In this document: piece after piece, positions 1 to 64,000 of the stretch
Position numbering within the stretch: position 1 is the first letter of the stretch
Layout: each line of letters begins with the position of its first letter
DNA from: Thioalkalivibrio thiocyanodenitrificans ARhD 1
Lineage (GTDB): Bacteria; Pseudomonadota; Gammaproteobacteria; Ectothiorhodospirales; Ectothiorhodospiraceae
Reading direction: 5' to 3'
Assembly: GCF_000378965.1 (NCBI RefSeq)
Contig: NZ_KB900536.1
Coordinates: forward strand, 3,287,407 to 3,351,406
DNA length: 64,000 nucleotides
Notes under the pieces: generated by a model
What the model was told of the DNA's origin: nothing
Databases searched by the model: none
The model's input: only the letters and a program-made list of their open reading frames with translations
Program-made: the position numbers and the translations under genes

Positions 1-1262
1 ACTACGAGGCGAACTCCGACGAGTTCCGCACCCCGGAACGGATCCGGCTCGCCTACCTGATGCTCGATGATTCGACCCTGCGTGACGAGGTCAGTGTCAC
101 GGAATCCGACCTTCGCCGCGAGTACGAGCAGCGCATGGATCAGTTCACCCGGCCCGAGGAGCGGCGGGCCCGGCATATCCTCGTGAGCGTGCCGGACGAT
201 GCCGGTCCGGATGCCGTGGCCGTGGCTGAGGAACGCGCGCGGGAACTGTACCGGCGCATCGACGAAGGTGGGGATTTCGCGGCACTGGCCGCCGAAGCCT
301 CCGACGACCCGCTGGCGGCCACCGGGGGTGGTGACCTGGGTTTCATTGCCCGGGGGGATATGGACCCCGACATGGAGGCGGTGCTGTTTACACTTCGGGA
401 AGGGGACGTGAGTCAGCCGATCCGGACGCGCCTGGGTTTCCAGGTGATCGAGCTCACCGAGATCCGCCCGGCGGAGCGTACGCCCTTTGCGGAGGTGCGC
501 GAGGAGGTCGAGGCCGAGTATCGCAGCCGCCGTATCGAGCGTCTGCAGATCGAGCTGACGGAACGGCTGCTGACGGAAAGCTATGAGCAGCCCGGCAGCC
601 TGGAACCGGCCGCGGAAGCCACGGGCCTGGAGATTCGTCACACGGACTGGTTTACCCGCGAGGGTGCTTCCGAGGGGCTGGCGGCCGAGCCCGAGGTATT
701 GCAGGTGGCCTTCAGCGACGATGTGCGTGATGGCAGGAACAGTGATCTGATCGACCTGCCCGACGGGCGCGTGGCGGTGATCCGGATTGAGGATCGTCAA
801 CCCGCGGCACCGCGGCCGTTGGAAGAGGTGGCCGACGAGATCCGCCTGAGGCTCGTGTGGGAGGAGGCCCGTGCCCGGGCCGAGACCGCCGGTGAACAGG
901 CTCTGGAGCGCCTGCGCGAAGGCGTATCATTTGACGAGGCCGTGGCGGACCTGCCCGGTGTCGGCAGCGACGGCCTGTGGATCACCCGCGAGTCCGGTGA
1001 TATCTCCTCCCGGCTCCTGCATCGGATCTTCACCATGCCCCGTCCGTCCGCGGATGCCCCCTTGTACGGCGGCGTGGCCGTGGACGGCGGTGATTATGCG
1101 ATCTTCGTGCAGCATGACTGGGAAGCCGGCGAAGTGGATCCGTCGCTTCGCAGCGATGCCGCGGCGCAACTGGCCGGGCTCTATGGCGGCCTCGAGTTCG
1201 AGGCGCTGTATCGGGCCCTGGAGGCGGAAGCCAGGATTGAGATCTTCCGCGACAACCTGTGA
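1..1262 (+). CDS. ppiD: Peptidyl-prolyl cis-trans isomerase D (PpiD), 3' part
   Basis: The reading frame is open from base 3, upstream of the first in-frame ATG at 60, so this is the C-terminal 419 residues of a longer protein; PpiD is usually about 620 residues. PpiD is an inner-membrane-anchored periplasmic chaperone at the Sec translocon that helps newly exported outer-membrane proteins. A parvulin-type rotamase domain is visible in roughly the first 150 residues, with RARHILV near its start, then GDLGFIARGDMDPDME and LGFQVIELTEI. The remainder matches the C-terminal chaperone region. The membrane anchor would lie outside the window. fabI follows on the opposite strand, as is common in gammaproteobacteria. 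The stop at 1260-1262 is 8 nt before a large inverted repeat. Identification is from domain pattern and context. Confidence 0.9.
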   Translation, partial: YEANSDEFRTPERIRLAYLMLDDSTLRDEVSVTESDLRREYEQRMDQFTRPEERRARHILVSVPDDAGPDAVAVAEERARELYRRIDEGGDFAALAAEASDDPLAATGGGDLGFIARGDMDPDMEAVLFTLREGDVSQPIRTRLGFQVIELTEIRPAERTPFAEVREEVEAEYRSRRIERLQIELTERLLTESYEQPGSLEPAAEATGLEIRHTDWFTREGASEGLAAEPEVLQVAFSDDVRDGRNSDLIDLPDGRVAVIRIEDRQPAAPRPLEEVADEIRLRLVWEEARARAETAGEQALERLREGVSFDEAVADLPGVGSDGLWITRESGDISSRLLHRIFTMPRPSADAPLYGGVAVDGGDYAIFVQHDWEAGEVDPSLRSDAAAQLAGLYGGLEFEALYRALEAEARIEIFRDNL

Positions 1263-1270
1263 CAAAGTCG

Positions 1271-1368
1271 GAAGTGTGAATTGAGAAGCACGAATAAACG
1301 CAAATAACGCAAGAGGCGAGCCAGTGGCTCGCCTCTTGCGTTTAGTCCCACTTCTCAATTCACACTTC
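1271..1368. repeat. Compound inverted repeat between ppiD and fabI
   Basis: There are two nested perfect inverted repeats. The outer arms (1271-1288 and 1351-1368, 18 bp) carry the GAAGTGTGAATTGAGAAG family. The inner arms (1306-1323 and 1325-1342, 18 bp) carry AACGCAAGAGG-type sequence. The right outer arm overlaps the fabI stop codon (TGA on the minus strand at 1362-1360) and its last sense codons. The site lies between converging genes and could stop transcription from both sides, but it has no T-run. The outer sequence recurs at 28410-28543 and the inner one resembles 6985-7087. Confidence 0.85.
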
Positions 1369-2148
1369 AGCGGGCCCCAGTCCGAGGATGTTGTATCCGG
1401 AATCAACGTACAGGATCTCTCCGGTGATCCCGGAGGCCAGATCCGAGGCCAGGAAGGCACCTGCATTGCCCACGTCGTCGATGGTTACGTTCCGGCGCAA
1501 CGGGGCGTTCTTCTCGACGTGGTCGAGGATCTTGCGAAAGTCGCCGATGCCGGCGGCCGCCAACGTGCGGATGGGACCTGCGGAAATGGCGTTGACGCGG
1601 ATGGCCTCGGGGCCCAGGGTGTAGGCCAGGTAGCGGACATTGGCCTCCAGGCTCGCCTTGGCCAGACCCATGACGTTGTAGCTCGGCATGGCACGTACCG
1701 CCCCCAGGTAGCTCAGGGTCAGGATGGCGGCATTGCGGTCCTTCATCATGTGCCGGCCGGCCTTGGCCAGCGCAGCCAGGCTGTATGAACTGATGTCATG
1801 GGCGGTACGGAAACCTTCCCGGGTGACGTTGTCCAGGAAATCACCCTCCAGTTCTTCCTTGGGGGCGAAGGCCACCGAGTGCACCAGCACGTCGAGGCTC
1901 TCCCAGTAGTTGTCCAGGTGCTCGAAGACGGCATCCACCTCCTGGTCGCTCTCCACGTTGCATGGCACCAGGATGTCGGAGTCGAACTCCGCGGCGAGTT
2001 TCTCCACACGTTCCTTGAGGCGTTCGTTCTGGTAGGTAAAGGCCAGCTCCGCCCCTTCGCGCCGCATGGCCCTGGCGATGCCGTAGGCGATGGACCGATT
2101 GCTGGCGACGCCGACGATCAGCGCGCGCTTGCCGGTGAGTAAACCCAT
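1360..2148 (-). CDS. fabI: Enoyl-[acyl-carrier-protein] reductase (NADH), FabI
   Basis: FabI carries out the last reduction of each fatty-acid elongation cycle in the cytosol, reducing trans-2-enoyl-ACP with NAD(P)H. The 262-residue length is typical. The protein opens with the short-chain-dehydrogenase dinucleotide fold ([18 protein letters not shown]) and has the FabI catalytic pattern SYNVMGLAK, with Tyr and Lys spaced Y-x6-K. The C-terminal region has [14 protein letters not shown] chose the ATG at 2148, which has an AGGAG Shine-Dalgarno just upstream, over an upstream in-frame ATG at 2199. The gene converges on ppiD. Its final codons and stop fall inside the flanking inverted repeat. Confidence 0.96.
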
Positions 2149-2332
2149 TTGCGTCTCCTGTACGATGATGTGCCTGCGCGTCCCTGGGGACTCGCACACC
2201 CGGATGAACCTGGGCGGCGATCACGGGTCTGACATCGCGACGGATGATGGCCGGATGGCCGCTCCAGTCGTCTGCCGGAAGTGATGATCGCATCATACTA
2301 TCCGACCCGGGTGCGATCCACTACGGGGTCGG

Positions 2333-2361
2333 ATGAAACGATCGGGGAATACATCTATAGT
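2333..2361 (+). promoter_or_regulatory. Putative sigma-70 promoter for the peptide transporter operon
   Basis: ATGAAA (2333-2338) and TATAGT (2356-2361) are separated by 17 nt, each matching consensus at four to five positions. It lies in the 263-nt gap between the divergent fabI and the binding-protein gene, about 50 nt before the start codon at 2412. Prediction by eye only. Confidence 0.4.
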
Positions 2362-2411
2362 GCGGATGCATTCTGAACAGCCCGACCCATACGTTCTACG
2401 GATTCCTGCCG

Positions 2412-4280
2412 ATGGAAAAACGCTTCTCCGCCAGAGATCTTCCGCTCATCATCGGGCTGTCGCTCATAGTCATTCTGATGGTCCTTCTCATGTATCAGGT
2501 GGACCGGCAGTGGTCGCGCATGGCGGAGATGCATCGGGCCATGCAGGAGCAGAGTGACGATCTGCGCAGGTTACGTGTGGCCCTCCAATCCCTGGAGGGG
2601 CTTGCGCGCACCGGTGCGTTGGCGCCATCTGATGCACCGGGAGCCGCGGACGATGTGGCCGGGGCATTCCAGCGCGCCCTGCGCGCAAGCCGGGACCCGG
2701 AGTTCGCGCCGGGTGACTGGCTGGTGCGGGCGTTTCCCACCGGGCTGAGTACCGTCACGCCGCTGGTATCCAGTGACGCCTACGCGAGCGAGGTGCAGGG
2801 CTACGTACTGGAATCTCTGCTGACACGTGACCCGGATACCCTGGAGTGGCAGGGTCTGATTGCCCGGGATTGGGACATCAGTGAGGACGGACTGATCATC
2901 ACCTTCCGCATGCGTCCCGATGTCACCTTCTCCGACGGCACACCGCTGACGGCGGATGACGTGATGTTCACCTTTGATTTCATCATGACCGAGGCCATTG
3001 CCGCGCCGCGTTCCAGGGCATTCATGGAGAAGCTGGAGAGGGTCGAGGCGCTGGACGAGCACGAAGTCGCCTTCACCTTCGCCGAGCCCTACTTCAACAG
3101 CCTGCAACTGGCGGGCGGCATGGCGATCCTGCCGCGCCATTTCTACGAGTCCTATCTGGACGAACCCGAGACCTTCAATCAGTCCCGGGGTCTGCTCATG
3201 GGGTCCGGGCCCTATCGCCTGTCCGACCCGAAGGGCTGGACGCCGGACCAGGGGCTGGTGGAGCTGGAGCGCAATCCCCGCTACTGGGGACCGGTGGAGC
3301 CGCCGTTCGACCGCGTGGTCTGGCGTGTGATCGAGAACGACAGCGCGCGGCTCACCACGTTCCGCAATGGTGACATCGATGCCTACGGGGCCCGGCCGAG
3401 GGAGTATCAGCGTCTGCTGGATGACGAGCAGCTGCGGGAACGTACCCGGCACTACGAGTACATGAGCCCCACGGCCGGTTATGTTTACATCGGCTGGAAT
3501 CAGGAGCGCGACGGCAAGGCCACCCGGTTTGCGGACCGCCGGGTTCGCCAGGCCATGAGCCATCTCACCCATATCGACCGCATCATCGACGAGATCATGC
3601 TGGGCTATGCGGAACCGGCGGTGAGCCCGTTCAATCCGCGCAGCCCCCAGCACGACACGTCGCTCGAACCCTATCCCTTCGATCTGGCGCGTGCCGGCGA
3701 GTTGCTGCATGAGGCGGGCTACCGTACGCGCAACCGGGACGGCATTCTGCAGGACGGGGACGGGAGGCCGTTCGAGTTCGACCTGGTGTTCTTCCAGGAC
3801 AACGAGGATACGCGCCGTATCGTGCTGTTCCTGCGCGATCTCTATGCGCGCGCGGGTATTCTCATGCGCCCGCGCCCCACGGAGTGGTCGGTGATGCTGG
3901 ATCTGCTCAACCGCAAGGACTTCGATGCCATCACGCTGGGCTGGACCAGCGGCGTCGAGACCGACATCTACCAGATGTTTCATTCAAGCCAGACTGTGGG
4001 CGGCGGTGACAACTTCATCAATTACCGAAACCCGGCACTGGATGAACTCATCGACCGGGCCCGCAGCGAGGTGAACGAGGATGCGCGCATGCCGCTGTGG
4101 CAGGAGGCGGAGCGCATCCTTCACGAGGACCAGCCCTACACCTTCCTGATGCGCCGCCAGACGCTCGCCTTCATAGACCGGCGCGTGAAGAATCTGGGCA
4201 TCACGCGGCTCGGTCTCAACATGGGTATCGTGCCGGTGGAGATCTATGTGCCGGTGGAGCAGCAGAGATATGCGAGATGA
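2412..4280 (+). CDS. Peptide-binding protein of a Yej-like ABC importer, apparently membrane-tethered
   Basis: A 622-residue family 5 extracellular solute-binding protein, the substrate receptor of an oligopeptide importer. The SBP_bac_5 core starts near residue 105 (SDAYASEVQGYVLESLLTRD), with the family signature region LIARDWDISEDGLIITFRMR. Unlike most binding proteins, the N-terminus is a short basic segment followed by an uncleaved-looking hydrophobic helix (about residues 11-28) and a charged, coiled-coil-like stretch (about 30-62). No lipobox or clear signal-peptidase site is visible. I infer a protein anchored in the inner membrane by its N-terminus. It is first in a run with two permeases and a double ATPase, the same order as yejABEF. 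The start codon has only a weak ribosome-binding site. Confidence 0.85.
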   Translation: MEKRFSARDLPLIIGLSLIVILMVLLMYQVDRQWSRMAEMHRAMQEQSDDLRRLRVALQSLEGLARTGALAPSDAPGAADDVAGAFQRALRASRDPEFAPGDWLVRAFPTGLSTVTPLVSSDAYASEVQGYVLESLLTRDPDTLEWQGLIARDWDISEDGLIITFRMRPDVTFSDGTPLTADDVMFTFDFIMTEAIAAPRSRAFMEKLERVEALDEHEVAFTFAEPYFNSLQLAGGMAILPRHFYESYLDEPETFNQSRGLLMGSGPYRLSDPKGWTPDQGLVELERNPRYWGPVEPPFDRVVWRVIENDSARLTTFRNGDIDAYGARPREYQRLLDDEQLRERTRHYEYMSPTAGYVYIGWNQERDGKATRFADRRVRQAMSHLTHIDRIIDEIMLGYAEPAVSPFNPRSPQHDTSLEPYPFDLARAGELLHEAGYRTRNRDGILQDGDGRPFEFDLVFFQDNEDTRRIVLFLRDLYARAGILMRPRPTEWSVMLDLLNRKDFDAITLGWTSGVETDIYQMFHSSQTVGGGDNFINYRNPALDELIDRARSEVNEDARMPLWQEAERILHEDQPYTFLMRRQTLAFIDRRVKNLGITRLGLNMGIVPVEIYVPVEQQRYAR

Positions 4281-4290
4281 TTCACGGGTT

Positions 4291-4390
4291 AAAGTTCAAG
4301 GTTCAAAGTTCAAGGTTCAAAGGGATGGCTCTACGGCACCCAATGCCATGCAACCGCCCTCCCTTGAACTTTGAACCTTGAACTTTGAAT
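4291..4390. repeat. TTCAARG heptamer inverted repeat inside the transporter operon
   Basis: The left arm (4291-4325) is built of alternating TTCAAAG and TTCAAGG units. The right arm (4360-4390) is the reverse complement of the same pattern, shifted by one unit. The region between the arms is about 34 nt. It lies between the binding-protein stop (4278-4280) and the GTG start of the first permease (4402), inside what should be one transcript. Confidence 0.85.
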
Positions 4391-4401
4391 AGGCCTTTCC
4401 C

Positions 4402-5790
4402 GTGACCACGTATCTCCTTCGCCGTCTGCTGCTCATGTTCCCCACCTTGCTGGGGATCACGCTGGTGGTGTTCGTGGTGATGGCGGCGGCGCCCGGGGGC
4501 ATCAGCGCGCAGGCGCTGGTGGACGGGCTCAATCTGGAGCCGCAGGCCAAGCAGGCGCTGGAGGACTATTACAACCGCCGTTACGGGCTGGATCAGCCGG
4601 CACCGGTTCAGTACCTGCGCTGGCTCAACAATGTGTCACCGGTGGGGTTTCGCATCGACGAGACCACCGGCGATCTGGGTCGTTTCTCCCTGATCAAGGG
4701 GTCGGATCTGGGTACCAGCTTTCGTTACGGGCGTCCGGTCATGGATCTGATCGCCGAGCGCCTGCCCATCACCCTGCTGCTCAATGTGATCTCCATTCCG
4801 CTGATCTATGTGATCGCCATCGCCATCGGCGTGCACGCGGCCACACGCCGCGGCAGCAGCTTCGACGTGAGTTCCAGCGTGGTGATGCTGGGACTGTGGT
4901 CGGTGCCTACCATGCTGGCAGGCGTGCTGATGATCGGCTTCTTTGCCTCGGATCAGTTCTGGCGGTGGTTTCCGACGGGCGGGCTGAGCCGGCGGGAGGC
5001 GCTGGACATGCCCTTTCTTCCCCACTGGGGGAGTCTTGGCGACGTACTGATGGTCTTTCTGCTGGCGGGTATCGGTGCTGTCCTGCTGGTGTGGCTGAGT
5101 ATCAGGGGGGCGGTTCGCCTGCGCATGGCGGTACTCGGTGTGCTCGGTGCGGTGGCCGGTGCCCTTGTGGCATCGCAGCCGGCGGGCATGGCCGGTTTCG
5201 GCGTATTCAACGTGGTGATGGCAGTGCTGGTCGGGGGTATGCTTGCCGCCATCGGGTGGAGCGGATTTGATGCCCTGCGTACGGCCACTCTGGGGCTTCT
5301 GGGCGCCATCCTGGGTGTGGTGGTCGCCGCCCAGCTCGGGCAGGAGGGTTTCGTGCGCGGCTTCCTGCTGGATCGCAGCTGGCATCTCGTGCTGCCGGTC
5401 ATCTGTCTTTCCTACGGCGGCTTCGCCTTTCTTGCCAAACTTACGCGCTCCTCCCTGCTTGAGAACCTGATGGCAGACTACGCGCGCACGGCGCGTGCCA
5501 AGGGCGTCTCCGAGCGGGACGTGCTCTGGAAGCACGTGTTCCGCAATTCCCTGTTGCCGCTGATCACCGTCTCCGCCACATTGCTGCCGAGCCTACTGGC
5601 CGGGTCGGTGATCGTGGAGACCATCTTCAGCATCGACGGCATGGGCAAGCTTGCCGTGGATGCGGTCCGCGGGCGCGATCGGGAACTGGTGCTGTCGGTG
5701 ACGCTGATCAGCGGCCTGCTGACCCTGGCCGGTTACCTGCTGGCGGACCTGTGCTACGCCATCGTCGATCCGCGGGTGAGTTATGACTGA
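4402..5790 (+). CDS. Peptide ABC transporter permease, YejB-like, enlarged
   Basis: Inner-membrane permease of the dipeptide/oligopeptide (DppB/OppB/YejB) class, 462 residues compared with about 360 for E. coli YejB. The N-terminal helix TTYLLRRLLLMFPTLLGIT, the conserved LPITLLLN segment and the EAA loop that contacts the ATPase (YARTARAKGVSERDVLWKH) are all present. The C-terminus ends in the family motif IVDPRVSYD. The extra length lies between about residues 213 and 312, where four additional hydrophobic stretches interrupt the usual topology just before the LVLPVI helix. The start is GTG and the end overlaps the next permease by 8 nt, consistent with translational coupling. Confidence 0.88.
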   Translation: MTTYLLRRLLLMFPTLLGITLVVFVVMAAAPGGISAQALVDGLNLEPQAKQALEDYYNRRYGLDQPAPVQYLRWLNNVSPVGFRIDETTGDLGRFSLIKGSDLGTSFRYGRPVMDLIAERLPITLLLNVISIPLIYVIAIAIGVHAATRRGSSFDVSSSVVMLGLWSVPTMLAGVLMIGFFASDQFWRWFPTGGLSRREALDMPFLPHWGSLGDVLMVFLLAGIGAVLLVWLSIRGAVRLRMAVLGVLGAVAGALVASQPAGMAGFGVFNVVMAVLVGGMLAAIGWSGFDALRTATLGLLGAILGVVVAAQLGQEGFVRGFLLDRSWHLVLPVICLSYGGFAFLAKLTRSSLLENLMADYARTARAKGVSERDVLWKHVFRNSLLPLITVSATLLPSLLAGSVIVETIFSIDGMGKLAVDAVRGRDRELVLSVTLISGLLTLAGYLLADLCYAIVDPRVSYD

Positions 5791-6973
5791 GGCCGCCGCC
5801 GTGACAGGCCAGCCGCCGCGCCGGCGCAGCTACAGCGCCGAGGTGCTCAGGGAAGTGTTCACGCGCTGGGGTGCCCGCATCGGCATGGCGTGGATACTGC
5901 TCCTGGCGGGCGTGGCCGTGTTCTCGCCGTTCCTGGCCACCAGCCATCCCCTGCTGCTGTCGGAGGGTGGGCGCATCTCCAGCCCTGTGCTGGGTCATCT
6001 GACGCCGGCGGACTTGACCATACTCACGGCGTTTCTTGCCGCGGTGTCCGTGCTCTTCTTACGCAGGCCGTTCCGCCAGCGCCTGCTGGTGGTGCTGATC
6101 GCGCTGTCCGTGGGGGCGGGCCTTAGTTACAGTCTTGTCTCACCGCCGTCGCTGGTCATCTACGAGCAGTACCGGGAAGCCCAGGCCGAAGGCCGTTATG
6201 ACTGGGTCGTGCGCGCACCGATCCCCTATTCACCCAAGGATTACCTGCGCGACCACGGCGACACCGGCCTTCAGGCCCCGCTCGGCATCCAGGAACGGCG
6301 CCATTGGCTGGGCACGGAGGAGAACGGCGCCGATGTGCTTTCGCGGATGATCCATGCATCGCGCATCGCCCTTGCGATCGGTTTCATTGCCACGGGAATC
6401 GCGCTTTTCATCGGTGTGATTATCGGCGGGCTTATGGGCTATTTCTCCGGCATCGTGGATATCATCGGCATGAGGCTTGTGGAGATCTTCGAGGCCATTC
6501 CGACGCTCTTCCTGCTACTCACCTTCGTCGCCTTCTTCGGACGAAGTCTGTACATGATGATGATCATCATCGGCATCACGTCCTGGTCCGGTTACGCGCG
6601 CTACGTGCGTGCCGAGTTCCTGAAGCTGCGCCAGCAGGAATATGTGCAGGCGGCGGTGGCCTGCGGACTGCCGCTGCGCTCGATCCTTTTTCGTCACATG
6701 CTGCCCAACGGCGCGGCCCCCATCCTGGTGGCGGCCAGTTTTGGTGTCGCCTCTGCCATTCTCGCCGAGGCGACCCTGAGTTTCCTGGGCCTGGGTCTGG
6801 TGGACGATCCGTCCTGGGGCCAGATGCTCAACCAGGCCGTGCAGTCCTCCACCTTCAACTGGTGGATGGCGGCCTTCCCGGGCGGCGCGATCTTTCTCAC
6901 GGTGTTTGCCTACAACCTGGTGGGCGAATCCCTGCGCGACGCGCTGGATCCGCATTTGAAGAAAAACGCCTGA
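5783..6973 (+). CDS. Peptide ABC transporter permease, YejE/OppC-like, enlarged
   Basis: Second permease of the importer, 396 residues; YejE and OppC proteins are usually nearer 300-345. It has the OppC-type N-terminal helix (GMAWILLLAGVAVFSPFLA), the HWLGTEENGADVLSRMIHASR segment typical of this permease, an EAA-like loop (QEYVQAAVACGLPLRSILFRHMLPN) and the C-terminal NLVGESLRDALDPHLKK. Two extra hydrophobic segments (about residues 77-93 and 101-118) lie in the loop after the first helix, where related proteins have a soluble loop. The start overlaps the end of the upstream permease. A repeat hairpin separates it from the ATPase gene. Confidence 0.88.
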   Translation: MTEAAAVTGQPPRRRSYSAEVLREVFTRWGARIGMAWILLLAGVAVFSPFLATSHPLLLSEGGRISSPVLGHLTPADLTILTAFLAAVSVLFLRRPFRQRLLVVLIALSVGAGLSYSLVSPPSLVIYEQYREAQAEGRYDWVVRAPIPYSPKDYLRDHGDTGLQAPLGIQERRHWLGTEENGADVLSRMIHASRIALAIGFIATGIALFIGVIIGGLMGYFSGIVDIIGMRLVEIFEAIPTLFLLLTFVAFFGRSLYMMMIIIGITSWSGYARYVRAEFLKLRQQEYVQAAVACGLPLRSILFRHMLPNGAAPILVAASFGVASAILAEATLSFLGLGLVDDPSWGQMLNQAVQSSTFNWWMAAFPGGAIFLTVFAYNLVGESLRDALDPHLKKNA

Positions 6974-6984
6974 ACGGCATGACC

Positions 6985-7087
6985 GCGACGCAAAGACGCA
7001 AAGACGCTAAGGGACGCAAAGAATTTGCTTGAACAATCCTTACAACGCCGTTTTGCGAAGCTTTGCGCCTTCGCGCCTTTGCGTCGC
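6985..7087. repeat. ACGCAAAG inverted repeat inside the transporter operon
   Basis: The left arm (6985-7021) carries ACGCAAAG units at 8-10 nt spacing. The right arm (7052-7087) carries the reverse-complement units, with a few mismatches. It fills most of the gap between the second permease (stop 6971-6973) and the ATPase gene (ATG 7114). The unit resembles the inner arms of the repeat at 1306-1342. Confidence 0.85.
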
Positions 7088-7113
7088 ATTTAAGTCCGCC
7101 TTGGAATGTCGCC

Positions 7114-8802
7114 ATGCTGCTTGAAGTGAAGAACCTCCAGACCCATCTGCGTGCCGGCGGGGAGACCGTCAAGGCGGTGGATGACGTGAGCTTCCACATC
7201 GAGCGCGGGGAGACGTTCTGCGTGGTGGGGGAGTCGGGCAGCGGGAAGTCGGTCACGGCCCTGTCGGTGATCCAGTTGCTGCCCGGGGCCATCTCCAGCC
7301 ATCCGTCGGGTGAGATCCTGTTCGATTACCGGCATCCGGACGGGCGGACGGAGCGGGTGGACATGCTGGCGCTTTCGGATGCACGCCGGCGCGAGATTCG
7401 CGGCAGCCGTATCAGCATGATCTTTCAGGAGCCCATGACCTCGCTCAACCCGGTGTTCACGGTGGGCGACCAGATCGTTGAAACCCTCAGGTTGCATCGA
7501 CCCGCCATGAGCGAAGCCGAAGCCCGGGAGCGGGCGGTGGATGCCCTGGCTCAGGTGCGGATCCCCAACCCCGCGGAGCGATTTCACGAGTTCCCCCATC
7601 GCCTTTCGGGAGGGCAGCGTCAGCGCGTGATGATCGCCATGGCCATGGCCTGCGAGCCCGATCTGCTGATCGCCGACGAACCTACCACCGCGTTGGACGT
7701 GACCGTGCAGGCCGAGATTCTGAAGCTGATGCGCGCGCTTCAGGAGAAGAACGGCATGGGCATCCTGTTCATCACCCACGACTTCGGCGTGGTGGCCCAG
7801 ATGGCGAAACGACTCGCGGTGATGCGTCTGGGGCGGATCGTGGAGACGGGCGATGTACGGCAGGTGCTCAACGATCCCGGGCATGCGTACACCCGGCAGC
7901 TGATCGACGCCCTCCCTGAGAATCTCAATGCCCGCCGGATTGCCCGCGTGGAAGGCGGGGAGGCGGCGCCCGCACCCTCTGCCGGCCCGGGCGGCGGGCA
8001 ACCGCTGGTGAGCCTCGAGGGGGTGAAGATCCATTTCCCCGTGCGCAAGGGCCTGCTGCGCCGCGTGGTGGATCAGGTGCGTGCCGTGGACGGGGTGTCG
8101 CTGGAGATTCCGCGGGGCAGTGTGCTTGCCCTGGTGGGCGAATCCGGCTGCGGCAAGACCACCCTGGGGCGCGGCATCCTTCGGCTGGTCGACGCCACCG
8201 CCGGGCGCATCCGGTTCGGGAATGACGATATCACGGCGCTTTCCCCGAAAGAGATGCGGCCCTACCGGCGCCGCATGCAGATCATCTTTCAGGATCCGGC
8301 CTCATCCCTGAACCCGCGTCTGACCGTGGCAGCGGCCCTGACGGAGCCCATGGCCGTGCACGGTATCGGCGAATCACCCGAGGACCGTCTGGAACGGGCG
8401 GCGGGGGTGCTGGAGCAGGTGCAACTCTCCCGCGACAGCCTGTGGCGCTACCCCCACGAGTTCTCCGGCGGCCAGCGCCAGCGCATCGGCATCGCCCGGG
8501 CCCTGGTGCTGGATCCCGGCTTCATTGTCTGTGACGAGGTGACCAGTGCGCTGGACGTGTCTGTCCAGGCGGAGATCCTGCAGATCCTTCAGAATCTCAA
8601 GGAGGAGCGCTCTCTGACGCTGTTGTTCATCACCCATAACATGGGGGTGGTCGAGTACCTTTCCGACACCATGGCGGTGATGTATCAGGGAAGGGTCGTG
8701 GAATACGGGCCGACAGACCGGGTCTGCAACCGCCCCGAGAACGACTACACGCGCAAGCTGCTCGCCGCCGTGCCTCGCCTGGATCTGGTCAGGGCCGCCT
8801 GA
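7114..8802 (+). CDS. Double-domain peptide ABC transporter ATPase, YejF-like
   Basis: A 562-residue cytoplasmic ATPase with two complete nucleotide-binding domains in tandem, the arrangement of YejF. The first half has Walker A GESGSGKS, signature LSGGQRQRV and Walker [10 protein letters not shown]. The second half has [17 protein letters not shown] and an aspartate-glutamate Walker B ([11 protein letters not shown]). Each half ends in the oligopeptide-transporter C-terminal extension ([25 protein letters not shown]). It should power import through the two upstream permeases. I chose the ATG at 7114 ([12 protein letters not shown], with GGAA upstream) because an earlier in-frame ATG at 7063 falls inside the repeat hairpin. 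A short linker at about residues 275-300 joins the halves. Confidence 0.93.
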
Positions 8803-8880
8803 CCCGGGTGAACGGCGTCCGGTGTGCAAGGCGTGGCACTCGATCGGTGGGGCGTCAAGGTGTCCCGCTACAATCTTGGA

Positions 8881-8996
8881 CGCCTCACGCCTCACGCCTC
8901 ACGCCTCACGCCTCACGCCTCACGCCTCACGCCTCACGCCTCACGCCTCACGCCTCACGCCTCACGCCTCACGCCTCACGCCTCACGCCTCACGCC
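8881..8996. repeat. Perfect tandem array of CGCCTCA, about 16.6 copies
   Basis: Sixteen uninterrupted identical CGCCTCA heptamers plus a partial unit (116 nt), with no spacers. On the minus strand the unit reads TGAGGCG, the same family as the array at 29479-29563, but no inverted partner arm is found here. The array runs into the 3' end of the FHA gene and supplies its last codons and its stop (8983-8985). Because 7 is not a multiple of 3, all three frames stay open, giving meaningless overlapping ORFs of HASRLTP repeats. Confidence 0.97.
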
Positions 8997-9636
8997 TTCC
9001 GCTTCCCGCCTCCTCGAACTCCATGCGAATCCCGGCGATGTCGATGGTGTCCCCGTCTTGCAGAAGCCGGGCCCGACTGCCGATGTGTTCATTGTTGACC
9101 CTGGGCGATGCACCGCTGGCGCCACCGTCCACATGGATGAGCATATAGCCCTGTCCACGTCGCTGGATGGCGGCCACCTGGATGCCCGGACGGCCGAGGG
9201 TGGTGAGCGCCTTGACCAGGTCCAGGGCGCGACCCTTGTTGGGGCCGGTGAGTATGTGCAGTCTCGCGGGTGAGGGTGAGCCGCCACTGCCGGTTCCCAC
9301 GGGCGCTGGTGCATGGTCGACGCTCCGGGTTGCAGGCCGTACGCGGCCGTCCTTGTGCGTATAGACGAGACGGAAATGATGGATGCCGATCTCGTCACCC
9401 TCCCTGAGGGCGCGTTTCCGGATGGGCCGGTCATTTACCAACGTGCCATTGGTACTGCCCAGATCTTCCACGAGGCTGTCGTTGAGCAGCGTGATGATAC
9501 GGGCGTGATGGCCGCTGACGGCGTGGTCGTTCAGGTATACATCGTTGTCCGGGTTGCGGCCGATGGTAATCGCCTCGCGCGTCAGTGGGATGTCGTACAG
9601 GAACTGGCCGTTGAGGTAGACAATGATATGGGCCAT
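8983..9636 (-). CDS. Protein with two FHA domains
   Basis: A 217-residue soluble protein with two forkhead-associated phosphothreonine-binding modules. The first (about residues 20-90) shows TIGRNPDNDVYLND, HARI and the loop LGSTNGTLVND. The second (about 125-210) is more divergent (TLGRPGIQVAAI, DGDTIDIAGIRMEF). It overlaps the upstream phosphatase gene by 4 nt (ATGA), so the two are very likely made together and act on the same phosphosignalling pathway. No Ser/Thr kinase gene is present in the window. The last residues (RREA) and the stop codon come from the CGCCTCA array, so the natural C-terminus may have been reshaped by the repeat. The biological target is unknown. Confidence 0.85.
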   Translation of the reverse strand: MAHIIVYLNGQFLYDIPLTREAITIGRNPDNDVYLNDHAVSGHHARIITLLNDSLVEDLGSTNGTLVNDRPIRKRALREGDEIGIHHFRLVYTHKDGRVRPATRSVDHAPAPVGTGSGGSPSPARLHILTGPNKGRALDLVKALTTLGRPGIQVAAIQRRGQGYMLIHVDGGASGASPRVNNEHIGSRARLLQDGDTIDIAGIRMEFEEAGSGRREA

Positions 9637-10481
9637 CAGTGGGTTCCGTTCGCCTGCCGCGCAACGATCTTCAGGATCCGGTCATACCACGGAGCATCCT
9701 GGGTCTGGGGATCCATCACCCGTACCACGATGACCGAGACATTGTCCTTGCCGCCGGCGTTCAGGGCCGCGCCAATGAGTGACGTGGCGGTCAACTCCAG
9801 ATCATGTCCGTGTTCACAGAGGGCAAGACGAATGGCTTCGTCATCGATCATGTCGTTGAGGCCGTCTGAACACAGCAGGTAGAGATCGCCGGGCAGGGCA
9901 AGGCCTTCGCGCACGTCCACGGCCACGCTGGGCTCGATGCCCAGCGCGCGGGTGACCAGGTTCTTGTTGAGCGCGCCGCGAGCCTCTTCCCGATTGTAAA
10001 AGCCGTGGTCCACCAGGTCCTGAATCAGGGTGTGATCCACGGTGAGCTGTTCCAGCCGTGCTTCCCGGAGGCGATACATGCGCGAGTCGCCCACGTTGGC
10101 GATGGTGAGCTGGCTGTCGCGAAAGGCGGCCATGACCAGGGTGGTTCCCATGCCCCGGTGACGAGGGTCCTTCCGGGCCGCTTCGTAGATGGCGGTGTTG
10201 GCGTGCACGATGGCATTGCGCACCGCGCGTGTCTGTGCCGAGTAGCCCAGGCGCTGGTCCAGTTCCCCGGGCTTGATGTCCGGCAGGGTCTGGCGCAACT
10301 CATTCAGCACGCTGTCCACGGCGATCTGGCTGGCGATCTCGCCGCTGCTGTAGCCGCCCATGCCGTCGGCCACGATCACCACGCCCAGATCGGGGTCGTC
10401 ACCGATGGTGTCCTCGTTATGGGTTCGCACCCGTCCCGGGTTCGTGAGCCCTGAAACCTGGATCGATGCGTGCAGGCCCAT
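9636..10481 (-). CDS. PP2C-family serine/threonine protein phosphatase
   Basis: A 281-residue metal-dependent phosphatase of the bacterial PP2C/Stp type. Diagnostic motifs are in order: RTHNEDT, VIVADGMGGYSSGE (metal-binding Asp and Gly), RGMGTTLVMA, ANVGDSRMYR, DHTLIQDLV, LLCSDGLNDM and GGKDNVSVIVV. It removes phosphate from Ser/Thr residues in the cytosol, probably in a circuit with the double-FHA protein encoded immediately downstream (ATGA overlap). ATG 10481 is taken as the start; an in-frame GTG at 10496 would add five residues, and neither has a strong ribosome-binding site. No partner kinase is seen nearby. Confidence 0.92.
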   Translation of the reverse strand: MGLHASIQVSGLTNPGRVRTHNEDTIGDDPDLGVVIVADGMGGYSSGEIASQIAVDSVLNELRQTLPDIKPGELDQRLGYSAQTRAVRNAIVHANTAIYEAARKDPRHRGMGTTLVMAAFRDSQLTIANVGDSRMYRLREARLEQLTVDHTLIQDLVDHGFYNREEARGALNKNLVTRALGIEPSVAVDVREGLALPGDLYLLCSDGLNDMIDDEAIRLALCEHGHDLELTATSLIGAALNAGGKDNVSVIVVRVMDPQTQDAPWYDRILKIVARQANGTH

Positions 10482-10551
10482 CAGTCCCGCGTCCACAGCG
10501 GCGCGGTGCCGCGTGAACGCCTGCCGAGGCCGGCCTCCCGTCGCGTCCCGG

Positions 10552-12252
10552 TCATGTTTCGCCCCCCTGGTTGGTCACGTCCACGTGCAGGGTCAGGGTC
10601 TGCCCCGGGCGGATGAGGTTGCCGTTGCCCAGGTTGTTCCAGCGCCGGATATCTGCCACGGAGACGCTGAAGCGCCGGCCGATACTGGACAGGGAATCCC
10701 CCCGGCGAACCGAGTAGTTCACCCGCTGGCGGCGGGCGGATACGTGCTGCAGGCCACGCGGCGCCTGCCCCGCGGCGGCCATGTGCATGCCCTGGCCCTG
10801 GGGCAGCCAGACGGTGAGCCGCTGACCCGGGCGGATCGGGTCCCCGGGCGCCATACCGTTCCAGCGCGCCAGTTCCGGCACCCCGACACCGTAGCGGCGT
10901 GACAGGGCCCAGAACGTGTCGCCCCGGTTGACGACGTGTGCGTGGCGCTCGCGGCCGGCGGGCCCGCTGGCCTGGGTGCTGCTGCGGCGCTGTTCGGCGC
11001 TCAGGCTGTAGCCGGAGGCGGGACGCGTGGCACTCGGCACCAGCAGGTGCTGGCCCGCACGGATGCGGGTGCCGCGGATATTGTTGGTCTGCTGCAGCAT
11101 CGCGACGGTGGTGCGGTACCGGGTGGCGATGTGGCTCAGGGTCTCGCCGGACTGAATCCTGTGACGGTGCCAGGCCACCCGGTCCTCCGGATCCAGGCCC
11201 GCAAGGCCTGCCACGAAGGCGTCGGCCCGGTCTGCGGGGAGCAGCAGATGATGGGGGCCTTCCGGATCCGTGGCCCAGCGGTTGAAGCCCGGGTTCAGCT
11301 GGTAGATGTCCTCGATGTCCAGTTCCGCCAGGCGGGCCGCCACGGCCAGATCCAGCTGCCCGTCCAGTTCAACCCGCTGCAACCAGGGTTCGTCGGGCAC
11401 CGGCCAGAGCTCCACGTGATAGGCCCAGGGGTTCTCCACCAGCGCCTGGAGGGCCAGCAGCTTGGGCACGTAGTGGCGGGTTTCCCTGGGCAGGTCCAGG
11501 TTCCAGAAGTCCGTGGGGCGCCCCAGGCGCTCGTTTCGCTGGATGGCCCGTGCCACGGTGCCCTGGCCGGCATTGTAGGCCGCCAGTGCCAGCAGCCAGT
11601 CGCCGTCGAAGCGTTCGTTGAGTTGTTGCAGGTAGTCCAGGGCGGCCTGGGTAGACGCGTGGATGTCGCGACGCCCGTCATACCACCAGTTCTGCTTGAG
11701 ACCGAAGTGACGCCCCGTCGAGGGGATGAACTGCCAGATGCCTGCGGCCCGGCCGGGAGAGTAGGCGAACGGCAGGTAGGCGCTCTCCACGATGGGCAGC
11801 AGCAACAGCTCCGTGGGCAGTTCCCGGGCCTCGATCTCCTCGAGGATGTAGTACAGCAGCGGTTCCGCCCGAGCCGTCACCCGATGCAGGAAGTCTTCCC
11901 GGCAGAGGTGCCACTGGATATGGGGCTGGATCCGGGGATCATGCCGGTAGTCCGGCATGGCGAATCCACTGCGCACCCGTGCCCAGATATCGTTGTTTGC
12001 CGGGTTTTCACCCACGGGGATGTGGCGGTCGACCCCGGGATCCGGGAAGGGCGCGGTCTCCTCCATGTCCAGCAGCCGCTTCGCGACCGGCCCACCATCC
12101 GGGGCTGTCGGCGCGTCCGCCGCCCGGGCGGGTTCCTGGGGGACGATGCCTGATTGTGCATCGTCTTTCTGGGGGAGGCTGCCGCAACCGCCCGCCAGGA
12201 AAGCGGTTGCGAGCAGCAAGACGGGCCAGGCCATGACAGCGGAGGGTTTCAT
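10552..12252 (-). CDS. mltD: Membrane-bound lytic murein transglycosylase D with three LysM domains
   Basis: A 566-residue lipoprotein that cleaves peptidoglycan glycan strands to 1,6-anhydro-muropeptides from the outer membrane. The N-terminus is a signal peptide ending in lipobox LAGGC. The SLT catalytic domain shows ELLLLPIVESAYLPFAYS with the catalytic Glu in ES, then AAGIWQFIPSTGRHFGL and LALAAYNAGQGTV. Three LysM peptidoglycan-binding domains follow (starting near RIQSGETLSHIA, VVNRGDTFWAL and YSVRRGDSLSSIG). The neighbours are a YafS-like methyltransferase, rnhA and dnaQ, as in E. coli, but gloB is not between them. No Shine-Dalgarno precedes the ATG; a -10-like TATGCT ends 8 nt before it, suggesting a leaderless message. 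Confidence 0.94.
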   Translation of the reverse strand: MKPSAVMAWPVLLLATAFLAGGCGSLPQKDDAQSGIVPQEPARAADAPTAPDGGPVAKRLLDMEETAPFPDPGVDRHIPVGENPANNDIWARVRSGFAMPDYRHDPRIQPHIQWHLCREDFLHRVTARAEPLLYYILEEIEARELPTELLLLPIVESAYLPFAYSPGRAAGIWQFIPSTGRHFGLKQNWWYDGRRDIHASTQAALDYLQQLNERFDGDWLLALAAYNAGQGTVARAIQRNERLGRPTDFWNLDLPRETRHYVPKLLALQALVENPWAYHVELWPVPDEPWLQRVELDGQLDLAVAARLAELDIEDIYQLNPGFNRWATDPEGPHHLLLPADRADAFVAGLAGLDPEDRVAWHRHRIQSGETLSHIATRYRTTVAMLQQTNNIRGTRIRAGQHLLVPSATRPASGYSLSAEQRRSSTQASGPAGRERHAHVVNRGDTFWALSRRYGVGVPELARWNGMAPGDPIRPGQRLTVWLPQGQGMHMAAAGQAPRGLQHVSARRQRVNYSVRRGDSLSSIGRRFSVSVADIRRWNNLGNGNLIRPGQTLTLHVDVTNQGGET

Positions 12253-12260
12253 GGGCGTAA

Positions 12261-12290
12261 AGCATAGCCACCGCACTGTATTGTTAACAA
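12261..12290 (-). promoter_or_regulatory. Putative promoter giving a leaderless mltD mRNA
   Basis: Read on the minus strand: TTGTTA, 18 nt, TATGCT, then 8 nt to the mltD ATG at 12252. Transcription would start at or next to the start codon. Confidence 0.4.
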
Positions 12291-12326
12291 GCCCGAATCC
12301 GTTGGCTGGTGCCGGGATTCAGACAG

Positions 12327-12357
12327 TTGGCCGATTGCTGCGTCCATCCGATATGCT
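12327..12357 (+). promoter_or_regulatory. Putative promoter giving a leaderless mRNA for the yafS-like gene
   Basis: TTGGCC (12327-12332) and TATGCT (12352-12357) are 19 nt apart, slightly long. The hexamer ends 8 nt before the ATG at 12366, and no Shine-Dalgarno is visible. Confidence 0.35.
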
Positions 12358-12365
12358 GTGCCCCC

Positions 12366-13112
12366 ATGGACCCCGCATTTGCCCCACAGGATCGCCTGGC
12401 ACTCCGAGACTGGTACGCCTCGCCTCCGGGCGAGGCCCTGGCCGATGACCTGTGCGGCTATCTCGGGTCGGTGGTGCCCCAGTTGTTCGGTTACCACGCC
12501 CTGCGTATCGGGGATCTGGGGCCCTGCCGGGACCCCCTGGCGGGCAGCCGGATCATCCACCGGGTGCAGCTGGATCTGGTGCCCCCGGCGCAACTGCTGG
12601 CCCAGCCGCGCGCGCTGCCCATCCAGGCGGATACGCTGGACCTGGTGGTGCTCACCCATGTGCTCGAGTTCTGTTCCGATCCCCACGGCGTGTTGCGGGA
12701 GGTGGATCGCACCCTGGTACCGGAAGGACATGTCATCATCATCGGTTTCAACCCGATCAGTTTCATGGGCCTGCGCCGCCTGGCGGCCTGGAAGCGCGGT
12801 TCGGCGCCCTGGCGCGGGCGTTACTACACGGCCCGGCGCGTCAGGGACTGGCTGCAGTTGCTGGGCTACGAGGTGCTGGATACCGTATCGGCGGGTTTTC
12901 GGCCCCCCCTGCGCCGGGCCGGCATGTTGCGCCGGTTGCGACCCATGGAGACATTGGGCGCCCGTTTCTGGCCAATCCTGGGAGGCGCCTTCGTGATCCT
13001 CGCCCGCAAGCGTGTCGCCACACTGACGCCCATGCGACCGCGCTGGTCGCCCCGGCGCCGTATCGCAGCGGGCCTTGCCGGCTCAGGCTTTCGGAGGCAG
13101 GGTCGTGGCTGA
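12366..13112 (+). CDS. SAM-dependent methyltransferase, YafS-like
   Basis: A 248-residue class I methyltransferase of the Methyltransf_11 type, cytosolic, substrate unknown. The core is seen in [19 protein letters not shown] followed by [23 protein letters not shown]; the glycine-rich SAM loop is degenerate ([12 protein letters not shown]). In E. coli the orthologous position next to rnhA and dnaQ is held by yafS, and the assignment rests mainly on that context plus the fold. The end overlaps rnhA by 8 nt, implying co-translation with it. The N-terminal start has no Shine-Dalgarno and sits 8 nt after a -10-like hexamer. The C-terminus is very basic (about residues 215-248). Confidence 0.82.
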
Positions 13113-13578
13113 TGCAAGCCGTGTGGAGATCTTCACCGACGGTGCCTGCCGGGGAAACCCCGGTCCCGGGGGCTGGGGGGCGGTGCTGCGCTACAGGGGT
13201 AAGGAACGTACCCTCAAGGGCGCGGAGCCCGAGACCACCAATAACCGCATGGAACTCACCGCCGCCATCGTGGCCCTGGAAACGCTGTCGCGTCCCTGCG
13301 CGGTGGCGCTCACCACCGACTCCCAGTACGTCAAGCAGGGTGTCACCCAGTGGATCCACCAGTGGAAGCTCCGGGGCTGGCGCACCGCCGATCGCAAGCC
13401 CGTGAAGAACCAGGATCTCTGGCAGCGCCTGGATGCCGCCGCCGCACGTCACGACGTGCAATGGTTCTGGGTGCGCGGCCACACCGGCCATCCGGAAAAC
13501 GAACGGGCCGACCAGCTCGCCAACGAGGCCATCGACGAGATGCTGGCCGGGGCGCGAGACGACGGGCAGGCGCCCTGA
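13105..13578 (+). CDS. rnhA: Ribonuclease HI
   Basis: A 157-residue enzyme that cuts the RNA strand of RNA:DNA hybrids, removing R-loops and primers. The four acidic active-site positions are visible: Asp in [12 protein letters not shown], Glu in NRMELTAAI, Asp in LTTDSQYV and Asp in [10 protein letters not shown], with the catalytic-loop His in [12 protein letters not shown] placed the start at GTG 13105, which has a GGAGG ribosome-binding site 7-8 nt upstream, giving the normal length; the longer frame to ATG 13075 would add ten unconserved residues. It overlaps the end of the methyltransferase gene and is followed by dnaQ, the classic pairing. Confidence 0.97.
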
Positions 13579-13690
13579 GCGCAGAGGACACGAAGTGGAA
13601 TCCCGGCCATCACCTGTGCGTCCCTCGGGTATACCCATGCGCCCCATGCGGTTGGCTTCCCATGACCCCCCGCCCCGTCTACGCTTGCCA

Positions 13691-13730
13691 CTGACAACTG
13701 ACAACTGACAACTGACAACTGACAACTGAC
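13691..13730. repeat. CTGACAA tandem heptamer array upstream of dnaQ
   Basis: Five full CTGACAA units plus five further bases, ending 9 nt before the dnaQ ATG. No reverse-complement arm is present. The array occupies the place of the dnaQ ribosome-binding site. Just after rnhA (about 13579-13594) a short CGCAGAGGACACGAAG resembles one arm of the CACAGAGG family, perhaps a remnant. Confidence 0.9.
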
Positions 13731-13739
13731 CAGTATTCC

Positions 13740-14465
13740 ATGAACAATCCGAACGACATGCCAGAGACCGCCCGCCGCCAAGTGGTGCTCGATACGGAAA
13801 CCACCGGGCTCGAGCCGTCCCAGGGGCATCGCATCATCGAGATCGGCTGCGTGGAGATGGTGGGCCGTCGACTCACGCGCAGGCATTTCCACCAGTACCT
13901 TCAGCCCGACCGGGAGATCGACGAGGGTGCCCTGGCGGTGCATGGCATCAGCAATGAATTCCTGGCGGACAAGCCACGGTTCGGCGACGTGGTGGATCAG
14001 TTCCTGGACTTCATCCGTGGCGCCGAGCTCATCATTCACAACGCCCCCTTCGATGTGGGCTTCCTGGACCATGAGCTTGCGCTGCTCGGTGACGGCCGGG
14101 GGCAGACCACCGATTACGCCGGCGTGCTGGATTCCCTGGAACTGGCCAGGCGCATGCATCCGGGCCAGCGCAACAGTCTGGACGCATTGTGCAAGCGCTA
14201 CCAGGTCGATAATTCCGGACGCGAGCTCCATGGGGCGCTGCTCGATGCGCGCATCCTGGCGGACGTCTATCTCGCCATGACCGGCGGTCAGGAGAGCCTC
14301 TCGCTGGGCAGCGACGCCGCAGGCGCCAATGGCGAGCCCGCTGCCGAGTCCCTGCGCCGCCTTCCCGAGGGCCGCCCCAGGCTGCGCGTGATCCGCCCGT
14401 CGGAGGCCGAGATGCAGGCCCACGAGGCCCTGCTGGAGAAACTGAACCCGCCATCCCCCTGGTAA
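13740..14465 (+). CDS. dnaQ: DNA polymerase III epsilon subunit, 3'-5' proofreading exonuclease
   Basis: A 241-residue DEDDh exonuclease that proofreads for the replicative polymerase. Exo I is VVLDTETTGLEP (Asp and Glu ligands), Exo II is LIIHNAPFDVGFLDHEL, and Exo III is ELHGALLDARILADVYL (His and Asp). The C-terminal segment (about 180-241), which tethers epsilon to the alpha subunit, includes LRVIRPSEAEMQAHEALL and is followed by a short tail. The ATG at 13740 is directly preceded by the CTGACAA array, and I see no Shine-Dalgarno. A second ATG (seventh codon) exists and could be the true start. The position next to rnhA agrees with the standard gammaproteobacterial order. Confidence 0.95.
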   Translation: MNNPNDMPETARRQVVLDTETTGLEPSQGHRIIEIGCVEMVGRRLTRRHFHQYLQPDREIDEGALAVHGISNEFLADKPRFGDVVDQFLDFIRGAELIIHNAPFDVGFLDHELALLGDGRGQTTDYAGVLDSLELARRMHPGQRNSLDALCKRYQVDNSGRELHGALLDARILADVYLAMTGGQESLSLGSDAAGANGEPAAESLRRLPEGRPRLRVIRPSEAEMQAHEALLEKLNPPSPW

Positions 14466-14511
14466 TCGCTTCAGGGTCCATCCCCACTGACCACTTGCAA
14501 AGGAGCCGTGA

Positions 14512-14763
14512 ATGTCTGATTGCGATCCGATCATCGCCGAAAAACAACCCATCGCCGTCAACCTGGAGGCCGGCAAGAAGTATTTCTGGTGTGCCTGCGG
14601 GCGGTCCGGCAAACAGCCCTTCTGTGACGGTTCCCACCAGGGCACCGGCTGCGAGCCGGTGCCTTTCGTGGCCGAGAAGTCCGGCGAGGTCTGGTTGTGC
14701 CGCTGCAAGCAGACAGGCAATGCCCCATTCTGCGACGGGACGCATAACCGGCTGGCGGATTGA
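14512..14763 (+). CDS. Small protein with two CDGSH iron-sulfur domains
   Basis: An 83-residue protein carrying two copies of the CDGSH [2Fe-2S] signature, each with three Cys and one His as ligands: CACGRSGKQPFCDGSH (about residues 27-42) and CRCKQTGNAPFCDGTH (about 62-77). Bacterial members of this family bind a redox-active, pH-sensitive cluster; the physiological role is not established. A clear AAAGGAG ribosome-binding site precedes the ATG. It lies 46 nt after dnaQ on the same strand and starts a run of small accessory enzymes. Confidence 0.93.
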   Translation: MSDCDPIIAEKQPIAVNLEAGKKYFWCACGRSGKQPFCDGSHQGTGCEPVPFVAEKSGEVWLCRCKQTGNAPFCDGTHNRLAD

Positions 14764-14893
14764 GAGGCGCCGTCGCGTGCGGGCCCCCGGTGGCCGGGTG
14801 AACCTCCGGCCGGGGACGCCCGCCATGCGGGAGGCCGCCCGCCGCCGGGTGCATCCATGTCCATGACTGAACCGGCCCGGGAACTCGGGAAAC

Positions 14894-15775
14894 ATGAAAG
14901 AGCAGATCTACATCGTCGATGTCTTCGCGGAGACGCCCTATGCCGGTAACCCGTTGGCCGTGGTGCTGGGGGCCGATGACCTGTCCGCGGAGATCATGCA
15001 GAAGCTGGCCGCAGAGACGAACTATTCCGAATCCACCTTCGTGATGTCGGCGCCGGAGGACGACGGCGGATACCGGGTGCGGGTGTTCACCCCGTCCCGG
15101 GAGATTGAATTTACCGGGCATCCGATTCTCGGAACGGCCTGGGTCATTCGCCGGGTCATGGACAAGGGCCTGGATACCGTGCGGCTCAACCTCGCCGTGG
15201 GGCAGGTGCCGGTGACCTTCGAGACCGGGCCCGACGGCAGCGAGGCGGCCTGGTTCCGGGCGCCCCAGGTGTCCCTGGGACCTGTATGTTCAGCGGAGCC
15301 GATGGCCGCGGCCCTCGGCATCTCGCCGGGCGACATCGACCACCGGTCACCGATCCGGCGGTGTGCCGCCGGCACATCGGCCGTGATCGTGCCGGTGCGC
15401 AGTCTCGATGTGCTGCGGCGATGCCGGCTCGACCTGGAGGCCTATGCCCCGCTGGCGGAGCAGGGGTTCCCGCCGCTTGTCTATCTCTTCTGTAATGAAA
15501 CCCATCACGCGGTGAACGACCTGTGCGCACGGTTCTTCTTCGATGCCCATGGTGTGCGGGAAGATCCCGCCACGGGCAATGGTGCGGCATTTCTGGGCGC
15601 CTACCTGTGGGCGCACCGGATCTTTTCGGAAACTGATCTTTCATTGCGCATCGAGCAGGGATACGAGATCCGCCGCCCGTCACTGGTGCGGCTGCGCGTC
15701 CGGGCCGGCGGCGATGCGCCGGAGGTGAACGTCGGCGGCTCCGTGATTCCCGTGGTCAGGGGCGAACTGCTCTGA
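14894..15775 (+). CDS. PhzF family isomerase-like protein
   Basis: A 293-residue protein of the PhzF/diaminopimelate-epimerase fold. Typical family elements are IVDVFAETPYAGNPLAVVL at the N-terminus, NYSESTFVM (the position of the catalytic acid), REIEFTGHPILGTAWV, and HGVREDPATGNGAAFLGAYL in the second half. PhzF itself isomerises a phenazine precursor, but most relatives have no known substrate and no phenazine genes are present here. It stands alone on the plus strand with a modest ribosome-binding site (GGGAA). Function beyond the family is not assignable. Confidence 0.9.
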   Translation: MKEQIYIVDVFAETPYAGNPLAVVLGADDLSAEIMQKLAAETNYSESTFVMSAPEDDGGYRVRVFTPSREIEFTGHPILGTAWVIRRVMDKGLDTVRLNLAVGQVPVTFETGPDGSEAAWFRAPQVSLGPVCSAEPMAAALGISPGDIDHRSPIRRCAAGTSAVIVPVRSLDVLRRCRLDLEAYAPLAEQGFPPLVYLFCNETHHAVNDLCARFFFDAHGVREDPATGNGAAFLGAYLWAHRIFSETDLSLRIEQGYEIRRPSLVRLRVRAGGDAPEVNVGGSVIPVVRGELL

Positions 15776-15842
15776 TCCGAAGGCAGGGGCCTGATGACGC
15801 AGGTAACACCCATAAACATTGAGTCTGTTGAGGAGATGACCC

Positions 15843-16664
15843 GTGGCTGCACGTGATCCGCACCGCTTTGTGAACGAACTCGATGATGCCGCGCTCGAGC
15901 GCATCGTCGCGCGCCTCGAGAACCGGGCAAAGGACCAGGTCTTCGCCCGCCTGTTCGACAAGTATGCGGAGCGCCTGGATCTGCCGCCTGTCGCTCAGGT
16001 CCTGGAGGTGGGTTGCGGCACGGGCGCCATGATGCGCTTTCTCGCCCGCCGGATGGATTTTTCGGGCACGGGACTTGGTGTCGATCAGAGTCCCGTGCTG
16101 ATCGAGGCCGCGAAGAAGTATGCACGGGACGAAGCAGTCGCCGATCGGGTGGACTTCCGGGTCGGTGATGCCCACAGCCTGGATCTTCCCGGCGATACAT
16201 TCGATGCGGTGATCGCACACACGCTGATCAGTCACGTGACGGACCCCGCCGAAGTGATCGGCGAGATGGCCCGGGTGGTGAAGCCGGGCGGCACCGTGGT
16301 CATCTTTGACGGCGATTATTCCTCGTTGACCTACGGCTGTCCCGATCATGATCTCGGTCAGCGGATGGATGCGGCACTGGCGACGGCGACCTTCAACAAT
16401 CCGCTGATCATGCGGGATCTTCCACGCCTGCTGCCGGAGTTGGGGCTGGTGATCCACGAGGCCTGGGGCGATGCCGTGGTGGAGATCGGCGGCGGCAGTT
16501 TCTTCAAATCGTTCGCGGAGACGTATGCGCCGGCCGTCATCAAGGCCGGTCTTGTGCCGGCAGAGGCGGTGGAGTCCTGGCTGAAGGCCCAGCTGCAGGC
16601 CATGGATGAGGGGAAGTTCTTCGGGGCGTGCAACTACTATACGTATATGGCTCGCCGTTCCTAG
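15843..16664 (+). CDS. Class I SAM-dependent methyltransferase
   Basis: A 273-residue cytosolic methyltransferase. SAM-binding motif I is VLEVGCGTGAMMRFLARRM, the acidic loop is LGVDQS, and post-motifs include DTFDAVIAHTLISHVTDP and MARVVKPGGTVVIFDGDYSS. The arrangement is like UbiE/MenG-type and other small-molecule methyltransferases, but no substrate can be inferred. The start is GTG at 15843 with a GAGGAG ribosome-binding site. It is preceded by phzF and followed by a VOC-family gene, all separated by 50-70 nt, so co-transcription is possible. Confidence 0.88.
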   Translation: MAARDPHRFVNELDDAALERIVARLENRAKDQVFARLFDKYAERLDLPPVAQVLEVGCGTGAMMRFLARRMDFSGTGLGVDQSPVLIEAAKKYARDEAVADRVDFRVGDAHSLDLPGDTFDAVIAHTLISHVTDPAEVIGEMARVVKPGGTVVIFDGDYSSLTYGCPDHDLGQRMDAALATATFNNPLIMRDLPRLLPELGLVIHEAWGDAVVEIGGGSFFKSFAETYAPAVIKAGLVPAEAVESWLKAQLQAMDEGKFFGACNYYTYMARRS

Positions 16665-16712
16665 CCGGTTTGCGGATCTCATGGAATGCCTGCCACGGGG
16701 GAGGATCGAATC

Positions 16713-17141
16713 ATGGAACAGCGAATGAGCGTGGTGACCCTCGGGGTCAACGACCTCGCCCGATCGAAGGCCTTCTACCAGCAGGCATTGGGCTGGACGA
16801 TCAGTGCAGATGAAGGTCAGATCGCCTTTTTTCAGCTCAACGGCGTGGTCCTCGCGCTCTACCCGCGTGATGCGCTCGCCGACGATGCGCAGGTGTCCGG
16901 CGAGGGCGCCGGGTTCGCGGGCGTCACACTGGCGTACTGCACCCGGTCCAGAGAGGAAACGGACGAGATCCTGAGGCAGGTGGAACGGGCGGGTGCCCGG
17001 ATCGTGAAGCCTGCCCAGGAGGCGTTCTGGGGTGGCTACTCCGGCTACTTTGCCGATCCGGACGGCCACCTCTGGGAGGTGGCTCACAATCCGTTCTGGA
17101 CGCTCGACGAAAAGGGCAATGTCCATCTGGAAGCGCCTTGA
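16713..17141 (+). CDS. VOC (glyoxalase/bleomycin-resistance fold) protein
   Basis: A 142-residue vicinal-oxygen-chelate protein with two beta-alpha-beta-beta-beta units. The N-terminal unit reads VVTLGVNDLARSKAFYQQALGW, and the C-terminal unit contains GGYSGYFADPDGHLWEVAHNP with the usual metal-ligand Glu. Such proteins are dioxygenases, glyoxalase-like enzymes or antibiotic-binding proteins; this one resembles uncharacterised glyoxalase-like members. ATG 16713 is chosen over 16686 because a GGGGGAGG ribosome-binding site sits about 9 nt upstream. The 291 nt after it (17142-17432) contains no gene I can recognise. Confidence 0.88.
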   Translation: MEQRMSVVTLGVNDLARSKAFYQQALGWTISADEGQIAFFQLNGVVLALYPRDALADDAQVSGEGAGFAGVTLAYCTRSREETDEILRQVERAGARIVKPAQEAFWGGYSGYFADPDGHLWEVAHNPFWTLDEKGNVHLEAP

Positions 17142-17432
17142 TCCGACCGCGGGCAGGCATGCGCCGGCCCGAAGGAGCCGGTAGTCATTGCTTGCGGTGA
17201 GCGGGCCGGCGGGCCGGTTGAAGCGCGGCGCGCGGGGTGTCCGGCAGCTGTGGGCGGGGGATGGGCCGTGCACCCCCGTGCAACGGGGTATGATGCGGTT
17301 CGCGACCACGGCAGGTACTGCGGCGTTCAGGGAGTGAGCGTCGACCGTCCGGCCCATGCCGGGAAGGCGGTGCCCACGGAGGGCGGGAGGGGAGTCGGGG
17401 AAAGTCCTCAATAACCAGAACGGAGAATCGAT

Positions 17433-17693
17433 ATGAGAGACATCCTGTTCTTTGATTCAATGCTGACGCCGAAGATCATCACCGTGGTGTACTGGCTCCT
17501 GTTGTTCTTTGCGGTGGTCGGCGGGATCGGATCCATGTTCGCCGGTTACGGTGGCATGAGCTTCGGCTCGTTCCTGACGGGCCTGGGGATGATTGTCCTC
17601 GGCGTGATCGGGGCGCGGATCTGGTGCGAACTGCTGATCGTGCTGTTCAAGATTCACGAAAACATCAGGAAGCTTGCGGACCGGGAGGCGTAG
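17433..17693 (+). CDS. DUF4282 small membrane protein
   Basis: An 86-residue protein with two hydrophobic segments (about residues 13-36 and 45-70) and a charged C-terminus. The pattern MLTPKIITVVYWLLLFF, a glycine-rich turn, and RIWCELLIVLFKIHENIRKL matches the DUF4282 family, small inner-membrane proteins of unknown function. A GGAG ribosome-binding site precedes the ATG. A 10-bp perfect inverted repeat follows the stop. No operon partner is evident. Confidence 0.8.
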   Translation: MRDILFFDSMLTPKIITVVYWLLLFFAVVGGIGSMFAGYGGMSFGSFLTGLGMIVLGVIGARIWCELLIVLFKIHENIRKLADREA

Positions 17694-17704
17694 CACGCGG
17701 GAAC

Positions 17705-17737
17705 GGCGGACCCGGCGACCCGGTTCTCGGGTCCGCC
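17705..17737 (+). terminator. GC hairpin after the DUF4282 gene
   Basis: A perfect 10-bp stem (GGCGGACCCG at 17705-17714 with CGGGTCCGCC at 17728-17737) around a 13-nt loop lies 11 nt after the stop codon. There is no T-run, so it may be a transcript-end hairpin rather than a classic intrinsic terminator. Confidence 0.4.
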
Positions 17738-17778
17738 GCCCCTGACGCGGCTCGCCATCGCCGGGGCAAGCCTGGAGT

Positions 17779-18579
17779 ATGCCGCAGATGTCCGGTCCGA
17801 CCGTCTATCATATCCCCGTCTGTCCCTTCTGCCAGCGCCTGGAGATCCTGTTGTCTCTGAAGGGCAAACGGCAGCAGGTCGACTTCCACGTGGTCGACAT
17901 TACCCGGCCCCGCCCCGAGTGGCTGTTGCGCAAGACGCGCGGCACGACAGTGCTGCCGGTCATGGAGACAGCCGACGGGTACATCATCAGGGAAAGCCTG
18001 GTCATCCTGGCCTATCTCGAGGATATCTTCCCGGAGCTCCCGGTCGCACAGCGTGACCCGTACCGCCGTGCGGTGGAGAACATGCTGACGATGATGGAGG
18101 GGGCGTTCGGCACCCAGGGCTATCTCTGGGTGATGAACCAGGATCCCGGCCGCCGGGATGCCCTCAGGGCGGCCATGCTGAAACAGTATGAACGGCTCAA
18201 TGAGTTTCTCGTCGAGCATGCGCCCCGTGGTCCGTTCCTGTTCGATGCGTTCGGGTGGGCGGAGGCTGTCTTCACCCCGTTGTTCATGCGGTTCTGGTTT
18301 CTGGAATATTACGAGAATTTCCGGCTTCCCGATGGGCCACGGTACACGCGTGTGCACCAGTGGGTCGACGCGTGCCTCGCTCATCCGGCGGCACAGCAGG
18401 TGACCCGGGAAGAGGTGATCAAGCTCTACTATGATTATGCACAAGGGGCGGGCAACGGCGAGCTTCTCCCGGGCCGAAGCCGATCGTCCTTTGCCTTCGA
18501 ACCTGACTGGCGTCTGCGCCCGTGGCCGCCGAAGGACAAGTACACATACAGCGCGACCGATGCGGAACTGGGTCTGTGA
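17779..18579 (+). CDS. Glutathione S-transferase family protein
   Basis: A 266-residue soluble protein with an N-terminal thioredoxin-fold domain bearing CPFC (VYHIPVCPFCQRLEILL), the cis-Pro loop TVLPVMETADG and the glutathione-binding ESLVILAYLED pattern. An all-helical C-terminal domain follows. The CPFC motif suggests a thiol (omega- or glutaredoxin-like) rather than Tyr/Ser-type transferase. The C-terminal tail is longer than usual (about residues 225-266). Start at 17779 or the ATG three codons later. Substrate unknown. A small cytochrome c gene follows 90 nt downstream. Confidence 0.87.
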   Translation: MPQMSGPTVYHIPVCPFCQRLEILLSLKGKRQQVDFHVVDITRPRPEWLLRKTRGTTVLPVMETADGYIIRESLVILAYLEDIFPELPVAQRDPYRRAVENMLTMMEGAFGTQGYLWVMNQDPGRRDALRAAMLKQYERLNEFLVEHAPRGPFLFDAFGWAEAVFTPLFMRFWFLEYYENFRLPDGPRYTRVHQWVDACLAHPAAQQVTREEVIKLYYDYAQGAGNGELLPGRSRSSFAFEPDWRLRPWPPKDKYTYSATDAELGL

Positions 18580-18669
18580 CGCATGCGGGTTGCGTGGGCT
18601 GTCCGGTCCCGCCACACCGTAATGGCGCGAACCGGCACGGATGGGACATGCATGGGAGGTGCAAAGCCA

Positions 18670-18972
18670 ATGGACCTCTTGCCCCTCGCGGGCGTCTGGC
18701 GCAGGGCGATGGTGCTTGCGGCCGCCTGCAGTATGCCCGCGACAGTCGCGGCGCAGGATTTTGATCCCGGCCGTGCGTTGTATGAAAACCACTGCCAGGG
18801 GTGCCACGCTCAATGGATTCATACCCGGGAGGGTCGCAAGGTCAAGAGCCTCGGCGATCTGCGCGAGCGTGTGGGCGCGTGGAGCGTGCATGCGGGGTTG
18901 CGGTGGACCTAGGAAGAGGTCGATCTTGTGACCCGCTATGTCAACCGGCGTTACTACCAACTTACCGAATAG
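18670..18972 (+). pseudogene. Small secreted cytochrome c gene interrupted by an in-frame TAG
   Basis: The frame encodes a signal peptide (MDLLPLAGVWRRAMVLAAAC...VAAQ), then a single haem-binding CxxCH (NHCQGCHAQWIH) and DLRERVGAWSVHAGLRWT, and then hits TAG at 18910-18912. The frame reopens at once with EEVDLVTRYVNRRYYQLTE and stops at 18970-18972. The downstream residues look like the natural C-terminal helix of a small class I cytochrome, so one base change separates this from an intact gene of 100 codons. The haem motif is intact, but the C-terminal helix that packs against haem, and the likely distal Met region, would be lost. A GGGAGGT ribosome-binding site 9 nt before ATG 18670 supports the start. 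It could be a true nonsense mutation or a sequencing error. Confidence 0.75.
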
Positions 18973-19244
18973 CGCCTCCGGATCCGGACAACCAGCGATC
19001 GTTTACGGGCATCGGAACCGGCCACGGTTCCGTGTCCGCCGCATGCCGTTTGATCGCGACAGCGGATCCCGCCGCGGATGGGTCCGTGTATCCGGGACTC
19101 CATGTATTTGCCGATTCATTGACCGGGCGCAACAGGTTGCGGCCGGCGCGATGCTATGTATTGAGAATCGGGACAGCGGGGGTCGCGGCCCCTGCATGAC
19201 CCCGGATCTGATCACGTCCGTCGCCGAGTCGGAGCGGAGGCGCC

Positions 19245-19865
19245 ATGCAATCGAAGGAACACTGGGAACAAGTCTACGCCACCAGGGCGATGGATGGTGT
19301 CAGCTGGTTCCAGGAACACGCCGAGCAGTCGTTGCGTTTCATACGGTCCGCGGATCTGCCGCTGTCCGCATCCATCATTGACGTGGGCGGCGGCGCCTCC
19401 ACGCTGGTGGACGATCTTCTGGAAGACGGCTACACCGCGCTCACCGTACTTGACCTGTCCGGCGCGGCCCTTGCCGCATGCCGGAGTCGACTGGGCGAGG
19501 ATGCAAAGAAGGTTCGATGGATCGAGGGAAACATCACCGAGGTGGTGCTTCCCATCCACGCCTTTGACGTGTGGCACGACCGGGCCGTATTTCATTTCCT
19601 CACCTCGGCGGAGGATCGCCGCAAGTATGTCGACGCCGTGCTCCGGGCAGTGAAGCCCGGCGGTCATGTGATTGTCGCCACCTTTGCCGAGGACGGTCCC
19701 ACCCGCTGCAGCGGCCTTCCCGTCATGCGCTACAGTGCGGATCAGTTGCACGCTGAATTCGGCGCCCCGTTCACGCTGCTTGCGCATGAGAAGGAAGCAC
19801 ACCACACGCCGTCCGGCAGGATCCAGAAGTTCGTCTACTGTTACTACCGCAGGGATGCGTCGTAA
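19245..19865 (+). CDS. Small class I SAM-dependent methyltransferase
   Basis: A 206-residue methyltransferase. Motif I is degenerate but recognisable (IIDVGGGASTLVDDLL), followed by LTVLDLSGAALAACRSRL, DVWHDRAVFHFL, and VLRAVKPGGHVIVATFAEDGP. The N-terminus HWEQVYATRAMDGVSWFQEH is typical of a family of short bacterial methyltransferases similar to thiopurine/metalloid methyltransferases; the actual substrate is unknown. A GGAGGCGCC ribosome-binding site precedes the ATG. The 272 nt between this gene and the broken cytochrome gene hold nothing recognisable. Confidence 0.88.
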   Translation: MQSKEHWEQVYATRAMDGVSWFQEHAEQSLRFIRSADLPLSASIIDVGGGASTLVDDLLEDGYTALTVLDLSGAALAACRSRLGEDAKKVRWIEGNITEVVLPIHAFDVWHDRAVFHFLTSAEDRRKYVDAVLRAVKPGGHVIVATFAEDGPTRCSGLPVMRYSADQLHAEFGAPFTLLAHEKEAHHTPSGRIQKFVYCYYRRDAS

Positions 19866-19979
19866 GCCAAGGCCCTGATTACCCCGGGGAACTCTTGTCC
19901 CGGGGCCGTGCATCGCGCGCTCAGGTATCATGGGACGTTCGAGGGGCGTTGGTCATTCCCGACCTGCCCCTGATCGACC

Positions 19980-20873
19980 ATGAGGGCCTCCCGTATGGCA
20001 CAAGTGCGGCAGCGCCGCAGCGGAACCGTGGAGGTGGGGGGCGCCCGGTTGCGCTATGTGGTGGAGGGGCGCGGCACCGCCGTGCTGGTGGTGGGCTCCT
20101 GCGTCTACTATCCGCGCACCTTCTCCCGGCGGCTTGGCGCATCGTGCCGGCTGGCCTGCTCGGATCTGCGGCACTTCGCGGCCGGGGGCGGGCCCGGCGA
20201 TGCACAGCGGATCACGCTGCGGACCTACGCGCAGGACATTGACGCCGTCCGGGCAGCGCTGGGGTTCGAGCGGGCGGTGCTCGTGGGCCATTCCCATCAC
20301 GGCAATGTGGCGCTCGAGTATGCAGCGCGATTTCCGCAGCGGGTGTCGCACGTGGTGCTGGTGGGCACGCCGCCCTGCGACGTGCAACAGACGATCACCG
20401 CGGGAGACGCCTATTGGGAAGCGCACGCATCCGACGCCCGCAAGGCGGTTCTGCGGCGCAATCTGACGGCACTGCGGGCAGGGGCATCCGAGGGCGCGTC
20501 TCCCGGAGAGGACTTTGTCTCCCGGTACGTGGCGGAGGGCCCCAGGTACTGGTGTGATCCCGCATACGATGCAGCGTGGCTTTGGCGGGACGTCCCGATC
20601 AACATGCCCATGCTGCGCGTGTTTCGTGATTTCTTCAGCAATTACTCCCTTTCGGCGAGTTGGCCGGAGTCCGGCACGCCGGTGCTGGTGATCATGGGCC
20701 GGCACGATTACGTGGTTCCCCACGTGCTGTGGGACGGGATACGATCCACGTTGCCCGATCTGAGCTTTCGATTGTTCGAGCACAGCGGGCATACCCCCCA
20801 GCTGGAGGAGCCGGTATTGTTTGACGGGGTGTTTATGAAATGGCTTGATGCCCACGGCGACAACCGGACGTGA
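19980..20873 (+). CDS. Alpha/beta-hydrolase fold protein
   Basis: A 297-residue single-domain hydrolase. The nucleophile elbow is LVGHSHHGNVALEYA (Ser in GHSHHG), the acid is probably Asp in VIMGRHDYVVP, and the catalytic His is in RLFEHSGHTPQLEEP. The fold resembles proline-iminopeptidase/haloalkane-dehalogenase-like members, but the oxyanion region (LVVGSCVYYPRTF) is atypical, so neither substrate nor reaction is assigned. ATG 19980 is used; a second ATG at 19995 is equally possible. It ends 17 nt before an acetyltransferase gene, so the two may share a transcript. Confidence 0.85.
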   Translation: MRASRMAQVRQRRSGTVEVGGARLRYVVEGRGTAVLVVGSCVYYPRTFSRRLGASCRLACSDLRHFAAGGGPGDAQRITLRTYAQDIDAVRAALGFERAVLVGHSHHGNVALEYAARFPQRVSHVVLVGTPPCDVQQTITAGDAYWEAHASDARKAVLRRNLTALRAGASEGASPGEDFVSRYVAEGPRYWCDPAYDAAWLWRDVPINMPMLRVFRDFFSNYSLSASWPESGTPVLVIMGRHDYVVPHVLWDGIRSTLPDLSFRLFEHSGHTPQLEEPVLFDGVFMKWLDAHGDNRT

Positions 20874-20889
20874 TGAGAGGGTATCCCGG

Positions 20890-21336
20890 ATGACCATGGA
20901 GATTCGCATTGCCTCGACCGATGAGGAGATTGCCGCCTGCTTCCCCGTGATGCAGACACTTCGCCCGCACCTGGTCGAGTCCGGGTTCGTCCCCCTGGTG
21001 CGGCGTCTGGAGGCAGGGGGGTACCGGCTTGCCTACCTGGAGGAGTCGGGACGTCCTGTCGCGGTCGCCGGCCTGCGCACCGGCGAGAACATCCCGTGGG
21101 GCCGCTTCATGTACGTGGACGACCTGGTCACCGACCCGGCGCATCGTTCCAGGGGGCATGGCGCCAGGATGCTCGCATGGCTGCGCGAGTACGCCCGGGC
21201 GGCCGGCTGTGAGCAGCTGCGCCTGGACTCCGGGCTCCAGCGCAAGGACGCGCATCGGTTCTACGAGCGCGAGGGCATGACCCTGGCGAGCTATCACTTC
21301 TGCGAGATCCTTGCTTCCGGCCCGGACCGGCGGTGA
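20890..21336 (+). CDS. GNAT family N-acetyltransferase
   Basis: A 148-residue acetyltransferase with the GNAT acetyl-CoA-binding pattern MYVDDLVTDPAHRSRGHGARMLAWL (R-x-x-G-x-G/A-type loop) and a C-terminal LRLDSGLQRKDAHRFYEREGM, where the conserved Tyr lies. The acceptor is unknown. ATG 20890 is preceded by GAGAGGG. It is 17 nt downstream of the alpha/beta hydrolase and likely co-transcribed. An in-frame ATG at 20845 overlaps the hydrolase and is less likely. Confidence 0.88.
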   Translation: MTMEIRIASTDEEIAACFPVMQTLRPHLVESGFVPLVRRLEAGGYRLAYLEESGRPVAVAGLRTGENIPWGRFMYVDDLVTDPAHRSRGHGARMLAWLREYARAAGCEQLRLDSGLQRKDAHRFYEREGMTLASYHFCEILASGPDRR

Positions 21337-21471
21337 CGGGACCGGCCGTGCGCCGTTAACCCTATGAAATCACTTGGGTATCGGACCCGGGTCACGGGGG
21401 ATGCGGGTGATTTGAGGGCGATTCCCCTTTGAAATGAAGGCCCTGCAAGCGCCTCTCCGCATGGCGGCTCA

Positions 21472-21500
21472 TTGGCCAAGCCCGCGGCAACGGCTATGCT
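21472..21500 (+). promoter_or_regulatory. Putative promoter for the DJ-1/PfpI gene
   Basis: TTGGCC (21472-21477), a 17-nt spacer and TATGCT (21495-21500) lie about 70 nt before the ATG at 21571. The placement argues against the longer in-frame start at 21472. Confidence 0.4.
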
Positions 21501-21570
21501 TAGGACCTATGACCAGACCCTCAGGGCCGTCCACAAGGCCTTCAAGGGGGCAGACGAGAGGGGTAATCAC

Positions 21571-22251
21571 ATGTCCGGCATACCTTCCATTCTCATGGTG
21601 GTGACCAGCCACTCCCGCATCGACAAGGGGCATCCCACCGGGCTCTGGTTCGAGGAGTTCGCAGTGCCCTATACCCTGTTTCGCGAACAGGGATATGACG
21701 TCACGGTGGCCAGCCCCGGGGGTGGAGATGCCCCCATCGATCCGGCCAGCCTCGAGGGGTACGAGCCCACGCCCGAGAACGAGGCGGCCCGGGCCGCGCT
21801 GAAAGAGACGCGCCGGGTGGATGCCTCGCTGCAGGCCGACGATTTCGCGGCGCTCTTTTTCCCGGGTGGCCACGGGACCATGTTCGACCTGCCGGACAAT
21901 CCGGAGATCCGGCGCCTTGTTTCGGCATTTGCCCAGGCGGACAAGGTGCTCGCCTCGGTGTGCCATGGCCCGGCCTGCCTGGTGGGGGCGATGCTGAGCG
22001 ACGGGACGCCGCTGGTGAAGGGGCGGCGGGTCACGGCCTTCACCGACAGCGAGGAACGGGCGGTGGAGCTGGACGGGTTGATGCCCTTTCTGCTGGAGAC
22101 GCGACTTCGCGAGCTGGGTGCGCAGTTCGTGCCCGGGGTGAACTGGCAGGACAACGTGGTGGTCGACGGTCGTCTGGTCACCGGCCAGAACCCCCAGTCC
22201 AGCGCCAGCGCTGCGCGTGCGGTGATCGGCCTGCTCTCGGAACACGGCTGA
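21571..22251 (+). CDS. DJ-1/PfpI family protein (type 1 glutamine amidotransferase-like)
   Basis: A 226-residue member of the DJ-1/PfpI/Hsp31 superfamily. Features are ILMVVTSHSRIDKGHPTGLWFEEF, where the Glu partner of the nucleophile lies, ALFFPGGHGTMFDLPDN, and the nucleophile elbow ASVCHGPACLVGA with catalytic Cys. Relatives act as glyoxalase III/deglycases, chaperones or uncharacterised stress proteins. I chose ATG 21571 because GAGGGG precedes it and the preceding 33 codons to ATG 21472 are unconserved and overlap a promoter-like sequence. A second acetyltransferase gene follows 56 nt downstream. Confidence 0.9.
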   Translation: MSGIPSILMVVTSHSRIDKGHPTGLWFEEFAVPYTLFREQGYDVTVASPGGGDAPIDPASLEGYEPTPENEAARAALKETRRVDASLQADDFAALFFPGGHGTMFDLPDNPEIRRLVSAFAQADKVLASVCHGPACLVGAMLSDGTPLVKGRRVTAFTDSEERAVELDGLMPFLLETRLRELGAQFVPGVNWQDNVVVDGRLVTGQNPQSSASAARAVIGLLSEHG

Positions 22252-22307
22252 GGGAGACGCCGGCGATGCCATGGCAGGGAGAGGGCACAGGCAACCATTG
22301 GGGGCAC

Positions 22308-22778
22308 ATGATCCGCGAGTACCGGGACGATGATCTGGACGCCGTGCTGGAGGTGTTCCAGAGCGCGGTTCGCCAGGTTGCCGCGCGAGACTACATCCCC
22401 GAGCAGGTGGAGGCCTGGGCACCCGACCCGCCGGACAGGGAGCAATGGCGCAGGCGGCTGGCCCGCTGCGCGGTTTTCGTCTGCGAGGTCGCCGGCCGGG
22501 TGGTGGGCTTCATCGCCCTGGACGCCACCCGGCACGTGGACCTCTTGTTCGTCCACCCCTCGCACCTGCGCCGGGGGATCGCCACCGCGCTGATGAGTCA
22601 CGCCAAGGCCTGGGCGCTAGAGCGGGGTGTGCGCCGGTTGACCGCCGACGCCAGCATCACGGCGCGGCCCTTTTTCGAGCAGGCGGGGTTCCGAGTCATG
22701 GAACGCCGCATCGTGCCGCTCAGGGGCATGATGTTCCGCAACTTCCACATGGCGCTGGATTGCCAGGGGGAGTCGTAG
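22308..22778 (+). CDS. GNAT family N-acetyltransferase, YafP-like
   Basis: A 156-residue acetyltransferase. The sequence IREYRDDDLDAVLEVFQSAV, LLFVHPSHLRRGIATALM and LTADASITARPFFEQAGF closely follows the E. coli YafP pattern. YafP-type proteins acetylate small molecules or drugs, but the substrate here is not determinable. ATG 22308 is preferred because the conserved region starts there (GGGGG upstream). An in-frame ATG at 22266 with a good GGGAG site would add 14 residues. It converges on smpB with 146 nt between, which contains an imperfect hairpin but no gene. Confidence 0.87.
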   Translation: MIREYRDDDLDAVLEVFQSAVRQVAARDYIPEQVEAWAPDPPDREQWRRRLARCAVFVCEVAGRVVGFIALDATRHVDLLFVHPSHLRRGIATALMSHAKAWALERGVRRLTADASITARPFFEQAGFRVMERRIVPLRGMMFRNFHMALDCQGES

Positions 22779-22924
22779 ATTTTTGGTCCGCGTCCCGCAC
22801 GTTCATCTGCCACCGCAGGTTCCTGGCGGTCGCCGGGCCGGCACACACGGCACACCGGTTGTCCGCATGTGCCGGCTGACGGGCATTGCCGACGCGGTGA
22901 AGGAGGGCGATCCGCCTTGAACCC

Positions 22925-23398
22925 TTATCCGTGTTTCAGCGCCCTTTCCTTCTCTCGCTGCCAGTCCCGTTCCCGGGCCACCGCACGCTTGTCGTGTTCC
23001 TTCTTGCCCTTCGCGAGGCCGATCTCCAGCTTGGCCCGGCCGCGTTTCCAGTAGAGGGCCAGTGGCGTGAGCGTGTAGCCGCGCCGTTCCACCTGGCCGA
23101 TGAGCTTGTTGAGTTCTTCCCGGCGCAGCAGCAGCTTGCGGGAGCGCACCGGGTCGGGGTGGATGTGGGTGGAAGCGGTGGGCAGGGGGCTGATGTGGGC
23201 CCCGAACAGCCAGGCCTCACCGCCCTTGATGAGCACGTAGCTTTCGCTCAGCTGCACACGGCCGGCGCGCAGGCTCTTGACCTCCCAGCCTTCCAGGGCC
23301 AGGCCCGCCTCGAAGCGATCCTCGATAAAGTACTCGTGGCGCGCCTTCTTGTTGAGCGCGATCGTGCTGCCACCGGATTTCTTCGCTTGTCTTGACAT
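22925..23398 (-). CDS. smpB: SsrA-binding protein SmpB
   Basis: A 157-residue RNA-binding protein that delivers tmRNA to stalled ribosomes for trans-translation. The family pattern is complete: [55 protein letters not shown], and the basic C-terminal tail [21 protein letters not shown] that enters the mRNA channel. No ssrA gene is seen in the window. A perfect TATAAT ends 8 nt before the ATG, with no Shine-Dalgarno, so the mRNA may be leaderless. It is at the head of the conserved smpB/ratA/rnfH/bamE/recN neighbourhood. Confidence 0.97.
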
Positions 23399-23406
23399 GG
23401 GACGGG

Positions 23407-23412
23407 ATTATA
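23407..23412 (-). promoter_or_regulatory. Perfect -10 hexamer 8 nt upstream of smpB
   Basis: TATAAT on the minus strand, followed by CCCGTCCC and then the smpB ATG. No good -35 element is seen at 16-18 nt. Confidence 0.45.
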
Positions 23413-23484
23413 CGCGATGGGGTGGCAGTTGAGCGGGGGAGACGGATTGCTCACAATAGCCGCCACGCCCGGGGAGGAATAACG

Positions 23485-24843
23485 GTGAGAAAAGAATCTT
23501 CCATTCACGGCCAGTGGTCATCCAAGCTGGTGTTCGTTCTGGCGGCCACCGGCTCCGCAGTGGGGTTGGGCAATATCTGGCGTTTCCCCTACATCGCGGG
23601 CGAGCATGGAGGCGGCGCCTTCGTGCTGGTGTACCTGGGCTGTATCCTGCTGATCGGACTGCCCATCATGATGGCGGAAATCCTCATCGGGCGCCGCGGG
23701 CGCCAGAGCCCGATCAACACCATGGCCACCCTGGCCAGCGACGAGGGGCTCAACCGCTCCTGGAGCCTGTTGGGCTGGCTCGGCGTGGTGGCGGGCTTTC
23801 TCATACTGTCCTACTACAGCGTGATCGCCGGCTGGGCGCTCTCCTACGTGTTCCGTGCCGGTGCCGGCAGCTTTTCCGGGCAGGATGCCGACGGGGTGCA
23901 GGCCATGTTCGAGGGGCTGGTGTCCGATCCGGAGCGCCTGCTGGCCTGGCATACGATCTTCATGGTCATGACCATGCTGGTGGTGGCCCGGGGCGTGCGC
24001 TCGGGGCTGGAGCAGGCGGTCCGGGTCCTGATGCCCGCGCTGTTGATCATGCTGATACTGCTGGTGGGCTACGCCATGGCCGAGGGCCATTTCATGGACG
24101 GTTTCCGGTTCATGTTCCGGCCGGATTTCACCCGCCTGAGCGGAAACTCCGTGCTCGTGGCCATGGGGCAGGCCTTCTTCACCCTGAGCCTGGGCATGGG
24201 CGCCATCATGATCTACGGTTCCTACCTGAGTTCACGGGCCTCGATCGCAAAAACCTCGGCCACCGTGGTGGGCGCGGATACGGCCGTGGCCATCCTGGCG
24301 GGGCTGGCCATTTTCCCCATCGTCTTCGCCAGCGGGCTGGAGCCGGCCCAGGGGCCGGGCTTGATCTTCATCACGCTGCCCATGGCCTTTGGCCAGATGC
24401 CCGGCGGAGTGCTGTTCGGCACGGTGTTCTTCGTGCTGCTGGTGGTGGCGGCCTGGACCTCCTCCATCTCCATCATGGAGCCGGCAGTGGCCTATCTGGT
24501 GGAGAACCGGGGCATGCATCGTGTGGGGGCGGCCGCGGCAGTCGCCGGCGTGGCCTGGTTGCTGGGCATCGGCACGGTGCTTTCCTTCAACCACTGGTCC
24601 GGCTACACCCTCTTTGACAGGACCTTCTTCGATCTGGTGGATTACCTGACATCGAACATCCTGCTGCCCCTGGGCGGACTGCTGATCGCGTTGTTCGCCG
24701 GTTGGCGCATGACGGAGCGTTCGGTGATGGAGGAACTGGGGATCCGGCGGCCCCTGCTGTTTCGCACATGGTATTATCTGGTGCGGTTCGTGGCGCCCAT
24801 CGGCATCCTGCTGGTGTTCCTGCGCGCCATCAACCTGATCTGA
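23485..24843 (+). CDS. Sodium-dependent neurotransmitter:sodium symporter family transporter
   Basis: A 452-residue inner-membrane protein with 11-12 hydrophobic helices, of the LeuT-fold NSS/SNF family that couples Na+ entry to uptake of amino acids or similar solutes. The signature is near the N-terminus: ATGSAVGLGNIWRFPYIAGEHGGGAFVL (shared Gly-Asn-x-Trp-Arg-Phe-Pro motif). GTG 23485 is preferred because GGGGAGGA lies 6-7 nt upstream and the conserved sequence begins shortly after. The gene sits between divergent smpB and co-directional ratA, an addition to the usual core order. Substrate not assignable. Confidence 0.92.
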   Translation: MRKESSIHGQWSSKLVFVLAATGSAVGLGNIWRFPYIAGEHGGGAFVLVYLGCILLIGLPIMMAEILIGRRGRQSPINTMATLASDEGLNRSWSLLGWLGVVAGFLILSYYSVIAGWALSYVFRAGAGSFSGQDADGVQAMFEGLVSDPERLLAWHTIFMVMTMLVVARGVRSGLEQAVRVLMPALLIMLILLVGYAMAEGHFMDGFRFMFRPDFTRLSGNSVLVAMGQAFFTLSLGMGAIMIYGSYLSSRASIAKTSATVVGADTAVAILAGLAIFPIVFASGLEPAQGPGLIFITLPMAFGQMPGGVLFGTVFFVLLVVAAWTSSISIMEPAVAYLVENRGMHRVGAAAAVAGVAWLLGIGTVLSFNHWSGYTLFDRTFFDLVDYLTSNILLPLGGLLIALFAGWRMTERSVMEELGIRRPLLFRTWYYLVRFVAPIGILLVFLRAINLI

Positions 24844-24850
24844 CCCCGCC

Positions 24851-25288
24851 ATGCCCTCTATCCAACGCAGCGCCCTGGTGCCTTACAGTCCGGCCCAGAT
24901 GTTCGATCTGGTCAACGACATCGAGTCCTATCCGCAGTTTCTGCCCGGCTGCCGCAGCGCGACCGTGCATGCCCGCGACAACGACACCATCAAGGCGAGC
25001 CTGGAACTGGCCAAGGGTGCGGTGCACAAGTCGTTCACCACCTGTAACCGCCTGCAGAAGAACAAGATGATCGAGGTGCGTCTGGTGGAGGGCCCGTTCC
25101 AGCATCTGGAGGGGTTCTGGCGTTTCGACGCCCTGAATAGTGGCGCAACCCGGGTCTCGCTGGATCTGGAGTTCGAGTTCTCGAATCGTCTGGTGGGCCT
25201 GGCCATCGGGCCCGTGTTCATCCAGGTCGCCAACACCCTGGTGGATTCCTTCGTGCGCCGGGCGCGGGAGGTCTACGGTGGCCGATGA
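24851..25288 (+). CDS. ratA: START-domain toxin-like protein RatA
   Basis: A 145-residue polyketide-cyclase/START-fold protein, RatA/YfjG type. The pattern IQRSALVPYSPAQMFDLVNDIESYPQFLPGC is diagnostic, and VSLDLEFEFSNRLVGLAIGPVF matches the C-terminal half. E. coli RatA was described as inhibiting 70S ribosome association; eukaryotic relatives (COQ10) bind ubiquinone. It begins 8 nt after the transporter stop and overlaps rnfH by 11 nt, as in many gammaproteobacteria. Confidence 0.93.
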   Translation: MPSIQRSALVPYSPAQMFDLVNDIESYPQFLPGCRSATVHARDNDTIKASLELAKGAVHKSFTTCNRLQKNKMIEVRLVEGPFQHLEGFWRFDALNSGATRVSLDLEFEFSNRLVGLAIGPVFIQVANTLVDSFVRRAREVYGGR

Positions 25289-25619
25289 GCAGATATCCGT
25301 CGAGGTGGCCTACGCCCGGCCGGATGTGCAGGTGATCGTGCCGGTCTCGGTACCGCCGGGGGCCACCGTGGAAGATGCACTGCGGGCATCGGAGATTCGC
25401 GAACGCTTCCCCGAGATCGATCTGGAGAAGGTCAAGGTGGGTATCTTCGGGAAGCTCACCAAGCGGGACACAGTGCTCAAGCCCAGGGACCGGGTGGAAA
25501 TCTACCGGCCGCTCATCGCCGACCCCAAGGAAGTGCGGAAGCAACGGGCCGCTGCCGGAAAGCGCATGAAGAAGGGCGGTGGGGACATCGAACCAGAGGG
25601 TGGGGAGTCACAGGGGTAG
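25278..25619 (+). CDS. rnfH: RnfH/UPF0125 family ubiquitin-fold protein
   Basis: A 113-residue small protein with ISVEVAYARPDVQVIVPVSVPPGATVEDALRAS and VGIFGKLTKRDTVLKPRDRVEIYRPLIADPKEVRKQRA, the RnfH pattern. Function is unknown despite the name; it is usually paired with ratA, as here. GTG 25278 is used as start and overlaps the ratA end, so translation is coupled. The C-terminal tail after residue about 92 is short, charged and poorly conserved (KKGGGDIEPEGG). A TTCAAAG inverted repeat follows the stop. Confidence 0.92.
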   Translation: MADEQISVEVAYARPDVQVIVPVSVPPGATVEDALRASEIRERFPEIDLEKVKVGIFGKLTKRDTVLKPRDRVEIYRPLIADPKEVRKQRAAAGKRMKKGGGDIEPEGGESQG

Positions 25620-25636
25620 GGGAGAGGGGGGTCAGG

Positions 25637-25730
25637 ATTCAAAATTCAAAGTTCAAGATTCAAAGGAGGGACGCGGTGCACCTCAGAAATTGGTTGCCAA
25701 CGGACGCCGCCCCTTTGAATCTTGAATTTT
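25637..25730. repeat. TTCAARR heptamer inverted repeat between rnfH and bamE
   Basis: The left arm (25637-25666) holds four TTCAAAA/TTCAAAG/TTCAAGA/TTCAAAG-type heptamers. The right arm (25712-25730) is the exact reverse complement of the last 2.7 units. It lies between converging genes, with bamE starting its 3' end 4 nt beyond. Confidence 0.85.
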
Positions 25731-25733
25731 CCC

Positions 25734-26069
25734 TTACCGCTTCAATCCGCTGTCCTCGAAGCGATCCACGCGGTTGGTTTGGTCGAAATACACCGTCACG
25801 CGCCGGCGCTCGGGCGCCCCGTCGCCGGGCTTGAGGTAGTAGACGTATTCCCAGCGGCGATCGCCATGAAAGGGATCGCGAAGCAGCGGGTCGCCCAGCA
25901 GAAAGCGCACCTGTTCCGGCGTCATGCCCACCTCGAGCTGGGCGATGCGGTCATCCTCCAGGGCATTGCCCTGCTGCACGTCGGGACGGTGTACGGAGAA
26001 CAATCCGGAACCGCACCCCTGCAGGAGCAGGCTTGCAATCAACACGACACCGGTGAGATTCTTTCTCAT
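25734..26069 (-). CDS. bamE: Outer-membrane assembly lipoprotein BamE (SmpA)
   Basis: A 111-residue lipoprotein of the BAM complex that stabilises BamA-BamD interaction in outer-membrane protein insertion. The signal peptide ends in lipobox LLQGC (about residue 17), and the SmpA/OmlA domain shows VQQGNALEDDRIAQLEVGMTPEQVRFLLGDPLLRDPFHGDRRWEYVY in pieces. ATG 26069 gives the normal signal peptide; ATG 26129 would add 20 unusual residues. It is divergent from fur and convergent with rnfH. Confidence 0.95.
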   Translation of the reverse strand: MRKNLTGVVLIASLLLQGCGSGLFSVHRPDVQQGNALEDDRIAQLEVGMTPEQVRFLLGDPLLRDPFHGDRRWEYVYYLKPGDGAPERRRVTVYFDQTNRVDRFEDSGLKR

Positions 26070-26161
26070 ATGAGAATGGATATCCTGTGCCCGGAAACGG
26101 GGTGTGAATGGAAAGGCCGGATTGTACACGGAATCCTTCCTGGCCTGAACGGAGGAGTGTC

Positions 26162-26590
26162 TTGGAAAGCCAGAATCTGAAAAAGGCCGGACTGAAGGTG
26201 ACGCTGCCCAGGATGAAGATCCTGGAGCTGCTGGAGCGTTCGGAGGACCGCCACCTGAGCGCGGAGGCCATCTACCGCCAACTGCTTGAGGACGGCGAGG
26301 AAATCGGCCTGGCGACGGTGTACCGGGTGCTTACCCAGTTCGAGGCGGCGGGGCTCGTCAATCGCCATCACTTCGAGGGCAATCAGGCGGTGTTCGAACT
26401 GGAACGCGGCCGCCATCATGACCACATCGTGTGCGTCAATTGCGGCCGCGTGGATGAGTTCATGGACGACATCATCGAGGAACGCCAGAAGGCCATCGCC
26501 GACAAGCTCGGATACACGATCAAGGACCACGCCCTGATCCTGTACGGCGAGTGCAACAAGCCGGATTGCCCGCATCGGCCGAAGGGGTAG
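26162..26590 (+). CDS. fur: Ferric uptake regulator Fur
   Basis: A 142-residue metal-dependent repressor. The N-terminal winged helix is QNLKKAGLKVTLPRMKILELLE and GLATVYRVLTQFEAAGLVNRHHFEG. Metal sites are indicated by HHDHIVCVNCGRVDEF (the HHHD-type region and first CxxC) and a C-terminal CNKPDCPHRPKG (second Cys pair), consistent with a structural zinc. With Fe2+ it represses iron-uptake genes. The start is assigned to TTG 26162, supported by GGAGGAG 4-5 nt upstream and by alignment with other Fur N-termini; ATG 26108 would add 18 unconserved residues. It is divergent from bamE, a standard arrangement. Confidence 0.94.
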   Translation: MESQNLKKAGLKVTLPRMKILELLERSEDRHLSAEAIYRQLLEDGEEIGLATVYRVLTQFEAAGLVNRHHFEGNQAVFELERGRHHDHIVCVNCGRVDEFMDDIIEERQKAIADKLGYTIKDHALILYGECNKPDCPHRPKG

Positions 26591-26594
26591 AGGC

Positions 26595-26707
26595 AATTCA
26601 AGATTCAAGATTCAAGATTCAAGATCCAATGAAGCTGTCGCGGCCGCACGTTCAGCCGGCGGTGTAGGGTGTCACCCCTTTGAATCCTGAACTTTGAATC
26701 TTGAATT
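26595..26707. repeat. TTCAAGA heptamer inverted repeat entering the recN 3' end
   Basis: The left arm (26595-26625) contains four TTCAAGA units. The right arm (about 26679-26707) contains reverse-complement units and lies inside the recN coding sequence, encoding about ten C-terminal residues (NSRFKVQDSK). Same family as 4291-4390 and 25637-25730. Confidence 0.9.
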
Positions 26708-28375
26708 GTCTTTCGCCTTTTCAACCATCTCGCGGGCGTGCGCCACGGTCTGGTCGGTGAGTTCCACGCCGCCCAGCATGCGCGCCACTTCCTGCACGCG
26801 GCTGTCGGCATCCAGCACCTGGATGCGGGTGCGCGTGTCCGCCGTGCCCTTGTGCTTGCTGACCTGGAGGTGGTGGTGAGCCTGGGCCGCCACCTGAGCA
26901 AGATGGGTGACGCACAGCACCTGCCGGTGTTCCCCAAGGGCCCGAAGCTGGCGGCCCACCACCTCGGCCACAGCGCCGCCGATGCCCGCGTCCACCTCGT
27001 CGAAGATGAGGGTGGGGATGGGCAGGGATCGGGCTGCGATCATCTGGATCGCCAGGCTGATACGCGAGAGTTCGCCCCCGGAGGCCACCTTTGAGAGCGG
27101 CTGCAGGGGCTGGCCGGGATTGGCCGTGACCTGGAACTCGATGCGGTCGAGGCCATGGGCGGCGGGGCGCATCTCCGGGTCGGCTTCCACGCTCACCTGG
27201 AACCGGCCGCCCTCCATGCCAAGCCCCTGCATGGCGTCGGTCACCAGTTTTCCGAGCTTCTTCGCTGCTGTGCGCCGGGATCGGGTCAGCGCGGCGGCCG
27301 CCTCCCGGTAACGGGCTTCGGCGGCCCGCGCCTTCTGCGTCAGGGCATCGAGATCCTCATCGTCACTGTCGAGCCGCGCAAGCTCTTCCAGCAGGGTCCG
27401 GGTCAGTTCCGGCAGGGCCTCCGGAGAAACCCGATGCTTGCGGGCGAGATCGTGGATGTCCGACAGGCGCTGCTCCACGAATGCGAGCCTGCCCGGATCC
27501 AGTTCCACCCGGTCCGCGTAATGACGCAGGCTGTCCGCCGCCTCCCTGAGCTGGATCCGGGCGCTGGTGATCAGCTCCAGGGGCTCCTTCAGCGCCGGAT
27601 CGAGCCGCGTGACCTCCTCCAGCCGGTGGTGATACGACCCAAGAAGGGTATCCACGGACTGTTCGTCCGCGTACAGGCCCTGGTGCACCGATGCGGTCAC
27701 TTCCAGCAGGCGCCCCGCGTGGGCGAGCCGCCGCTGTTCCTCGTCCAGGCCCGCCACTTCATCATCACCCAGTTCGAGCGCCTTCAGCTCGCCGGTCTGA
27801 AAGCGGAGAAGATCGCGCCGGGCGGTGCGGGCCTCGTCGTTGTCCGAGGCCTGCGCCAGGCGGTTCTGCAGTTCCCGCCATTCCCGGAAGCATTCCCGTA
27901 CGTCGTCCGGAAGTTTCGGGTGATCCGCAAACTCGTCCAGGATATGCCGCTGCACCTCCCGGCGGGTGAGCGACTGATGGGCGTGCTGGCCGTGGATGTC
28001 CACCAGCAGTTCGCCCAGGGCCTTCATGTTCTGCAGGGTGGTGGGGGTGCCGTTGATCCAGGCACGGCTCCTGCCGTCACTGCCCACCACGCGTCTGAGC
28101 AGGCAGTCATCTCCGGCCTCCAGGGACTGTTCCGCCAGCCATGCCCGGGCGTCCGGGTCGTCCGCCACCTCGAAGCCGACGCTGACCTCCGCGCGTTCCG
28201 CCCCCGTGCGTACCGTGGCACTGTCCGCCCGGTCCCCCAGTACGAGCCCCAGGGCATCCACCAGAATCGACTTGCCGGCCCCCGTCTCGCCCGTGAGCGC
28301 CGTCATGCCGGGACCCAGTTCCAGCCCCAACTCGTCGATGATGGCGAAATCGCGGATGTGGAGGGAGGTAATCAT
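26672..28375 (-). CDS. recN: DNA repair protein RecN
   Basis: A 567-residue SMC-like ATPase for double-strand-break repair. Walker A is GETGAGKS (about residue 29) with the N-terminal MITSLHIRDFAIIDELGLELGPGM. A central coiled coil occupies roughly residues 150-380. The ABC signature is SGGELSRISLAIQM, Walker B is TLIFDEVDAGIGG, and the D-loop/H-loop region is VLCVTHLAQVAAQAHHH. The natural C-terminus AHAREMVEKAKD is followed by about ten residues encoded by the flanking heptamer repeat, before the stop. The start ATG has no strong Shine-Dalgarno. Downstream of nadK on the minus strand. Confidence 0.96.
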   Translation of the reverse strand: MITSLHIRDFAIIDELGLELGPGMTALTGETGAGKSILVDALGLVLGDRADSATVRTGAERAEVSVGFEVADDPDARAWLAEQSLEAGDDCLLRRVVGSDGRSRAWINGTPTTLQNMKALGELLVDIHGQHAHQSLTRREVQRHILDEFADHPKLPDDVRECFREWRELQNRLAQASDNDEARTARRDLLRFQTGELKALELGDDEVAGLDEEQRRLAHAGRLLEVTASVHQGLYADEQSVDTLLGSYHHRLEEVTRLDPALKEPLELITSARIQLREAADSLRHYADRVELDPGRLAFVEQRLSDIHDLARKHRVSPEALPELTRTLLEELARLDSDDEDLDALTQKARAAEARYREAAAALTRSRRTAAKKLGKLVTDAMQGLGMEGGRFQVSVEADPEMRPAAHGLDRIEFQVTANPGQPLQPLSKVASGGELSRISLAIQMIAARSLPIPTLIFDEVDAGIGGAVAEVVGRQLRALGEHRQVLCVTHLAQVAAQAHHHLQVSKHKGTADTRTRIQVLDADSRVQEVARMLGGVELTDQTVAHAREMVEKAKDNSRFKVQDSKG

Positions 28376-28409
28376 CCAGATTGGGGAGTTGGAACCGGGA
28401 AGGGGGGAG

Positions 28410-28543
28410 TGAAGTGGGAAGTGTGAATTGGGAAGTGAGAAGTGAAACCAGCCTCACCCCGAGGTGTCGCCTGAGGGAGAGGGAGGGCAACACCTTTCTC
28501 CCGCTTCCAGGTTCCGACTTCCCAATTCACACTTCCCACTTCA
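28410..28543. repeat. Perfect 27-bp inverted repeat of the GGGAAGT family between nadK and recN
   Basis: Left arm 28410-28436 and right arm 28517-28543 are perfect reverse complements. Internally they are heptamer-like (GGGAAGT GTGAATT GGGAAGT). The intervening 80 nt is unrelated. The right arm ends 2 nt from the nadK stop codon. The outer arms of the repeat at 1271-1368 belong to the same family. It separates two genes that are usually adjacent and here both read on the minus strand. Confidence 0.92.
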
Positions 28544-28544
28544 G

Positions 28545-29429
28545 TCACGGTTGTTCCCCCCACCCCAGCTTCGCCCGCAGGATCTGCAGGTAGTCGTAGC
28601 CCGTGGGGTGAATGAGCCGCAGGCGGGTCTTCTTGCGCCGCACGATCAGGCGGTCACCGGGGCCCAGGGTGGTACTGTTCTGCCCGTCGAAGGCGGCATG
28701 GGCGTGACGGCGGTTGAATTCGCAGACGCGGATCTCCACCTCGCTGTCGCCGTGCACCACCAGGGGTCGGTTGGACAGGCCGTGGGGACAGATGGGTACC
28801 AGTACGAGGGCATCCAGGCTGGGGGCCAGGATGGGACCGCCCCCCGAGAGCGCATAGGCGGTTGAACCCGTGGGGCTGGCCACCACCAGTCCGTCCGCGC
28901 GCTGGGTGTTCACATGGCGGCCGTCGATGCGGGTTTCGAACTCGATCATGCGGACCACGTCATGGATATGCAGCACCACGTCGTTCAGGGACAGGCGTTC
29001 CACGGGTTCGGCGCCGTTGGTGACGACCCGGGTGGCCAGCAGGCTGCGGTGGTCCTCGTCGTACTCGCCGGCCAGGATCTCGTCCAGCCGGCTGATCATC
29101 TCGTGGGGGGAGACGTCCACCAGGAACCCCAGCCGGCCGATGTTGATGCCCATCAGGGGCACCTGGTGATCCACCATCGCCCGTCCGGCGGCCAGGAAGG
29201 TGCCGTCACCGCCGATGACGATGGCCAGATCCGCCTGTTGGCCGAGTGCGTCGAGGTCGACCTGCTCGCAGCCATGGTCGTTCTCCAGCCACCCGCGGGC
29301 GCTGTCATCCAGGAGCACCCGGCAGCCGTGGCCGAGCAGGTGATCGATCAGGGAAACGAGAATATGCACCAGACGCTCGTCACTGCGCTTGGTGATGATG
29401 CCAACGGTCCCGAAGTGTGGTTTGCCCAT
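28545..29429 (-). CDS. nadK: NAD kinase
   Basis: A 294-residue cytosolic enzyme that makes NADP+ from NAD+ and ATP. Motifs: VGIITKRSDER at the N-terminus, IVIGGDGTFLAAGR (the GGDGT catalytic motif with Asp), GINIGRLGFLVDV, and the glycine-rich substrate site VASPTGSTAYALSGGGPIL. Length and order are normal. A GATAAT hexamer ends exactly 8 nt before the ATG and no Shine-Dalgarno is apparent, suggesting a leaderless mRNA. It is divergent from hrcA; the gap holds a TGAGGCG inverted repeat and the CIRCE element. Confidence 0.97.
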   Translation of the reverse strand: MGKPHFGTVGIITKRSDERLVHILVSLIDHLLGHGCRVLLDDSARGWLENDHGCEQVDLDALGQQADLAIVIGGDGTFLAAGRAMVDHQVPLMGINIGRLGFLVDVSPHEMISRLDEILAGEYDEDHRSLLATRVVTNGAEPVERLSLNDVVLHIHDVVRMIEFETRIDGRHVNTQRADGLVVASPTGSTAYALSGGGPILAPSLDALVLVPICPHGLSNRPLVVHGDSEVEIRVCEFNRRHAHAAFDGQNSTTLGPGDRLIVRRKKTRLRLIHPTGYDYLQILRAKLGWGEQP

Positions 29430-29437
29430 GATCCGGC

Positions 29438-29467
29438 ATTATCCGCAAAAGCCGGGGCCGATGTATA
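29438..29467 (-). promoter_or_regulatory. Putative promoter giving a leaderless nadK mRNA
   Basis: On the minus strand: TATACA (29467-29462), 18 nt, GATAAT (29443-29438), then 8 nt to the nadK ATG at 29429. The heptamer repeat begins a few bases further upstream. Confidence 0.4.
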
Positions 29468-29478
29468 TGTTGCGAGCG

Positions 29479-29563
29479 TGAGGCGTGAGGCGTGAGGCGT
29501 GAGGCGTGAGGGGTGAGGGGTGAGGGGGTACGCCCCCGCTCACGCCTCACCCCTCACCCCTAA
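29479..29563. repeat. TGAGGCG/TGAGGGG heptamer inverted repeat at the nadK-hrcA junction
   Basis: Seven consecutive heptamers (four TGAGGCG then three TGAGGGG, 29479-29527) form the left arm. The right arm (29539-29563) is about three reverse-complement units. It lies between divergently transcribed genes, 10 nt before the hrcA -35 region. The unit is the complement of the CGCCTCA array at 8881-8996. Confidence 0.92.
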
Positions 29564-29573
29564 CGGCATACCC

Positions 29574-29601
29574 TTGACTCCTGCCCCCGCGGCTATACTA
29601 T
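29574..29601 (+). promoter_or_regulatory. Putative housekeeping promoter of hrcA
   Basis: TTGACT (29574-29579) is followed at 16 nt by TACTAT (29596-29601), within TATACTAT. It directly precedes the CIRCE operator, as expected for an HrcA-repressed promoter. Confidence 0.55.
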
Positions 29602-29604
29602 TGA

Positions 29605-29631
29605 TTGGCACTCTCGCGAAGAGAGTGCCAA
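29605..29631 (+). promoter_or_regulatory. CIRCE operator (HrcA-binding site)
   Basis: A perfect inverted repeat TTGGCACTC-N9-GAGTGCCAA, matching the CIRCE consensus (TTAGCACTC-N9-GAGTGCTAA) except at one symmetrical position. It sits 29 nt before the hrcA ATG, immediately downstream of the putative -10. No second copy is found before grpE, dnaK or dnaJ. Confidence 0.95.
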
Positions 29632-29660
29632 AGCCGTAACCCCCTGAAACCAGAGCCTCC

Positions 29661-30713
29661 ATGACCGAGACGCCGTCCATCACCGACCTCAGCGATCGCG
29701 CCCGGCAGTTGCTTCGCACCCTGGTGGAGAGCTATATCCGCGATGGTCAGCCGGTGGGTTCGCGCACGCTCTCGCGCACTGCGGGGCTGGACCTGAGCGC
29801 GGCCTCCATCCGCAACGTGATGGCGGACCTGGAGGACATGGGGTTGGTCAGTTCACCGCACACCTCGGCGGGTCGGGTGCCCACGCCTGCCGGGTACCGC
29901 CTGTTCGTGGACAGTCTGCTGGAGATCAAGCCCCTGGACAGCCGGGAGGTGGCGCAATTGCGCGAGCGCCTGAGTCCGGAACTGGAGACCAAGGTGCTGG
30001 TGGAATCCGCTTCGGGGCTGCTTTCGGCCGTAACCCAGATGGCGGGCATGGTGCGGGTGCCGCGCCCCGAGCGTGCCGCGTTGCGCCAGATCGAGTTCAT
30101 GAAGCTCTCCGAGCGGCGGGTACTGGTAATCCTTGTGATGAACAAGAACGAGGTGCAGAACCGCATCCTCGAGCTGGACCGGGACTATTCCGCCGGCGAA
30201 CTGCAGCAGATGGCCAACTACCTCAACGACCGGGTGGTGGGCCGTGATCTGGCCTCTGTGCGCCAGCAGCTCCTGCGTGAAATGAAGGCCGTGCGCGAAC
30301 ACATGAACTCCCTGATGCTGGCGGCCATCGAGCTGGGTGAACAGGCGGTTGCAGCCGGGCAGGACGCGGACGACGTGGTGCTGGCCGGGCAGTTTCACCT
30401 GCTGGATTATGCGGAACTCACCAGCGTGGAGAAGCTCCGCCAGCTGTTCGAGGCCTTCAATGAGAAGCGCGAGATCCTGGGGCTGCTGGACCAGTGCATC
30501 CATGCCCAGGGCGTGCAGATCTTTATCGGCCAGGAGTCGGGTCATCGCATCCTGGACGACTGCAGCGTGGTTACCGCCCCCTACGAGGTGGGCGGCCACG
30601 TGGTGGGGGTCTTGGGGGTGATCGGCCCGACCCGCATGCCCTACAATCGCGTCATTCCGGTCGTGGACATCACCGCCCGCCTGCTGGGCGCGGCCTTGAA
30701 TTCCAGGGACTGA
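29661..30713 (+). CDS. hrcA: Heat-inducible transcription repressor HrcA
   Basis: A 350-residue repressor that binds CIRCE operators and controls chaperone genes, with activity aided by GroEL. The N-terminal winged helix is RARQLLRTLVESYIRDGQPVGS and LSAASIRNVMADLEDMGLVSSPHTSAGRVPTPAGYRLFVDSLL in family order. The C-terminal GAF-like effector domain contains IFIGQESGHRILDDCSVV and VLGVIGPTRMPYNRVIP. It heads hrcA-grpE-dnaK-dnaJ and is autoregulated through the CIRCE element just upstream. All domains look intact. Confidence 0.97.
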   Translation: MTETPSITDLSDRARQLLRTLVESYIRDGQPVGSRTLSRTAGLDLSAASIRNVMADLEDMGLVSSPHTSAGRVPTPAGYRLFVDSLLEIKPLDSREVAQLRERLSPELETKVLVESASGLLSAVTQMAGMVRVPRPERAALRQIEFMKLSERRVLVILVMNKNEVQNRILELDRDYSAGELQQMANYLNDRVVGRDLASVRQQLLREMKAVREHMNSLMLAAIELGEQAVAAGQDADDVVLAGQFHLLDYAELTSVEKLRQLFEAFNEKREILGLLDQCIHAQGVQIFIGQESGHRILDDCSVVTAPYEVGGHVVGVLGVIGPTRMPYNRVIPVVDITARLLGAALNSRD

Positions 30714-30794
30714 ATCCCACATTGAAACCAGTGACTCCCGGAGCGGCCGGCTCCGGGAAGGCTGTGACTTGCCCGGGGCGGCACGTCAATGCAC

Positions 30795-30859
30795 GGCCGG
30801 TCCGTTCGCAGACGGCGGCCTTGAACGAACGCATGCCGACGGGCATCGCCGGTTTTTTT
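30795..30859 (+). terminator. Hairpins and T-run between hrcA and grpE
   Basis: A stem GGCC...CCGT/ACGG...GGCC (30795-30820) and a short ATGCC/GGCAT hairpin (30833-30846) lie before a run of seven T (30853-30859). Stem and T-run are separated by six bases, so this may be only a partial terminator or attenuator separating hrcA from the chaperone genes. Confidence 0.3.
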
Positions 30860-30881
30860 GAATCACGAGTGGAGACGACCC

Positions 30882-31442
30882 ATGTCCAACGAGGAACAGC
30901 AGCCAAAACCCGACGGTGAAGCGCCGGAGGCGACCCCGGTCGAGGGTGCGGGGCCGGAGTCCGATCCGGCTGCCGTGCTCGGTCAGCTCGAGGAAGCGCG
31001 GGCCAAGGCCGAGGAGAACTGGGACAAGCTGCTGCGCGTACAGGCCGAGATGGAGAACCTGCGCAAGCGCACGGCCCGGGATCTGGAGAATGCCCGCAAG
31101 TACGCCCTGGAGAAATTCGCCGGAGAACTGCTGGCGGTGCGCGACAGCCTTGAGATGGGTCTGGACGCCGCGCGGGGTGAGACCGATGTGGAGAAGATCC
31201 GCGAGGGCACGGAACTGACGCTGAAGATGCTGGCCCAGGTCATGGAGAAGTTCGGCGTCGAGCCAGTCGACCCCCAGGGCGAGCGCTTCGACCCGGATCG
31301 CCACCAGGCCATGTCCATGCAGGAGAATGCAGAGCTGGAGCCCAACACGGTCATGACCGTGATGCAGAAGGGGTATCTGCTCAACGACCGGCTCCTGCGC
31401 CCGGCCATGGTGATCGTCAGCAAGGCGCCTTCGGGCGAATAG
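30882..31442 (+). CDS. grpE: Nucleotide exchange factor GrpE
   Basis: A 186-residue co-chaperone that releases ADP from DnaK. The acidic, disordered N-terminus (about 1-40) is followed by the long dimerising helix (AKAEENWDKLLRVQAEMENLRKR in pieces) and the C-terminal beta-wing with HQAMSMQENAELEPNTV and VMQKGYLLNDRLLRPAMVIVSK. ATG 30882 with GGAG upstream is the conventional start; an in-frame TTG at 30858 would add eight residues. It precedes dnaK by 120 nt. Confidence 0.97.
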   Translation: MSNEEQQPKPDGEAPEATPVEGAGPESDPAAVLGQLEEARAKAEENWDKLLRVQAEMENLRKRTARDLENARKYALEKFAGELLAVRDSLEMGLDAARGETDVEKIREGTELTLKMLAQVMEKFGVEPVDPQGERFDPDRHQAMSMQENAELEPNTVMTVMQKGYLLNDRLLRPAMVIVSKAPSGE

Positions 31443-31562
31443 GCGCGCGCCGGAGCGGCGGCGCGAATCCCGGGGAAGCCCTTGAAATCCCCGGAGATGC
31501 CCCAAATCTAGCCGTTAACCGGAACATTTCGCACAGAATTCAGACATTTTTGGAGACACACC

Positions 31563-33500
31563 ATGGGCAAGATCATCGGTATCGACCTGGGCACCACCAA
31601 CTCCTGCGTGGCGGTGATGGAAGGCGACAAGGCCAAGGTCATCGAAAACGCCGAAGGCACCCGCACCACCCCGTCCATCGTGGCGTTCTCGGAAGACGGC
31701 GAGGTGCTGGTCGGTCAGTCCGCCAAGCGTCAGGCCGTCACCAATCCCAAGAATACCCTGTTCGCCGTCAAGCGCCTGATCGGCCGCCGGTTCGAGGAGC
31801 CGGAGGTACAGAAGGACATCAAGCTGGTGCCTTACGAGATATTCAAGGCCGACAATGGCGACGCCTGGGTGCGCGTGCATGACAAGAAGATGGCGCCGCC
31901 GGAGATCTCGGCCCGTGTGCTGCAGAAGATGAAGAAGACCGCCGAGGACTACCTGGGGGAGCCGGTCACCGAGGCCGTCATCACGGTGCCTGCCTACTTC
32001 AACGATTCCCAGCGCCAGGCCACCAAGGATGCCGGCAAGATCGCGGGCCTGGAGGTCAAGCGCATCATCAACGAGCCCACCGCGGCGGCCCTGGCCTACG
32101 GCCTGGACAAGAAGCGCGGCGACCGCAAGGTGGCCGTCTACGATCTGGGCGGCGGCACGTTTGATGTCTCCATCATCGAGATTGCCGATGTGGACGGCGA
32201 GCACCAGTTTGAGGTGTTGGCCACCAACGGTGACACCTTCCTGGGCGGCGAGGATTTCGACAGCCGTCTGATCGACTACCTGGCCGATGAGTTCAAGAAC
32301 GAGCAGGGCATCGACCTCAGAGGCGACCCGCTGGCCATGCAGCGTCTGAAGGAGGCGGCCGAGAAGGCCAAGATCGAGCTGTCCTCCAGCCAGCAGACCG
32401 ACGTGAACCTGCCCTACATCACCGCCGACCAGTCCGGTCCGAAACACCTGAATATCAAGGTGACCCGGGCCAAGCTGGAATCCCTGGTGGAGCAGCTGAT
32501 CAAGCGCACTATCGAGCCCTGCAAGGTGGCCCTGAAGGACGCCGGCCTGTCCGTGTCCGATGTGGACGACGTGATCCTGGTAGGCGGCCAGACCCGCATG
32601 CCCAAGGTGCAGGAGGCGGTGAAGGATTTCTTCGGCAAGGAGCCCCGCAAGGATGTCAACCCCGACGAGGTCGTGGCCATCGGCGCGGCGATCCAGGCGG
32701 GCGTGCTGGGCGGCGAGGTCAAGGACGTGCTGCTGCTGGACGTCACTCCCCTGTCGCTGGGCATCGAGACACTGGGCGGCGTGATGACCAAGCTCATCGA
32801 GAAGAACACCACCATCCCCACCAAGGCGACCCAGGTGTTCTCCACCGCCGACGACAATCAGACTGCCGTCACGGTGCATGTGCTCCAGGGTGAGCGCGAG
32901 ATGGCCAGCGCCAACAAGTCCCTGGGCCGTTTCGATCTGACGGATATCCCGCCGGCGCCGCGCGGCGTGCCGCAGATCGAGGTCATGTTCGACATCGACG
33001 CCAACGGCATTCTGAACGTGTCGGCCAAGGACAAGGCCACGGGCAAGCAGCAGTCCATCGTCATCAAGGCATCGTCCGGCCTGTCCGAGGAGGAAGTGGA
33101 GCGCATGGTGCGTGACGCCGAGGCCCACGCCGATGAGGACAAGCGTTTCCACGAACTGGTGGCGGCCCGCAACCAGGCAGACAATCTGGTGCACGCCACC
33201 GAGAAATCCCTCAACGAGCTGGGTGACCAGGTGGAGGCCGAGGAAAAGCAGGCCATCGAATCCGCGCTGTCCGAGGTGCGCGAGGCCCTGAAGGGGGATG
33301 ACAAGGACGAGATCGAGGCCAGGACCCAGAAGCTGGCGGAGGCCTCCGGCAAGCTGGCGGAGCGCGTCTATGCCAAGCAGTCCGCCGAGGGCGGTGCCGA
33401 GGCCGGTGCCGGCGAAACCGCCGGCGGTGAGCAGGCCGGTGCCCAGCAGGACGACGTGGTGGATGCAGAGTTCGAGGAAGTGGACGACAAGAAGAAGTAA
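31563..33500 (+). CDS. dnaK: Chaperone protein DnaK (Hsp70)
   Basis: A 645-residue Hsp70. The actin-like ATPase domain starts [17 protein letters not shown] and contains [20 protein letters not shown] and [16 protein letters not shown]. The interdomain linker is [18 protein letters not shown], followed by the substrate-binding domain. The acidic tail ends in [16 protein letters not shown], the conserved EEVD-like bacterial terminus. It folds client proteins with DnaJ and GrpE. A GGAGAC site precedes the ATG. A CGCAGAGG inverted repeat separates it from dnaJ. Confidence 0.99.
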
Positions 33501-33533
33501 GCGCGTCGGGGCTGTCCCGCGGCGCCGGCGGAT

Positions 33534-33632
33534 AACGCAGAGGTCGCAGAGGCGCGGAGGCCGCAGAGGTTTTTCTTGATCATGAAAACCTTTCTCTGCG
33601 CCCTCTGCGTTTCCTTTGCGCCCTCTGCGTTC
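33534..33632. repeat. CGCAGAGG inverted repeat between dnaK and dnaJ
   Basis: The left arm (33534-33575) contains about four CGCAGAGG-type units at 8-9 nt spacing. The right arm (33585-33632) contains their reverse complements with small changes. The hairpin apex is only about 10 nt wide and T-rich. It lies in the middle of a chaperone operon. Confidence 0.88.
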
Positions 33633-33675
33633 GGCTTTTGACTCTCAGATCACGAAACACGGGCACTGAAGCTTC

Positions 33676-34815
33676 ATGGCAAAGCGCGACTACTACGAAA
33701 TCCTCGGCGTGGCGAAAAACGCCAGCGAGGCGGACCTGAAAAAAGCGTTCCGGCGCCTGGCCATGAAGTATCACCCGGATCGCAACCCCGGCGACAAGGA
33801 GGCGGAGGAGCGCTTCAAGGAGGCCAAGGACGCCTACGAGATTCTTGCCGACCCGCAACGGCGTGCCGCCTACGATCAGTTCGGTCATGCCGGTGTGGAC
33901 CCGTCCGCCGGCGGAGGAGCCCGGGGCGGGGCGAACTTCAGCGACATCTTCGAGGACATCTTCGGCGACATCTTCGGCGGTGGCCGCGCTGGCCGCGGCG
34001 GCAGCCGGGTCTACCGTGGTGCCGATCTGCAGTACAACCTGGAGTTGACCCTGGAGGAGGCGGTATTCGGCACCGAGGTGAAGATCCGTGTGCCGACGCT
34101 GGTGGAATGCGCAGCCTGCAACGGCAGCGGCGCCGAGGAGGGCACGACGCCGGAGACCTGCGGCACGTGCGGCGGCGTCGGCCAGGTCCGCATGCAGCAG
34201 GGCTTCTTCTCCGTGCAGCAGACCTGCCCCCGTTGCCACGGGACAGGCAAGGTGATCACCGACCCCTGTCATGCCTGTCATGGCCAGGGGCGCGTGGAGG
34301 AACACAAAACGCTCTCCGTGAAGGTGCCGGCCGGTGTGGACAGCGGCGACCGGATCCGGCTCTCGGGCGAGGGTGAAGCGGGCATCAACGGCGGCCCGCC
34401 CGGCGACCTATACGTGCAGATCCATGTCAAGCCGCATAATCTGTTTGCGCGCAAGGGCAACGACCTGTTGTGCGAGGTGCCCATCAGTTTCGCCGCCGCG
34501 GCGCTAGGGGGGGATCTCGAGATTCCCACCCTGGACGGGCGCGTCAATCTCAAGATCCCCGAAGAGACCCAGAGTGGGCGTCTGTTCCGCCTGCGCGGCA
34601 AGGGGGTGAAGTCAGTGCATGGCGGTGCCCAGGGCGACCTGATCTGCCGCGTGAACGTGGAGACCCCGGTCAAGCTCACCAGGCGCCAGAAGGAATTGCT
34701 CCGGGAGCTGGACGAGACCATGAAGGCCGGCGGCACCCGGCACAGCCCCCAGGAGGAAAGCTGGCTGGATGGGGTCAAGGGGTTCTTCGAGGACCTCAGG
34801 TTCTGGAATAAGTAA
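33676..34815 (+). CDS. dnaJ: Chaperone protein DnaJ (Hsp40)
   Basis: A 379-residue type I J-protein. The J domain has the HPD triad in [16 protein letters not shown], then a Gly-rich linker ([25 protein letters not shown] in pieces), then four zinc-finger repeats [24 protein letters not shown] and CHACHGQG. The C-terminal client-binding domain follows (about 215-379). It stimulates the DnaK ATPase and delivers substrates. The start ATG has a weak Shine-Dalgarno. Confidence 0.99.
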
Positions 34816-34834
34816 GCGCGGCCTTTGGCCGCGC
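34816..34834 (+). terminator. GC hairpin right after dnaJ
   Basis: GCGCGGCC, TTT loop, GGCCGCGC, beginning at the base after the dnaJ stop. An 8-bp perfect stem without a following T-run, so termination efficiency is uncertain. Confidence 0.4.
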
Positions 34835-34836
34835 AG

Positions 34837-34894
34837 AGGCAAGATACAAGAGGCAAGATACAAGTCACTTCGGTTTTTCTTGTATCTTGTATCT
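34837..34894. repeat. AGGCAAG-ATACAAG inverted repeat between dnaJ and dapB
   Basis: The left arm (34837-34864) is two copies of a 14-nt unit, equivalent to four 7-mers. The right arm (34879-34894) is the reverse complement of the ATACAAG-type part (CTTGTATCTTGTATCT). Apex about 14 nt, T-rich. Confidence 0.88.
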
Positions 34895-34928
34895 GGTCCA
34901 CGGGCCTTGTCGAAGCCTCCGCCCATAA

Positions 34929-35762
<834 letters not shown>

Positions 35763-35837
35763 TGCCGGATGAGGCGGGGCGGATGGTTTCCGGTCCGTCC
35801 GATTGTGTGAGCCAGGTGGCGGCGCATGCGCCCGGCA

Positions 35838-35868
35838 TTGGACAAGAGCCCCGCAAATCGCGTAAAAT
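35838..35868 (+). promoter_or_regulatory. Putative promoter of carAB
   Basis: TTGGAC (35838-35843) and TAAAAT (35863-35868) are 19 nt apart, long by 2 nt. About 95 nt before the carA start. No operator was recognised. Confidence 0.35.
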
Positions 35869-35963
35869 TCAACGCATTAAATCCCCTGCTCACACCAATC
35901 CCCGGCGGGATGGCTCTGTCAATCATCGTCCCGCTCGTCCCATACGCGCCGGAGGTTTTCCCC

Positions 35964-37091
35964 TTGAGTTCCACACCCGCTTTGCTGGCACTGGAAGACG
36001 GCAGTCTGTTCCGTGGCGTTTCCTTTGGCGCCCCGGGCCGGACCGTCGGCGAGGTGGTGTTCAATACCGCCATGACCGGCTACCAGGAGATACTGACGGA
36101 CCCGTCCTACGCCCGTCAGATTGTCACCCTGACCTACCCCCACATCGGCAACACCGGAGTGAATCCGGAGGACGAGGAGTCCGGCGCAGTGCATGCGGCG
36201 GGGCTTGTGATCCGGGATCTGCCGCCACTGGTGAGCAACTGGCGCAGCCGGGAGGCCCTGCCCGATTACCTGGGTCGCCATGGCGTGGTGGCCATCGCCG
36301 GGATCGACACCCGGCGCCTGACGCGGATCCTGCGGGAGAAGGGCGCTCAGAACGGGTGCATCATGGCCGGTGATCCCGACGAGAACGCGGCGCTTGAGGC
36401 GGCGCGAGGCTTCCCGGGTCTCAAGGGCATGGATCTGGCGAAGGAGGTCTCGGCGGCGGAAGCGTATGACTGGAACGAGGGCACCTGGCGGCTGGAAGGC
36501 GGCCATGCGCCGGCACCCGGAAAGGCGCCCTATCGGGTGGTGGCCTACGACTTCGGCATGAAGCGCAATATCCTGCGCATGCTGGTGGACCGTGGCTGCC
36601 GGATCACCGTCGTGCCCGCGCAGACGCCGGCGAAGACGGTCCTTGAGATGAAGCCCGACGGGGTATTCCTGTCAAACGGCCCCGGTGACCCGGAGCCCTG
36701 TGACTACGCCATCTCCGCCATTGGCGAGATCGTCGACGCGGGCGTGCCCACCTATGGTATCTGCCTGGGTCATCAGCTGCTGGGTCTGGCCAGTGGCGCA
36801 CGCACGGTCAAGATGAAGTTCGGTCATCACGGTGCCAACCATCCCGTTCAGGATCTGGAGACGAAGCGGGTGATGATCTCCAGTCAGAACCACGGGTTCG
36901 CCGTGGACGAGGACACCCTGCCGGACAATCTGAAGGCGACGCACCGCTCCCTTTTCGACGGGACCCTGCAGGGCATCGCCCGCACCGACCGCCCGGCCTT
37001 CAGCTTCCAGGGCCACCCCGAGGCGAGCCCCGGGCCCCACGACGTTGCGCCGCTGTTCGACCGTTTCGTTGAATTGATGGAAAACCGTTAA
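35964..37091 (+). CDS. carA: Carbamoyl-phosphate synthase small (glutaminase) subunit
   Basis: A 375-residue subunit that hydrolyses glutamine and passes ammonia to CarB. The N-terminal domain begins [18 protein letters not shown]. The class I amidotransferase has the catalytic Cys in [15 protein letters not shown] and the His-Glu pair in [17 protein letters not shown] 35964 with GGAGG 8 nt upstream gives the usual N-terminus; the frame is also open back to ATG 35826 but that extension is not conserved. A CACAGAG inverted repeat, beginning directly after the stop, separates it from carB. Confidence 0.97.
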
Positions 37092-37165
37092 GCCACAGAG
37101 GACACAGAGTTCACAGAGCAAGAGCAGAGATCTTTCACCTCTGTGACCTCTGTGAACTCTGTGGC
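37092..37165. repeat. CACAGAG inverted repeat between carA and carB
   Basis: Left arm 37092-37118 starts at the base after the carA stop and has three CACAGAG units at 9-nt spacing. The right arm 37139-37165 carries the reverse complement with the middle dinucleotides swapped (GGA/TTC order changed). Apex 20 nt. It separates two subunits that must be made together. Confidence 0.92.
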
Positions 37166-37181
37166 TAAGCGACTACAACAC

Positions 37182-40100
37182 ATGCCAAAACGCACAGACA
37201 TCGAAAGCATCCTCATCATCGGTGCCGGGCCCATCGTCATCGGTCAGGCCTGCGAGTTCGATTACTCCGGGGCCCAGGCCTGCAAGGCGCTGGGCGAGGA
37301 GGGTTACCGGGTCATTCTGGTGAATTCGAACCCGGCCACCATCATGACCGATCCGGAGATGGCGGATGCCATCTACATCGAGCCGGTGGAATGGAAGACC
37401 GTCGCGCGCATCATCGAGCGTGAGAAGCCCGACGCGGTACTGCCGACCATGGGCGGGCAGACGGCGCTCAACTGTGCGCTGGATCTCGCCAGGCACGGTG
37501 TGCTGGAGAAGCACGGCGTGGAGCTGATCGGCGCCAGCGAGGATGCCATCGACATGGCCGAGGACCGGGAGCGCTTCCGCGAGGCGATGTCGGAGATCGG
37601 CCTCGAGTCGCCGGTCGCCTACATGGTCAATTCGTGGGAGGAGGCCCAGGAAGCCCAGCCGAAGATCGGTTTTCCGGTGATCATCCGGCCGTCGTTCACC
37701 ATGGGTGGCAGCGGAGGCGGCATCGCCTATAACCGCGAGGAATACGAGGAGATCGTCAAGCGCGGTCTGGATCTTTCCCCCACCAATGAGGTGCAGGTGG
37801 AGGAGTCCGTGCTGGGCTGGAAGGAGTTCGAGATGGAGGTCGTCCGTGACAAGGCGGACAACTGCATCATCATCTGCTCCATCGAGAACCTGGATCCCAT
37901 GGGCATCCACACGGGTGACTCCATCACCGTGGCGCCGGCCCAGACGCTCACCGACAAGGAATACCAGATCATGCGCAACGCCTCCGTCGCGGTGCTGCGC
38001 AAGATCGGCGTCGACACCGGCGGCTCCAACGTGCAGTTTGCCGTGAATCCGGAAGACGGCCGCCTGGTGGTGATCGAGATGAACCCCCGCGTGTCGCGCT
38101 CCTCTGCGCTCGCCTCCAAGGCCACCGGTTTTCCCATCGCCAAGGTGGCAGCGAAGCTCGCCGTGGGTTACACGCTGGACGAACTGCGCAACGAGATCAC
38201 CGGCGGCGTGACACCGGCGTCGTTCGAGCCATCGATCGATTACGTGGTCACCAAGATCCCGCGCTTCACCTTCGAGAAGTTTCCCCAGGCGGAGGCCAGG
38301 CTCACCACCCAGATGAAATCCGTGGGCGAGGTGATGGCCATCGGCCGCTCCTTCCAGGAGTCCTTCCAGAAGGCCCTGCGCGGGCTGGAGACCGGCAACG
38401 ACGGTCTCAACGAGCAGTTGATTCATGGTGACGCGGATGCCGAAGCCATCGTCCGTCGCGAGCTGGTGGCCAACGGGCCGGATCGCATCTTCTACGTGGC
38501 CGAAGCCTTCCGGCTCGGATTCAGCATCGAACAGGTATACGAGTTGACCTGCATCGATCGCTGGTTCCTGGCCCAGATCAATGAACTGATCTTCCTGGAG
38601 CAGGATCTCAGGGACAAGGACATCAGGGACCTCGACCGCGACACACTGTTCGATCTGAAACGCCGCGGTTTTTCCGATCGCCGGCTTGCGCGGCTGCTCA
38701 ACGATACCGAGAAGGAGGTGCGCCAGTATCGACACGAACTGGGTGTGCGTCCGGTCTACAAGCGGGTGGACACCTGTGCCGCGGAGTTCGCATCCGGCAC
38801 CGCCTACCAGTATTCCAGCTACGACGAGGAGTGCGAGGCCGCGCCCTCGGACCGCGAGAAGATCATGGTGCTCGGAGGCGGGCCCAACCGCATCGGCCAG
38901 GGTATCGAGTTCGATTACTGCTGCGTGCATGCCGCGCTCGCCATGCGCGAGGATGGCTACGAGACCATCATGGTCAACTGCAATCCCGAGACGGTGTCCA
39001 CCGATTACGATACCTCCGACCGCCTCTATTTCGAGCCACTCACCCTGGAGGATGTACTCGAGATCGTCGAGGTCGAGAAGCCGAAGGGAGTGATCGTGCA
39101 GTACGGCGGGCAGACGCCGCTCAAGCTCGCCCGGGACCTGGAGGCCGCCGGCGTGCCCATCATCGGCACGACACCCGATTCCATCGACCTCGCCGAGGAC
39201 CGGGAGCGCTTCCAGCAGCTGATCGACAAGCTGGAACTGGTCCAGCCTCCGAACCGCACGGCCCGCAGTGTCGAAGATGCCATCAGCAAGGCCGAGGAGA
39301 TCGGCTATCCGGTGGTGGTGCGTCCGTCTTACGTGCTGGGCGGCCGCGCCATGGAGATCGTCTATAACGAGGAGGATCTGCGCCGCTACATGCGCGATGC
39401 CGTGCAGGTCTCCAATGACGCCCCTGTGCTGCTGGACCGCTTTCTGGATGATGCCGTGGAGGTGGACGTGGACGCCATCTGCGACGGCGAGGACGTGTTC
39501 ATCGGCGGCGTCATGCAGCACATCGAGCAGGCCGGCGTGCACTCGGGTGATTCTGCCTGCTCCCTGCCGCCTTACTCATTGGGTGCGGAGGTTCAGAAGG
39601 AACTGCGCGAGCAGGTGCGCAAGATGGCCTTCGGCCTGAAGGTCGTGGGTCTGATGAACACCCAGTTCGCGGTGCAGGCCGACAGGATCTACGTGCTGGA
39701 GGTCAATCCGCGCGCCTCGCGTACCGTGCCCTTCGTCTCCAAGGCCATCGGTCTGCCGCTCGCCAAGATCGCCGCACGCTGCATGGCCGGTCGCAGTCTC
39801 AAGGATCAGGGTGTCGGAGACGAGGTGATCCCGGATTACTACTCGGTGAAGGAGGCGGTGTTCCCCTTCATCAAGTTCCGGGGCGTGGATACGATCCTGG
39901 GCCCCGAAATGAAATCCACCGGCGAGGTGATGGGCATGGGCCGGAGTTTCGCCGAGGCCTTCGCCAAGAGCCAGTTGGGGGCGGGGGTGAATCTGCCCAT
40001 GCGCGGCAAGGCTTTCGTCAGCGTACGCGATGCCGACAAGGAGGGCGTGGCCGAGGTGGGCCGCGAACTGGTCAAGCAGGGCTTCCAGGTGATCGCCACC

Positions 40101-40403
40101 CGCGGTACCCAGGCGGTGCTCGAGGCCGCCGGTATCCAGTGCGAGCAGGTGAATAAGGTCACCGAGGGCCGTCCGCATATCGTCGACATGATCAAGAATG
40201 ATGAGATAAGCCTGATCATCAACACGACCGAGGGCCGGCAGGCGATCGCGGATTCCTTCACCATCCGCCGCGAGGCGCTGCAGCACAAGGTCAGCTATAC
40301 GACTACTCTGGCCGGATCGCTGGCCACCGTCGCAGCCCTGGGGTATCTGGATCACGAACAGGTCTATCGCCTGCAGGATATGCACAAGGAGAACCAGCGA
40401 TGA
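37182..40403 (+). CDS. carB: Carbamoyl-phosphate synthase large subunit
   Basis: A 1073-residue subunit that makes carbamoyl phosphate from bicarbonate, ammonia and two ATP, for pyrimidines and arginine. Two homologous halves each contain a preATP-grasp/ATP-grasp domain; the first begins [23 protein letters not shown] and the second [21 protein letters not shown] in pieces. An oligomerisation domain lies between (about 400-550). The C-terminal methylglyoxal-synthase-like allosteric domain starts near residue 935. ATG 37182 is chosen over in-frame ATG 37143 inside the repeat. The end overlaps greA by 4 nt (ATGA). Confidence 0.99.
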
Positions 40404-40876
40404 GCAAGACCCCGCTGACCGTCAATGGTGCGAGCAAGCTCAAGGCTGAGTTGCAGCGGCTCAAGACCGAAGAACGGCCGCGCGTCATCGCTGCCATCGC
40501 CGAGGCCCGGGAACACGGCGATCTGAAGGAGAATGCCGAGTACCATGCGGCCCGCGAAGAGCAGGGTTTCATTGAAGGTCGGATCAAGGAGATCGAGAGC
40601 AAGCTCTCCAACGCCCAGATTATCGATGTCACGAATCTCAATGCCGGTGGAAAGGTGGTGTTCGGTGCCACGGTGGACCTGACGGACGAGGATACGGGTG
40701 CCGAGGTGACCTATCAGATCGTCGGCGACGATGAGGCGGACATCAAGCAGGGCATGATCTCCATCAATTCCCCCATTGCCCGTGCCCTCATCGGCAAGGA
40801 AGAGGGGGAAGTGGTGACCGTCAAGGCCCCGGGCGGGGACAAGGATTACGAGATCGTGGCAGTCAAGTACATATAG
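40400..40876 (+). CDS. greA: Transcription elongation factor GreA
   Basis: A 158-residue factor that enters the RNA polymerase secondary channel and stimulates cleavage of backtracked RNA. The N-terminal coiled coil contains [29 protein letters not shown] with the acidic tip residues Asp and Glu. The C-terminal FKBP-like domain has [24 protein letters not shown]. It overlaps the carB stop by 4 nt and so is translationally coupled, the usual gammaproteobacterial linkage. It converges on yhbY with 80 nt between. Confidence 0.98.
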
Positions 40877-40956
40877 AAGGGCAGATGCAGGAGGGAGCAC
40901 GAGGGGTCGATCCATCGCCCGGTTTGACGATGCCGCCCCACCCATGCCCGGTCTTT

Positions 40957-41256
40957 TCAGACCTGGATCCTGTCTTCATCACTCTTGTTCGGATTCGGGC
41001 GGAACAGGGTCGCGATGAAACCGATGCGCTGCACGAGGTCGGCGCCGGTACGGTCGCAGATCCGCTGTACGGCGATATCGCGGCTGTCGCGGTCCGAGAC
41101 GTTGACCTTGACCTTCACGAGTTCATGGTGACTCAGTGCCAGCCGGATCTCCTCAATCACACTGTCGGTCAGCCCCTTCTGCCCCACGGTGACGATGGGT
41201 TTGCGGGGATGGGCCAGGGTGCGGAGTCTTTTGCGCTGCTGGTCGGATAGGGCCAT
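40957..41256 (-). CDS. yhbY: Ribosome assembly RNA-binding protein YhbY
   Basis: A 99-residue single CRM-domain protein associated with pre-50S particles. The pattern [48 protein letters not shown] and [13 protein letters not shown] matches the family, with the GxxG-like loop VGQKG. ATG 41256 is used; ATG 41295 would add 13 residues. It is divergent from rlmE, the standard yhbY/rlmE pair. Confidence 0.96.
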
Positions 41257-41453
41257 GGGTTCGTCGGGTTGTCGCTGGAAGCGCGAGCTTAGCACGGGTT
41301 GAAGGCGTGTTCATGGGTTGGCGCGCCGGACACGGGCATTGGCGACGGGGCGCTGCTCCACCGGCATCCATCGAACCGCCCCCGGCCTTGACCTGGACAC
41401 GATCACCAAAAGGCACAAGTCCGTCGGCACTGAAACGACCCGAGACCAACCCC

Positions 41454-42077
41454 ATGGCCAGAAGCAAAACCAGCCACCGCTGGCTCAAGGAGCATTTTGA
41501 CGATGAGTTCGTCAAACGGGCCCAGCAGGAGGGCTACCGTTCCCGCGCCGTGTACAAGCTCCAGGAGATTCAGGCGAAGGACCGTCTCCTGCGCCCGGGC
41601 ATGACCGTGGTGGACCTGGGCGCAGCCCCGGGGGGCTGGGCCCAGTATGCCGCCGAGCTTGTGGGCCGGAACGGCCGTGTGGTGGCCAGCGATATCCTGC
41701 CCATGGACCCCATCCCGGGCGTCACCATCCTCGAAGGGGATTTCCGGGAGCCCGAGGTGCTGGAGAAGCTCCTCTCGGTTCTGGGGGAGGGCGGGGCGGA
41801 CCTTGTGATGTCGGATATGGCCCCCAATATGAGTGGTGTGGACGCCGTGGATCAGCCTCGTGCCATGCACCTGGCGGAACTGGCCGCAGACCTGGCCCGT
41901 ACGGTGCTGAAACCGGGCGGAGATTTTCTGGTCAAACTTTTCCAGGGCACCGAATTCGATGATTACGTCCGGAATCTGCGAGGCGACTTCGATAAGGTCA
42001 GCATGCGAAAGCCCAAGGCCTCAAGACCCCGCTCCCGTGAGGTGTATGCGGTGGCCCGGGGCCGCAAACTGGTGTAA
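41454..42077 (+). CDS. rlmE: 23S rRNA 2'-O-ribose U2552 methyltransferase
   Basis: A 207-residue RrmJ/FtsJ enzyme acting late in 50S maturation. The SAM loop is [17 protein letters not shown], and the K-D-K-E tetrad is visible as Lys in the N-terminal [11 protein letters not shown], Asp in [11 protein letters not shown], Lys in [11 protein letters not shown] and Glu near the C-terminal [13 protein letters not shown] 41454 gives the canonical [15 protein letters not shown] start; the upstream in-frame ATG at 41307 is not conserved. ftsH follows 101 nt downstream. Confidence 0.97.
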
Positions 42078-42178
42078 GGTCCTAGCGAACTGTGTCGTTT
42101 TTCCGGGGTTCGGATCGAACCTCACGGCATGATGCAGCACACGGACAGGGTGCACGACGAATTACTTGAGGTGTCGCG

Positions 42179-44089
42179 TTGAACGACTTGGTCAAAAACC
42201 TGATTATCTGGGCGGTCATCGCCATCGTGCTGATGTCCGTTTTCAACAACTTCAGCCCGCGCACCGCCCAGCCGCAATCGCTGTCCTATTCGGAATTCAT
42301 CAGCGAGGTGAAAGGGGGGCGGATCCAGAGCGTGTACATCGAGGACAACACCATCGAGGGCACCACGCTCAATGGTGAGAAGTTCACCACGTACAGCCCC
42401 AATGATCCGGGTCTGATCGGCGATCTTCTTGCCAATAATGTGGAGATCCGCGCCCAGGAGCCTCAACGCCGCTCCCTGCTGATGGATATCCTCATCAGCT
42501 GGTTCCCCATGCTGCTGCTGATCGGGGTGTGGATCTACTTCATGCGCCAGATGCAGGGCGGAGCCGGCGGCCGCGGTGCCATGTCCTTCGGCAAGAGCAA
42601 AGCCAAGATGATGAGCGAGGACCAGGTCAAGGTCACCTTCGCCGACGTGGCCGGCTGCGACGAGGCCAAGGATGAGGTGGCGGAACTGGTGGAGTTTCTG
42701 CGTGATCCCACCAAGTTCCAGAAACTGGGCGGCAAGATTCCCCGCGGCGTGCTCATGGTGGGCTCGCCCGGTACCGGCAAGACCCTGCTGGCCAAGGCCA
42801 TCGCCGGCGAGGCCAAGGTGCCGTTCTTCAGCATCTCCGGCTCCGATTTCGTGGAAATGTTCGTGGGCGTCGGCGCGAGCCGCGTGCGCGACATGTTCGA
42901 GCAGGGCAAGAAGCATGCCCCCTGCATCATCTTCATCGACGAGATCGACGCGGTGGGTCGCCACCGCGGCGCGGGTCTGGGCGGCGGTCACGATGAGCGC
43001 GAGCAGACGCTTAACCAGCTGCTGGTGGAGATGGACGGCTTCGAGGGTACGGAAGGCGTGATCATTATCGCCGCCACCAACCGCCCCGACGTGCTCGATC
43101 CGGCACTGCTGCGCCCGGGCCGCTTCGACCGCCAGGTCGTGGTGCCGCTGCCCGACGTGCGCGGGCGCGAACAGATTCTCAAGGTGCACATGCGCAAGGT
43201 CCCCGTGGCCGAGAACGTGCGTGCGGACTTCATCGCGCGCGGCACCCCCGGCTTCTCAGGGGCCGATCTGGCCAACCTGGTCAACGAGGCGGCGCTGTTC
43301 GCCGCCCGGGGCAACAAGCGCCTGGTGGACATGAGCGATTTCGAGCGTGCCAAGGACAAGATCATGATGGGCGCCGAGCGCAAGTCCATGGTCATGAGCG
43401 ACGCGGAGAAGAAACTGACCGCCTACCACGAGGCGGGTCACGCCATCGTCGGACGCCTGGTGCCCGAGCACGATCCCGTCTACAAGGTCAGCATCATCCC
43501 GCGCGGCCGCGCCCTGGGTGTGACCATGTTCCTCCCCGAGGAGGATCGTTACAGCCACAGCAAGACGCGGCTCGAGAGCCAGATCTGCTCCCTGTTCGGC
43601 GGACGTATCGCCGAGGAGATCATCTTCGGGCACGACAAGGTGACCACCGGCGCCTCGAACGACATCGAGCGGGCCACCGCCATCGCCCGCAACATGGTCA
43701 CCAAGTGGGGCCTGTCAGACCGCCTGGGCCCGCTGTCGTATGGTGAGGACGAGGGCGAGGTGTTTCTGGGTCGTCAGGTGACACAGCACAAGCAGATGTC
43801 CGACGAAACCGCCCACGCCATCGACGAGGAGATCCGCCGCGTGATCGACTCGAGTTACGACAGGGCCAGGACGATTCTCGGGGAGAACATGGACAAGCTT
43901 CACACCATGGCCGAAGCCCTGATGAAGTACGAAACCATCGACGTGGATCAGATTAACGACATCATGGAGGGCAGGACACCGCGCCCGCCCATGGACTGGA
44001 GCGACGATGAACCGCCCGCCGGGGGTGCCCCCGCCGAGGACAAACCGCCCGAGGGAGGTATTATCGGCGGGCCGGCGGGCCAGCACTGA
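42179..44089 (+). CDS. ftsH: ATP-dependent zinc metalloprotease FtsH
   Basis: A 636-residue inner-membrane AAA+ protease that degrades misfolded membrane proteins and short-lived regulators such as LpxC. Two transmembrane segments (about residues 4-22 and 104-121) flank a periplasmic domain. Walker A is GSPGTGKT (about 195-202), Walker B is CIIFIDEID, the second region of homology is RPGRFDRQ, and the zinc site is HEAGH (about 419-423). The TTG start at 42179 with GAGG upstream gives the conserved N-terminus [17 protein letters not shown]. The C-terminal tail is Pro/Gly-rich. A strong terminator follows. Confidence 0.98.
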
Positions 44090-44113
44090 CACGGGCCCCG
44101 CCCGGCCGATATC

Positions 44114-44142
44114 AAAGGCCGCCTCCGGGCGGCCTTTTTTGT
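44114..44142 (+). terminator. Rho-independent terminator after ftsH
   Basis: A perfect 10-bp stem AAAGGCCGCC/GGCGGCCTTT (44114-44123, 44128-44137) with a TCCG loop, running into six T residues. 25 nt after the ftsH stop. Confidence 0.92.
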
Positions 44143-44334
44143 CGGCGCGCAACCGAACGGGCGTGACCAACCACGCAGGGGCATGACTCGCGGATCGCGG
44201 GAAACGTTCGAGCGTCTGAGTTCACTTCCGGCCCCTGCTCCTGGATGCTCCGTGCCCCTCCCCCGGCCGGTGGCAGGCGGGATCCGGTACCCGCCACCGC
44301 GGGGCCGGCCGTGCCCCGCAGGCGGGGGAGAGGC

Positions 44335-44361
44335 TTGTACGTGTGCCTCATGCGGTAGAAT
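44335..44361 (+). promoter_or_regulatory. Putative promoter of glmM
   Basis: TTGTAC (44335-44340) and TAGAAT (44356-44361), 15-nt spacer, 54 nt before the glmM GTG. Confidence 0.4.
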
Positions 44362-44415
44362 CCGGGGTGTCCCTGCCACCGGTCAGGGGCGTGATCCGAA
44401 AGGGAGGTACACGGG

Positions 44416-45762
44416 GTGGAAAGACGCTATTTCGGCACTGACGGTATGCGCGGACGGGTGGGCCGCGTCCCCATGACCCCGGATTTTGCGCTCCGGCTCG
44501 GGTGGGCCGCGGGCAGGGTGCTGGCGCCCGGCGGGCAGGGGCCGGTGATCATCGGCAAGGACACCCGGGTGTCCGGTTACATGTTCGAATCCGCCCTTGA
44601 GGCAGGCCTGTCGGCCGCCGGGGCGGATATCCGTCTCCTGGGGCCCATGCCCACACCGGCCGTGGCGTACCTGACACGGACGTTTCGCGCCGCCGCCGGT
44701 ATCGTCATCAGCGCCTCCCACAATCCGTACTTCGACAACGGCTTCAAGTTCTTCTCCTCGGAAGGGACGAAACTGCCGGACCACGTGGAACTGGCCATCG
44801 AGGCGGAACTTGAGCGCCCCATCGAGACGGTGGATTCCGCGCAAATCGGCAAGGCCGAACGGATACACGACGCCCCGGGCCGCTATATCGAGTTCTGCAA
44901 GAGCACCATTCCCTCCGGGACCGCCTTCCACGGCATGAAGGTGGTGGTGGATTGCGCCCACGGAGCGAGTTATGCGGTAGCCCCCAGCGTGTTCGAGGAA
45001 CTGGGCGCGGAGGTGGTGGCCATCGGTGATCAGCCTGACGGGTTCAACATCAACGAGGACGCCGGTTCCCTGCACCCGGACAACCTGCGTACCGCGGTAC
45101 TCGATCACCGGGCGGACGTGGGCATTGCCCTGGACGGGGACGGTGATCGGGTGATCCTGGTGGACGAGCAGGGTGAGGTGGTGGACGGGGACGAGGTCCT
45201 ATGCATCATCGCCCTTGGGCGTGCACGGGACGGGTTGTTGAACGGCGGCGTCGTGGGAACCCTCATGAGCAATCTCGGGCTTGAACTGGCCCTGGGCGAG
45301 CAGGGTATCCCATTCAGGCGTGCGGCGGTGGGTGACCGCTACGTGATGGAGATGCTGCATGCGGAGGGATGGACCCTGGGTGGAGAGTCCTCCGGGCACA
45401 TTCTGTGCCTGGATCGAACCACGACCGGGGATGGTGTCGTGTCGGCGCTGCAGGTCCTGCATATCATGCGCAGGACCGGTCAGGCGCTTTCCGGATTGCG
45501 CCGCGTCATGACCAGGTTTCCCCAGACCCTGATCAACGTGCCGCTGGGCGGCGCGGCGGATCGCAACGCGGTGATCAGGGCGGATGCGGTGGCGGCTTCG
45601 GTGCGCGCGGCGGAGCGCGTGCTGGGTGATCAGGGCCGTGTGCTCCTGCGTCCTTCCGGGACCGAGCCTCTGGTGCGGGTCATGGTTGAGGGCCGCGATC
45701 CGCGCCAGGTCCAGGAGATCGCCCGCGGCATCGCGGAAGCGGTGCGAAGTGCGGCCGGGTGA
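44416..45762 (+). CDS. glmM: Phosphoglucosamine mutase
   Basis: A 448-residue enzyme interconverting glucosamine-6-phosphate and glucosamine-1-phosphate, feeding UDP-GlcNAc for peptidoglycan and LPS. The N-terminus [11 protein letters not shown], the phosphoserine loop [15 protein letters not shown], the metal loop [13 protein letters not shown], the sugar loop [12 protein letters not shown] and the phosphate-binding [15 protein letters not shown] are all present. GTG 44416 is preceded by GGGAGG. It follows a terminator and starts a run with tpiA and secG, as in E. coli except that folP is absent upstream. Confidence 0.98.
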
Positions 45763-45894
45763 GAGACCTCGGGCATCCCTTCGAAAAATGCACGGGCAAA
45801 CCCCGTTCACACGCCCGCGAAATTGATTTATCGGGTCCCGAGAGTTAAGCTTGCGCGCTTTGCTCAGACTGCGAAACGTAACGGGGGACAAGGC

Positions 45895-46656
45895 ATGCGT
45901 CAGCCGATGGTGGCCGGAAACTGGAAGATGAATGGCTCCAGGAAGGCCAATGAGGGCCTCCTGGCCGAGGTGCGTGAAGCCCTGTCTTCGCCGGTTGAGG
46001 CCGAAGTGGTGGTCTGTCCCCCGTACGTTTATCTGCCTCAGGTCGCCGGCCTGGTGGACGGCTCGGCCGTCCGCCTGGGTGCGCAGGACGTCTCCGACCA
46101 GGATTCCGGTGCGTATACCGGCGAGGTCTCGGGCGAGATGCTCAAGGACGTGGGTTGCCGTTACGTCATCGTCGGGCACTCCGAGCGCCGCGGCCTTTAC
46201 GCCGAGGACGATGCCTTCACTGCCCGCAAATTCGCCGCCGCCCGGCGCCATGGGCTCAAGCCCATCCTGTGCGTGGGTGAACTGCTGGAGGAGCGCGAGT
46301 CCGGTGTCACCGAGCAGGTGGTGGCCCGTCAACTGGATGCGGTCATGGATCTGGAGGGCGTCGAATCCCTCAAGGACGCCGTGGTTGCCTACGAGCCCGT
46401 CTGGGCGATCGGCACCGGCAAGACCGCCACCCCCGGACAGGCCCAGGCAGTGCACGCCTTCATCCGTGCCCGCGTGGCCGAGCGCGACGCCGGCGTGGCG
46501 GAGGGGTTGCGCATCCTCTACGGCGGAAGCGTCAAGGCGGACAACGCGCAGGAACTGTTCTCGCAGCCCGATATCGACGGAGGCCTGATCGGCGGCGCCT
46601 CCCTGAAGGCCGCGGATTTCATGGCGATTTGCCGAGCGGCCGTTCCGGCGGACTAA
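45895..46656 (+). CDS. tpiA: Triosephosphate isomerase
   Basis: A 253-residue TIM-barrel enzyme interconverting dihydroxyacetone phosphate and glyceraldehyde 3-phosphate. Catalytic Asn and Lys lie in VAGNWKMNGS, His in VIVGHSERRGLY, and Glu in VVAYEPVWAIGTGKTA. ATG 45895, after AACGGGGGACAAGGC, gives the standard N-terminus; the in-frame ATG at 45823 extends into non-conserved sequence. secG follows 4 nt after the stop, so they are likely co-translated. Confidence 0.98.
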   Translation: MRQPMVAGNWKMNGSRKANEGLLAEVREALSSPVEAEVVVCPPYVYLPQVAGLVDGSAVRLGAQDVSDQDSGAYTGEVSGEMLKDVGCRYVIVGHSERRGLYAEDDAFTARKFAAARRHGLKPILCVGELLEERESGVTEQVVARQLDAVMDLEGVESLKDAVVAYEPVWAIGTGKTATPGQAQAVHAFIRARVAERDAGVAEGLRILYGGSVKADNAQELFSQPDIDGGLIGGASLKAADFMAICRAAVPAD

Positions 46657-46660
46657 CTCT

Positions 46661-47020
46661 ATGTTGTATGGCATTTTATTGGTGGTGCAGGTAGTCTTGG
46701 CCCTTGGCCTGATCGCGCTGGTGCTGATCCAGCACGGCAAGGGAGCCGATGCCGGCGCCGCCTTCGGGAGCGGTGCCTCCTCGACGGTCTTCGGTGCCCG
46801 GGGTTCCGCCAATTTCCTCAGTCGCGCCACAGCCGTGCTGGCGGCACTGTTCTTCGCGAACAGCCTGGGCCTGGCCTACATGGTGTCCAATCAGCCCACT
46901 CCGACCAGCGTGATCGACATGATGTCTCCGGCGCCTCAGGTGATCGAGGAGCAGCGCCCGGTACCCGTGGAACGCCCGGTGGACGAGCAAGCGGACGGAC
47001 CGGTGGATGTACCGCGCTGA
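46661..47020 (+). CDS. secG: Protein translocase subunit SecG
   Basis: A 119-residue small inner-membrane subunit of SecYEG. Two hydrophobic helices (about residues 3-24 and 52-74) flank the cytoplasmic loop HGKGADAGAAFGSGASSTVFG, the hallmark of the family. The C-terminal tail is Pro-, Glu- and Asp-rich (about 85-119) and longer than minimal. It lies between tpiA and a Leu tRNA, matching the E. coli order secG-leuU. Confidence 0.95.
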   Translation: MLYGILLVVQVVLALGLIALVLIQHGKGADAGAAFGSGASSTVFGARGSANFLSRATAVLAALFFANSLGLAYMVSNQPTPTSVIDMMSPAPQVIEEQRPVPVERPVDEQADGPVDVPR

Positions 47021-47035
47021 GTCGAAAAACCAGCC

Positions 47036-47120
47036 GCAGATGTGGTGGAATTGGTAGACACGCCGTCTTGAGGGGGCGGTGGCGAAAGCCGTGTCGGTTC
47101 GAGTCCGACCATCTGCACCA
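47036..47120 (+). tRNA. tRNA-Leu (anticodon GAG)
   Basis: An 85-nt tRNA with acceptor stem GCAGATG/CATCTGC, A73 and encoded CCA. The anticodon arm is CCGTC-TTGAGGG-GGCGG with anticodon GAG, reading CUC/CUU. The D loop GGAATTGGTAGAC, a long type II variable arm and T arm TCGG-TTCGAGT-CCGA are all typical of tRNA-Leu. It lies 15 nt after secG, in the place of E. coli leuU. Confidence 0.97.
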
Positions 47121-47333
47121 TTTTTCCCGCGCGCCGGTTTCGGGCCCCGGTCCACGAGCCCTGCCGACGGGTGGACAATCCGGCGCCCGAGTTGACGGCG
47201 GAGGGATGCATGGATCCGGGGACAGTCGTCCGGATCGCGAGAGATTAGGGACGATCCGCCGGGCAGGCCGGTCGGATGCAACAGCCGAATCCCGCTGTAC
47301 CGTGAAAAAACGCGCGGCGGAGGGAGCGACAGC

Positions 47334-47690
47334 ATGCTGGAAAACTATCTGCCAGTCCTCATCTTCATCGGTGTGGGTCTGCTCGTCGGTGTGATTCCTC
47401 TCCTGCTGGGGATGGCGGTGGGTCCTCATCGCCCGGATAGCGCCAAGAACTCTCCTTACGAATGCGGTTTCGAGGCCTTTGAGGACTCCCGCATGAAGTT
47501 CGACGTCAGGTATTACCTGGTCGCCATCCTGTTCATCATCTTCGATCTCGAGATCGCCTTCCTGTTCCCCTGGGCCGTGGTGCTCGAGGATATCGGCCTG
47601 TTCGGCCTGCTTGCCATGGCCCTGTTCCTGGGGATTCTGGTGATCGGCTTCATCTATGAATGGAAGAAGGGGGCACTGGAATGGGAATAG
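47334..47690 (+). CDS. nuoA: NADH-quinone oxidoreductase subunit A
   Basis: A 118-residue membrane subunit with three hydrophobic helices. The conserved loop [25 protein letters not shown] contains the Cys that marks open/closed states of complex I, and the segment [15 protein letters not shown] is diagnostic. First gene of the nuoA-N operon; GGAGGGAG precedes the ATG. The end overlaps nuoB by 10 nt. The 213 nt between the tRNA and nuoA contains the presumptive operon promoter, which I could not place confidently. Confidence 0.97.
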
Positions 47691-48157
47691 AAGGCGTCCT
47701 TGAGAAGGGATTTGTCACCACCTCCGCCGACAAGGTCATCAACTGGGCCCGTACCGGCTCGCTCTGGCCCGTGACCTTCGGCCTGGCCTGCTGCGCGGTG
47801 GAGATGATGCATGCCGGTGCGTCCCGCTACGATCTGGACCGCTTCGGCGTCGTCTTTCGGCCCAGCCCGCGCCAGTCCGATCTGATGATCGTTGCCGGTA
47901 CCCTGGTCAACAAGATGGCGCCGGCGCTGCGCAAGGTCTACGACCAGATGGCTGAACCCCGGTGGGTGATCTCCATGGGTTCCTGCGCCAACGGTGGTGG
48001 CTACTATCACTATTCCTACGCGGTGGTGCGCGGCTGCGACCGCATCGTGCCGGTGGATATCTATGTCCCCGGTTGTCCGCCCACGGCGGAGGCGCTGCTC
48101 TACGGTATCCTGCAGTTGCAGAACAAGATTCGCCGCACCAATACCATCGCCCGTTAA
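47681..48157 (+). CDS. nuoB: NADH-quinone oxidoreductase subunit B
   Basis: A 158-residue peripheral subunit carrying cluster N2, the last electron carrier before quinone. Tandem Cys ligands are in [11 protein letters not shown], with the others in [11 protein letters not shown] and [18 protein letters not shown] 47681 overlaps the nuoA stop and gives the typical length; the in-frame ATG at 47660 is within nuoA. No nuoB/C fusion is present. Confidence 0.97.
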
Positions 48158-48183
48158 CCCCTGTCCCACGGCGGATTCGAACC

Positions 48184-48909
48184 ATGACGGATCGACTCGA
48201 CAGACTGGCCGCGCGCCTGCAGGAACACGTCAAGCCTGCCGACGGCAAGCTGTGTCGGGCCCATGGTGAACTGACCCTCGAGGTGGAGGGCGGTGACCTC
48301 CTGGCGGTGGCCGGGCGTCTGCGCGACGACGAGGGGCTCAGATTCGAGACGTTGGTGGATGTCTGCGGGGTGGATTATCTGGAGTACGGCGTCGCCGAGT
48401 GGTCCACGGAGACGTCTTCCAGCGAGGGCTACAGCCGCGGTGTGGAGAAGGCCACCTTCGGACGATTCACGTTCGACGATGCGCCCGACAGGGGCGGGCG
48501 CGAGGGGCCTCGCTTCGCCGTGGTCTATCACCTGCTGTCGGTGAGTCTCAACCAGCGCCTGCGGGTGCGGGTGTTCTGCGAGGACGACGAGTTCCCGGTG
48601 GTGCCCTCGGTGACCGGGATCTGGACCTCGGCCAACTGGTACGAGCGCGAAGCCTTCGACCTGTTCGGCATCATGTTCGAAGGCCACCCGGATCTGCGCC
48701 GCATCCTCACCGACTACGGTTTTGTGGGCCATCCCTTTCGCAAGGATTTCCCGCTCGTCGGTCACGTGGAGATGCGCTACGACCCCGAGCAGGCCCGCGT
48801 CATCTATCAGCCAGTGAGCATTGAACCCCGGGTGCTGGTGCCCAAGGTGATCCGGGATGACCACCGTTATGTCGACGAATCGGCCGAGGAGAAACCCGCC
48901 GATGCCTGA
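48184..48909 (+). CDS. nuoC: NADH-quinone oxidoreductase subunit C
   Basis: A 241-residue peripheral-arm subunit, kept separate from nuoD, unlike the fused nuoCD of E. coli. The conserved core runs [30 protein letters not shown] and [40 protein letters not shown] in family order. An extra hydrophilic stretch (about residues 68-105) lies between the first and second blocks. The C-terminal tail overlaps nuoD by 8 nt. Confidence 0.96.
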
Positions 48910-50155
48910 GATCCGCAACTACACCCTGAACTTCGGCCCCCAGCATCCCGCAGCCCACGGTGTGCTGCGCCTGGTACTGGAGCTGGACGGCGAGGTGCTG
49001 CAGCGGGCCGACCCGCACATCGGGCTGCTGCATCGCGGCACCGAGAAGCTCGCCGAGAGCAAGCCCTACAACCAGAGCATCGGCTACATGGACCGGCTCG
49101 ACTACGTGTCCATGATGTGCAATGAGCACGGCTATGTGCTGGCCATGGAGAAGCTTCTGGGGATCGAGCCGCCGGTGCGCGCGCAATACATCCGGGTGAT
49201 GTTTGACGAGATCACCCGGATCCTCAATCACCTGCTGTGGCTCGGCGCCCACGGCCTCGACATCGGCGCCATGACGATCTTCATCTACGCGTTCCGCGAA
49301 CGCGAGGACCTGATGGATTGTTACGAGGCGGTCAGCGGGGCCCGCATGCATGCCACCTACTACCGGCCCGGCGGCGTCGCCCGTGACCTGCCGGACTCCA
49401 TGCCCAGGTACCAGGCCTCCCGCTTCAAGAGCCAGAAGGAGGTGGATGCCCTGAACGAGATTCGCCAGGGCTCCCTGCTGGATTTCATCGAGGCCTTTAC
49501 GGAGCGCTTCCCGCGCTGCGTGGACGAGTATGAGACCCTGCTCACCGACAACCGCATCTGGAAGCAGCGTACCGTGGGGGTCGGCGTGGTCTCCCCGGAG
49601 CGAGCCCTGCAGATGGGGTTCACCGGGCCGATGCTGCGCGGCTCCGGCGTGGAATGGGACCTGCGCCGTAAGCAGCCCTACGAGGTCTACGACCGGCTGG
49701 ATTTCCAGATTCCGGTCGGCGTGAACGGCGACTGCTACGACCGCTATCTGGTGCGCATCGAGGAGATGCGGCAGTCCAACCTCATCATCAGGCAGTGCGT
49801 GGACTGGCTTCGCAGCAACCCGGGCCCGGTGATGCTGGAAGACCACAAGATCGCCCCGCCGCGCCGCGAGGAGATGAAGGCGGACATGGAATCGCTGATC
49901 CACCACTTCAAGCTGTTTACCGAAGGGTTCTGTGTGCCCGAGGGTGAGGCCTATGCCGCGGTGGAGCACCCCAAGGGCGAGTTCGGCGTGTATCTCGTCT
50001 CCGACGGCGCCAACAAGCCCTATCGCGTGAAGGTGCGCGCGCCGGGGTTTGCCCATCTGGCCGGCCTCAACGAGATGGCGGTGGGCCACATGCTTGCCGA
50101 TGTGGTCGCCATCATCGGGACCCAGGATATCGTCTTCGGGGAGATTGACCGCTGA
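48902..50155 (+). CDS. nuoD: NADH-quinone oxidoreductase subunit D
   Basis: A 417-residue 49-kDa-type subunit forming the quinone cavity with NuoB. It starts [27 protein letters not shown]. The loop [11 protein letters not shown] contains the His that contacts the quinone head, and [14 protein letters not shown] contains the conserved Tyr region. ATG 48902 is the standard start. The stop and the nuoE start share a base (TGATG). Confidence 0.97.
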
Positions 50156-50661
50156 TGCCTAAGACCCGGAACGAGGACAAGGCGGAACTGCTCAACGAGC
50201 ATCTGCGCGCGGAGATCGATGACTGGCTGCGCCGCTTTCCGGAAGACCGGCGCGAGTCCGCTGTATTGGGCGCGCTGCGCGCCGTGCAGCATGAGCACGG
50301 GTACCTCAGTACCGAATTGATGGACGCGGTTGCCGCGTACATCGACATGCCGGAGATCGCCGTCTATGAGGTGGCAAGCTTCTACTCCATGTACGAGTTG
50401 AAACCCGTGGGGCGCCACACCATTGCCGTATGCACCAATATCTCGTGCATGCTGCGCGGCTCCGACAGGATCGTCGAGCACATCGAAAACAGGCTGGGCA
50501 TCAGGACCGGTGAAAGCACGCCGGACGGAAGGTTCTATCTGAAGCGCGAGGAAGAATGCCTCGCGGCCTGCTGCGGAGCGCCCATGATGCAGGTCAATCA
50601 CGTTTACCACGAGCATCTCACCCCCGAGCGGGTGGACGAGATACTCGACAGTCTCGAGTGA
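50155..50661 (+). CDS. nuoE: NADH-quinone oxidoreductase subunit E
   Basis: A 168-residue thioredoxin-fold subunit with [2Fe-2S] cluster N1a. Ligands are in [11 protein letters not shown] (two Cys, C-x4-C) and [13 protein letters not shown] (C-x3-C). It works with NuoF and NuoG in the NADH-dehydrogenase module. ATG 50155 overlaps the nuoD stop by one base. Confidence 0.96.
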
Positions 50662-50668
50662 GCACGCG

Positions 50669-51946
50669 ATGAACCGGATCTGCTTCACCACGCTTCAGTT
50701 CGATGAGCCATGGACGCTGGAGAACTACGTCAAGGTGGGAGGCTACCAGGCGTGGAAGAGAATCCTCACCGAAAGGATTTCCCAGGAGGACGTGATCGAG
50801 GAGGTGAAGAAATCGAACCTGCGAGGCCGCGGCGGCGCGGGATTTCCCACGGGACTGAAGTGGAGCTTCATGCCGCGCAATGCTCCGGGGCAGAAGTATG
50901 TGGTGTGCAACTCGGATGAATCCGAACCCGGCACCTGCAAGGACCGGGATATTCTGAGATTCAACCCCCACGCCCTTGTGGAGGGCATGGCCATCGCCGG
51001 CTACGCCATCGGCGCCACCGTGGGTTACAACTACATGCGCGGCGAGTTCATGGATGAACCCTATGAGCGTTTCTGCCGGGCGGTGCGCGAGGCGTACGAA
51101 CAGGGTTACCTGGGCAGGGACATACTGGGCTCCGGCGTGGATTTCGATCTGCATCCGACCCTGGGCGCCGGCGCCTACATCTGCGGCGAGGAGACCGCCC
51201 TGCTGGAATCCCTGGAGGGCAAGAAGGGCCAGCCCCGCTTCAAGCCTCCGTTTCCGGCAAACTTTGGTCTCTACGGCCGGCCCACCACCATCAACAACAC
51301 GGAATCCCTGGCATCCATCCCTGCCATCATCCGCGAGGGTGGCGAGTGGTTTGCGGAATTGGGGATCCCCAAGTCGGGCGGCGAGAAGCTCTTCTCCGTG
51401 TCCGGCCATGTGAACAAGCCGGGCAACTTCGAGATTCCCCTGGGTACGCCGTTCAGGGACCTGCTGGATATGGCCGGCGGCATGCTGGAAGGTCGTCAGA
51501 TCAAGGCAGTGATCCCGGGAGGCTCGTCCGTGCCGGTCTTGCCCGGCGACGTGATGCTCGAGGTCAACATGGACTACGACTCCATCGCCAAGGCAGGCTC
51601 CATGCTGGGTTCCGGCGCCGTGATCGTGATGGACGAGACCACCGATATGGTGAAGGCCCTGCAGCGCATTTCGCGCTTCTATTTCTCCGAGTCCTGCGGA
51701 CAGTGCACCCCCTGCCGGGAGGGCACCGGCTGGCTGTACCGCATGCTCACCCGCATCGTGGAAGGCAAGGGCCGCCCGGAGGATCTGGAGCGGCTGGACG
51801 ACGTGGCCAGCAAGATCGAGGGACGCACGATCTGCGCCCTGGGTGATGCCGCGGCCATGCCGGTGCGCAGTTTCGTCAGGCATTTCCGCCACGAATTCGA
51901 ACACTACATCGAGCACGGGCACGGCCTTGTCGCGAACGCGACCTGA
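50669..51946 (+). CDS. nuoF: NADH-quinone oxidoreductase subunit F
   Basis: A 425-residue flavoprotein that oxidises NADH. NADH/FMN motifs are [18 protein letters not shown] and [19 protein letters not shown]; the [4Fe-4S] cluster N3 ligands lie in [15 protein letters not shown], with a fourth Cys near TICALGDAA. It begins 7 nt after nuoE. Confidence 0.98.
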
Positions 51947-51983
51947 AGCCCCCGGACGAATCCAGCGAGTCGAGACATGCGGC

Positions 51984-54359
51984 ATGAGTGAGGATCTGGT
52001 CAACATCGAGATCGACGGCGTTCCCCTGCAGGCGCGCAAGGGGGCCATGCTGATCGAGGTGGCGGACGAGGCGGGTGTGCGGATTCCCCGCTTCTGCTAT
52101 CACAGGAAGCTGTCGGTGGCGGCCAACTGCCGCATGTGCCTGGTGGAGGTGGAGAAGGCACCCAAGCCCCTGCCCGCCTGCGCCACGCCGGTGATGGACG
52201 GCATGAAGGCCTATACGCATTCGCCCAGGGCACTGGCCGCCCAGAAGGGCACCATGGAATTCCTGCTCATCAACCACCCGCTGGACTGCCCCATCTGCGA
52301 CCAGGGCGGCGAGTGCGAACTGCAGGATGTGGCCATGGGTTATGGCGAGAGCGTGTCCCGCTACAGCGAGGCCAAGCGGGTGGTGAAGGACAAGGACATC
52401 GGTCCGTTGATCGCCACCGAGATGACCCGCTGCATCCACTGCACCCGCTGTGTGCGTTTCGGCGAGGAGATCGCCGGGATCCGCGAGTTGGGCGCGACCG
52501 GGCGCGGGGAATTCATGCAGATCGGGACCTTCATCGAAAAATCGCTCAGTTCCGAGATGTCAGGCAACGTGATCGACCTCTGTCCGGTGGGTGCGCTCAC
52601 CGCCAAGCCCTCGCGTTACACGGCGCGGCCGTGGGAGCTGATTCAGCATCCTGCGGTGGCACCCCATGACAGTATCGGCTCCAATATCTTCCTGCATACC
52701 CGTGAGGGCCGCGTCATGCGCGCCGTGCCCCGAGACAACGAGGCAGTCAACGAGACCTGGATCTCCGACCGGGACCGCTTCAGCTACACGGGCCTGTATG
52801 CGCCCGACCGGCTTGCCGGTCCCATGGTCAAGGAAAACGGGAAGTGGATCGATACCGACTGGGAAACCGCCCTGACGCGGGTGGTCGAAGGCCTGCGGGG
52901 CACGGCGCCCGCGGAGATCGGAGCGCTGCTCTCGCCCCACGCGACCCTCGAGGAACTCTACCTGGCCCAGAAATTCCTGCGTGCCATGGGCGTCCTGAAC
53001 CTCGATCATCGGCTGCGTCAGAGCGACTTCAGTCGTGCCGATGCCGATCCCCTGTTTCCTTATCTGGGGCTGTCCATCGAGGCGCTGGAGAAGCTGGATG
53101 CCGCCCTGCTGGTGGGTTCCAACGTGCGCAAGGAACAGCCCATTGCCCACCACCGGCTGCGCAAGGCGGCGTTGGCCGGGGCCGCCGTGATGGTCATCAA
53201 CACCCGGGATTACGGTTTCGCCTTCCCCGTGGCCGGACAGGTGATCGTGGATCCCCAGGCCATCTTGCGTCACCTGGCCGGTGTGGCCGCTGCGGCACTC
53301 AGGGCCGCCGGTGCACCGGCGCCCGCGGCCCTGGCCGGTGTCCTCTCCGAGGCCGAGATCGGCGATGAGGAACAGGCCATCGCCGCAGCGCTCAGGGGCG
53401 CGGGATCAGCGGCGATACTGATGGGCAGCCAGGCCCTGGCCCATCCCCAGGCCAGTCTGATCCGGGCGTTGTGCGCCGTCATCGCAAAGCACACGGGCGC
53501 GACCCCGGGCTATCTGCCGGAGGCGGCGAACAGTGCCGGTGCGTGGCTGGCCGGTGCGGTGCCCCATCGGGGGCCCGCGGGCGCGCCGCTGGAATCACCG
53601 GGGCTGGATGCGGCAGCCATGCTGGAGAAGCCGCGTCAGGCGTACATGCTGCTGGGTGTGGAACCCCACCTGGATTGCGCCGACGGACCGCGGGCCCGTG
53701 CCGCGCTGGAAGCGGCGGGTTTCGTCGTGGCACTCAGTGTATTTGCATCCAATGCTCTGAAGGATGTGGCGGATGTGCTGCTGCCGGTGGCCGCGTTCGC
53801 CGAGACCTCCGGCACCTTCGTCAACGCCGAAGGCCGATGGCAGTCCTTCAAGGGTGTGGCACCGCCCCCGGGCGATGCGCGTCCCGGCTGGAAGGTCGTG
53901 CGGGTGCTGGGCACCATGGCCGGTCTGCCGGGGTTTGACTACGTATCCTCGGAACAGGTCCGTGACGAACTCAAGGCGCGATTCGGCGAGGACACGGCCT
54001 TTTACAACCGGGTCTCCCTGGAAGGGGAGGCCTTTGACCTGCCGCCCAGGATCACCGGTCTGCAACGCGCGGGGGGCGTGGCCATCCACGGTCTCGATCC
54101 GCTGGTGCGCCGGGCGGAACCGCTTCAGGCCACCGCCGACGGTCTGCAGGCCGGGGCCTATATCTGCGAGGCCCAGGCCAGGGCCCTGGACCTGACGGGC
54201 ACCGGCCGGGTGCTGGTGCGTCAGGGCGGGCATACGGCGCATCTGGATCTGGTGATCGACAACAGCGTGGCCATGGGCAGTGTGTGGATTCCGGCGGGGA
54301 TGGCGCAGACCTCATCTCTTGGCCCCCCTCACGGGGCCGTGGAACTGCAGAAGCTCTAA
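51984..54359 (+). CDS. nuoG: NADH-quinone oxidoreductase subunit G
   Basis: A 791-residue large subunit of the electron-input arm. The N-terminal ferredoxin domain binds [2Fe-2S] ([17 protein letters not shown] and ACATPV), followed by the His-ligated cluster ([17 protein letters not shown]) and a [4Fe-4S] site ([24 protein letters not shown]). The rest is a molybdopterin-oxidoreductase-like fold without cofactor function. ATG 51984 is used because an in-frame start at 51843 would lie in nuoF. The C-terminal third is less conserved and Ala-rich. Confidence 0.96.
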
Positions 54360-54378
54360 TGCATCAGGGATACGACAA

Positions 54379-55446
54379 ATGATGGAAGCCATCATCAATT
54401 TCTGGGAAGGTCTGCCCGTGGTCATGCAGATCATGACCAAGATCACCTTCATCGTCGCGCCTCTGATGCTGGCGGTCGCCTATGTGACCTATGCCGAGCG
54501 CAAGATCATCGGCTACATGCAGGTTCGCCTGGGGCCGAACCGGGTGGGGCCCAAGGGGTGGCTGCAGCCGATCGCCGATGCGCTGAAGTTGCTGACCAAG
54601 GAAGTCATCGTCCCGACCAACGCCAACCGCTTCCTGTTCCTGAGTGCTCCGGTGCTGGCCATCGCGCCGGCGCTGGCCGCCTGGGCGGTCATCCCCTTCG
54701 ACGACGGCATGGTGCTGGCTGATATCAATGCGGGCCTGCTCTATATCCTGGCGCTGAGCTCACTGGGCGTGTACGGAGTGATCATCGCGGGCTGGGCATC
54801 CAATTCCAAGTACGCGCTGCTGGGCGCCATGCGATCCGCCGCCCAGATCGTGTCCTACGAGATTGCCATGGGCTTCGCCCTGGTGGGCGTATTGATGGCC
54901 GCCGGCAGCCTGAATCTGGGCGACATCGTGCGGGCCCAGCAGGGCATGTCCGTGGCGGGCTGGTTCGCGTGGCCGCTGATCGGGCTTTTCCTGGTGTTCT
55001 TCATCTCCGGTGTGGCCGAGACCAACCGCGCGCCGTTCGACGTGGCGGAGGGCGAGTCGGAGATCGTGGCCGGTTTCCACGTGGAGTACTCCGGCATGGC
55101 CTTCGCCGTGTTCTTCCTGGCCGAGTACGCCAACATGATCCTGATCGCGGCGTTGACCGCCGTGCTGTTTTGGGGCGGATGGCTCTCGCCGTTGGCGGGC
55201 CTGGTGTCCGAGTCGTGGCTGGCCGTCCCCCTGCTGGGCTGGTTCCTGGGAGACGGCATCCACTGGTTCCTGGCGAAGACCGCCTTTTTCCTGTTCTGCT
55301 TCCTGTGGTTCCGGGCCACCTTTCCGCGTTATCGCTATGACCAGATCATGCGTCTCGGCTGGAAGGTGCTGATTCCAGTGACTCTGGTGTGGCTGTTCGG
55401 CATCGGTGTGGCAGTGGCCCTGGGCTGGCAGCCCTGGACGGTGTGA
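54379..55446 (+). CDS. nuoH: NADH-quinone oxidoreductase subunit H
   Basis: A 355-residue membrane subunit joining the peripheral and membrane arms at the quinone site, with eight or more hydrophobic helices. The conserved cytosolic loop [20 protein letters not shown] and the acidic [18 protein letters not shown] segment are characteristic. Two ATGs, 54379 and 54382, are possible; neither has a strong Shine-Dalgarno. The start is 20 nt after nuoG. Confidence 0.97.
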
Positions 55447-55456
55447 GGAGCGTGTC

Positions 55457-55945
55457 ATGAACGCCGTACGCAATTTCGTCAAAAGCTTCCTGCTCTGGGA
55501 ACTGCTGCTCGGCATGCGCCTGACGGGCCGTTACCTCTTCTCCGGAAAGATCACCGTGCAGTATCCCGAGGAGAAGACCCCCATATCGCCCCGCTTTCGC
55601 GGCCTGCATGCCCTTCGCCGCTATCCCAACGGCGAGGAGCGCTGCATCGCCTGCAAGCTCTGCGAGGCGGTCTGCCCGGCGCTTGCCATCACCATCGAGT
55701 CCGAGCAGCGCGCCGACGGTACCCGGCGCACCACCCGCTACGACATCGATCTGTTCAAGTGCATCTTCTGCGGTTTCTGCGAAGAGGCATGCCCCGTGGA
55801 CTCCATCGTGGAGACGCACCTGTTCGAGTACCACTTCGAAAATCGCGGCGAGCAGATTATGACCAAGGAAAAGCTGCTCGCCATCGGTGATCGTTACGAG
55901 CAGCAGATCTCCGCGGCACGTGCGACCGATGCACCGTATCGATAG
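55457..55945 (+). CDS. nuoI: NADH-quinone oxidoreductase subunit I
   Basis: A 162-residue subunit with two [4Fe-4S] clusters (N6a, N6b). The two ferredoxin motifs are [12 protein letters not shown] and [12 protein letters not shown]. The N-terminal amphipathic helix [20 protein letters not shown] lies on the membrane. ATG 55457 has GAGGAG close upstream. Confidence 0.97.
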
Positions 55946-55969
55946 CGCGAAACAGACCAGGGATACCCA

Positions 55970-56563
55970 ATGAGCTTCGAGGTCTTTTTGTTCTACTTCT
56001 TCGCCGTGCTCCTGGTGGGCGCGGCGGTGGCCATGATCACTGTTCGAAATCCGGTGCATGCCGCCTTGTTCCTGGTGCTCACGTTTGTCACCAGTGCAGC
56101 CTTGTGGATCATGCTGGAGGCGGAATTCCTTGGCATCGTGCTGGTGCTCGTCTACGTAGGCGCGGTGATGGTGCTGTTCCTGTTCGTCATCATGATGCTT
56201 GACATCAACATGGCCAGGCTGCGCGAGGGCTTCATCCGCTTTCTGCCGGTAGGCATCCTGGTGGCGGTGGCCATGGCCACGGTGATGGTGCTGGTGGTGG
56301 TGCGTCACTTCCATGTAAAGCCTCCGGCACGGGCGGCCGCGGATTACAGCAATACCGAGGCCCTGGGCCGCATCCTGTATACGGAATACGTCTATCCGTT
56401 CGAGATCGCGGCGGTGATCCTGCTGGTCGCCATCATCGCTGCCATCGCGCTCACGCTGCGCCGCCGGCCAGGGACCAAGGCCATCGACCCGGCCAGGCAG
56501 GTGCATGTTTCCCGAAAAGGCCGGGTCCGCATGGTGGACATGAAATCCGAAGGCAAGTCCTGA
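55970..56563 (+). CDS. nuoJ: NADH-quinone oxidoreductase subunit J
   Basis: A 197-residue membrane subunit with five hydrophobic helices. The family pattern NPVHAALFLVLTFVTSAALWIMLEAEFLGIVLVLVYVGAVMVLFLFVIMML is seen in pieces, including the pi-bulge helix region VYVGAVMVLFLFV. A basic C-terminal tail follows residue about 165. 24 nt after nuoI. Confidence 0.96.
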   Translation: MSFEVFLFYFFAVLLVGAAVAMITVRNPVHAALFLVLTFVTSAALWIMLEAEFLGIVLVLVYVGAVMVLFLFVIMMLDINMARLREGFIRFLPVGILVAVAMATVMVLVVVRHFHVKPPARAAADYSNTEALGRILYTEYVYPFEIAAVILLVAIIAAIALTLRRRPGTKAIDPARQVHVSRKGRVRMVDMKSEGKS

Positions 56564-56645
56564 CATGACACGGATATAGAGGGAAGGGCGGAGACAACGA
56601 GGCGGCCCCGTCAGGGCCGTCCGGGAACAACAAACGGGACCCAAC

Positions 56646-56951
56646 ATGATTTCCTTGTCGCACTATCTGGTGCTCGGAGCGATTCTGTTTTCGCTCAGCA
56701 TTGCCGGCATCTTCCTCAACCGGAAGAACGTGATCATCCTGCTCATGTCCATCGAGCTGATGCTGCTGGCGGTGAATATGAATTTTGTCGCCTTCTCCTA
56801 TTTCTCCGGGGATATGGCCGGGCAGGTCTTCGTATTCTTTATCCTTACGGTGGCCGCCGCCGAGGCGGCCATCGGTCTCGCCATCCTCACCCTGCTGTTC
56901 CGCAACCGCCAGACCATCAACGTCCAGGATCTGGACGAGATGAAGGGATAA
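56646..56951 (+). CDS. nuoK: NADH-quinone oxidoreductase subunit K
   Basis: A 101-residue subunit with three helices and the two membrane Glu residues of the E-channel ([14 protein letters not shown] and [12 protein letters not shown]). It follows nuoJ by 82 nt, the largest gap in the front half of the operon; the gap appears free of any gene. nuoL starts 4 nt after its stop. Confidence 0.97.
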
Positions 56952-56955
56952 GGTC

Positions 56956-58941
56956 ATGGAGAACGTCTATCTCGCCGTCGTCCTTGCCCCGCTGCTCGGC
57001 GCCATCGTGGCCGGCCTGTTCGGCCGTCAGATCGGCAGAACAGGCGCCCATACGATCACCATTCTGAGTGTCGCGGTCTCTTTTGTGCTGTCCGTATGGG
57101 TGTTCAAGCACCATGTATTCGACAACGCGGCGATTCACAACGCCACCGTCTACACATGGATGGTGAGCGACGGGATCCGCTTCGAGATCGGCTTCCTGGT
57201 GGACAACCTCACCGCCATGATGATGCTGGTGGTGACCTTCGTGTCCCTGATGGTGCACATCTACACCATCGGCTACATGCACGACGACCCGGGCTACCAG
57301 CGCTTCTTCGCCTACATCTCACTGTTCACCTTCTCCATGCTCATGCTGGTGATGGCGAACAACTTCCTGCAGCTGTTCTTCGGCTGGGAAGCCGTCGGTC
57401 TCGTCTCCTACCTGCTGATCGGCTTCTGGTTCAAACGGCCCACGGCCATCTACGCCAACATGAAGGCGTTTGTCGTCAACCGGGTCGGGGACTTCGGCTT
57501 CATCCTTGGGATCGGCGCGCTGCTGTTCTACGCGGGCAGCCTCGATTACTGGGAGGTGTTCGCCGAAGCCGAGGGCATGTCCCGAGCGACCATCGGTATT
57601 CTGCCGGGCAGTGAATGGTCCCTGCTCACGGTGGCCTGCATCCTGCTGTTTATCGGAGCGATGGGCAAGTCCGCGCAGGTGCCCTTGCATGTCTGGCTGC
57701 CGGATTCCATGGAAGGCCCGACCCCCATCTCCGCTCTGATTCACGCCGCCACCATGGTGACCGCCGGCATCTTCATGGTGGCGCGCATGTCGCCCCTGTT
57801 CGAGTTCTCCACCGTGGCGTTGTCCTTCGTGCTCATCATAGGCGCGATCACCGCCTTCTTCATGGGGCTGATCGGCATCGTGCAGAACGACATCAAGCGG
57901 GTGGTGGCCTACTCGACGCTCTCCCAGCTGGGTTACATGACCGTCGCCCTGGGCGCCTCGGCCTATGCGGCGGGTATGTTTCACCTGATGACCCACGCCT
58001 TCTTCAAGGCCCTGCTGTTCCTGGCCGCGGGCTCGGTGATCATCGCGCTGCACCACGAGCAGGACATGCGCCGCATGGGCGGGCTTCGCAAGTACATGCC
58101 GATCACCTACATCACGGCCCTGGTCGGTTCGTTGGCGCTGATCGGCTTCCCGTTCTTTTCGGGCTTTTTCTCAAAGGATGGCATCATCGAGGCCGTCGCC
58201 CACTCCACCACGCCGGGCGCCGGCTTTGCCTACGTCCTGGTGCTGGCCGGCGTGTTCGTCACGGCGCTCTACACCTTCCGCATGTTCTTCATGGTGTTCC
58301 ACGGGGAGGAGCGTTTCCGCCATGAGGGACACCACGGCCATGAGAGGGAGCGCGATGCGCATGGCCATGTGCACGAGCCCCGGGAGTCCCCCTGGGTGGT
58401 GACCGTGCCTCTCATCCTCCTGGCCATTCCCTCGGTGGTGGCCGGTTACGTGGTGGGGCCGGTGCTTTTCGGTGATTTCTTTGCCGATTCCATCTTCGTG
58501 CTGGAGGACAACGACGTGCTGGCCCGCCTCGGCGAGGGCTACACCGGGGTCCTGGGCTACGTGGTCCATGGCATCATGATGCCGCCTTTCTGGCTGGCCA
58601 TGGCGGGCCTTGCCACGGCCTGGTACGTCTACATGCGCAGGCCGTCCATTGCCGCCGGGGTCAAGGCACGCCTGGAGTGGTTTTACAGGGTGCTTGACCG
58701 CAAGTACGGCTTTGACGAATTCAACGCCCTTGTGTTTGCGGGCGGCGGCGTTGGTCTGGGCCGCTTCCTGTGGCGCTTCGGCGACGTCCTGTTCATCGAT
58801 GGCCTGCTGGTCAACGGCAGCGCCAGGACCGTGGGTTTTATCTCCCGCTACGCCCGCCTCGGCCAGACCGGTTATCTGTATCACTACGCCTTCGCCATGA
58901 TCATCGGCCTGCTGGTGCTCCTGACGGTGTTCATCCTTTGA
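56956..58941 (+). CDS. nuoL: NADH-quinone oxidoreductase subunit L
   Basis: A 661-residue Mrp-type antiporter-like proton-pumping subunit. Signatures include FFGWEAVGLVSYLLIGFWF (key Glu), KSAQVPLHVWLPDSMEGPTPISALIHAATMV in pieces, and the C-terminal lateral helix region. A His-rich loop (about residues 456-475, GHHGHERERDAHGHVHEP) lies between helices; similar loops are frequent in NuoL proteins. 4 nt after nuoK. Confidence 0.97.
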   Translation: MENVYLAVVLAPLLGAIVAGLFGRQIGRTGAHTITILSVAVSFVLSVWVFKHHVFDNAAIHNATVYTWMVSDGIRFEIGFLVDNLTAMMMLVVTFVSLMVHIYTIGYMHDDPGYQRFFAYISLFTFSMLMLVMANNFLQLFFGWEAVGLVSYLLIGFWFKRPTAIYANMKAFVVNRVGDFGFILGIGALLFYAGSLDYWEVFAEAEGMSRATIGILPGSEWSLLTVACILLFIGAMGKSAQVPLHVWLPDSMEGPTPISALIHAATMVTAGIFMVARMSPLFEFSTVALSFVLIIGAITAFFMGLIGIVQNDIKRVVAYSTLSQLGYMTVALGASAYAAGMFHLMTHAFFKALLFLAAGSVIIALHHEQDMRRMGGLRKYMPITYITALVGSLALIGFPFFSGFFSKDGIIEAVAHSTTPGAGFAYVLVLAGVFVTALYTFRMFFMVFHGEERFRHEGHHGHERERDAHGHVHEPRESPWVVTVPLILLAIPSVVAGYVVGPVLFGDFFADSIFVLEDNDVLARLGEGYTGVLGYVVHGIMMPPFWLAMAGLATAWYVYMRRPSIAAGVKARLEWFYRVLDRKYGFDEFNALVFAGGGVGLGRFLWRFGDVLFIDGLLVNGSARTVGFISRYARLGQTGYLYHYAFAMIIGLLVLLTVFIL

Positions 58942-59004
58942 GCGCCGCGACAACAACAAGACGATCAACATGGATCGAAATGCGGAATCAATCGGGACTG
59001 ATCA

Positions 59005-60519
59005 ATGTTTGCTGACTGGCCACTACTGAGTCTGGTGATCTGGACGCCGATCATCGGCGGCTGCATCGTGCTGATGTCGGGTGACAGGATGCCCGGCGGC
59101 GCGCGCCGTCTGGCATTGTTCTTTTCGGTTGCCACCTTCCTGGTCAGCATCCCGCTGTTCATGGGTTTCGACCGGGGCACCCACGAGATGCAGTTCGTGG
59201 AGCTGCTGCCCTGGATCAGTACCTTCAATGTGAACTATCACCTCGGTGTCGACGGCATCGCGATGCCGCTGATCCTGCTGACCACGTTCACCACCGTGCT
59301 GGTGGTGATCGCGGCCTGGGAGGTGATCCAGCACCGCGTGTCCCAGTACATGGCCGCCTTCCTGATCATGGAAGGCTTCATGAACGGCGTGTTCGCGGCA
59401 CTGGACTCCGTGCTCTTCTACGTGTTCTTCGAGGGCATGCTGATCCCCATGTTCCTGATCATCGGCCTGTGGGGCGGGCCGAACCGGGTGTACGCCACCA
59501 TCAAGTTCTTCCTGTATACCTTCCTCGGATCGGTGTTCATGCTGGTCGCGCTGATCTACATGTACACTCGCTCCGGCAGCTTCGCGATCCTGGACTTCCA
59601 CCAGCTGCAGCTGGGCATGACCGCGCAGGTCCTGATATTCCTGGCCTTTCTCGCCGCCTTCGCGGTGAAGATCCCCATGTTCCCGGTGCACACATGGCTT
59701 CCGGACGCCCACGTGGAGGCGCCCACCGGCGGATCCGTGGTGCTGGCGGCGATCATGCTCAAGATCGGTGGCTACGGTTTCCTGCGCTTCAGCCTGCCCA
59801 TCACCCCGGACGCTTCCCAGGCGCTGGACTGGCTTCTGATCACCCTGTCGCTCATTGCCGTGGTCTACATCGGGTTCGTGGCGCTGGCGCAGCAGGACAT
59901 GAAGAAGCTCATCGCCTACTCGTCCATCGCCCACATGGGTTTCGTGACCCTGGGCATCTTCATCGTATTCATGATCCACGGCAGCACCGGCAACTGGCAG
60001 GGCGCGGCGCTGGGTGTACAGGGCGCCATGGTGCAGATGATCTCCCACGGCTTCATCTCGGCGGCCCTGTTCCTTTGTGTGGGCGTGCTCTATGACCGCA
60101 TGCACAGCCGCCAGATCGCGGACTACGGCGGCGTGGTCAACACCATGCCCTGGTTTGCCGCCTTCTTCGTACTGTTCGCCATGGCCAACACGGGCCTGCC
60201 GGGCACTTCGGGCTTCGTCGGCGAGTTCATGGTGATCCTGGCGAGCTTCCGGGCCAGTTTCTGGATCGCCTTCCTGGCTGCCACCACCCTGATCCTCGCC
60301 GCCGGCTACACGCTGTGGCTTATCAAGCGCGTGGTGTTCGGGGAGATCGCCAATGACAACGTGGCAAAGCTCGAGGACATCAACCGCCGGGAGTTCCTGG
60401 TACTGGGCATCCTGGCCTTCGTCGTGTTGCTGCTGGGCGTGTGGCCCGCGCCACTGCTGGAGGTGATGCACGCCACGGTGGACAACCTGATTCAGCACAT
60501 CGCTGTATCCAAGCTTTGA
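59005..60519 (+). CDS. nuoM: NADH-quinone oxidoreductase subunit M
   Basis: A 504-residue antiporter-like subunit. Recognisable segments are [20 protein letters not shown] (Glu of the proton path), [24 protein letters not shown] (Lys region) and [18 protein letters not shown]. The start ATG at 59005 lies 63 nt after nuoL; an earlier start was not found. Confidence 0.98.
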
Positions 60520-60535
60520 GTACCCGGACAACAAT

Positions 60536-61978
60536 ATGAGCTTCGAAATCCCAGATTTCATGCCGGTGATCCCCGAGATGTTCGTGCTCGGCATGGCCTG
60601 CGCGATCCTCGTGATCGACCTGTTCGTGCCCCAGGCCCGGCGCGACATCACCTATGGCCTGTCCCAGTTCACGCTGTTGGGCGCCGCGGTGTTGACCCTG
60701 ATCCTGGCCGCCCCGGAGGCACGGCTCACCTTCAACGGCACCTTCATCGCCGATGCCCTGTCCGACCTGCTCAAGGTGGTGGTGTATGTCATCACCGCGG
60801 CGGTGTTCCTGTACTCGCGCCCCTACCTCAGGGACCGGGATATCTACAAGGGGGAGTACTACGTGCTCGGCCTGTTCGGCGTGCTGGGCATGATGATCAT
60901 GATTTCGGCCTACAGTTTCCTGACCCTGTACCTGGGTCTTGAATTGCTGTCGCTGTGCCTGTACGCCCTGGTGGCGTTCGACCGGAATTCGGGCCGCGCC
61001 TCGGAAGCGGCCATGAAGTATTTCATCCTGGGGGCCATTGCCTCCGGCATGCTGCTCTACGGCATGTCCATCCTGTACGGCATCACCGGCAGCCTGGATA
61101 TCATCGAGGTGAGCAACCACCTGATCACCGCCGGCAGCGGGCTCAACGTACCACTGGTGTTCGCGCTCTCCTTCGTGGTGGTGGCGCTGGCCTTCAAGCT
61201 GGGCGCCGTGCCGTTTCACATGTGGGTGCCCGATGTCTATCACGGCGCGCCCACATCGGTGACGCTGTTCATCGGCACCGCGCCCAAGCTGGCCGGGCTG
61301 GCCATCGTCATGCGTCTGCTGGCGGATGGCCTCGGTCCCCTGCACGGGGACTGGCAGGGGATGCTGATGATCCTGGCGGTGCTCTCGCTGGCCGTGGGCA
61401 ACGTGGTGGCCATCGCCCAGACCAATATCAAGCGCATGTTCGCCTACTCCACCATCTCCCACGTGGGCTTCATCCTCATGGGCATCCTGGCGGGCACTGC
61501 CGAGGGCTACGGCGCGGCGCTTTTCTATGTGATCACCTATGCCATCGTGGCCGCCGGTGGCTTCGGCATGATCATCCTGCTCTCGCGCAGGGGTTTCGAG
61601 GCGGAGAACCTGGACGATTTCCGGGGCCTGAACGAGCGCAGCCCCTGGTTCGCCTTCATCATGCTCCTGATCATGTTCTCCCTGGCCGGGGTGCCGCCCA
61701 CCGTGGGCTTCTACGCCAAGCTCTCGGTGCTGCAGGCCGTGATTCAGGTGGATATGATCTGGCTCGCCGTGTTCGCGGTGATTTTTGCCATCATCGGTGC
61801 CTTCTACTACCTGCGGGTGGTCAAGCTCATGTACTTCGACAAACCGGAGGATGAGACACCGCTGCCCAGGGCCCTGGGCATGAACGTGGCGCTGAGCATC
61901 AACGGCCTGCTGGTGATCGTGCTGGGGATCTTTCCGGGGCTGCTGATGTCTCTTACTACCGGTGTCATAGGGTGGTAG
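60536..61978 (+). CDS. nuoN: NADH-quinone oxidoreductase subunit N
   Basis: A 480-residue antiporter-like subunit, the third of the proton-pumping trio. Typical elements are [40 protein letters not shown] and [19 protein letters not shown]. It closes the 14-subunit nuo set. DUF2818 follows 9 nt after. Confidence 0.97.
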
Positions 61979-61987
61979 GACTGTTAC

Positions 61988-62305
61988 ATGTCTTCCGATT
62001 GGCTGGTTTGGGTGTACTTCTCCATGGCGTTCGTGGCGGCGAACCTGCCCTGGTTCAGTGAGCGGGTGTTTTTCCTGCTGGAGCCGAAGGGCGGGGAGAA
62101 GGGGGCTGCCATGCGCCTGGTTGAGCTGCTGGTGCTGTACTTCATCATCGGCGGCATCGGGCTCGGTTTCGAACGTCAGGTCACCGGCGGCATCCACGGT
62201 CAGGGGTGGCAGTTCTTCGCCATCACCGGCGCTCTTTTCCTGGTGTTCGCCCTGCCGGGCTTTATCTACCGCTACGACCTGCGCAAGCACCTGCGCCACC
62301 GCTAG
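61988..62305 (+). CDS. DUF2818 membrane protein
   Basis: A 105-residue protein with three hydrophobic stretches (about residues 5-22, 42-59, 72-92), starting SSDWLVWVYFSMAFVAANLPW and ending in a basic KHLRHR. It matches the DUF2818 family, often found right after nuoN in non-enteric proteobacteria. The 9-nt spacing from nuoN suggests the same transcript. A role tied to complex I is inference from position only. Confidence 0.87.
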   Translation: MSSDWLVWVYFSMAFVAANLPWFSERVFFLLEPKGGEKGAAMRLVELLVLYFIIGGIGLGFERQVTGGIHGQGWQFFAITGALFLVFALPGFIYRYDLRKHLRHR

Positions 62306-62350
62306 GCCACCATGATCGCGTCGGATCCGTTCCGGGTTGGACGTGTTTGA

Positions 62351-62434
62351 GCCACAGAGGTCACAGAGAGCAATGCCGGGGGCTCCGAAGATCCAGCGAT
62401 CCCTTTTCTCTGTGGCCTCTGTGCCCCCTGTGGC
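62351..62434. repeat. CACAGAG inverted repeat before the initiator tRNA
   Basis: The left arm (62351-62370) has CCACAGAGG and TCACAGAG units. The right arm (62405-62434) has three CTCTGTG-type units, the last degenerate. Same family as 37092-37165 and related to 33534-33632. It lies between DUF2818 and the tRNA promoter. Confidence 0.85.
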
Positions 62435-62481
62435 AAGAAATGGTTTGTCCCGCGGTCGCGGCCCCGCAGCCCCCATCGGCC

Positions 62482-62510
62482 TTGAAATCCCCCGCCCGAA
62501 CGGCTATATT
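62482..62510 (+). promoter_or_regulatory. Promoter of the tRNA-fMet-rimP-nusA unit
   Basis: TTGAAA (62482-62487), 17 nt, TATATT (62505-62510), 13 nt before the mature tRNA 5' end. Good spacing and hexamers. Confidence 0.75.
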
Positions 62511-62523
62511 ATGCAACCTCTGA

Positions 62524-62600
62524 TGCGGGGTGGAGCAGTCTGGCAGCTCGTCGGGCTCATAACCCGAAGGTCGCAGGTTCAAATCCTGCCCCCGCTACCA
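62524..62600 (+). tRNA. Initiator tRNA-fMet (anticodon CAT)
   Basis: A 77-nt tRNA with encoded CCA. The anticodon arm TCGGG-CTCATAA-CCCGA has the three consecutive G:C pairs that mark initiators, and the body matches E. coli metY closely. Position 1 is T and position 72 is T, so the end pair is an unpaired U:U rather than the common C:A. It lies upstream of rimP-nusA, as metY does in E. coli. Confidence 0.97.
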
Positions 62601-62608
62601 AGGATGAT

Positions 62609-62636
62609 AAAAAAGGCCCCGGATGGGGCCTTTTTG
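62609..62636 (+). terminator. Intrinsic terminator after tRNA-fMet
   Basis: AAAAAAGGCCCC, loop GGAT, GGGGCCTTTTT, a strong stem with a T-run. It lies between the tRNA and rimP, so read-through or another promoter is required for rimP-nusA. Confidence 0.9.
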
Positions 62637-62730
62637 TTACCGGCCTTCCGTGGTAACGGCTGACGGGAGGCGGACAAGCTTTGGTGTTTTCATATGGGCC
62701 GTGAGCCCATTTTTTGTTTGCGGTGGTGCC

Positions 62731-63207
62731 GTGACACAACAGGACTCCTTGCAACTCAAGGCCTTGCTGGCCCCGCTGGTGGCCCGCATGGGCTATGAGC
62801 TCTGGGGCCTGGAATACCGTGCCGGCAAGCGAAGCGCCCTGTTGCGGCTGTTCATCGACAGCGAATCGGGCATTACGCTGGATGACTGCACCGAGGTGAG
62901 CCGGCAGGTGAGCGCCGTGCTGGACGTGGAAGATCCCATCCGGGTGCCCTATACCCTTGAGGTGTCCTCCCCCGGGGTGGACCGCCCCCTGTTCGAGGCC
63001 GCTCAGTATGCCCGTTACGTGGGCCGGCAGGTCCGGGTGCGAACCCAGTGGCCGGTGGGCGGACAGCGCAACTTCTCCGGCGAGATCGTGGCCGCGGACG
63101 AGCAGTCCGTCACCCTGCAGGTGGAAGGCGAGCCGGTGCGCGTACCCCTGGAGTCCATTGCCAGGGGCCGGCTGGTGGGCCGGTTGCGCGATGCAGGTGG
63201 AGAATGA
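62731..63207 (+). CDS. rimP: Ribosome maturation factor RimP
   Basis: A 158-residue factor for 30S assembly. The core ELWGLEYRAGKRSALLRLFIDSESGITLDDCTEVSRQVSAVLDVEDPI is seen in pieces, with YTLEVSSPGVDRPLF and a C-terminal SH3-like domain. GTG 62731 is chosen; the frame is open to ATG 62623, but that extension begins inside the preceding terminator. It precedes nusA by 124 nt, the standard metY-rimP-nusA order. Confidence 0.95.
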   Translation: MTQQDSLQLKALLAPLVARMGYELWGLEYRAGKRSALLRLFIDSESGITLDDCTEVSRQVSAVLDVEDPIRVPYTLEVSSPGVDRPLFEAAQYARYVGRQVRVRTQWPVGGQRNFSGEIVAADEQSVTLQVEGEPVRVPLESIARGRLVGRLRDAGGE

Positions 63208-63331
63208 TCACAGGTTGCGAGGATTTTCGCCCCGAACGGCGCAGTGACGGTCGGGGCATGCTTGAGTTGCCGGGCCCGGGTGCCTTTGCGCCCGGGGAAT
63301 CGGTACCGGAAGGTGTACAGGAGAGGCTGTC

Positions 63332-64000
63332 ATGAACAAAGAGATCCTGATGGTGGTGGACGCCGTTTCCAACGAGAAGGGCGTCGAGAAGGATGTGATC
63401 TTCGAGGCCATCGAGGCTGCGCTTGCGTCCGCCACCAAGAAGAAGCATGGCGGCGAGATCGACGTGCGCGTCAGTATCCACCGGGAGTCTGGCGACTACG
63501 AAACCTACCGGCGGTGGCTGGTGGTGGACGATGAAGATCCGGAATTCGAGTCTCCGGAGCGCCAGATCCTTCTCTCCTACGCCCGTCAGAGGCACCCGGA
63601 CATCGAAGTGGGCGAGTATATTGAGGAGCCCATGGAGTCTGTGGATTTCGGCCGAATCGCGGCGCAGACAGCCAAGCAGGTGATCGTGCAGAAGGTGCGC
63701 GAGGCCGAGCGCGCCAAGGTGGTGGACGAGTTTCAGGACCGGGTGGGGGAGCTGGTCATGGGCACGGTCAAGCGCACCGAGCGCAGCGGCGTGTTCCTGG
63801 ACCTGGGCGGCAATGCAGAGGCCTTTATTCCCCGGGAGGATATGATTGCCCGGGAGACGGTGCGGGCCAATGACCGTCTGCGGGGCTATCTCAAGGAAGT
63901 GCGCACCGAGGCGCGCGGCCCCCAGCTGTTCGTAAGCCGCACGGCACCCGAGTTCCTCGTGGAGATGTTCAAGCTCGAGGTGCCCGAGGTGGGCCAGGGG
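63332..64000 (+). CDS. nusA: Transcription termination/antitermination protein NusA, 5' part
   Basis: The first 223 codons of NusA, cut by the window end. The N-terminal RNA-polymerase-binding domain runs from [32 protein letters not shown] to [14 protein letters not shown] in pieces. The S1 domain begins [23 protein letters not shown], and the start of KH1 is seen at [24 protein letters not shown] precedes ATG 63332. It acts in pausing, termination and rRNA antitermination. Confidence 0.98.

Follow-up and report, generated by a model that had tools for sequence, protein, structure and literature searches.

Fold-back repeats dispersed in a Thioalkalivibrio genome look like empty copies of elements that, when full, carry one of two little-studied genes

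The window, a 64,000 nt stretch of contig NZ_KB900536.1 of Thioalkalivibrio thiocyanodenitrificans ARhD 1, carries short-period arrays at 13 intergenic sites, most of them folding back on themselves, and these raise the question of what kind of sequence they are. Short-period intergenic repeats are known from cyanobacteria, Xanthomonas, Geobacter, and giant sulfur bacteria, and in the available portions of the reports their cause is not agreed (PMC4679880, PMC4692102, PMC2700814). The reading favoured here, with a probability of roughly 0.7, is that the 13 sites hold small fold-back elements in gene-less form, and that full copies carry an open reading frame (ORF) between inverted arrays.

Table 1. 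Array sites of the window, with the gene-bearing copy of the same genome whose arms each one matches
Coordinates	Strand	Form	Repeat units	Fold z	Matching copy	Remarks
1265..1372	.	gene-less hairpin	GGGAAGT-type heptamers (outer arms)	-12.4	L510 (four-helix-bundle)	second, unlike hairpin nested inside
4288..4390	.	gene-less hairpin	TTCAARG heptamers	-9.7	L501 (four-helix-bundle)	stem 27 bp
6983..7090	.	gene-less hairpin	ACGCAAAG, period 8	-4.0	L168 (GxxExxY)	
8880..9012	.	unpaired array	ACGCCTC x ~19 (GTGAGGC family)	no fold	none of the five	
13688..13732	.	unpaired array	CTGACAA heptamer x ~6	no fold	none of the five	
25636..25730	.	gene-less hairpin	TTCAAAG-type heptamers	-4.9	L501	both arms of another family in relatives G003 and G004
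26590..26712	.	gene-less hairpin	TTCAAGA heptamers	-6.5	L501	
28405..28548	.	gene-less hairpin	GGGAAGT heptamers	-7.9	L510	
29475..29566	.	gene-less hairpin	GTGAGGC heptamers	-5.6	none of the five	loop 6 nt
33532..33632	.	gene-less hairpin	CGCAGAGG, period 9	-8.4	L177 (GxxExxY)	spacer 5' of dnaJ
34833..34896	.	gene-less hairpin	GGCAAGA/ATACAAG heptamers	-5.2	L509	spacer 3' of dnaJ
37090..37168	.	gene-less hairpin	CACAGAGGA, period 9	-8.0	L177	
62350..62436	.	gene-less hairpin	CACAGAGGT, period 9	-2.9	L177	

All 13 arrays of the preliminary description were recovered in place, and its count of 11 sites at which an array is paired with its own reverse complement was borne out. An ungapped inverted-repeat search of the window (score of at least 15, partners no more than 700 nt apart) returned 10 repeats, 9 of which coincide with listed sites and 1 of which is coding, while the less perfect pairing at 34837 and 62351 is visible in RNA folds. 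Folding z-scores run from -2.9 to -12.4 at the 11 paired sites, with 1 of 200 shuffles folding as well as the native sequence at 62351, and RNA folding gave no fold at 8881 and 13691. The inverted repeat GGTTACTTTTCTT..., with a 473 nt loop, is another kind of repeat.

Such arrays are far above the chance level. Over the window and a further 400 kb of this genome, arrays of period 7 that score at least 15 number 27 in intergenic and 12 in 'coding' sequence, as divided by a crude ORF caller, against none in one Markov-1 resample; by the same caller no other period exceeds 2 intergenic or 8 coding arrays, the 8 being of period 9. Paired arrays number 36 in the 400 kb against a null of 0. A 1.26 Mb sample (34% of the genome) contains 121 fold-back hairpins, and a reverse-complement partner lies within 600 nt of 99 of 130 arrays of period 7 and 18 of 29 of period 8–10, as against 2 of 23 arrays of other periods and 14 of 182 random places, which is a clear excess of paired over unpaired arrays, one of the two points on which the preliminary description had staked the fold-back class. 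The heptamer period is that of 9 of the 13 window sites and of 63 of 82 hairpins from this genome.

Other parts of that description need revision. Its seven or more 'unrelated' unit families reduce to two classes: 9 sites have strict 7-mers, and the other 4 have CRC-RR-A units with a period of 8–9. The arms of a site were said to match each other much better than those of any other site, but the partner is the best match of all arms at only 28 of 48 sites, with a mean similarity of 0.78 against 0.74 for the best arm from elsewhere, so that arms within a site are indeed somewhat more alike, by a small margin. The tendency for the purine-richer arm to be 5' is confirmed in 73 of 85 hairpins, the 5' arm being pyrimidine-rich in 11.

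Similar arms enclose genes of two families. GxxExxY nuclease-like genes (PF13366) have inverted arms, called at a score of at least 14, at 72 of 91 loci (median score 21); of mismatched flank pairs 33 of 393 do, and of other genes of 300–700 nt 4 of 168; clear arms are missing from 19 of the 91 and from four of six plasmid GxxExxY loci. The period of these arms is 8–10 in 71 of the 72, and 7 in none. Inverted arrays also flank 32 of 38 loci of four-helix-bundle or S23 genes (PF05635), 30 of the 32 with period 7, and 6 loci lack clear arms. The first set of 19 loci has 17 with arms, every one of them of period 7, as against 36 of 342 mismatched flank pairs, and a second set of 19 more scorable loci, with other proteins, has 15 with arms, 13 of these of period 7. 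Plasmid copies conform, with 11 of the 12 S23 genes fetched sitting between inverted heptamers (11 of the 12 records being cyanobacterial). From the other direction, 93 of 133 contig stretches with a heptamer pattern were fetched, and S23 genes are present in only three of these, flanked by arms in two. The S23-like gene L384 has no arms.

Within the GxxExxY family, the protein clade tracks the unit class of the arms, which is the last letter (G, T or A) of the CRCRRAN unit. The class changes 2 times on the protein tree over 72 labelled rows, where 2,000 shuffles gave a mean of 17.75 and a minimum of 11 changes. Four of four fresh contigs with a GxxExxY gene have arms, of the same class as with the nearest protein, three by a written rule and L273 by eye. 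This clade rule could hold without contact between protein and arms, since arms inherited along with the gene would suffice.

Both families are widespread, and we know of no job for either outside rRNA inserts. The GxxExxY proteins scanned match PF13366/TIGR04256, the S23 proteins of the window's genome match PF05635/TIGR02436, and neither group matches a transposase model at E 0.001. Twelve diverse GxxExxY members share the invariant residues E29, D68, E78-x-K80, and Q92, which are taken to be a PD-(D/E)XK active site. A model of the L273 protein (3-row alignment, pLDDT 69.9) has, among the families listed, weak best matches by Foldseek (E 0.026, SSO0001) and by a fold search (Z 6.3 over 96 residues, rmsd 3.6), and a sequence search of solved structures found no GxxExxY member at E up to 1. 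No rRNA was found by Rfam gathering scores in the window or in the 20 kb stretches with the three S23 genes of this genome.

Five gene-bearing copies were found in the genome of the window. Three are four-helix-bundle genes with TTCAAAG, GCAAGTG, and GGGAAGT arms, absent from the first 859 kb searched and all in the next 400 kb, and two are GxxExxY genes with CGCAAAG and CACAGAG arms. At ten of the 13 window sites the arrays match the arms of one of these copies, and of no more than one, with a score higher than in any of 200 shuffles, the weakest being 34833..34896, where the arms of L509 score 12.5 against a shuffled maximum of 12.0. For GTGAGGC (two sites) and CTGACAA there is no cargo match in the part of the genome searched. 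A partnership of GxxExxY with all of the arrays was considered and rejected, as none of the 12 relatives outside the genus that have GxxExxY carries TTCAARR heptamers, an absence that led to the S23 genes.

Between genomes, repeats of the GxxExxY class follow the gene. Among relatives with the gene, 14 of 17 show an array excess of at least 20, as do 2 of 41 without it; for genus g3 by itself the corresponding figures are 7 of 9 and 0 of 11. The two exceptions in g3 carry the gene with another arm family, which has more than 3 matches in only those two of 25 genomes (20 of g3 and 5 of the window's genus). Outside family f51, in a sample of the phylum, the link is not significant (2 of 11 against 3 of 213, p 0.19). 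TTCAARR arrays are present in all 5 of the genomes from the genus, and none of 53 relatives has them. Candidates for a gene whose presence tracks the repeats, which the preliminary description had proposed to look for, are the two families in gene-bearing copies, whose presence and arm family go with the gene-less arrays.

Comparison of the same spacers between relatives shows how the sites change. Where the family switches at a shared site, both arms switch, as at 29475..29566, both arms of which are of other families in the orthologous spacers of G003, G004, and G002; this supports the earlier claim that the arms of a site are made together. Unit number differs between arms and between relatives, and hairpins are found nested in the loops of other hairpins. 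The orthologous spacer of 37090..37168 holds a GxxExxY gene in G003 and G004, and the hairpin at 62350..62436 is absent from that of G004. Between glyQ and glyS, gene and arms are present in the window's genome and in G002. G003 and G004 have nested hairpins without a gene there, G001 has heptamer arms enclosing an S23-like remnant, and in eight relatives this spacer is short and array-free. The S23-like remnants of G001 and G005 are assigned from blastp-short matches of small extent, the best of them 5.7e-5 across 10 residues; the 49-residue G001 piece has no Pfam match, and the G005 piece matches beyond chance the G001 piece alone. A long-loop TTCAA pair in G001 (C47) spans a whole gene and was taken as a chance pairing.

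A complete element is a short ORF flanked by two inverted arrays with units of 7–10 nt, with two unrelated families in the loop, S23 with period 7 and GxxExxY with period 8–10 CRCRRAN. The cargo protein may recognise the folded arms and help to copy the hairpin as one unit, because of which both arms would arrive together, at other structured intergenic spots and often in the loop of an older hairpin. Slippage would afterwards alter the number of units, and most copies would lose the ORF. By analogy, trimming of long RNA stems by RNase III may make insertion within operons tolerable. The elements would be mobile, and of the three ideas raised at the outset that of a spreading element needing a host enzyme is the best supported. 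Multiplication of the cargo gene as an ordinary transposon is argued against by how distant the copies within one genome are: among the three S23 genes of the window's genome only one pair is detectable, at 42% identity, and the GxxExxY gene between carA and carB in G004 shares 35–40% identity with the four further copies of that genome. Positions such as trpE-trpG and carA-carB are common to distant genomes, which old residence fits as well as homing does.

It is a doubtful extension of this that each of the two unrelated protein families defines a class of mobile element, with inverted arrays of a protein-specific period, rather than a fixed sequence, as its ends, written as a folded unit, the heptamer class perhaps RNA-copied by a borrowed reverse transcriptase and the GxxExxY class making use of a structure-specific nuclease. 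A tenuous link may join S23 to Avd, which partners the reverse transcriptase of diversity-generating retroelements: a hand-written consensus-like S23 sequence passes the Pfam bAvd cut-off (3.1e-14). The three S23 proteins from the window's genome, however, all lack a match to the bAvd model at 0.001, which lowers the probability of this reading.

It could instead be that the hairpins came first, with a role at the RNA level in processing or insulating polycistronic mRNA, and that small genes hitchhike in their safe loops. The strong folds at 11 of 13 sites would agree with this, as would continued occupancy while the family changes, an array or array hairpin being present, by reading of the spacer comparison, in 12 of 13 orthologous spacers of G004. 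So would gene orientation in the window and 400 kb, where, by the crude ORF caller, 31 of 48 hairpins lie between co-directional and 5 between divergent genes, against 193 and 87 of 365 background pairs. Under chance hitchhiking, however, there is no reason to expect the gene family to set the period, the protein clade to go with the unit class, or gene-less arms to match those of the genome's own genes; and in eight sister-genus genomes dnaJ and dapB are 2–14 nt apart (aligned ends) with no hairpin, compared with 146–156 nt in the window's genus. Such an origin is considered unlikely.

That the arrays are by-products of polymerase slippage and fold-back synthesis with no dedicated protein, the 7 nt reflecting the polymerase, is highly improbable. 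In the available text of the sources, many bacteria have an excess of heptamers and the polymerase is put forward as an explanation (PMC4679880, PMC4692102); the variation in unit number would also fit. Against it are the cargo association, the period rule, and the restriction of TTCAARR to one genus, and a free replication by-product, as in the preliminary description, is not favoured, given that the arrays searched for occur in certain genera only and in association with cargo genes. Barely credible, too, is a function as paired binding sites of global regulators, as proposed for Geobacter metallireducens, where the accessible part of the report gives 24, 21, and 8 pairs of short tandem motifs on opposite strands (PMC2700814). 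Here a single spot can be occupied by one or another of several dissimilar families, the positions span unrelated operons, and, in our own reading, TCTCCGTS, the Geobacter class 2 unit, has SACGGAGA as its complement, within which the GxxExxY arm unit CRCRRAG is found if S is C.

The element resembles a REP/RAYT pair without the RAYT. As in REPtrons, so far as the consulted portions of the sources describe them, a gene lies between inverted cognate repeats, many gene-less copies are intergenic, gene and repeat coevolve, and repeat abundance tracks the gene, here for the GxxExxY class (PMC2817692, PMC8266576). The cargo, however, is PF13366 or PF05635 rather than an HUH tyrosine transposase, and the repeat is a short-period tandem array rather than a 20–40 nt palindrome. 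The period-7 class also resembles 23S rRNA intervening sequences, placed outside rRNA: the excerpted account of these places an S23 ORF in the loop that terminal inverted repeats enclose, with a 28 bp stem in one case, calls them selfish, and discusses horizontal acquisition (PMC4990558). The copies described here differ in lying in spacers of protein genes, in the period-7 arms of S23 copies, and in the many that are gene-less.

Intergenic heptamer arrays are known from Xanthomonas and Nostoc (GGGNATC) and as cyanobacterial heptanucleotide repeats, and in two genomes of Xanthomonas the inverted pairs number 70 and 75; the available passages describe no cargo gene (PMC4692102), in contrast to the plasmid S23 genes above. 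In Geobacter metallireducens the paired units, found also between genes of an operon such as proB and proA, were interpreted as regulator sites, again with no cargo gene in the portion seen (PMC2700814). Complementary heptamers form the P6b stem of the Nostoc trnL intron, where one motif class has repeatedly taken the place of the other; that stem lies within a group I intron, and no ORF is described in the extracts (PMC4476775). Within the searched parts of the open-licence literature there is no report tying GxxExxY or S23 to such repeats, and earlier reports elsewhere are possible; matches to the unit strings in that text were unrelated, as judged by title.

If repeats and genes do explain each other, the repeat family would be predictable from the cargo gene, and the reverse. 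The elements would be a further class that settles in operons between genes, often those for subunits, and may help to explain inserts in structured RNAs such as 23S rRNA helices and intron loops. Should the reading of two families of element be true, it would account for many unexplained short-period repeats, perhaps including the heptamers of cyanobacteria and Xanthomonas.

Arrays are present at all 13 listed intergenic sites of the window (C1:3287407-3351406 in a genome of 3.75 Mb, gammaproteobacterial to judge from the named proteins nearest to its DnaJ), with fold-back at 11 of these, as the preliminary description had it. Indeed, the excess of paired arrays is borne out: a reverse-complement partner lies no more than 600 nt away for 99 of 130 period-7 arrays, 18 of 29 arrays of period 8–10, 2 of 23 of other periods, and 14 of 182 random places. 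Period 7 exceeds every other period in the array counts of this genome. Paired arrays come to 36 over 400 kb, where a Markov null gives none, and to 121 over 1.26 Mb; chance accounts for a few, 5 of the first 85 being outside all listed families. The purine-rich arm is 5' in 73 of 85 hairpins, the tendency that had been described. At window site 1271 an unlike hairpin is nested inside the hairpin loop, and nesting of this sort is also seen in G003, G004, and G002, of the same genus, and in the relative G047.

Gene order is the same in three genomes of the genus, as far as the fetched stretches allow, and that of G004 spans all 13 equivalent spacers. Read by eye from the comparison, 12 of these carry an array or array hairpin, with the array family kept at 7 sites and changed at 5 (8881, 13691, 25637, 29479, 37092); that equivalent to 62351 has a different inverted repeat in place of the array. 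Sites 8881 and 13691 are unpaired arrays in the window. At the other three changed sites, all of which have hairpins in both genomes, both arms are altered, supporting the claim that the arms of a site are made together. The dnaJ-dapB gap is 146–156 nt where the hairpin is present, compared with 2–14 nt in eight sister-genus genomes. The names dnaJ, dapB, carA, carB, trpE, trpG, glyQ, and glyS are presumed from the gene sequences.

These spacers also hold a further repeat family, GTCGGGCTTCAGCCCGAC palindromes as inverted pairs (the G004 spacer for 62351 and the G002 spacer for 33534). A 58 nt imperfect inverted repeat (GGTTACTTTTCTTGCTTGTCC...) with a loop of 473–476 nt and without a convincing ORF, found in G004 (L141:2209-2800) and G003 (L144:86-674), is another kind of dispersed element. 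Composite hairpins in G047 (L261, L263) and G002 (L145:265-594), where CACGAAG-type arms are around or beside CACAGAGG-type or CGCAAAG-type arms, look like layers from successive insertions.

In the G003 and G004 spacers orthologous to 37092, a 130 aa ORF between inverted arrays is a GxxExxY protein (TIGR04256, 2.9e-42; PF13366, 8.9e-43). This family is in 17 of 58 genomes (own and relatives) and 57 of 299 of a phylum sample. Inverted arms (score at least 14, median 21) are present at 72 of 91 loci, these being 92 less one with too short a flank, and not wholly independent, as orthologues are included and one locus was entered twice (L243, L246). Among the controls, arms are seen in 33 of 393 mismatched flank pairs, and in 4 of the 168 other genes 300–700 nt long, one of these four being a masked-base artefact and another a heptamer hairpin. 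There are arms at 4 of 4 viral-collection contigs and at 2 of the 6 plasmid loci fetched from eight matches (Bernardetia, Sphingomonas). With periods 5–12 tried and ties split, the 72 armed loci have period 8 (21.5), 9 (31), 10 (18.5), or 12 (1), never 7.

The GxxExxY gene is on the strand of its downstream neighbour at all 22 loci matching one of four downstream-neighbour probes, which fits the expectation for an element forced to live with the operon. In distant genomes it is before trpG (L168, L178, L180, L183, L233, L243, L244) or carB (L160, L175, L242, L248), reflecting either very old residence or repeated homing. At L216 and L241 the gene seems to be flanked by a whole small hairpin on each side, rather than one arm, resembling the REPs that flank RAYT genes.

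The arm units of GxxExxY loci are CRCRRAG, CRCRRAT (with ACAGGAT), or CRCRRAA. On the GxxExxY tree (88 rows, 72 labelled, with few columns and many forks open) the unit class changes twice, the least possible, whereas 2,000 shuffles average 17.75 changes and never fall below 11. G003, G004, and G353 each have GxxExxY genes from two clades, each with its own clade's unit class. The nearest neighbour at no more than 60% identity predicts the class correctly for AG (53/53) and AT (15/15) and for none of the four AA rows, all called AT. For the four viral-collection contigs the nearest proteins are AT, AA, AG, and AA, and the arms by the written rule are AT, none, AG, and AA, the uncalled one (L273, ACGGAA units) being AA by eye. 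A PD-(D/E)XK active site should show E, D, ExK, and Q residues, and all of these are invariant across 12 diverse members. The predicted structure is of modest quality (pLDDT 69.9) and its fold matches are weak: several nucleases rank high in the Foldseek output, and in a second comparison nucleases are interspersed with unrelated proteins.

Counting the CRCRRAG dimer pattern in whole genomes against the reversed pattern, an excess of at least 20 is present in 14 of 17 gene-positive versus 2 of 41 gene-negative genomes, and within genus g3 in 7 of 9 versus 0 of 11. The g3 exceptions, G019 and G046, have GxxExxY genes with CACGGATGGACACGGAT arms, which would predict a CACGGATGGACACGGAT array family in both. 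Indeed there are 32 and 30 matches, several within about 4.5 kb of the GxxExxY gene; G050 has 3, and a further 22 genomes have none. In the phylum sample without the window's genome, an excess of at least 10 is seen in 34 of 56 gene-positive versus 9 of 242 gene-negative genomes; this rests on family f51 (32/45 versus 6/29), there being no significant link in the sample outside it (2/11 versus 3/213).

TTCAARR heptamer arrays are in all 5 genomes of the window's genus and 0 of 53 relatives, a limitation that rules out GxxExxY as their partner. The lead to a second partner is the glyQ-glyS spacer. It holds GxxExxY within CACAGAGG arms in the window's genome and G002, a GACAGGAT-type hairpin nested in one of CRCRGAG-type units in G003 and G004, and, in G001 and G005, GTGAGG-type arms around remnants resembling the end of a four-helix-bundle protein. 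In eight relatives it is 20–90 nt and array-free; the search for this spacer gave no match in G032.

Inverted arms flank four-helix-bundle (S23) genes on 6 of 7 viral-collection contigs and at 11 of 12 plasmid loci (fetched from 46 matching records; 11 cyanobacterial, one Azospirillum), with period 7 at all 17, compared with arms in 36 of 342 mismatched flank pairs. Another 31 loci add 19 after removal of 6 already collected, 5 whose protein duplicates that of another locus, and 1 whose flank is short. Of these 19, 15 have arms, 13 with period 7; some share similar arms and are perhaps related. On plasmids of Anabaena sp. 90 (L298) and Pseudanabaena galeata (L303) such a gene with heptamer arms is between annotated cas6 and cas4; in the latter an extreme expansion, an AAAAGCT array of about 15 copies, is just upstream of its start codon.

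In the window's own genome, 60 stretches and the window (34% of the genome) contain three intact four-helix-bundle genes (PF05635, 2.4e-30, 1.5e-30, and 9.6e-18; TIGR02436), and there are two GxxExxY genes.

Cargo genes of the window's own genome and their arms
Gene	Position	Arms	Search
Four-helix-bundle	C1:1486302-1486736	TTCAAAG	
Four-helix-bundle	C1:2831138-2831494	GCAAGTG	
Four-helix-bundle	C1:3004253-3004606	GGGAAGT	
GxxExxY	C1:1829492	CGCAAAG	whole genome
GxxExxY	C1:2233729	CACAGAG	whole genome

For ten of the 13 window sites, one and only one of these five genes has arms that match above the best of 200 shuffles (TTCAAAG 3, GGGAAGT 2, GCAAGTG 1, CGCAAAG 1, CACAGAG 3), the GCAAGTG match being marginal (12.5 versus 12.0). 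No match to these arms was found for 8881, 29479, and 13691. Neither the window nor the stretches holding the S23 genes contain rRNA. Just outside the 3' arm of the S23 gene of L509, a tRNA gene (L509:1529-1599) begins 35 nt past the stop codon.

The logic is that of the REP/RAYT pairs, from the parts of those papers considered (PMC2817692, PMC8266576, PMC8049555), but the proteins are unrelated. The anatomy of the S23 class is that of the 23S rRNA intervening sequences, as partly described (PMC4990558), but here it is outside rRNA. Going by portions of the published descriptions, the paired heptamers of Xanthomonas (PMC4692102), the paired tandem motifs of Geobacter (PMC2700814), the TAACTGA arrays (PMC4679880), and the heptamer stems of the Nostoc trnL intron (PMC4476775) may belong to this kind of repeat or to one like it. 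The examined parts of the REP/RAYT, intervening sequence, and heptamer literature do not tie either cargo gene to arrays.

Three observations are the basis of a proposed mechanism: both arms change together at shared sites, unlike hairpins nest in each other's loops, and the protein family is tied to the period and unit class. The cargo protein would recognize the arms of its element in their folded state and would help to copy the whole hairpin at once to other spacers, hairpin loops among them. Loss of the gene would leave the common gene-less form of the element.

Follow-up and report, generated by a model that had tools for sequence, protein, structure and literature searches.

An inverted heptamer array supplies the last codons of recN in Thioalkalivibrio thiocyanodenitrificans and is probably one copy of a REPIN-like element dispersed by a four-helix protein

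How does an array of 7-bp repeats come to supply the last codons of recN, and does the array belong to this one gene or to something that moves? We addressed this in a window of 64,000 nucleotides (the whole stretch of DNA that was analysed) from Thioalkalivibrio thiocyanodenitrificans ARhD 1, in which a heptamer inverted repeat is placed between, and partly inside, the convergent genes fur and recN (Table 1). The genus genomes used for comparison are the source genome and four others (G001-G004); we take this five-genome genus to be Thioalkalivibrio.

The array at the end of recN

The final codons of recN read GAC AAT TCA AGA TTC AAA GTT CAG GAT TCA AAG GGG TGA. The last eleven residues of the protein, NSRFKVQDSKG, are thus a reading of the right arm of the repeat, entered after ...EKAKD, and the stop codon lies in the spacer. 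A preliminary description of this DNA had placed the right arm in frame within recN, encoding the C-terminus ahead of the stop, and the sequence, the open reading frame and the codons all confirm it. Read inward, the TTCAAGA array is free of stops in every frame, while its complement has a TGA in every frame. Because the inward strand is open in all frames, recN runs through the arm and terminates in the spacer. In the convergent gene, the match to Fur begins only at residue 21 of the listed open reading frame, and the true fur start may lie further inside it.

Table 1. Coordinates of genes, element parts and further inverted-array elements in the window
Feature	Position	Strand	Remarks
recN	26672..28375	minus	567 aa; NCBIfam recN equivalog (NF008121, TIGR00634)
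fur	26108..26590	plus	convergent with recN; ORF coordinates as listed
Left (fur-side) arm	26595..26629	+	tandem ATTCAAG heptamers, 4-5 copies
Spacer (loop) of fur/recN element	26630..26677	none	~48 bp; holds recN stop codon
Right (recN-side) arm	26678..26707	-	inverted TTCAARN heptamers; in-frame end of RecN
Codons of RecN tail NSRFKVQDSKG	26675..26707	-	stop TGA 26672-26674
TTCAARN element	4291..4389	none	orthologous G004 site likewise TTCAA
TTCAARN element	25637..25730	none	G001 TTCAA, spacer inverted; G002 8/9-mer CGCAGAGG; G003/G004 CAAG-type
Heptamer element, GAAGTGG type	28407..28546	none	upstream of recN
Heptamer element, GCGTGAG type	29476..29561	none	G003/G004 same site: CAAG type
Heptamer element, CAAGATA/AGAGGCA type	34835..34894	none	
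8/9-mer-class element CGCAAAGA	6985..7087	none	
8/9-mer-class element CGCAGAGG	33534..33629	none	
8/9-mer-class element CACAGAGGA	37091..37166	none	G003/G004 same site: GxxExxY gene between inverted repeats

The arms form an imperfect inverted repeat of 41 nt with 80% complementarity and 57 nt between them. Both RNA strands of the element are predicted to fold into highly stable hairpins (-60.3 and -56.0 kcal/mol), with folding z scores of -6.0 and -6.7 against dinucleotide shuffles. In G004 the flanks outside the arms, AAGGCGTAAAGACA and TGTCTTTCGCCTT (equivalent to window positions 26581-26594 and 26708-26720), are themselves complementary, so the element may sit within an older shared stem-loop, which may in that case encode the EKAKD of RecN and hold the fur stop codon.

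RecN was gathered from 77 relatives and the C-termini were compared for 30, five from the genus and 25 from outside it. All five genus genomes have a 17-residue tail after HAREM together with an inverted TTCAARN array at fur/recN (VEKAKDNSRFKVQDSKG, VEKANGDSRFKVQDSKG, VEKAKDNSRFNIQGSKG, found twice, and VEKVKDNSRFNVQDSKG). In the 25 proteins from outside the genus the tail after HAREM is 5-25 residues long (median 7), and none of the 25, same-family genomes among them, contains an SRF, FKVQ or QDSK motif; in G016 and G022 the syntenic gap between fur and recN is free of arrays. As tail and array are found together in all five genus genomes and the motif in none of the 25 other proteins, the tail is array-derived and predates the radiation of these genomes. 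The recN-side arm has a constant length and stop position in 5/5 genus genomes, whereas 4 to 7 units are found in the fur-side arm, a difference which suggests, short of proof, that the coding arm is under constraint.

These comparisons bear out the expectation of the preliminary description that orthologues free of the repeat end near EMVEKAK, and no NSRFKVQDS tail conserved in repeat-free genomes was found among the 25 proteins. The insertion is genus-wide and old, so a simple recent growth of the array in this strain is not supported. That the array 'replaced' a natural C-terminus is too strong, since natural RecN C-termini range from 5 to 25 residues, and the array displaced no more than a few of these. 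We infer that RecN tolerates the array-encoded tail.

A dispersed and polarised family of inverted arrays

The repeat does not stand alone: it is one of many copies of an inverted-array element that is dispersed, polarised and tied to PF05635 genes. The window contains 11 copies of TTCAAGA where 3.3 are expected, a count reached in 0/100 shuffles, and the 17-mer TTCAAGATTCAAGATTC has 24 occurrences in the genome compared with 0 for its reversed-letter control. About nine inverted short-unit arrays are present in the window, built from the units TTCAARN, GAAGTGG, GCGTGAG, CAAGAGG, CGCAAAGA, CGCAGAGG and CACAGAGGA. In 404 kb of the source genome we counted 32 paired elements versus 5 in block-shuffled DNA, a rough density given that stretches were sampled and some were picked for TTCAAGA matches. 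Polarity is absolute: for six unit families, surveyed in DNA from four genomes, 105 pairs are arranged as U...rc(U) and 0 are reversed. Two unpaired arrays also lie in the window, one of 19 copies of ACGCCTC at 8880-9013, where G004 has a GAAGTG-type element, and one of about 6 copies of ACTGACA at 13690-13730.

The TTCAA family is abundant throughout the genus. TTCAARDx3 has 208-404 matches per genome in its five members and no match in 23 genomes from other genera of the family or in 17 further relatives; contigs of T. denitrificans and T. sulfidiphilus bear the same arrays. In a scan of one genome per species, the inverted TTCAARD pair was also found in Acidobacteria, Chloroflexi, Planctomycetes, Bacteroidales, Cyanobacteria, Nitrospirae, Omnitrophota, Patescibacteria and others. 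The TTCAARD unit thereby recurs across very long evolutionary distances (loci L079-L197, many phyla).

Most of 84 elements classified by gap type lie between genes, with 46 in co-directional, 17 in convergent and 11 in divergent gaps. Heptamer elements were close to stop codons in 24/29 cases, where uniform placement predicts 18.5, and for loci in other phyla the corresponding figures were 20 and 21.2. Strict stop-codon targeting was considered and left as a suggestion, since little room remains in the gaps and most of the signal is accounted for by uniform placement. Hairpin-loop targeting as a general insertion rule was also rejected, outer-flank complementarity being 5.15 versus 4.90 for mispaired flanks; the recN/fur site is the strongest outlier in this measure among 7-mer elements.

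Genes within the arrays and turnover at orthologous sites

At window site 37094 the source genome has a non-coding CACAGAGG element where G003 and G004 (loci L199 and L203) hold a 475-bp insert, in which a GxxExxY gene lies between CGCAAATAAACGCGAATGGACGCAAA inverted repeats. This insert prompted searches for the nuclease-like GxxExxY protein (TIGR04256) and for the four-helix (4HB) 23S intervening-sequence protein (TIGR02436/PF05635). Each genus genome has 2-5 matches to GxxExxY and 3-6 to the four-helix protein, some of them partial, and the three relatives from outside the genus that were searched have 0 of either. Nearly all such genes in the genus are located within inverted arrays, made of 7-mers around four-helix genes and of 8/9-mers around GxxExxY genes. 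In 5/5 genus genomes a four-helix gene flanked by TTCAA arrays lies at the same site, between sucC and sucD, both of which were identified by translating the flanking DNA. The source-genome copy encodes PF05635 only (E 2.1e-30); no transposase domain was found in this coding element, which has neither the Y1 transposase of a RAYT nor the features of an autonomous parent of a MITE. The four-helix protein has a solved relative, XCC0516 of Xanthomonas campestris (PDB 2GSC), and PF05635 is not known to have a catalytic activity.

The association was then assessed in 203 genomes spread over the Gammaproteobacteria, with an inverted-repeat score of at least 15 as the threshold (off-target control: median 10.2, 95th percentile 13.6, 99th 16.1). 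Such a repeat surrounds 28/29 four-helix loci, and all 28, whose units are very diverse, show a period of 7 in one arm or both. For GxxExxY, 23/28 loci have the repeat; the period is 8-10 in 22 of these and 7 in none. Of 30 four-helix loci in other phyla, 22 combine repeat and period, compared with 16 of 1500 control intervals, and the other 8 do not. When genomes were chosen solely for inverted TTCAARD arrays, 47/50 encoded a four-helix protein against 38/203 in the class sample, a result that is discounted for Bacteroidota because their background is high (61/80). Inside the class sample the association between TTCAA arrays and four-helix genes is weak (4/8 vs 34/195), and several array-bearing genomes, G068, G195 and G204 for example, have no detected four-helix gene. 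Genome-level co-occurrence with a single unit is weakly informative because genomes use different units.

We also compared proteins and units directly. Across 57 loci, the similarity of four-helix proteins between genomes correlates with the similarity of their flanking heptamers (Mantel r 0.27; permutation sd 0.037, with 0/2000 reaching the observed value). The correlation persists when GC is controlled (0.25), close protein pairs are removed (0.19) or unit base composition is controlled (0.20), with 0/1000 permutations reaching it in each case. Co-variation of this kind is expected from unit-specific recognition, although part of it could stem from vertical co-inheritance.

Turnover is faithful to both site and class. 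G003 and G004 are about 95% identical over about 300 kb and have most element sites in common. The unit family differs at 12 of these sites (motif matching defined the families, and the sites were tallied by hand in a table), and 12/12 differences stay within class (5 heptamer to heptamer, 7 8/9-mer to 8/9-mer). At about 7/20 heptamer sites where the unit family is unchanged and the spacer can be read, the two genomes have it in opposite orientations, and an inversion also separates the source genome from G001 at 25637. One clean empty/filled pair was found, for an 8/9-mer element, with CTTC on both sides of the insertion. No insertion of a 7-mer element with clean ends was captured, so no target-site duplication is known for the 7-mer class. 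Elements can be nested, as seen for a ACAGGATT 9-mer element within the loop of a CGCGGAG element (stretches P3 22483 and P1 43048 of G003 and G004). The syntenic stretches of G003 and G004 also contain other palindromic insertions unrelated to the arrays, among them one family bounded by CTAGCCCGCATATCTCACC and GGTGAGATATGCGGGCTA and, in G004, a 238-bp element that interrupts the loop of a GTGTCGTGTCCC hairpin.

A proposed mechanism, its alternatives and its relatives

The last codons of recN are probably occupied by a REPIN-like element that is dispersed in trans by a four-helix protein matched to its heptamer. The small non-coding element consists of two inverted TTCAARN tandem arrays and a spacer of about 50 bp, with one arm read as the RecN tail, and the coding member of the family has a PF05635/TIGR02436 gene between the same arrays, of which one TTCAA copy was seen per genus genome. 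We infer that the four-helix protein does the moving: it would recognise its own heptamer as nucleic acid and cause copying, insertion or rewriting, dispersing or re-writing the non-coding copies in trans as has been proposed for RAYTs and REPINs. Before the radiation of the genus, one copy would have inserted where fur and recN converge, and recN would then have run through the stop-free arm and ended in the spacer. A speculative idea is telomerase-like addition at break ends, which would give the observed polarity.

Simple-sequence expansion would need no mobile element or protein, as slippage during replication could have extended a heptamer array close to the recN end, with the opposite arm then copied from a hairpin template. 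The variation in unit number between species (4 to 7 in the fur-side arm) is as predicted by slippage; correction between arms could also account for their likeness, and template switching for inverted spacers. We nevertheless find slippage very doubtful, in view of hundreds of same-unit arrays in one genus with none in 40 relatives, a single polarity (105:0), arrays which enclose particular gene families with a strict period, a unit which co-varies with the protein, and an exchange of unit families solely within class at fixed sites. Arrays might otherwise be host sites, acting as bidirectional terminators or mRNA-stabilising hairpins, in or beside which selfish PF05635 genes insert without dispersing them. 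The very stable hairpins predicted on both RNA strands, the proximity to stop codons, the existence of nested elements and the position of the fur/recN copy between convergent genes, with complementary outer flanks in G004, are all consistent with host sites. This is an unlikely explanation given that both arms lie immediately around each four-helix gene in almost every genome and that elements also occur in divergent (11) and co-directional (46) gaps among the 84; nor does it require the co-variation of unit and protein across genomes.

The tail of RecN could also be an old, conserved and functional C-terminus whose similarity to the array is secondary, for which its constant length and stop position beside a variable other arm might speak. 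This is scarcely credible, as the motif is untraceable in 25 other RecN, same-family ones included, and the tail is a literal reading of heptamers present hundreds of times elsewhere in the genome. We are more hesitant over a reading in which the elements are non-autonomous and are moved by another enzyme, for example a RAYT or an unlinked transposase, while PF05635 is carried along or assists. No enzyme activity is known for PF05635, its homologue Avd is an accessory of reverse transcriptase (PMC10053308), and Thioalkalivibrio HL-EbGR7 has RAYTs (PMC3116915). The coding element holds the four-helix gene alone, however, and period and unit track the four-helix protein in many lineages, which makes the involvement of another enzyme rather improbable, though PF05635 may still have an accessory role.

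The proposed dispersal by the four-helix protein has its nearest parallel in REPIN/RAYT systems, where one gene copy stands beside many dispersed elements (PMC3116915). The likeness extends to small, dispersed, intergenic elements of two inverted repeat units (105:0 here), to a single-copy gene per family that adjoins members (PMC3116915), and to an apparent co-evolution of protein and repeat. The sucC-sucD TTCAA family, with one inherited coding copy and many non-coding ones, reproduces the RAYT/REPIN arrangement (PMC3116915). In contrast to REPINs, the arms are tandem 7-bp arrays rather than palindromic REPs, and the linked protein is a PF05635 four-helix bundle rather than a Y1 tyrosine transposase. 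A different likeness is offered by Rickettsia palindromic elements, which are defined palindromes inserted inside open reading frames. Here too a repeat gives in-frame codons to a host protein, as in the tail of RecN, but it is the arm of a tandem array that forms a C-terminal tail.

The 23S rRNA intervening sequences (IVSs) share the protein family, which has been described as resembling Avd of diversity-generating retroelements (PMC10053308), as well as terminal inverted repeats that form a long stem (PMC4990558). A PF05635 reading frame between inverted repeats is likewise present in the sucC-sucD coding copy. The Coxiella 23S IVS contains tandem heptamers (GACAGAT) of strain-variable copy number beside its S23p/PF05635 reading frame (PMC4990558), which fits the period-7 rule. 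The elements described here differ in that they lie between protein genes, are mostly free of reading frames and occur in many copies; the fur/recN copy itself contains no PF05635 reading frame and is not in an rRNA gene. IVSs are cut out of their transcript by RNase III; for the fur/recN copy the corresponding observation is the stable hairpin predicted from its sequence.

Dispersed tandem 7-mers in intergenic DNA, as in the heptameric SSR/STRR class, are found here and have been described several times. In the accessible parts of the respective papers, Xanthomonas GGGAATC forms 70-75 convergent inverted pairs, with arrays near or overlapping stop codons as for the heptamer elements here, Nostoc has GGGGA(C/T)T heptamers (PMC4692102), and Beggiatoaceae have TAACTGA heptamers with no evident transfer mechanism (PMC4679880). 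Those parts link the arrays to no gene, whereas here a protein family and a period of 7 are tied to them; the accessible part of the IVS paper reports heptamers without dispersed non-coding copies (PMC4990558). A paper joining dispersed heptamers with an IVS-type gene was not found in the open literature, subscription journals being outside the scope and priority accordingly uncertain, and in the accessible parts of open papers mentioning GxxExxY we found no link to repeats. The family is very widespread and apparently unrecognised.

More tentatively, and with nearly as much to be said for it as against it, there may be two parallel and previously unrecognised classes of mobile element with tandem-array ends, heptamer/PF05635 and 8-10-mer/GxxExxY. 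Each protein would read its own unit and replacement would stay within class at persistent sites, and the 23S IVSs and the Xanthomonas, Nostoc and Beggiatoaceae heptamers would be included. This offers a possible explanation for dispersed heptamer repeats in several phyla, which have so far been described without a mechanism, and ties them to PF05635, a family of unassigned function that also occurs in split 23S rRNAs and shares homology with Avd, a retroelement factor. PF05635 and GxxExxY would gain a candidate role, unit-specific nucleic-acid recognition, together with a simple diagnostic (period 7 versus 8-10), and the RecN tail shows array arms to be a source of new C-terminal tails. A survey of CRISPR association lists the 23S rRNA IVP among associated proteins (PMC10910872); we speculate that heptamer arrays near 23S rRNA IVP genes, mistaken for CRISPR arrays, could explain this entry.
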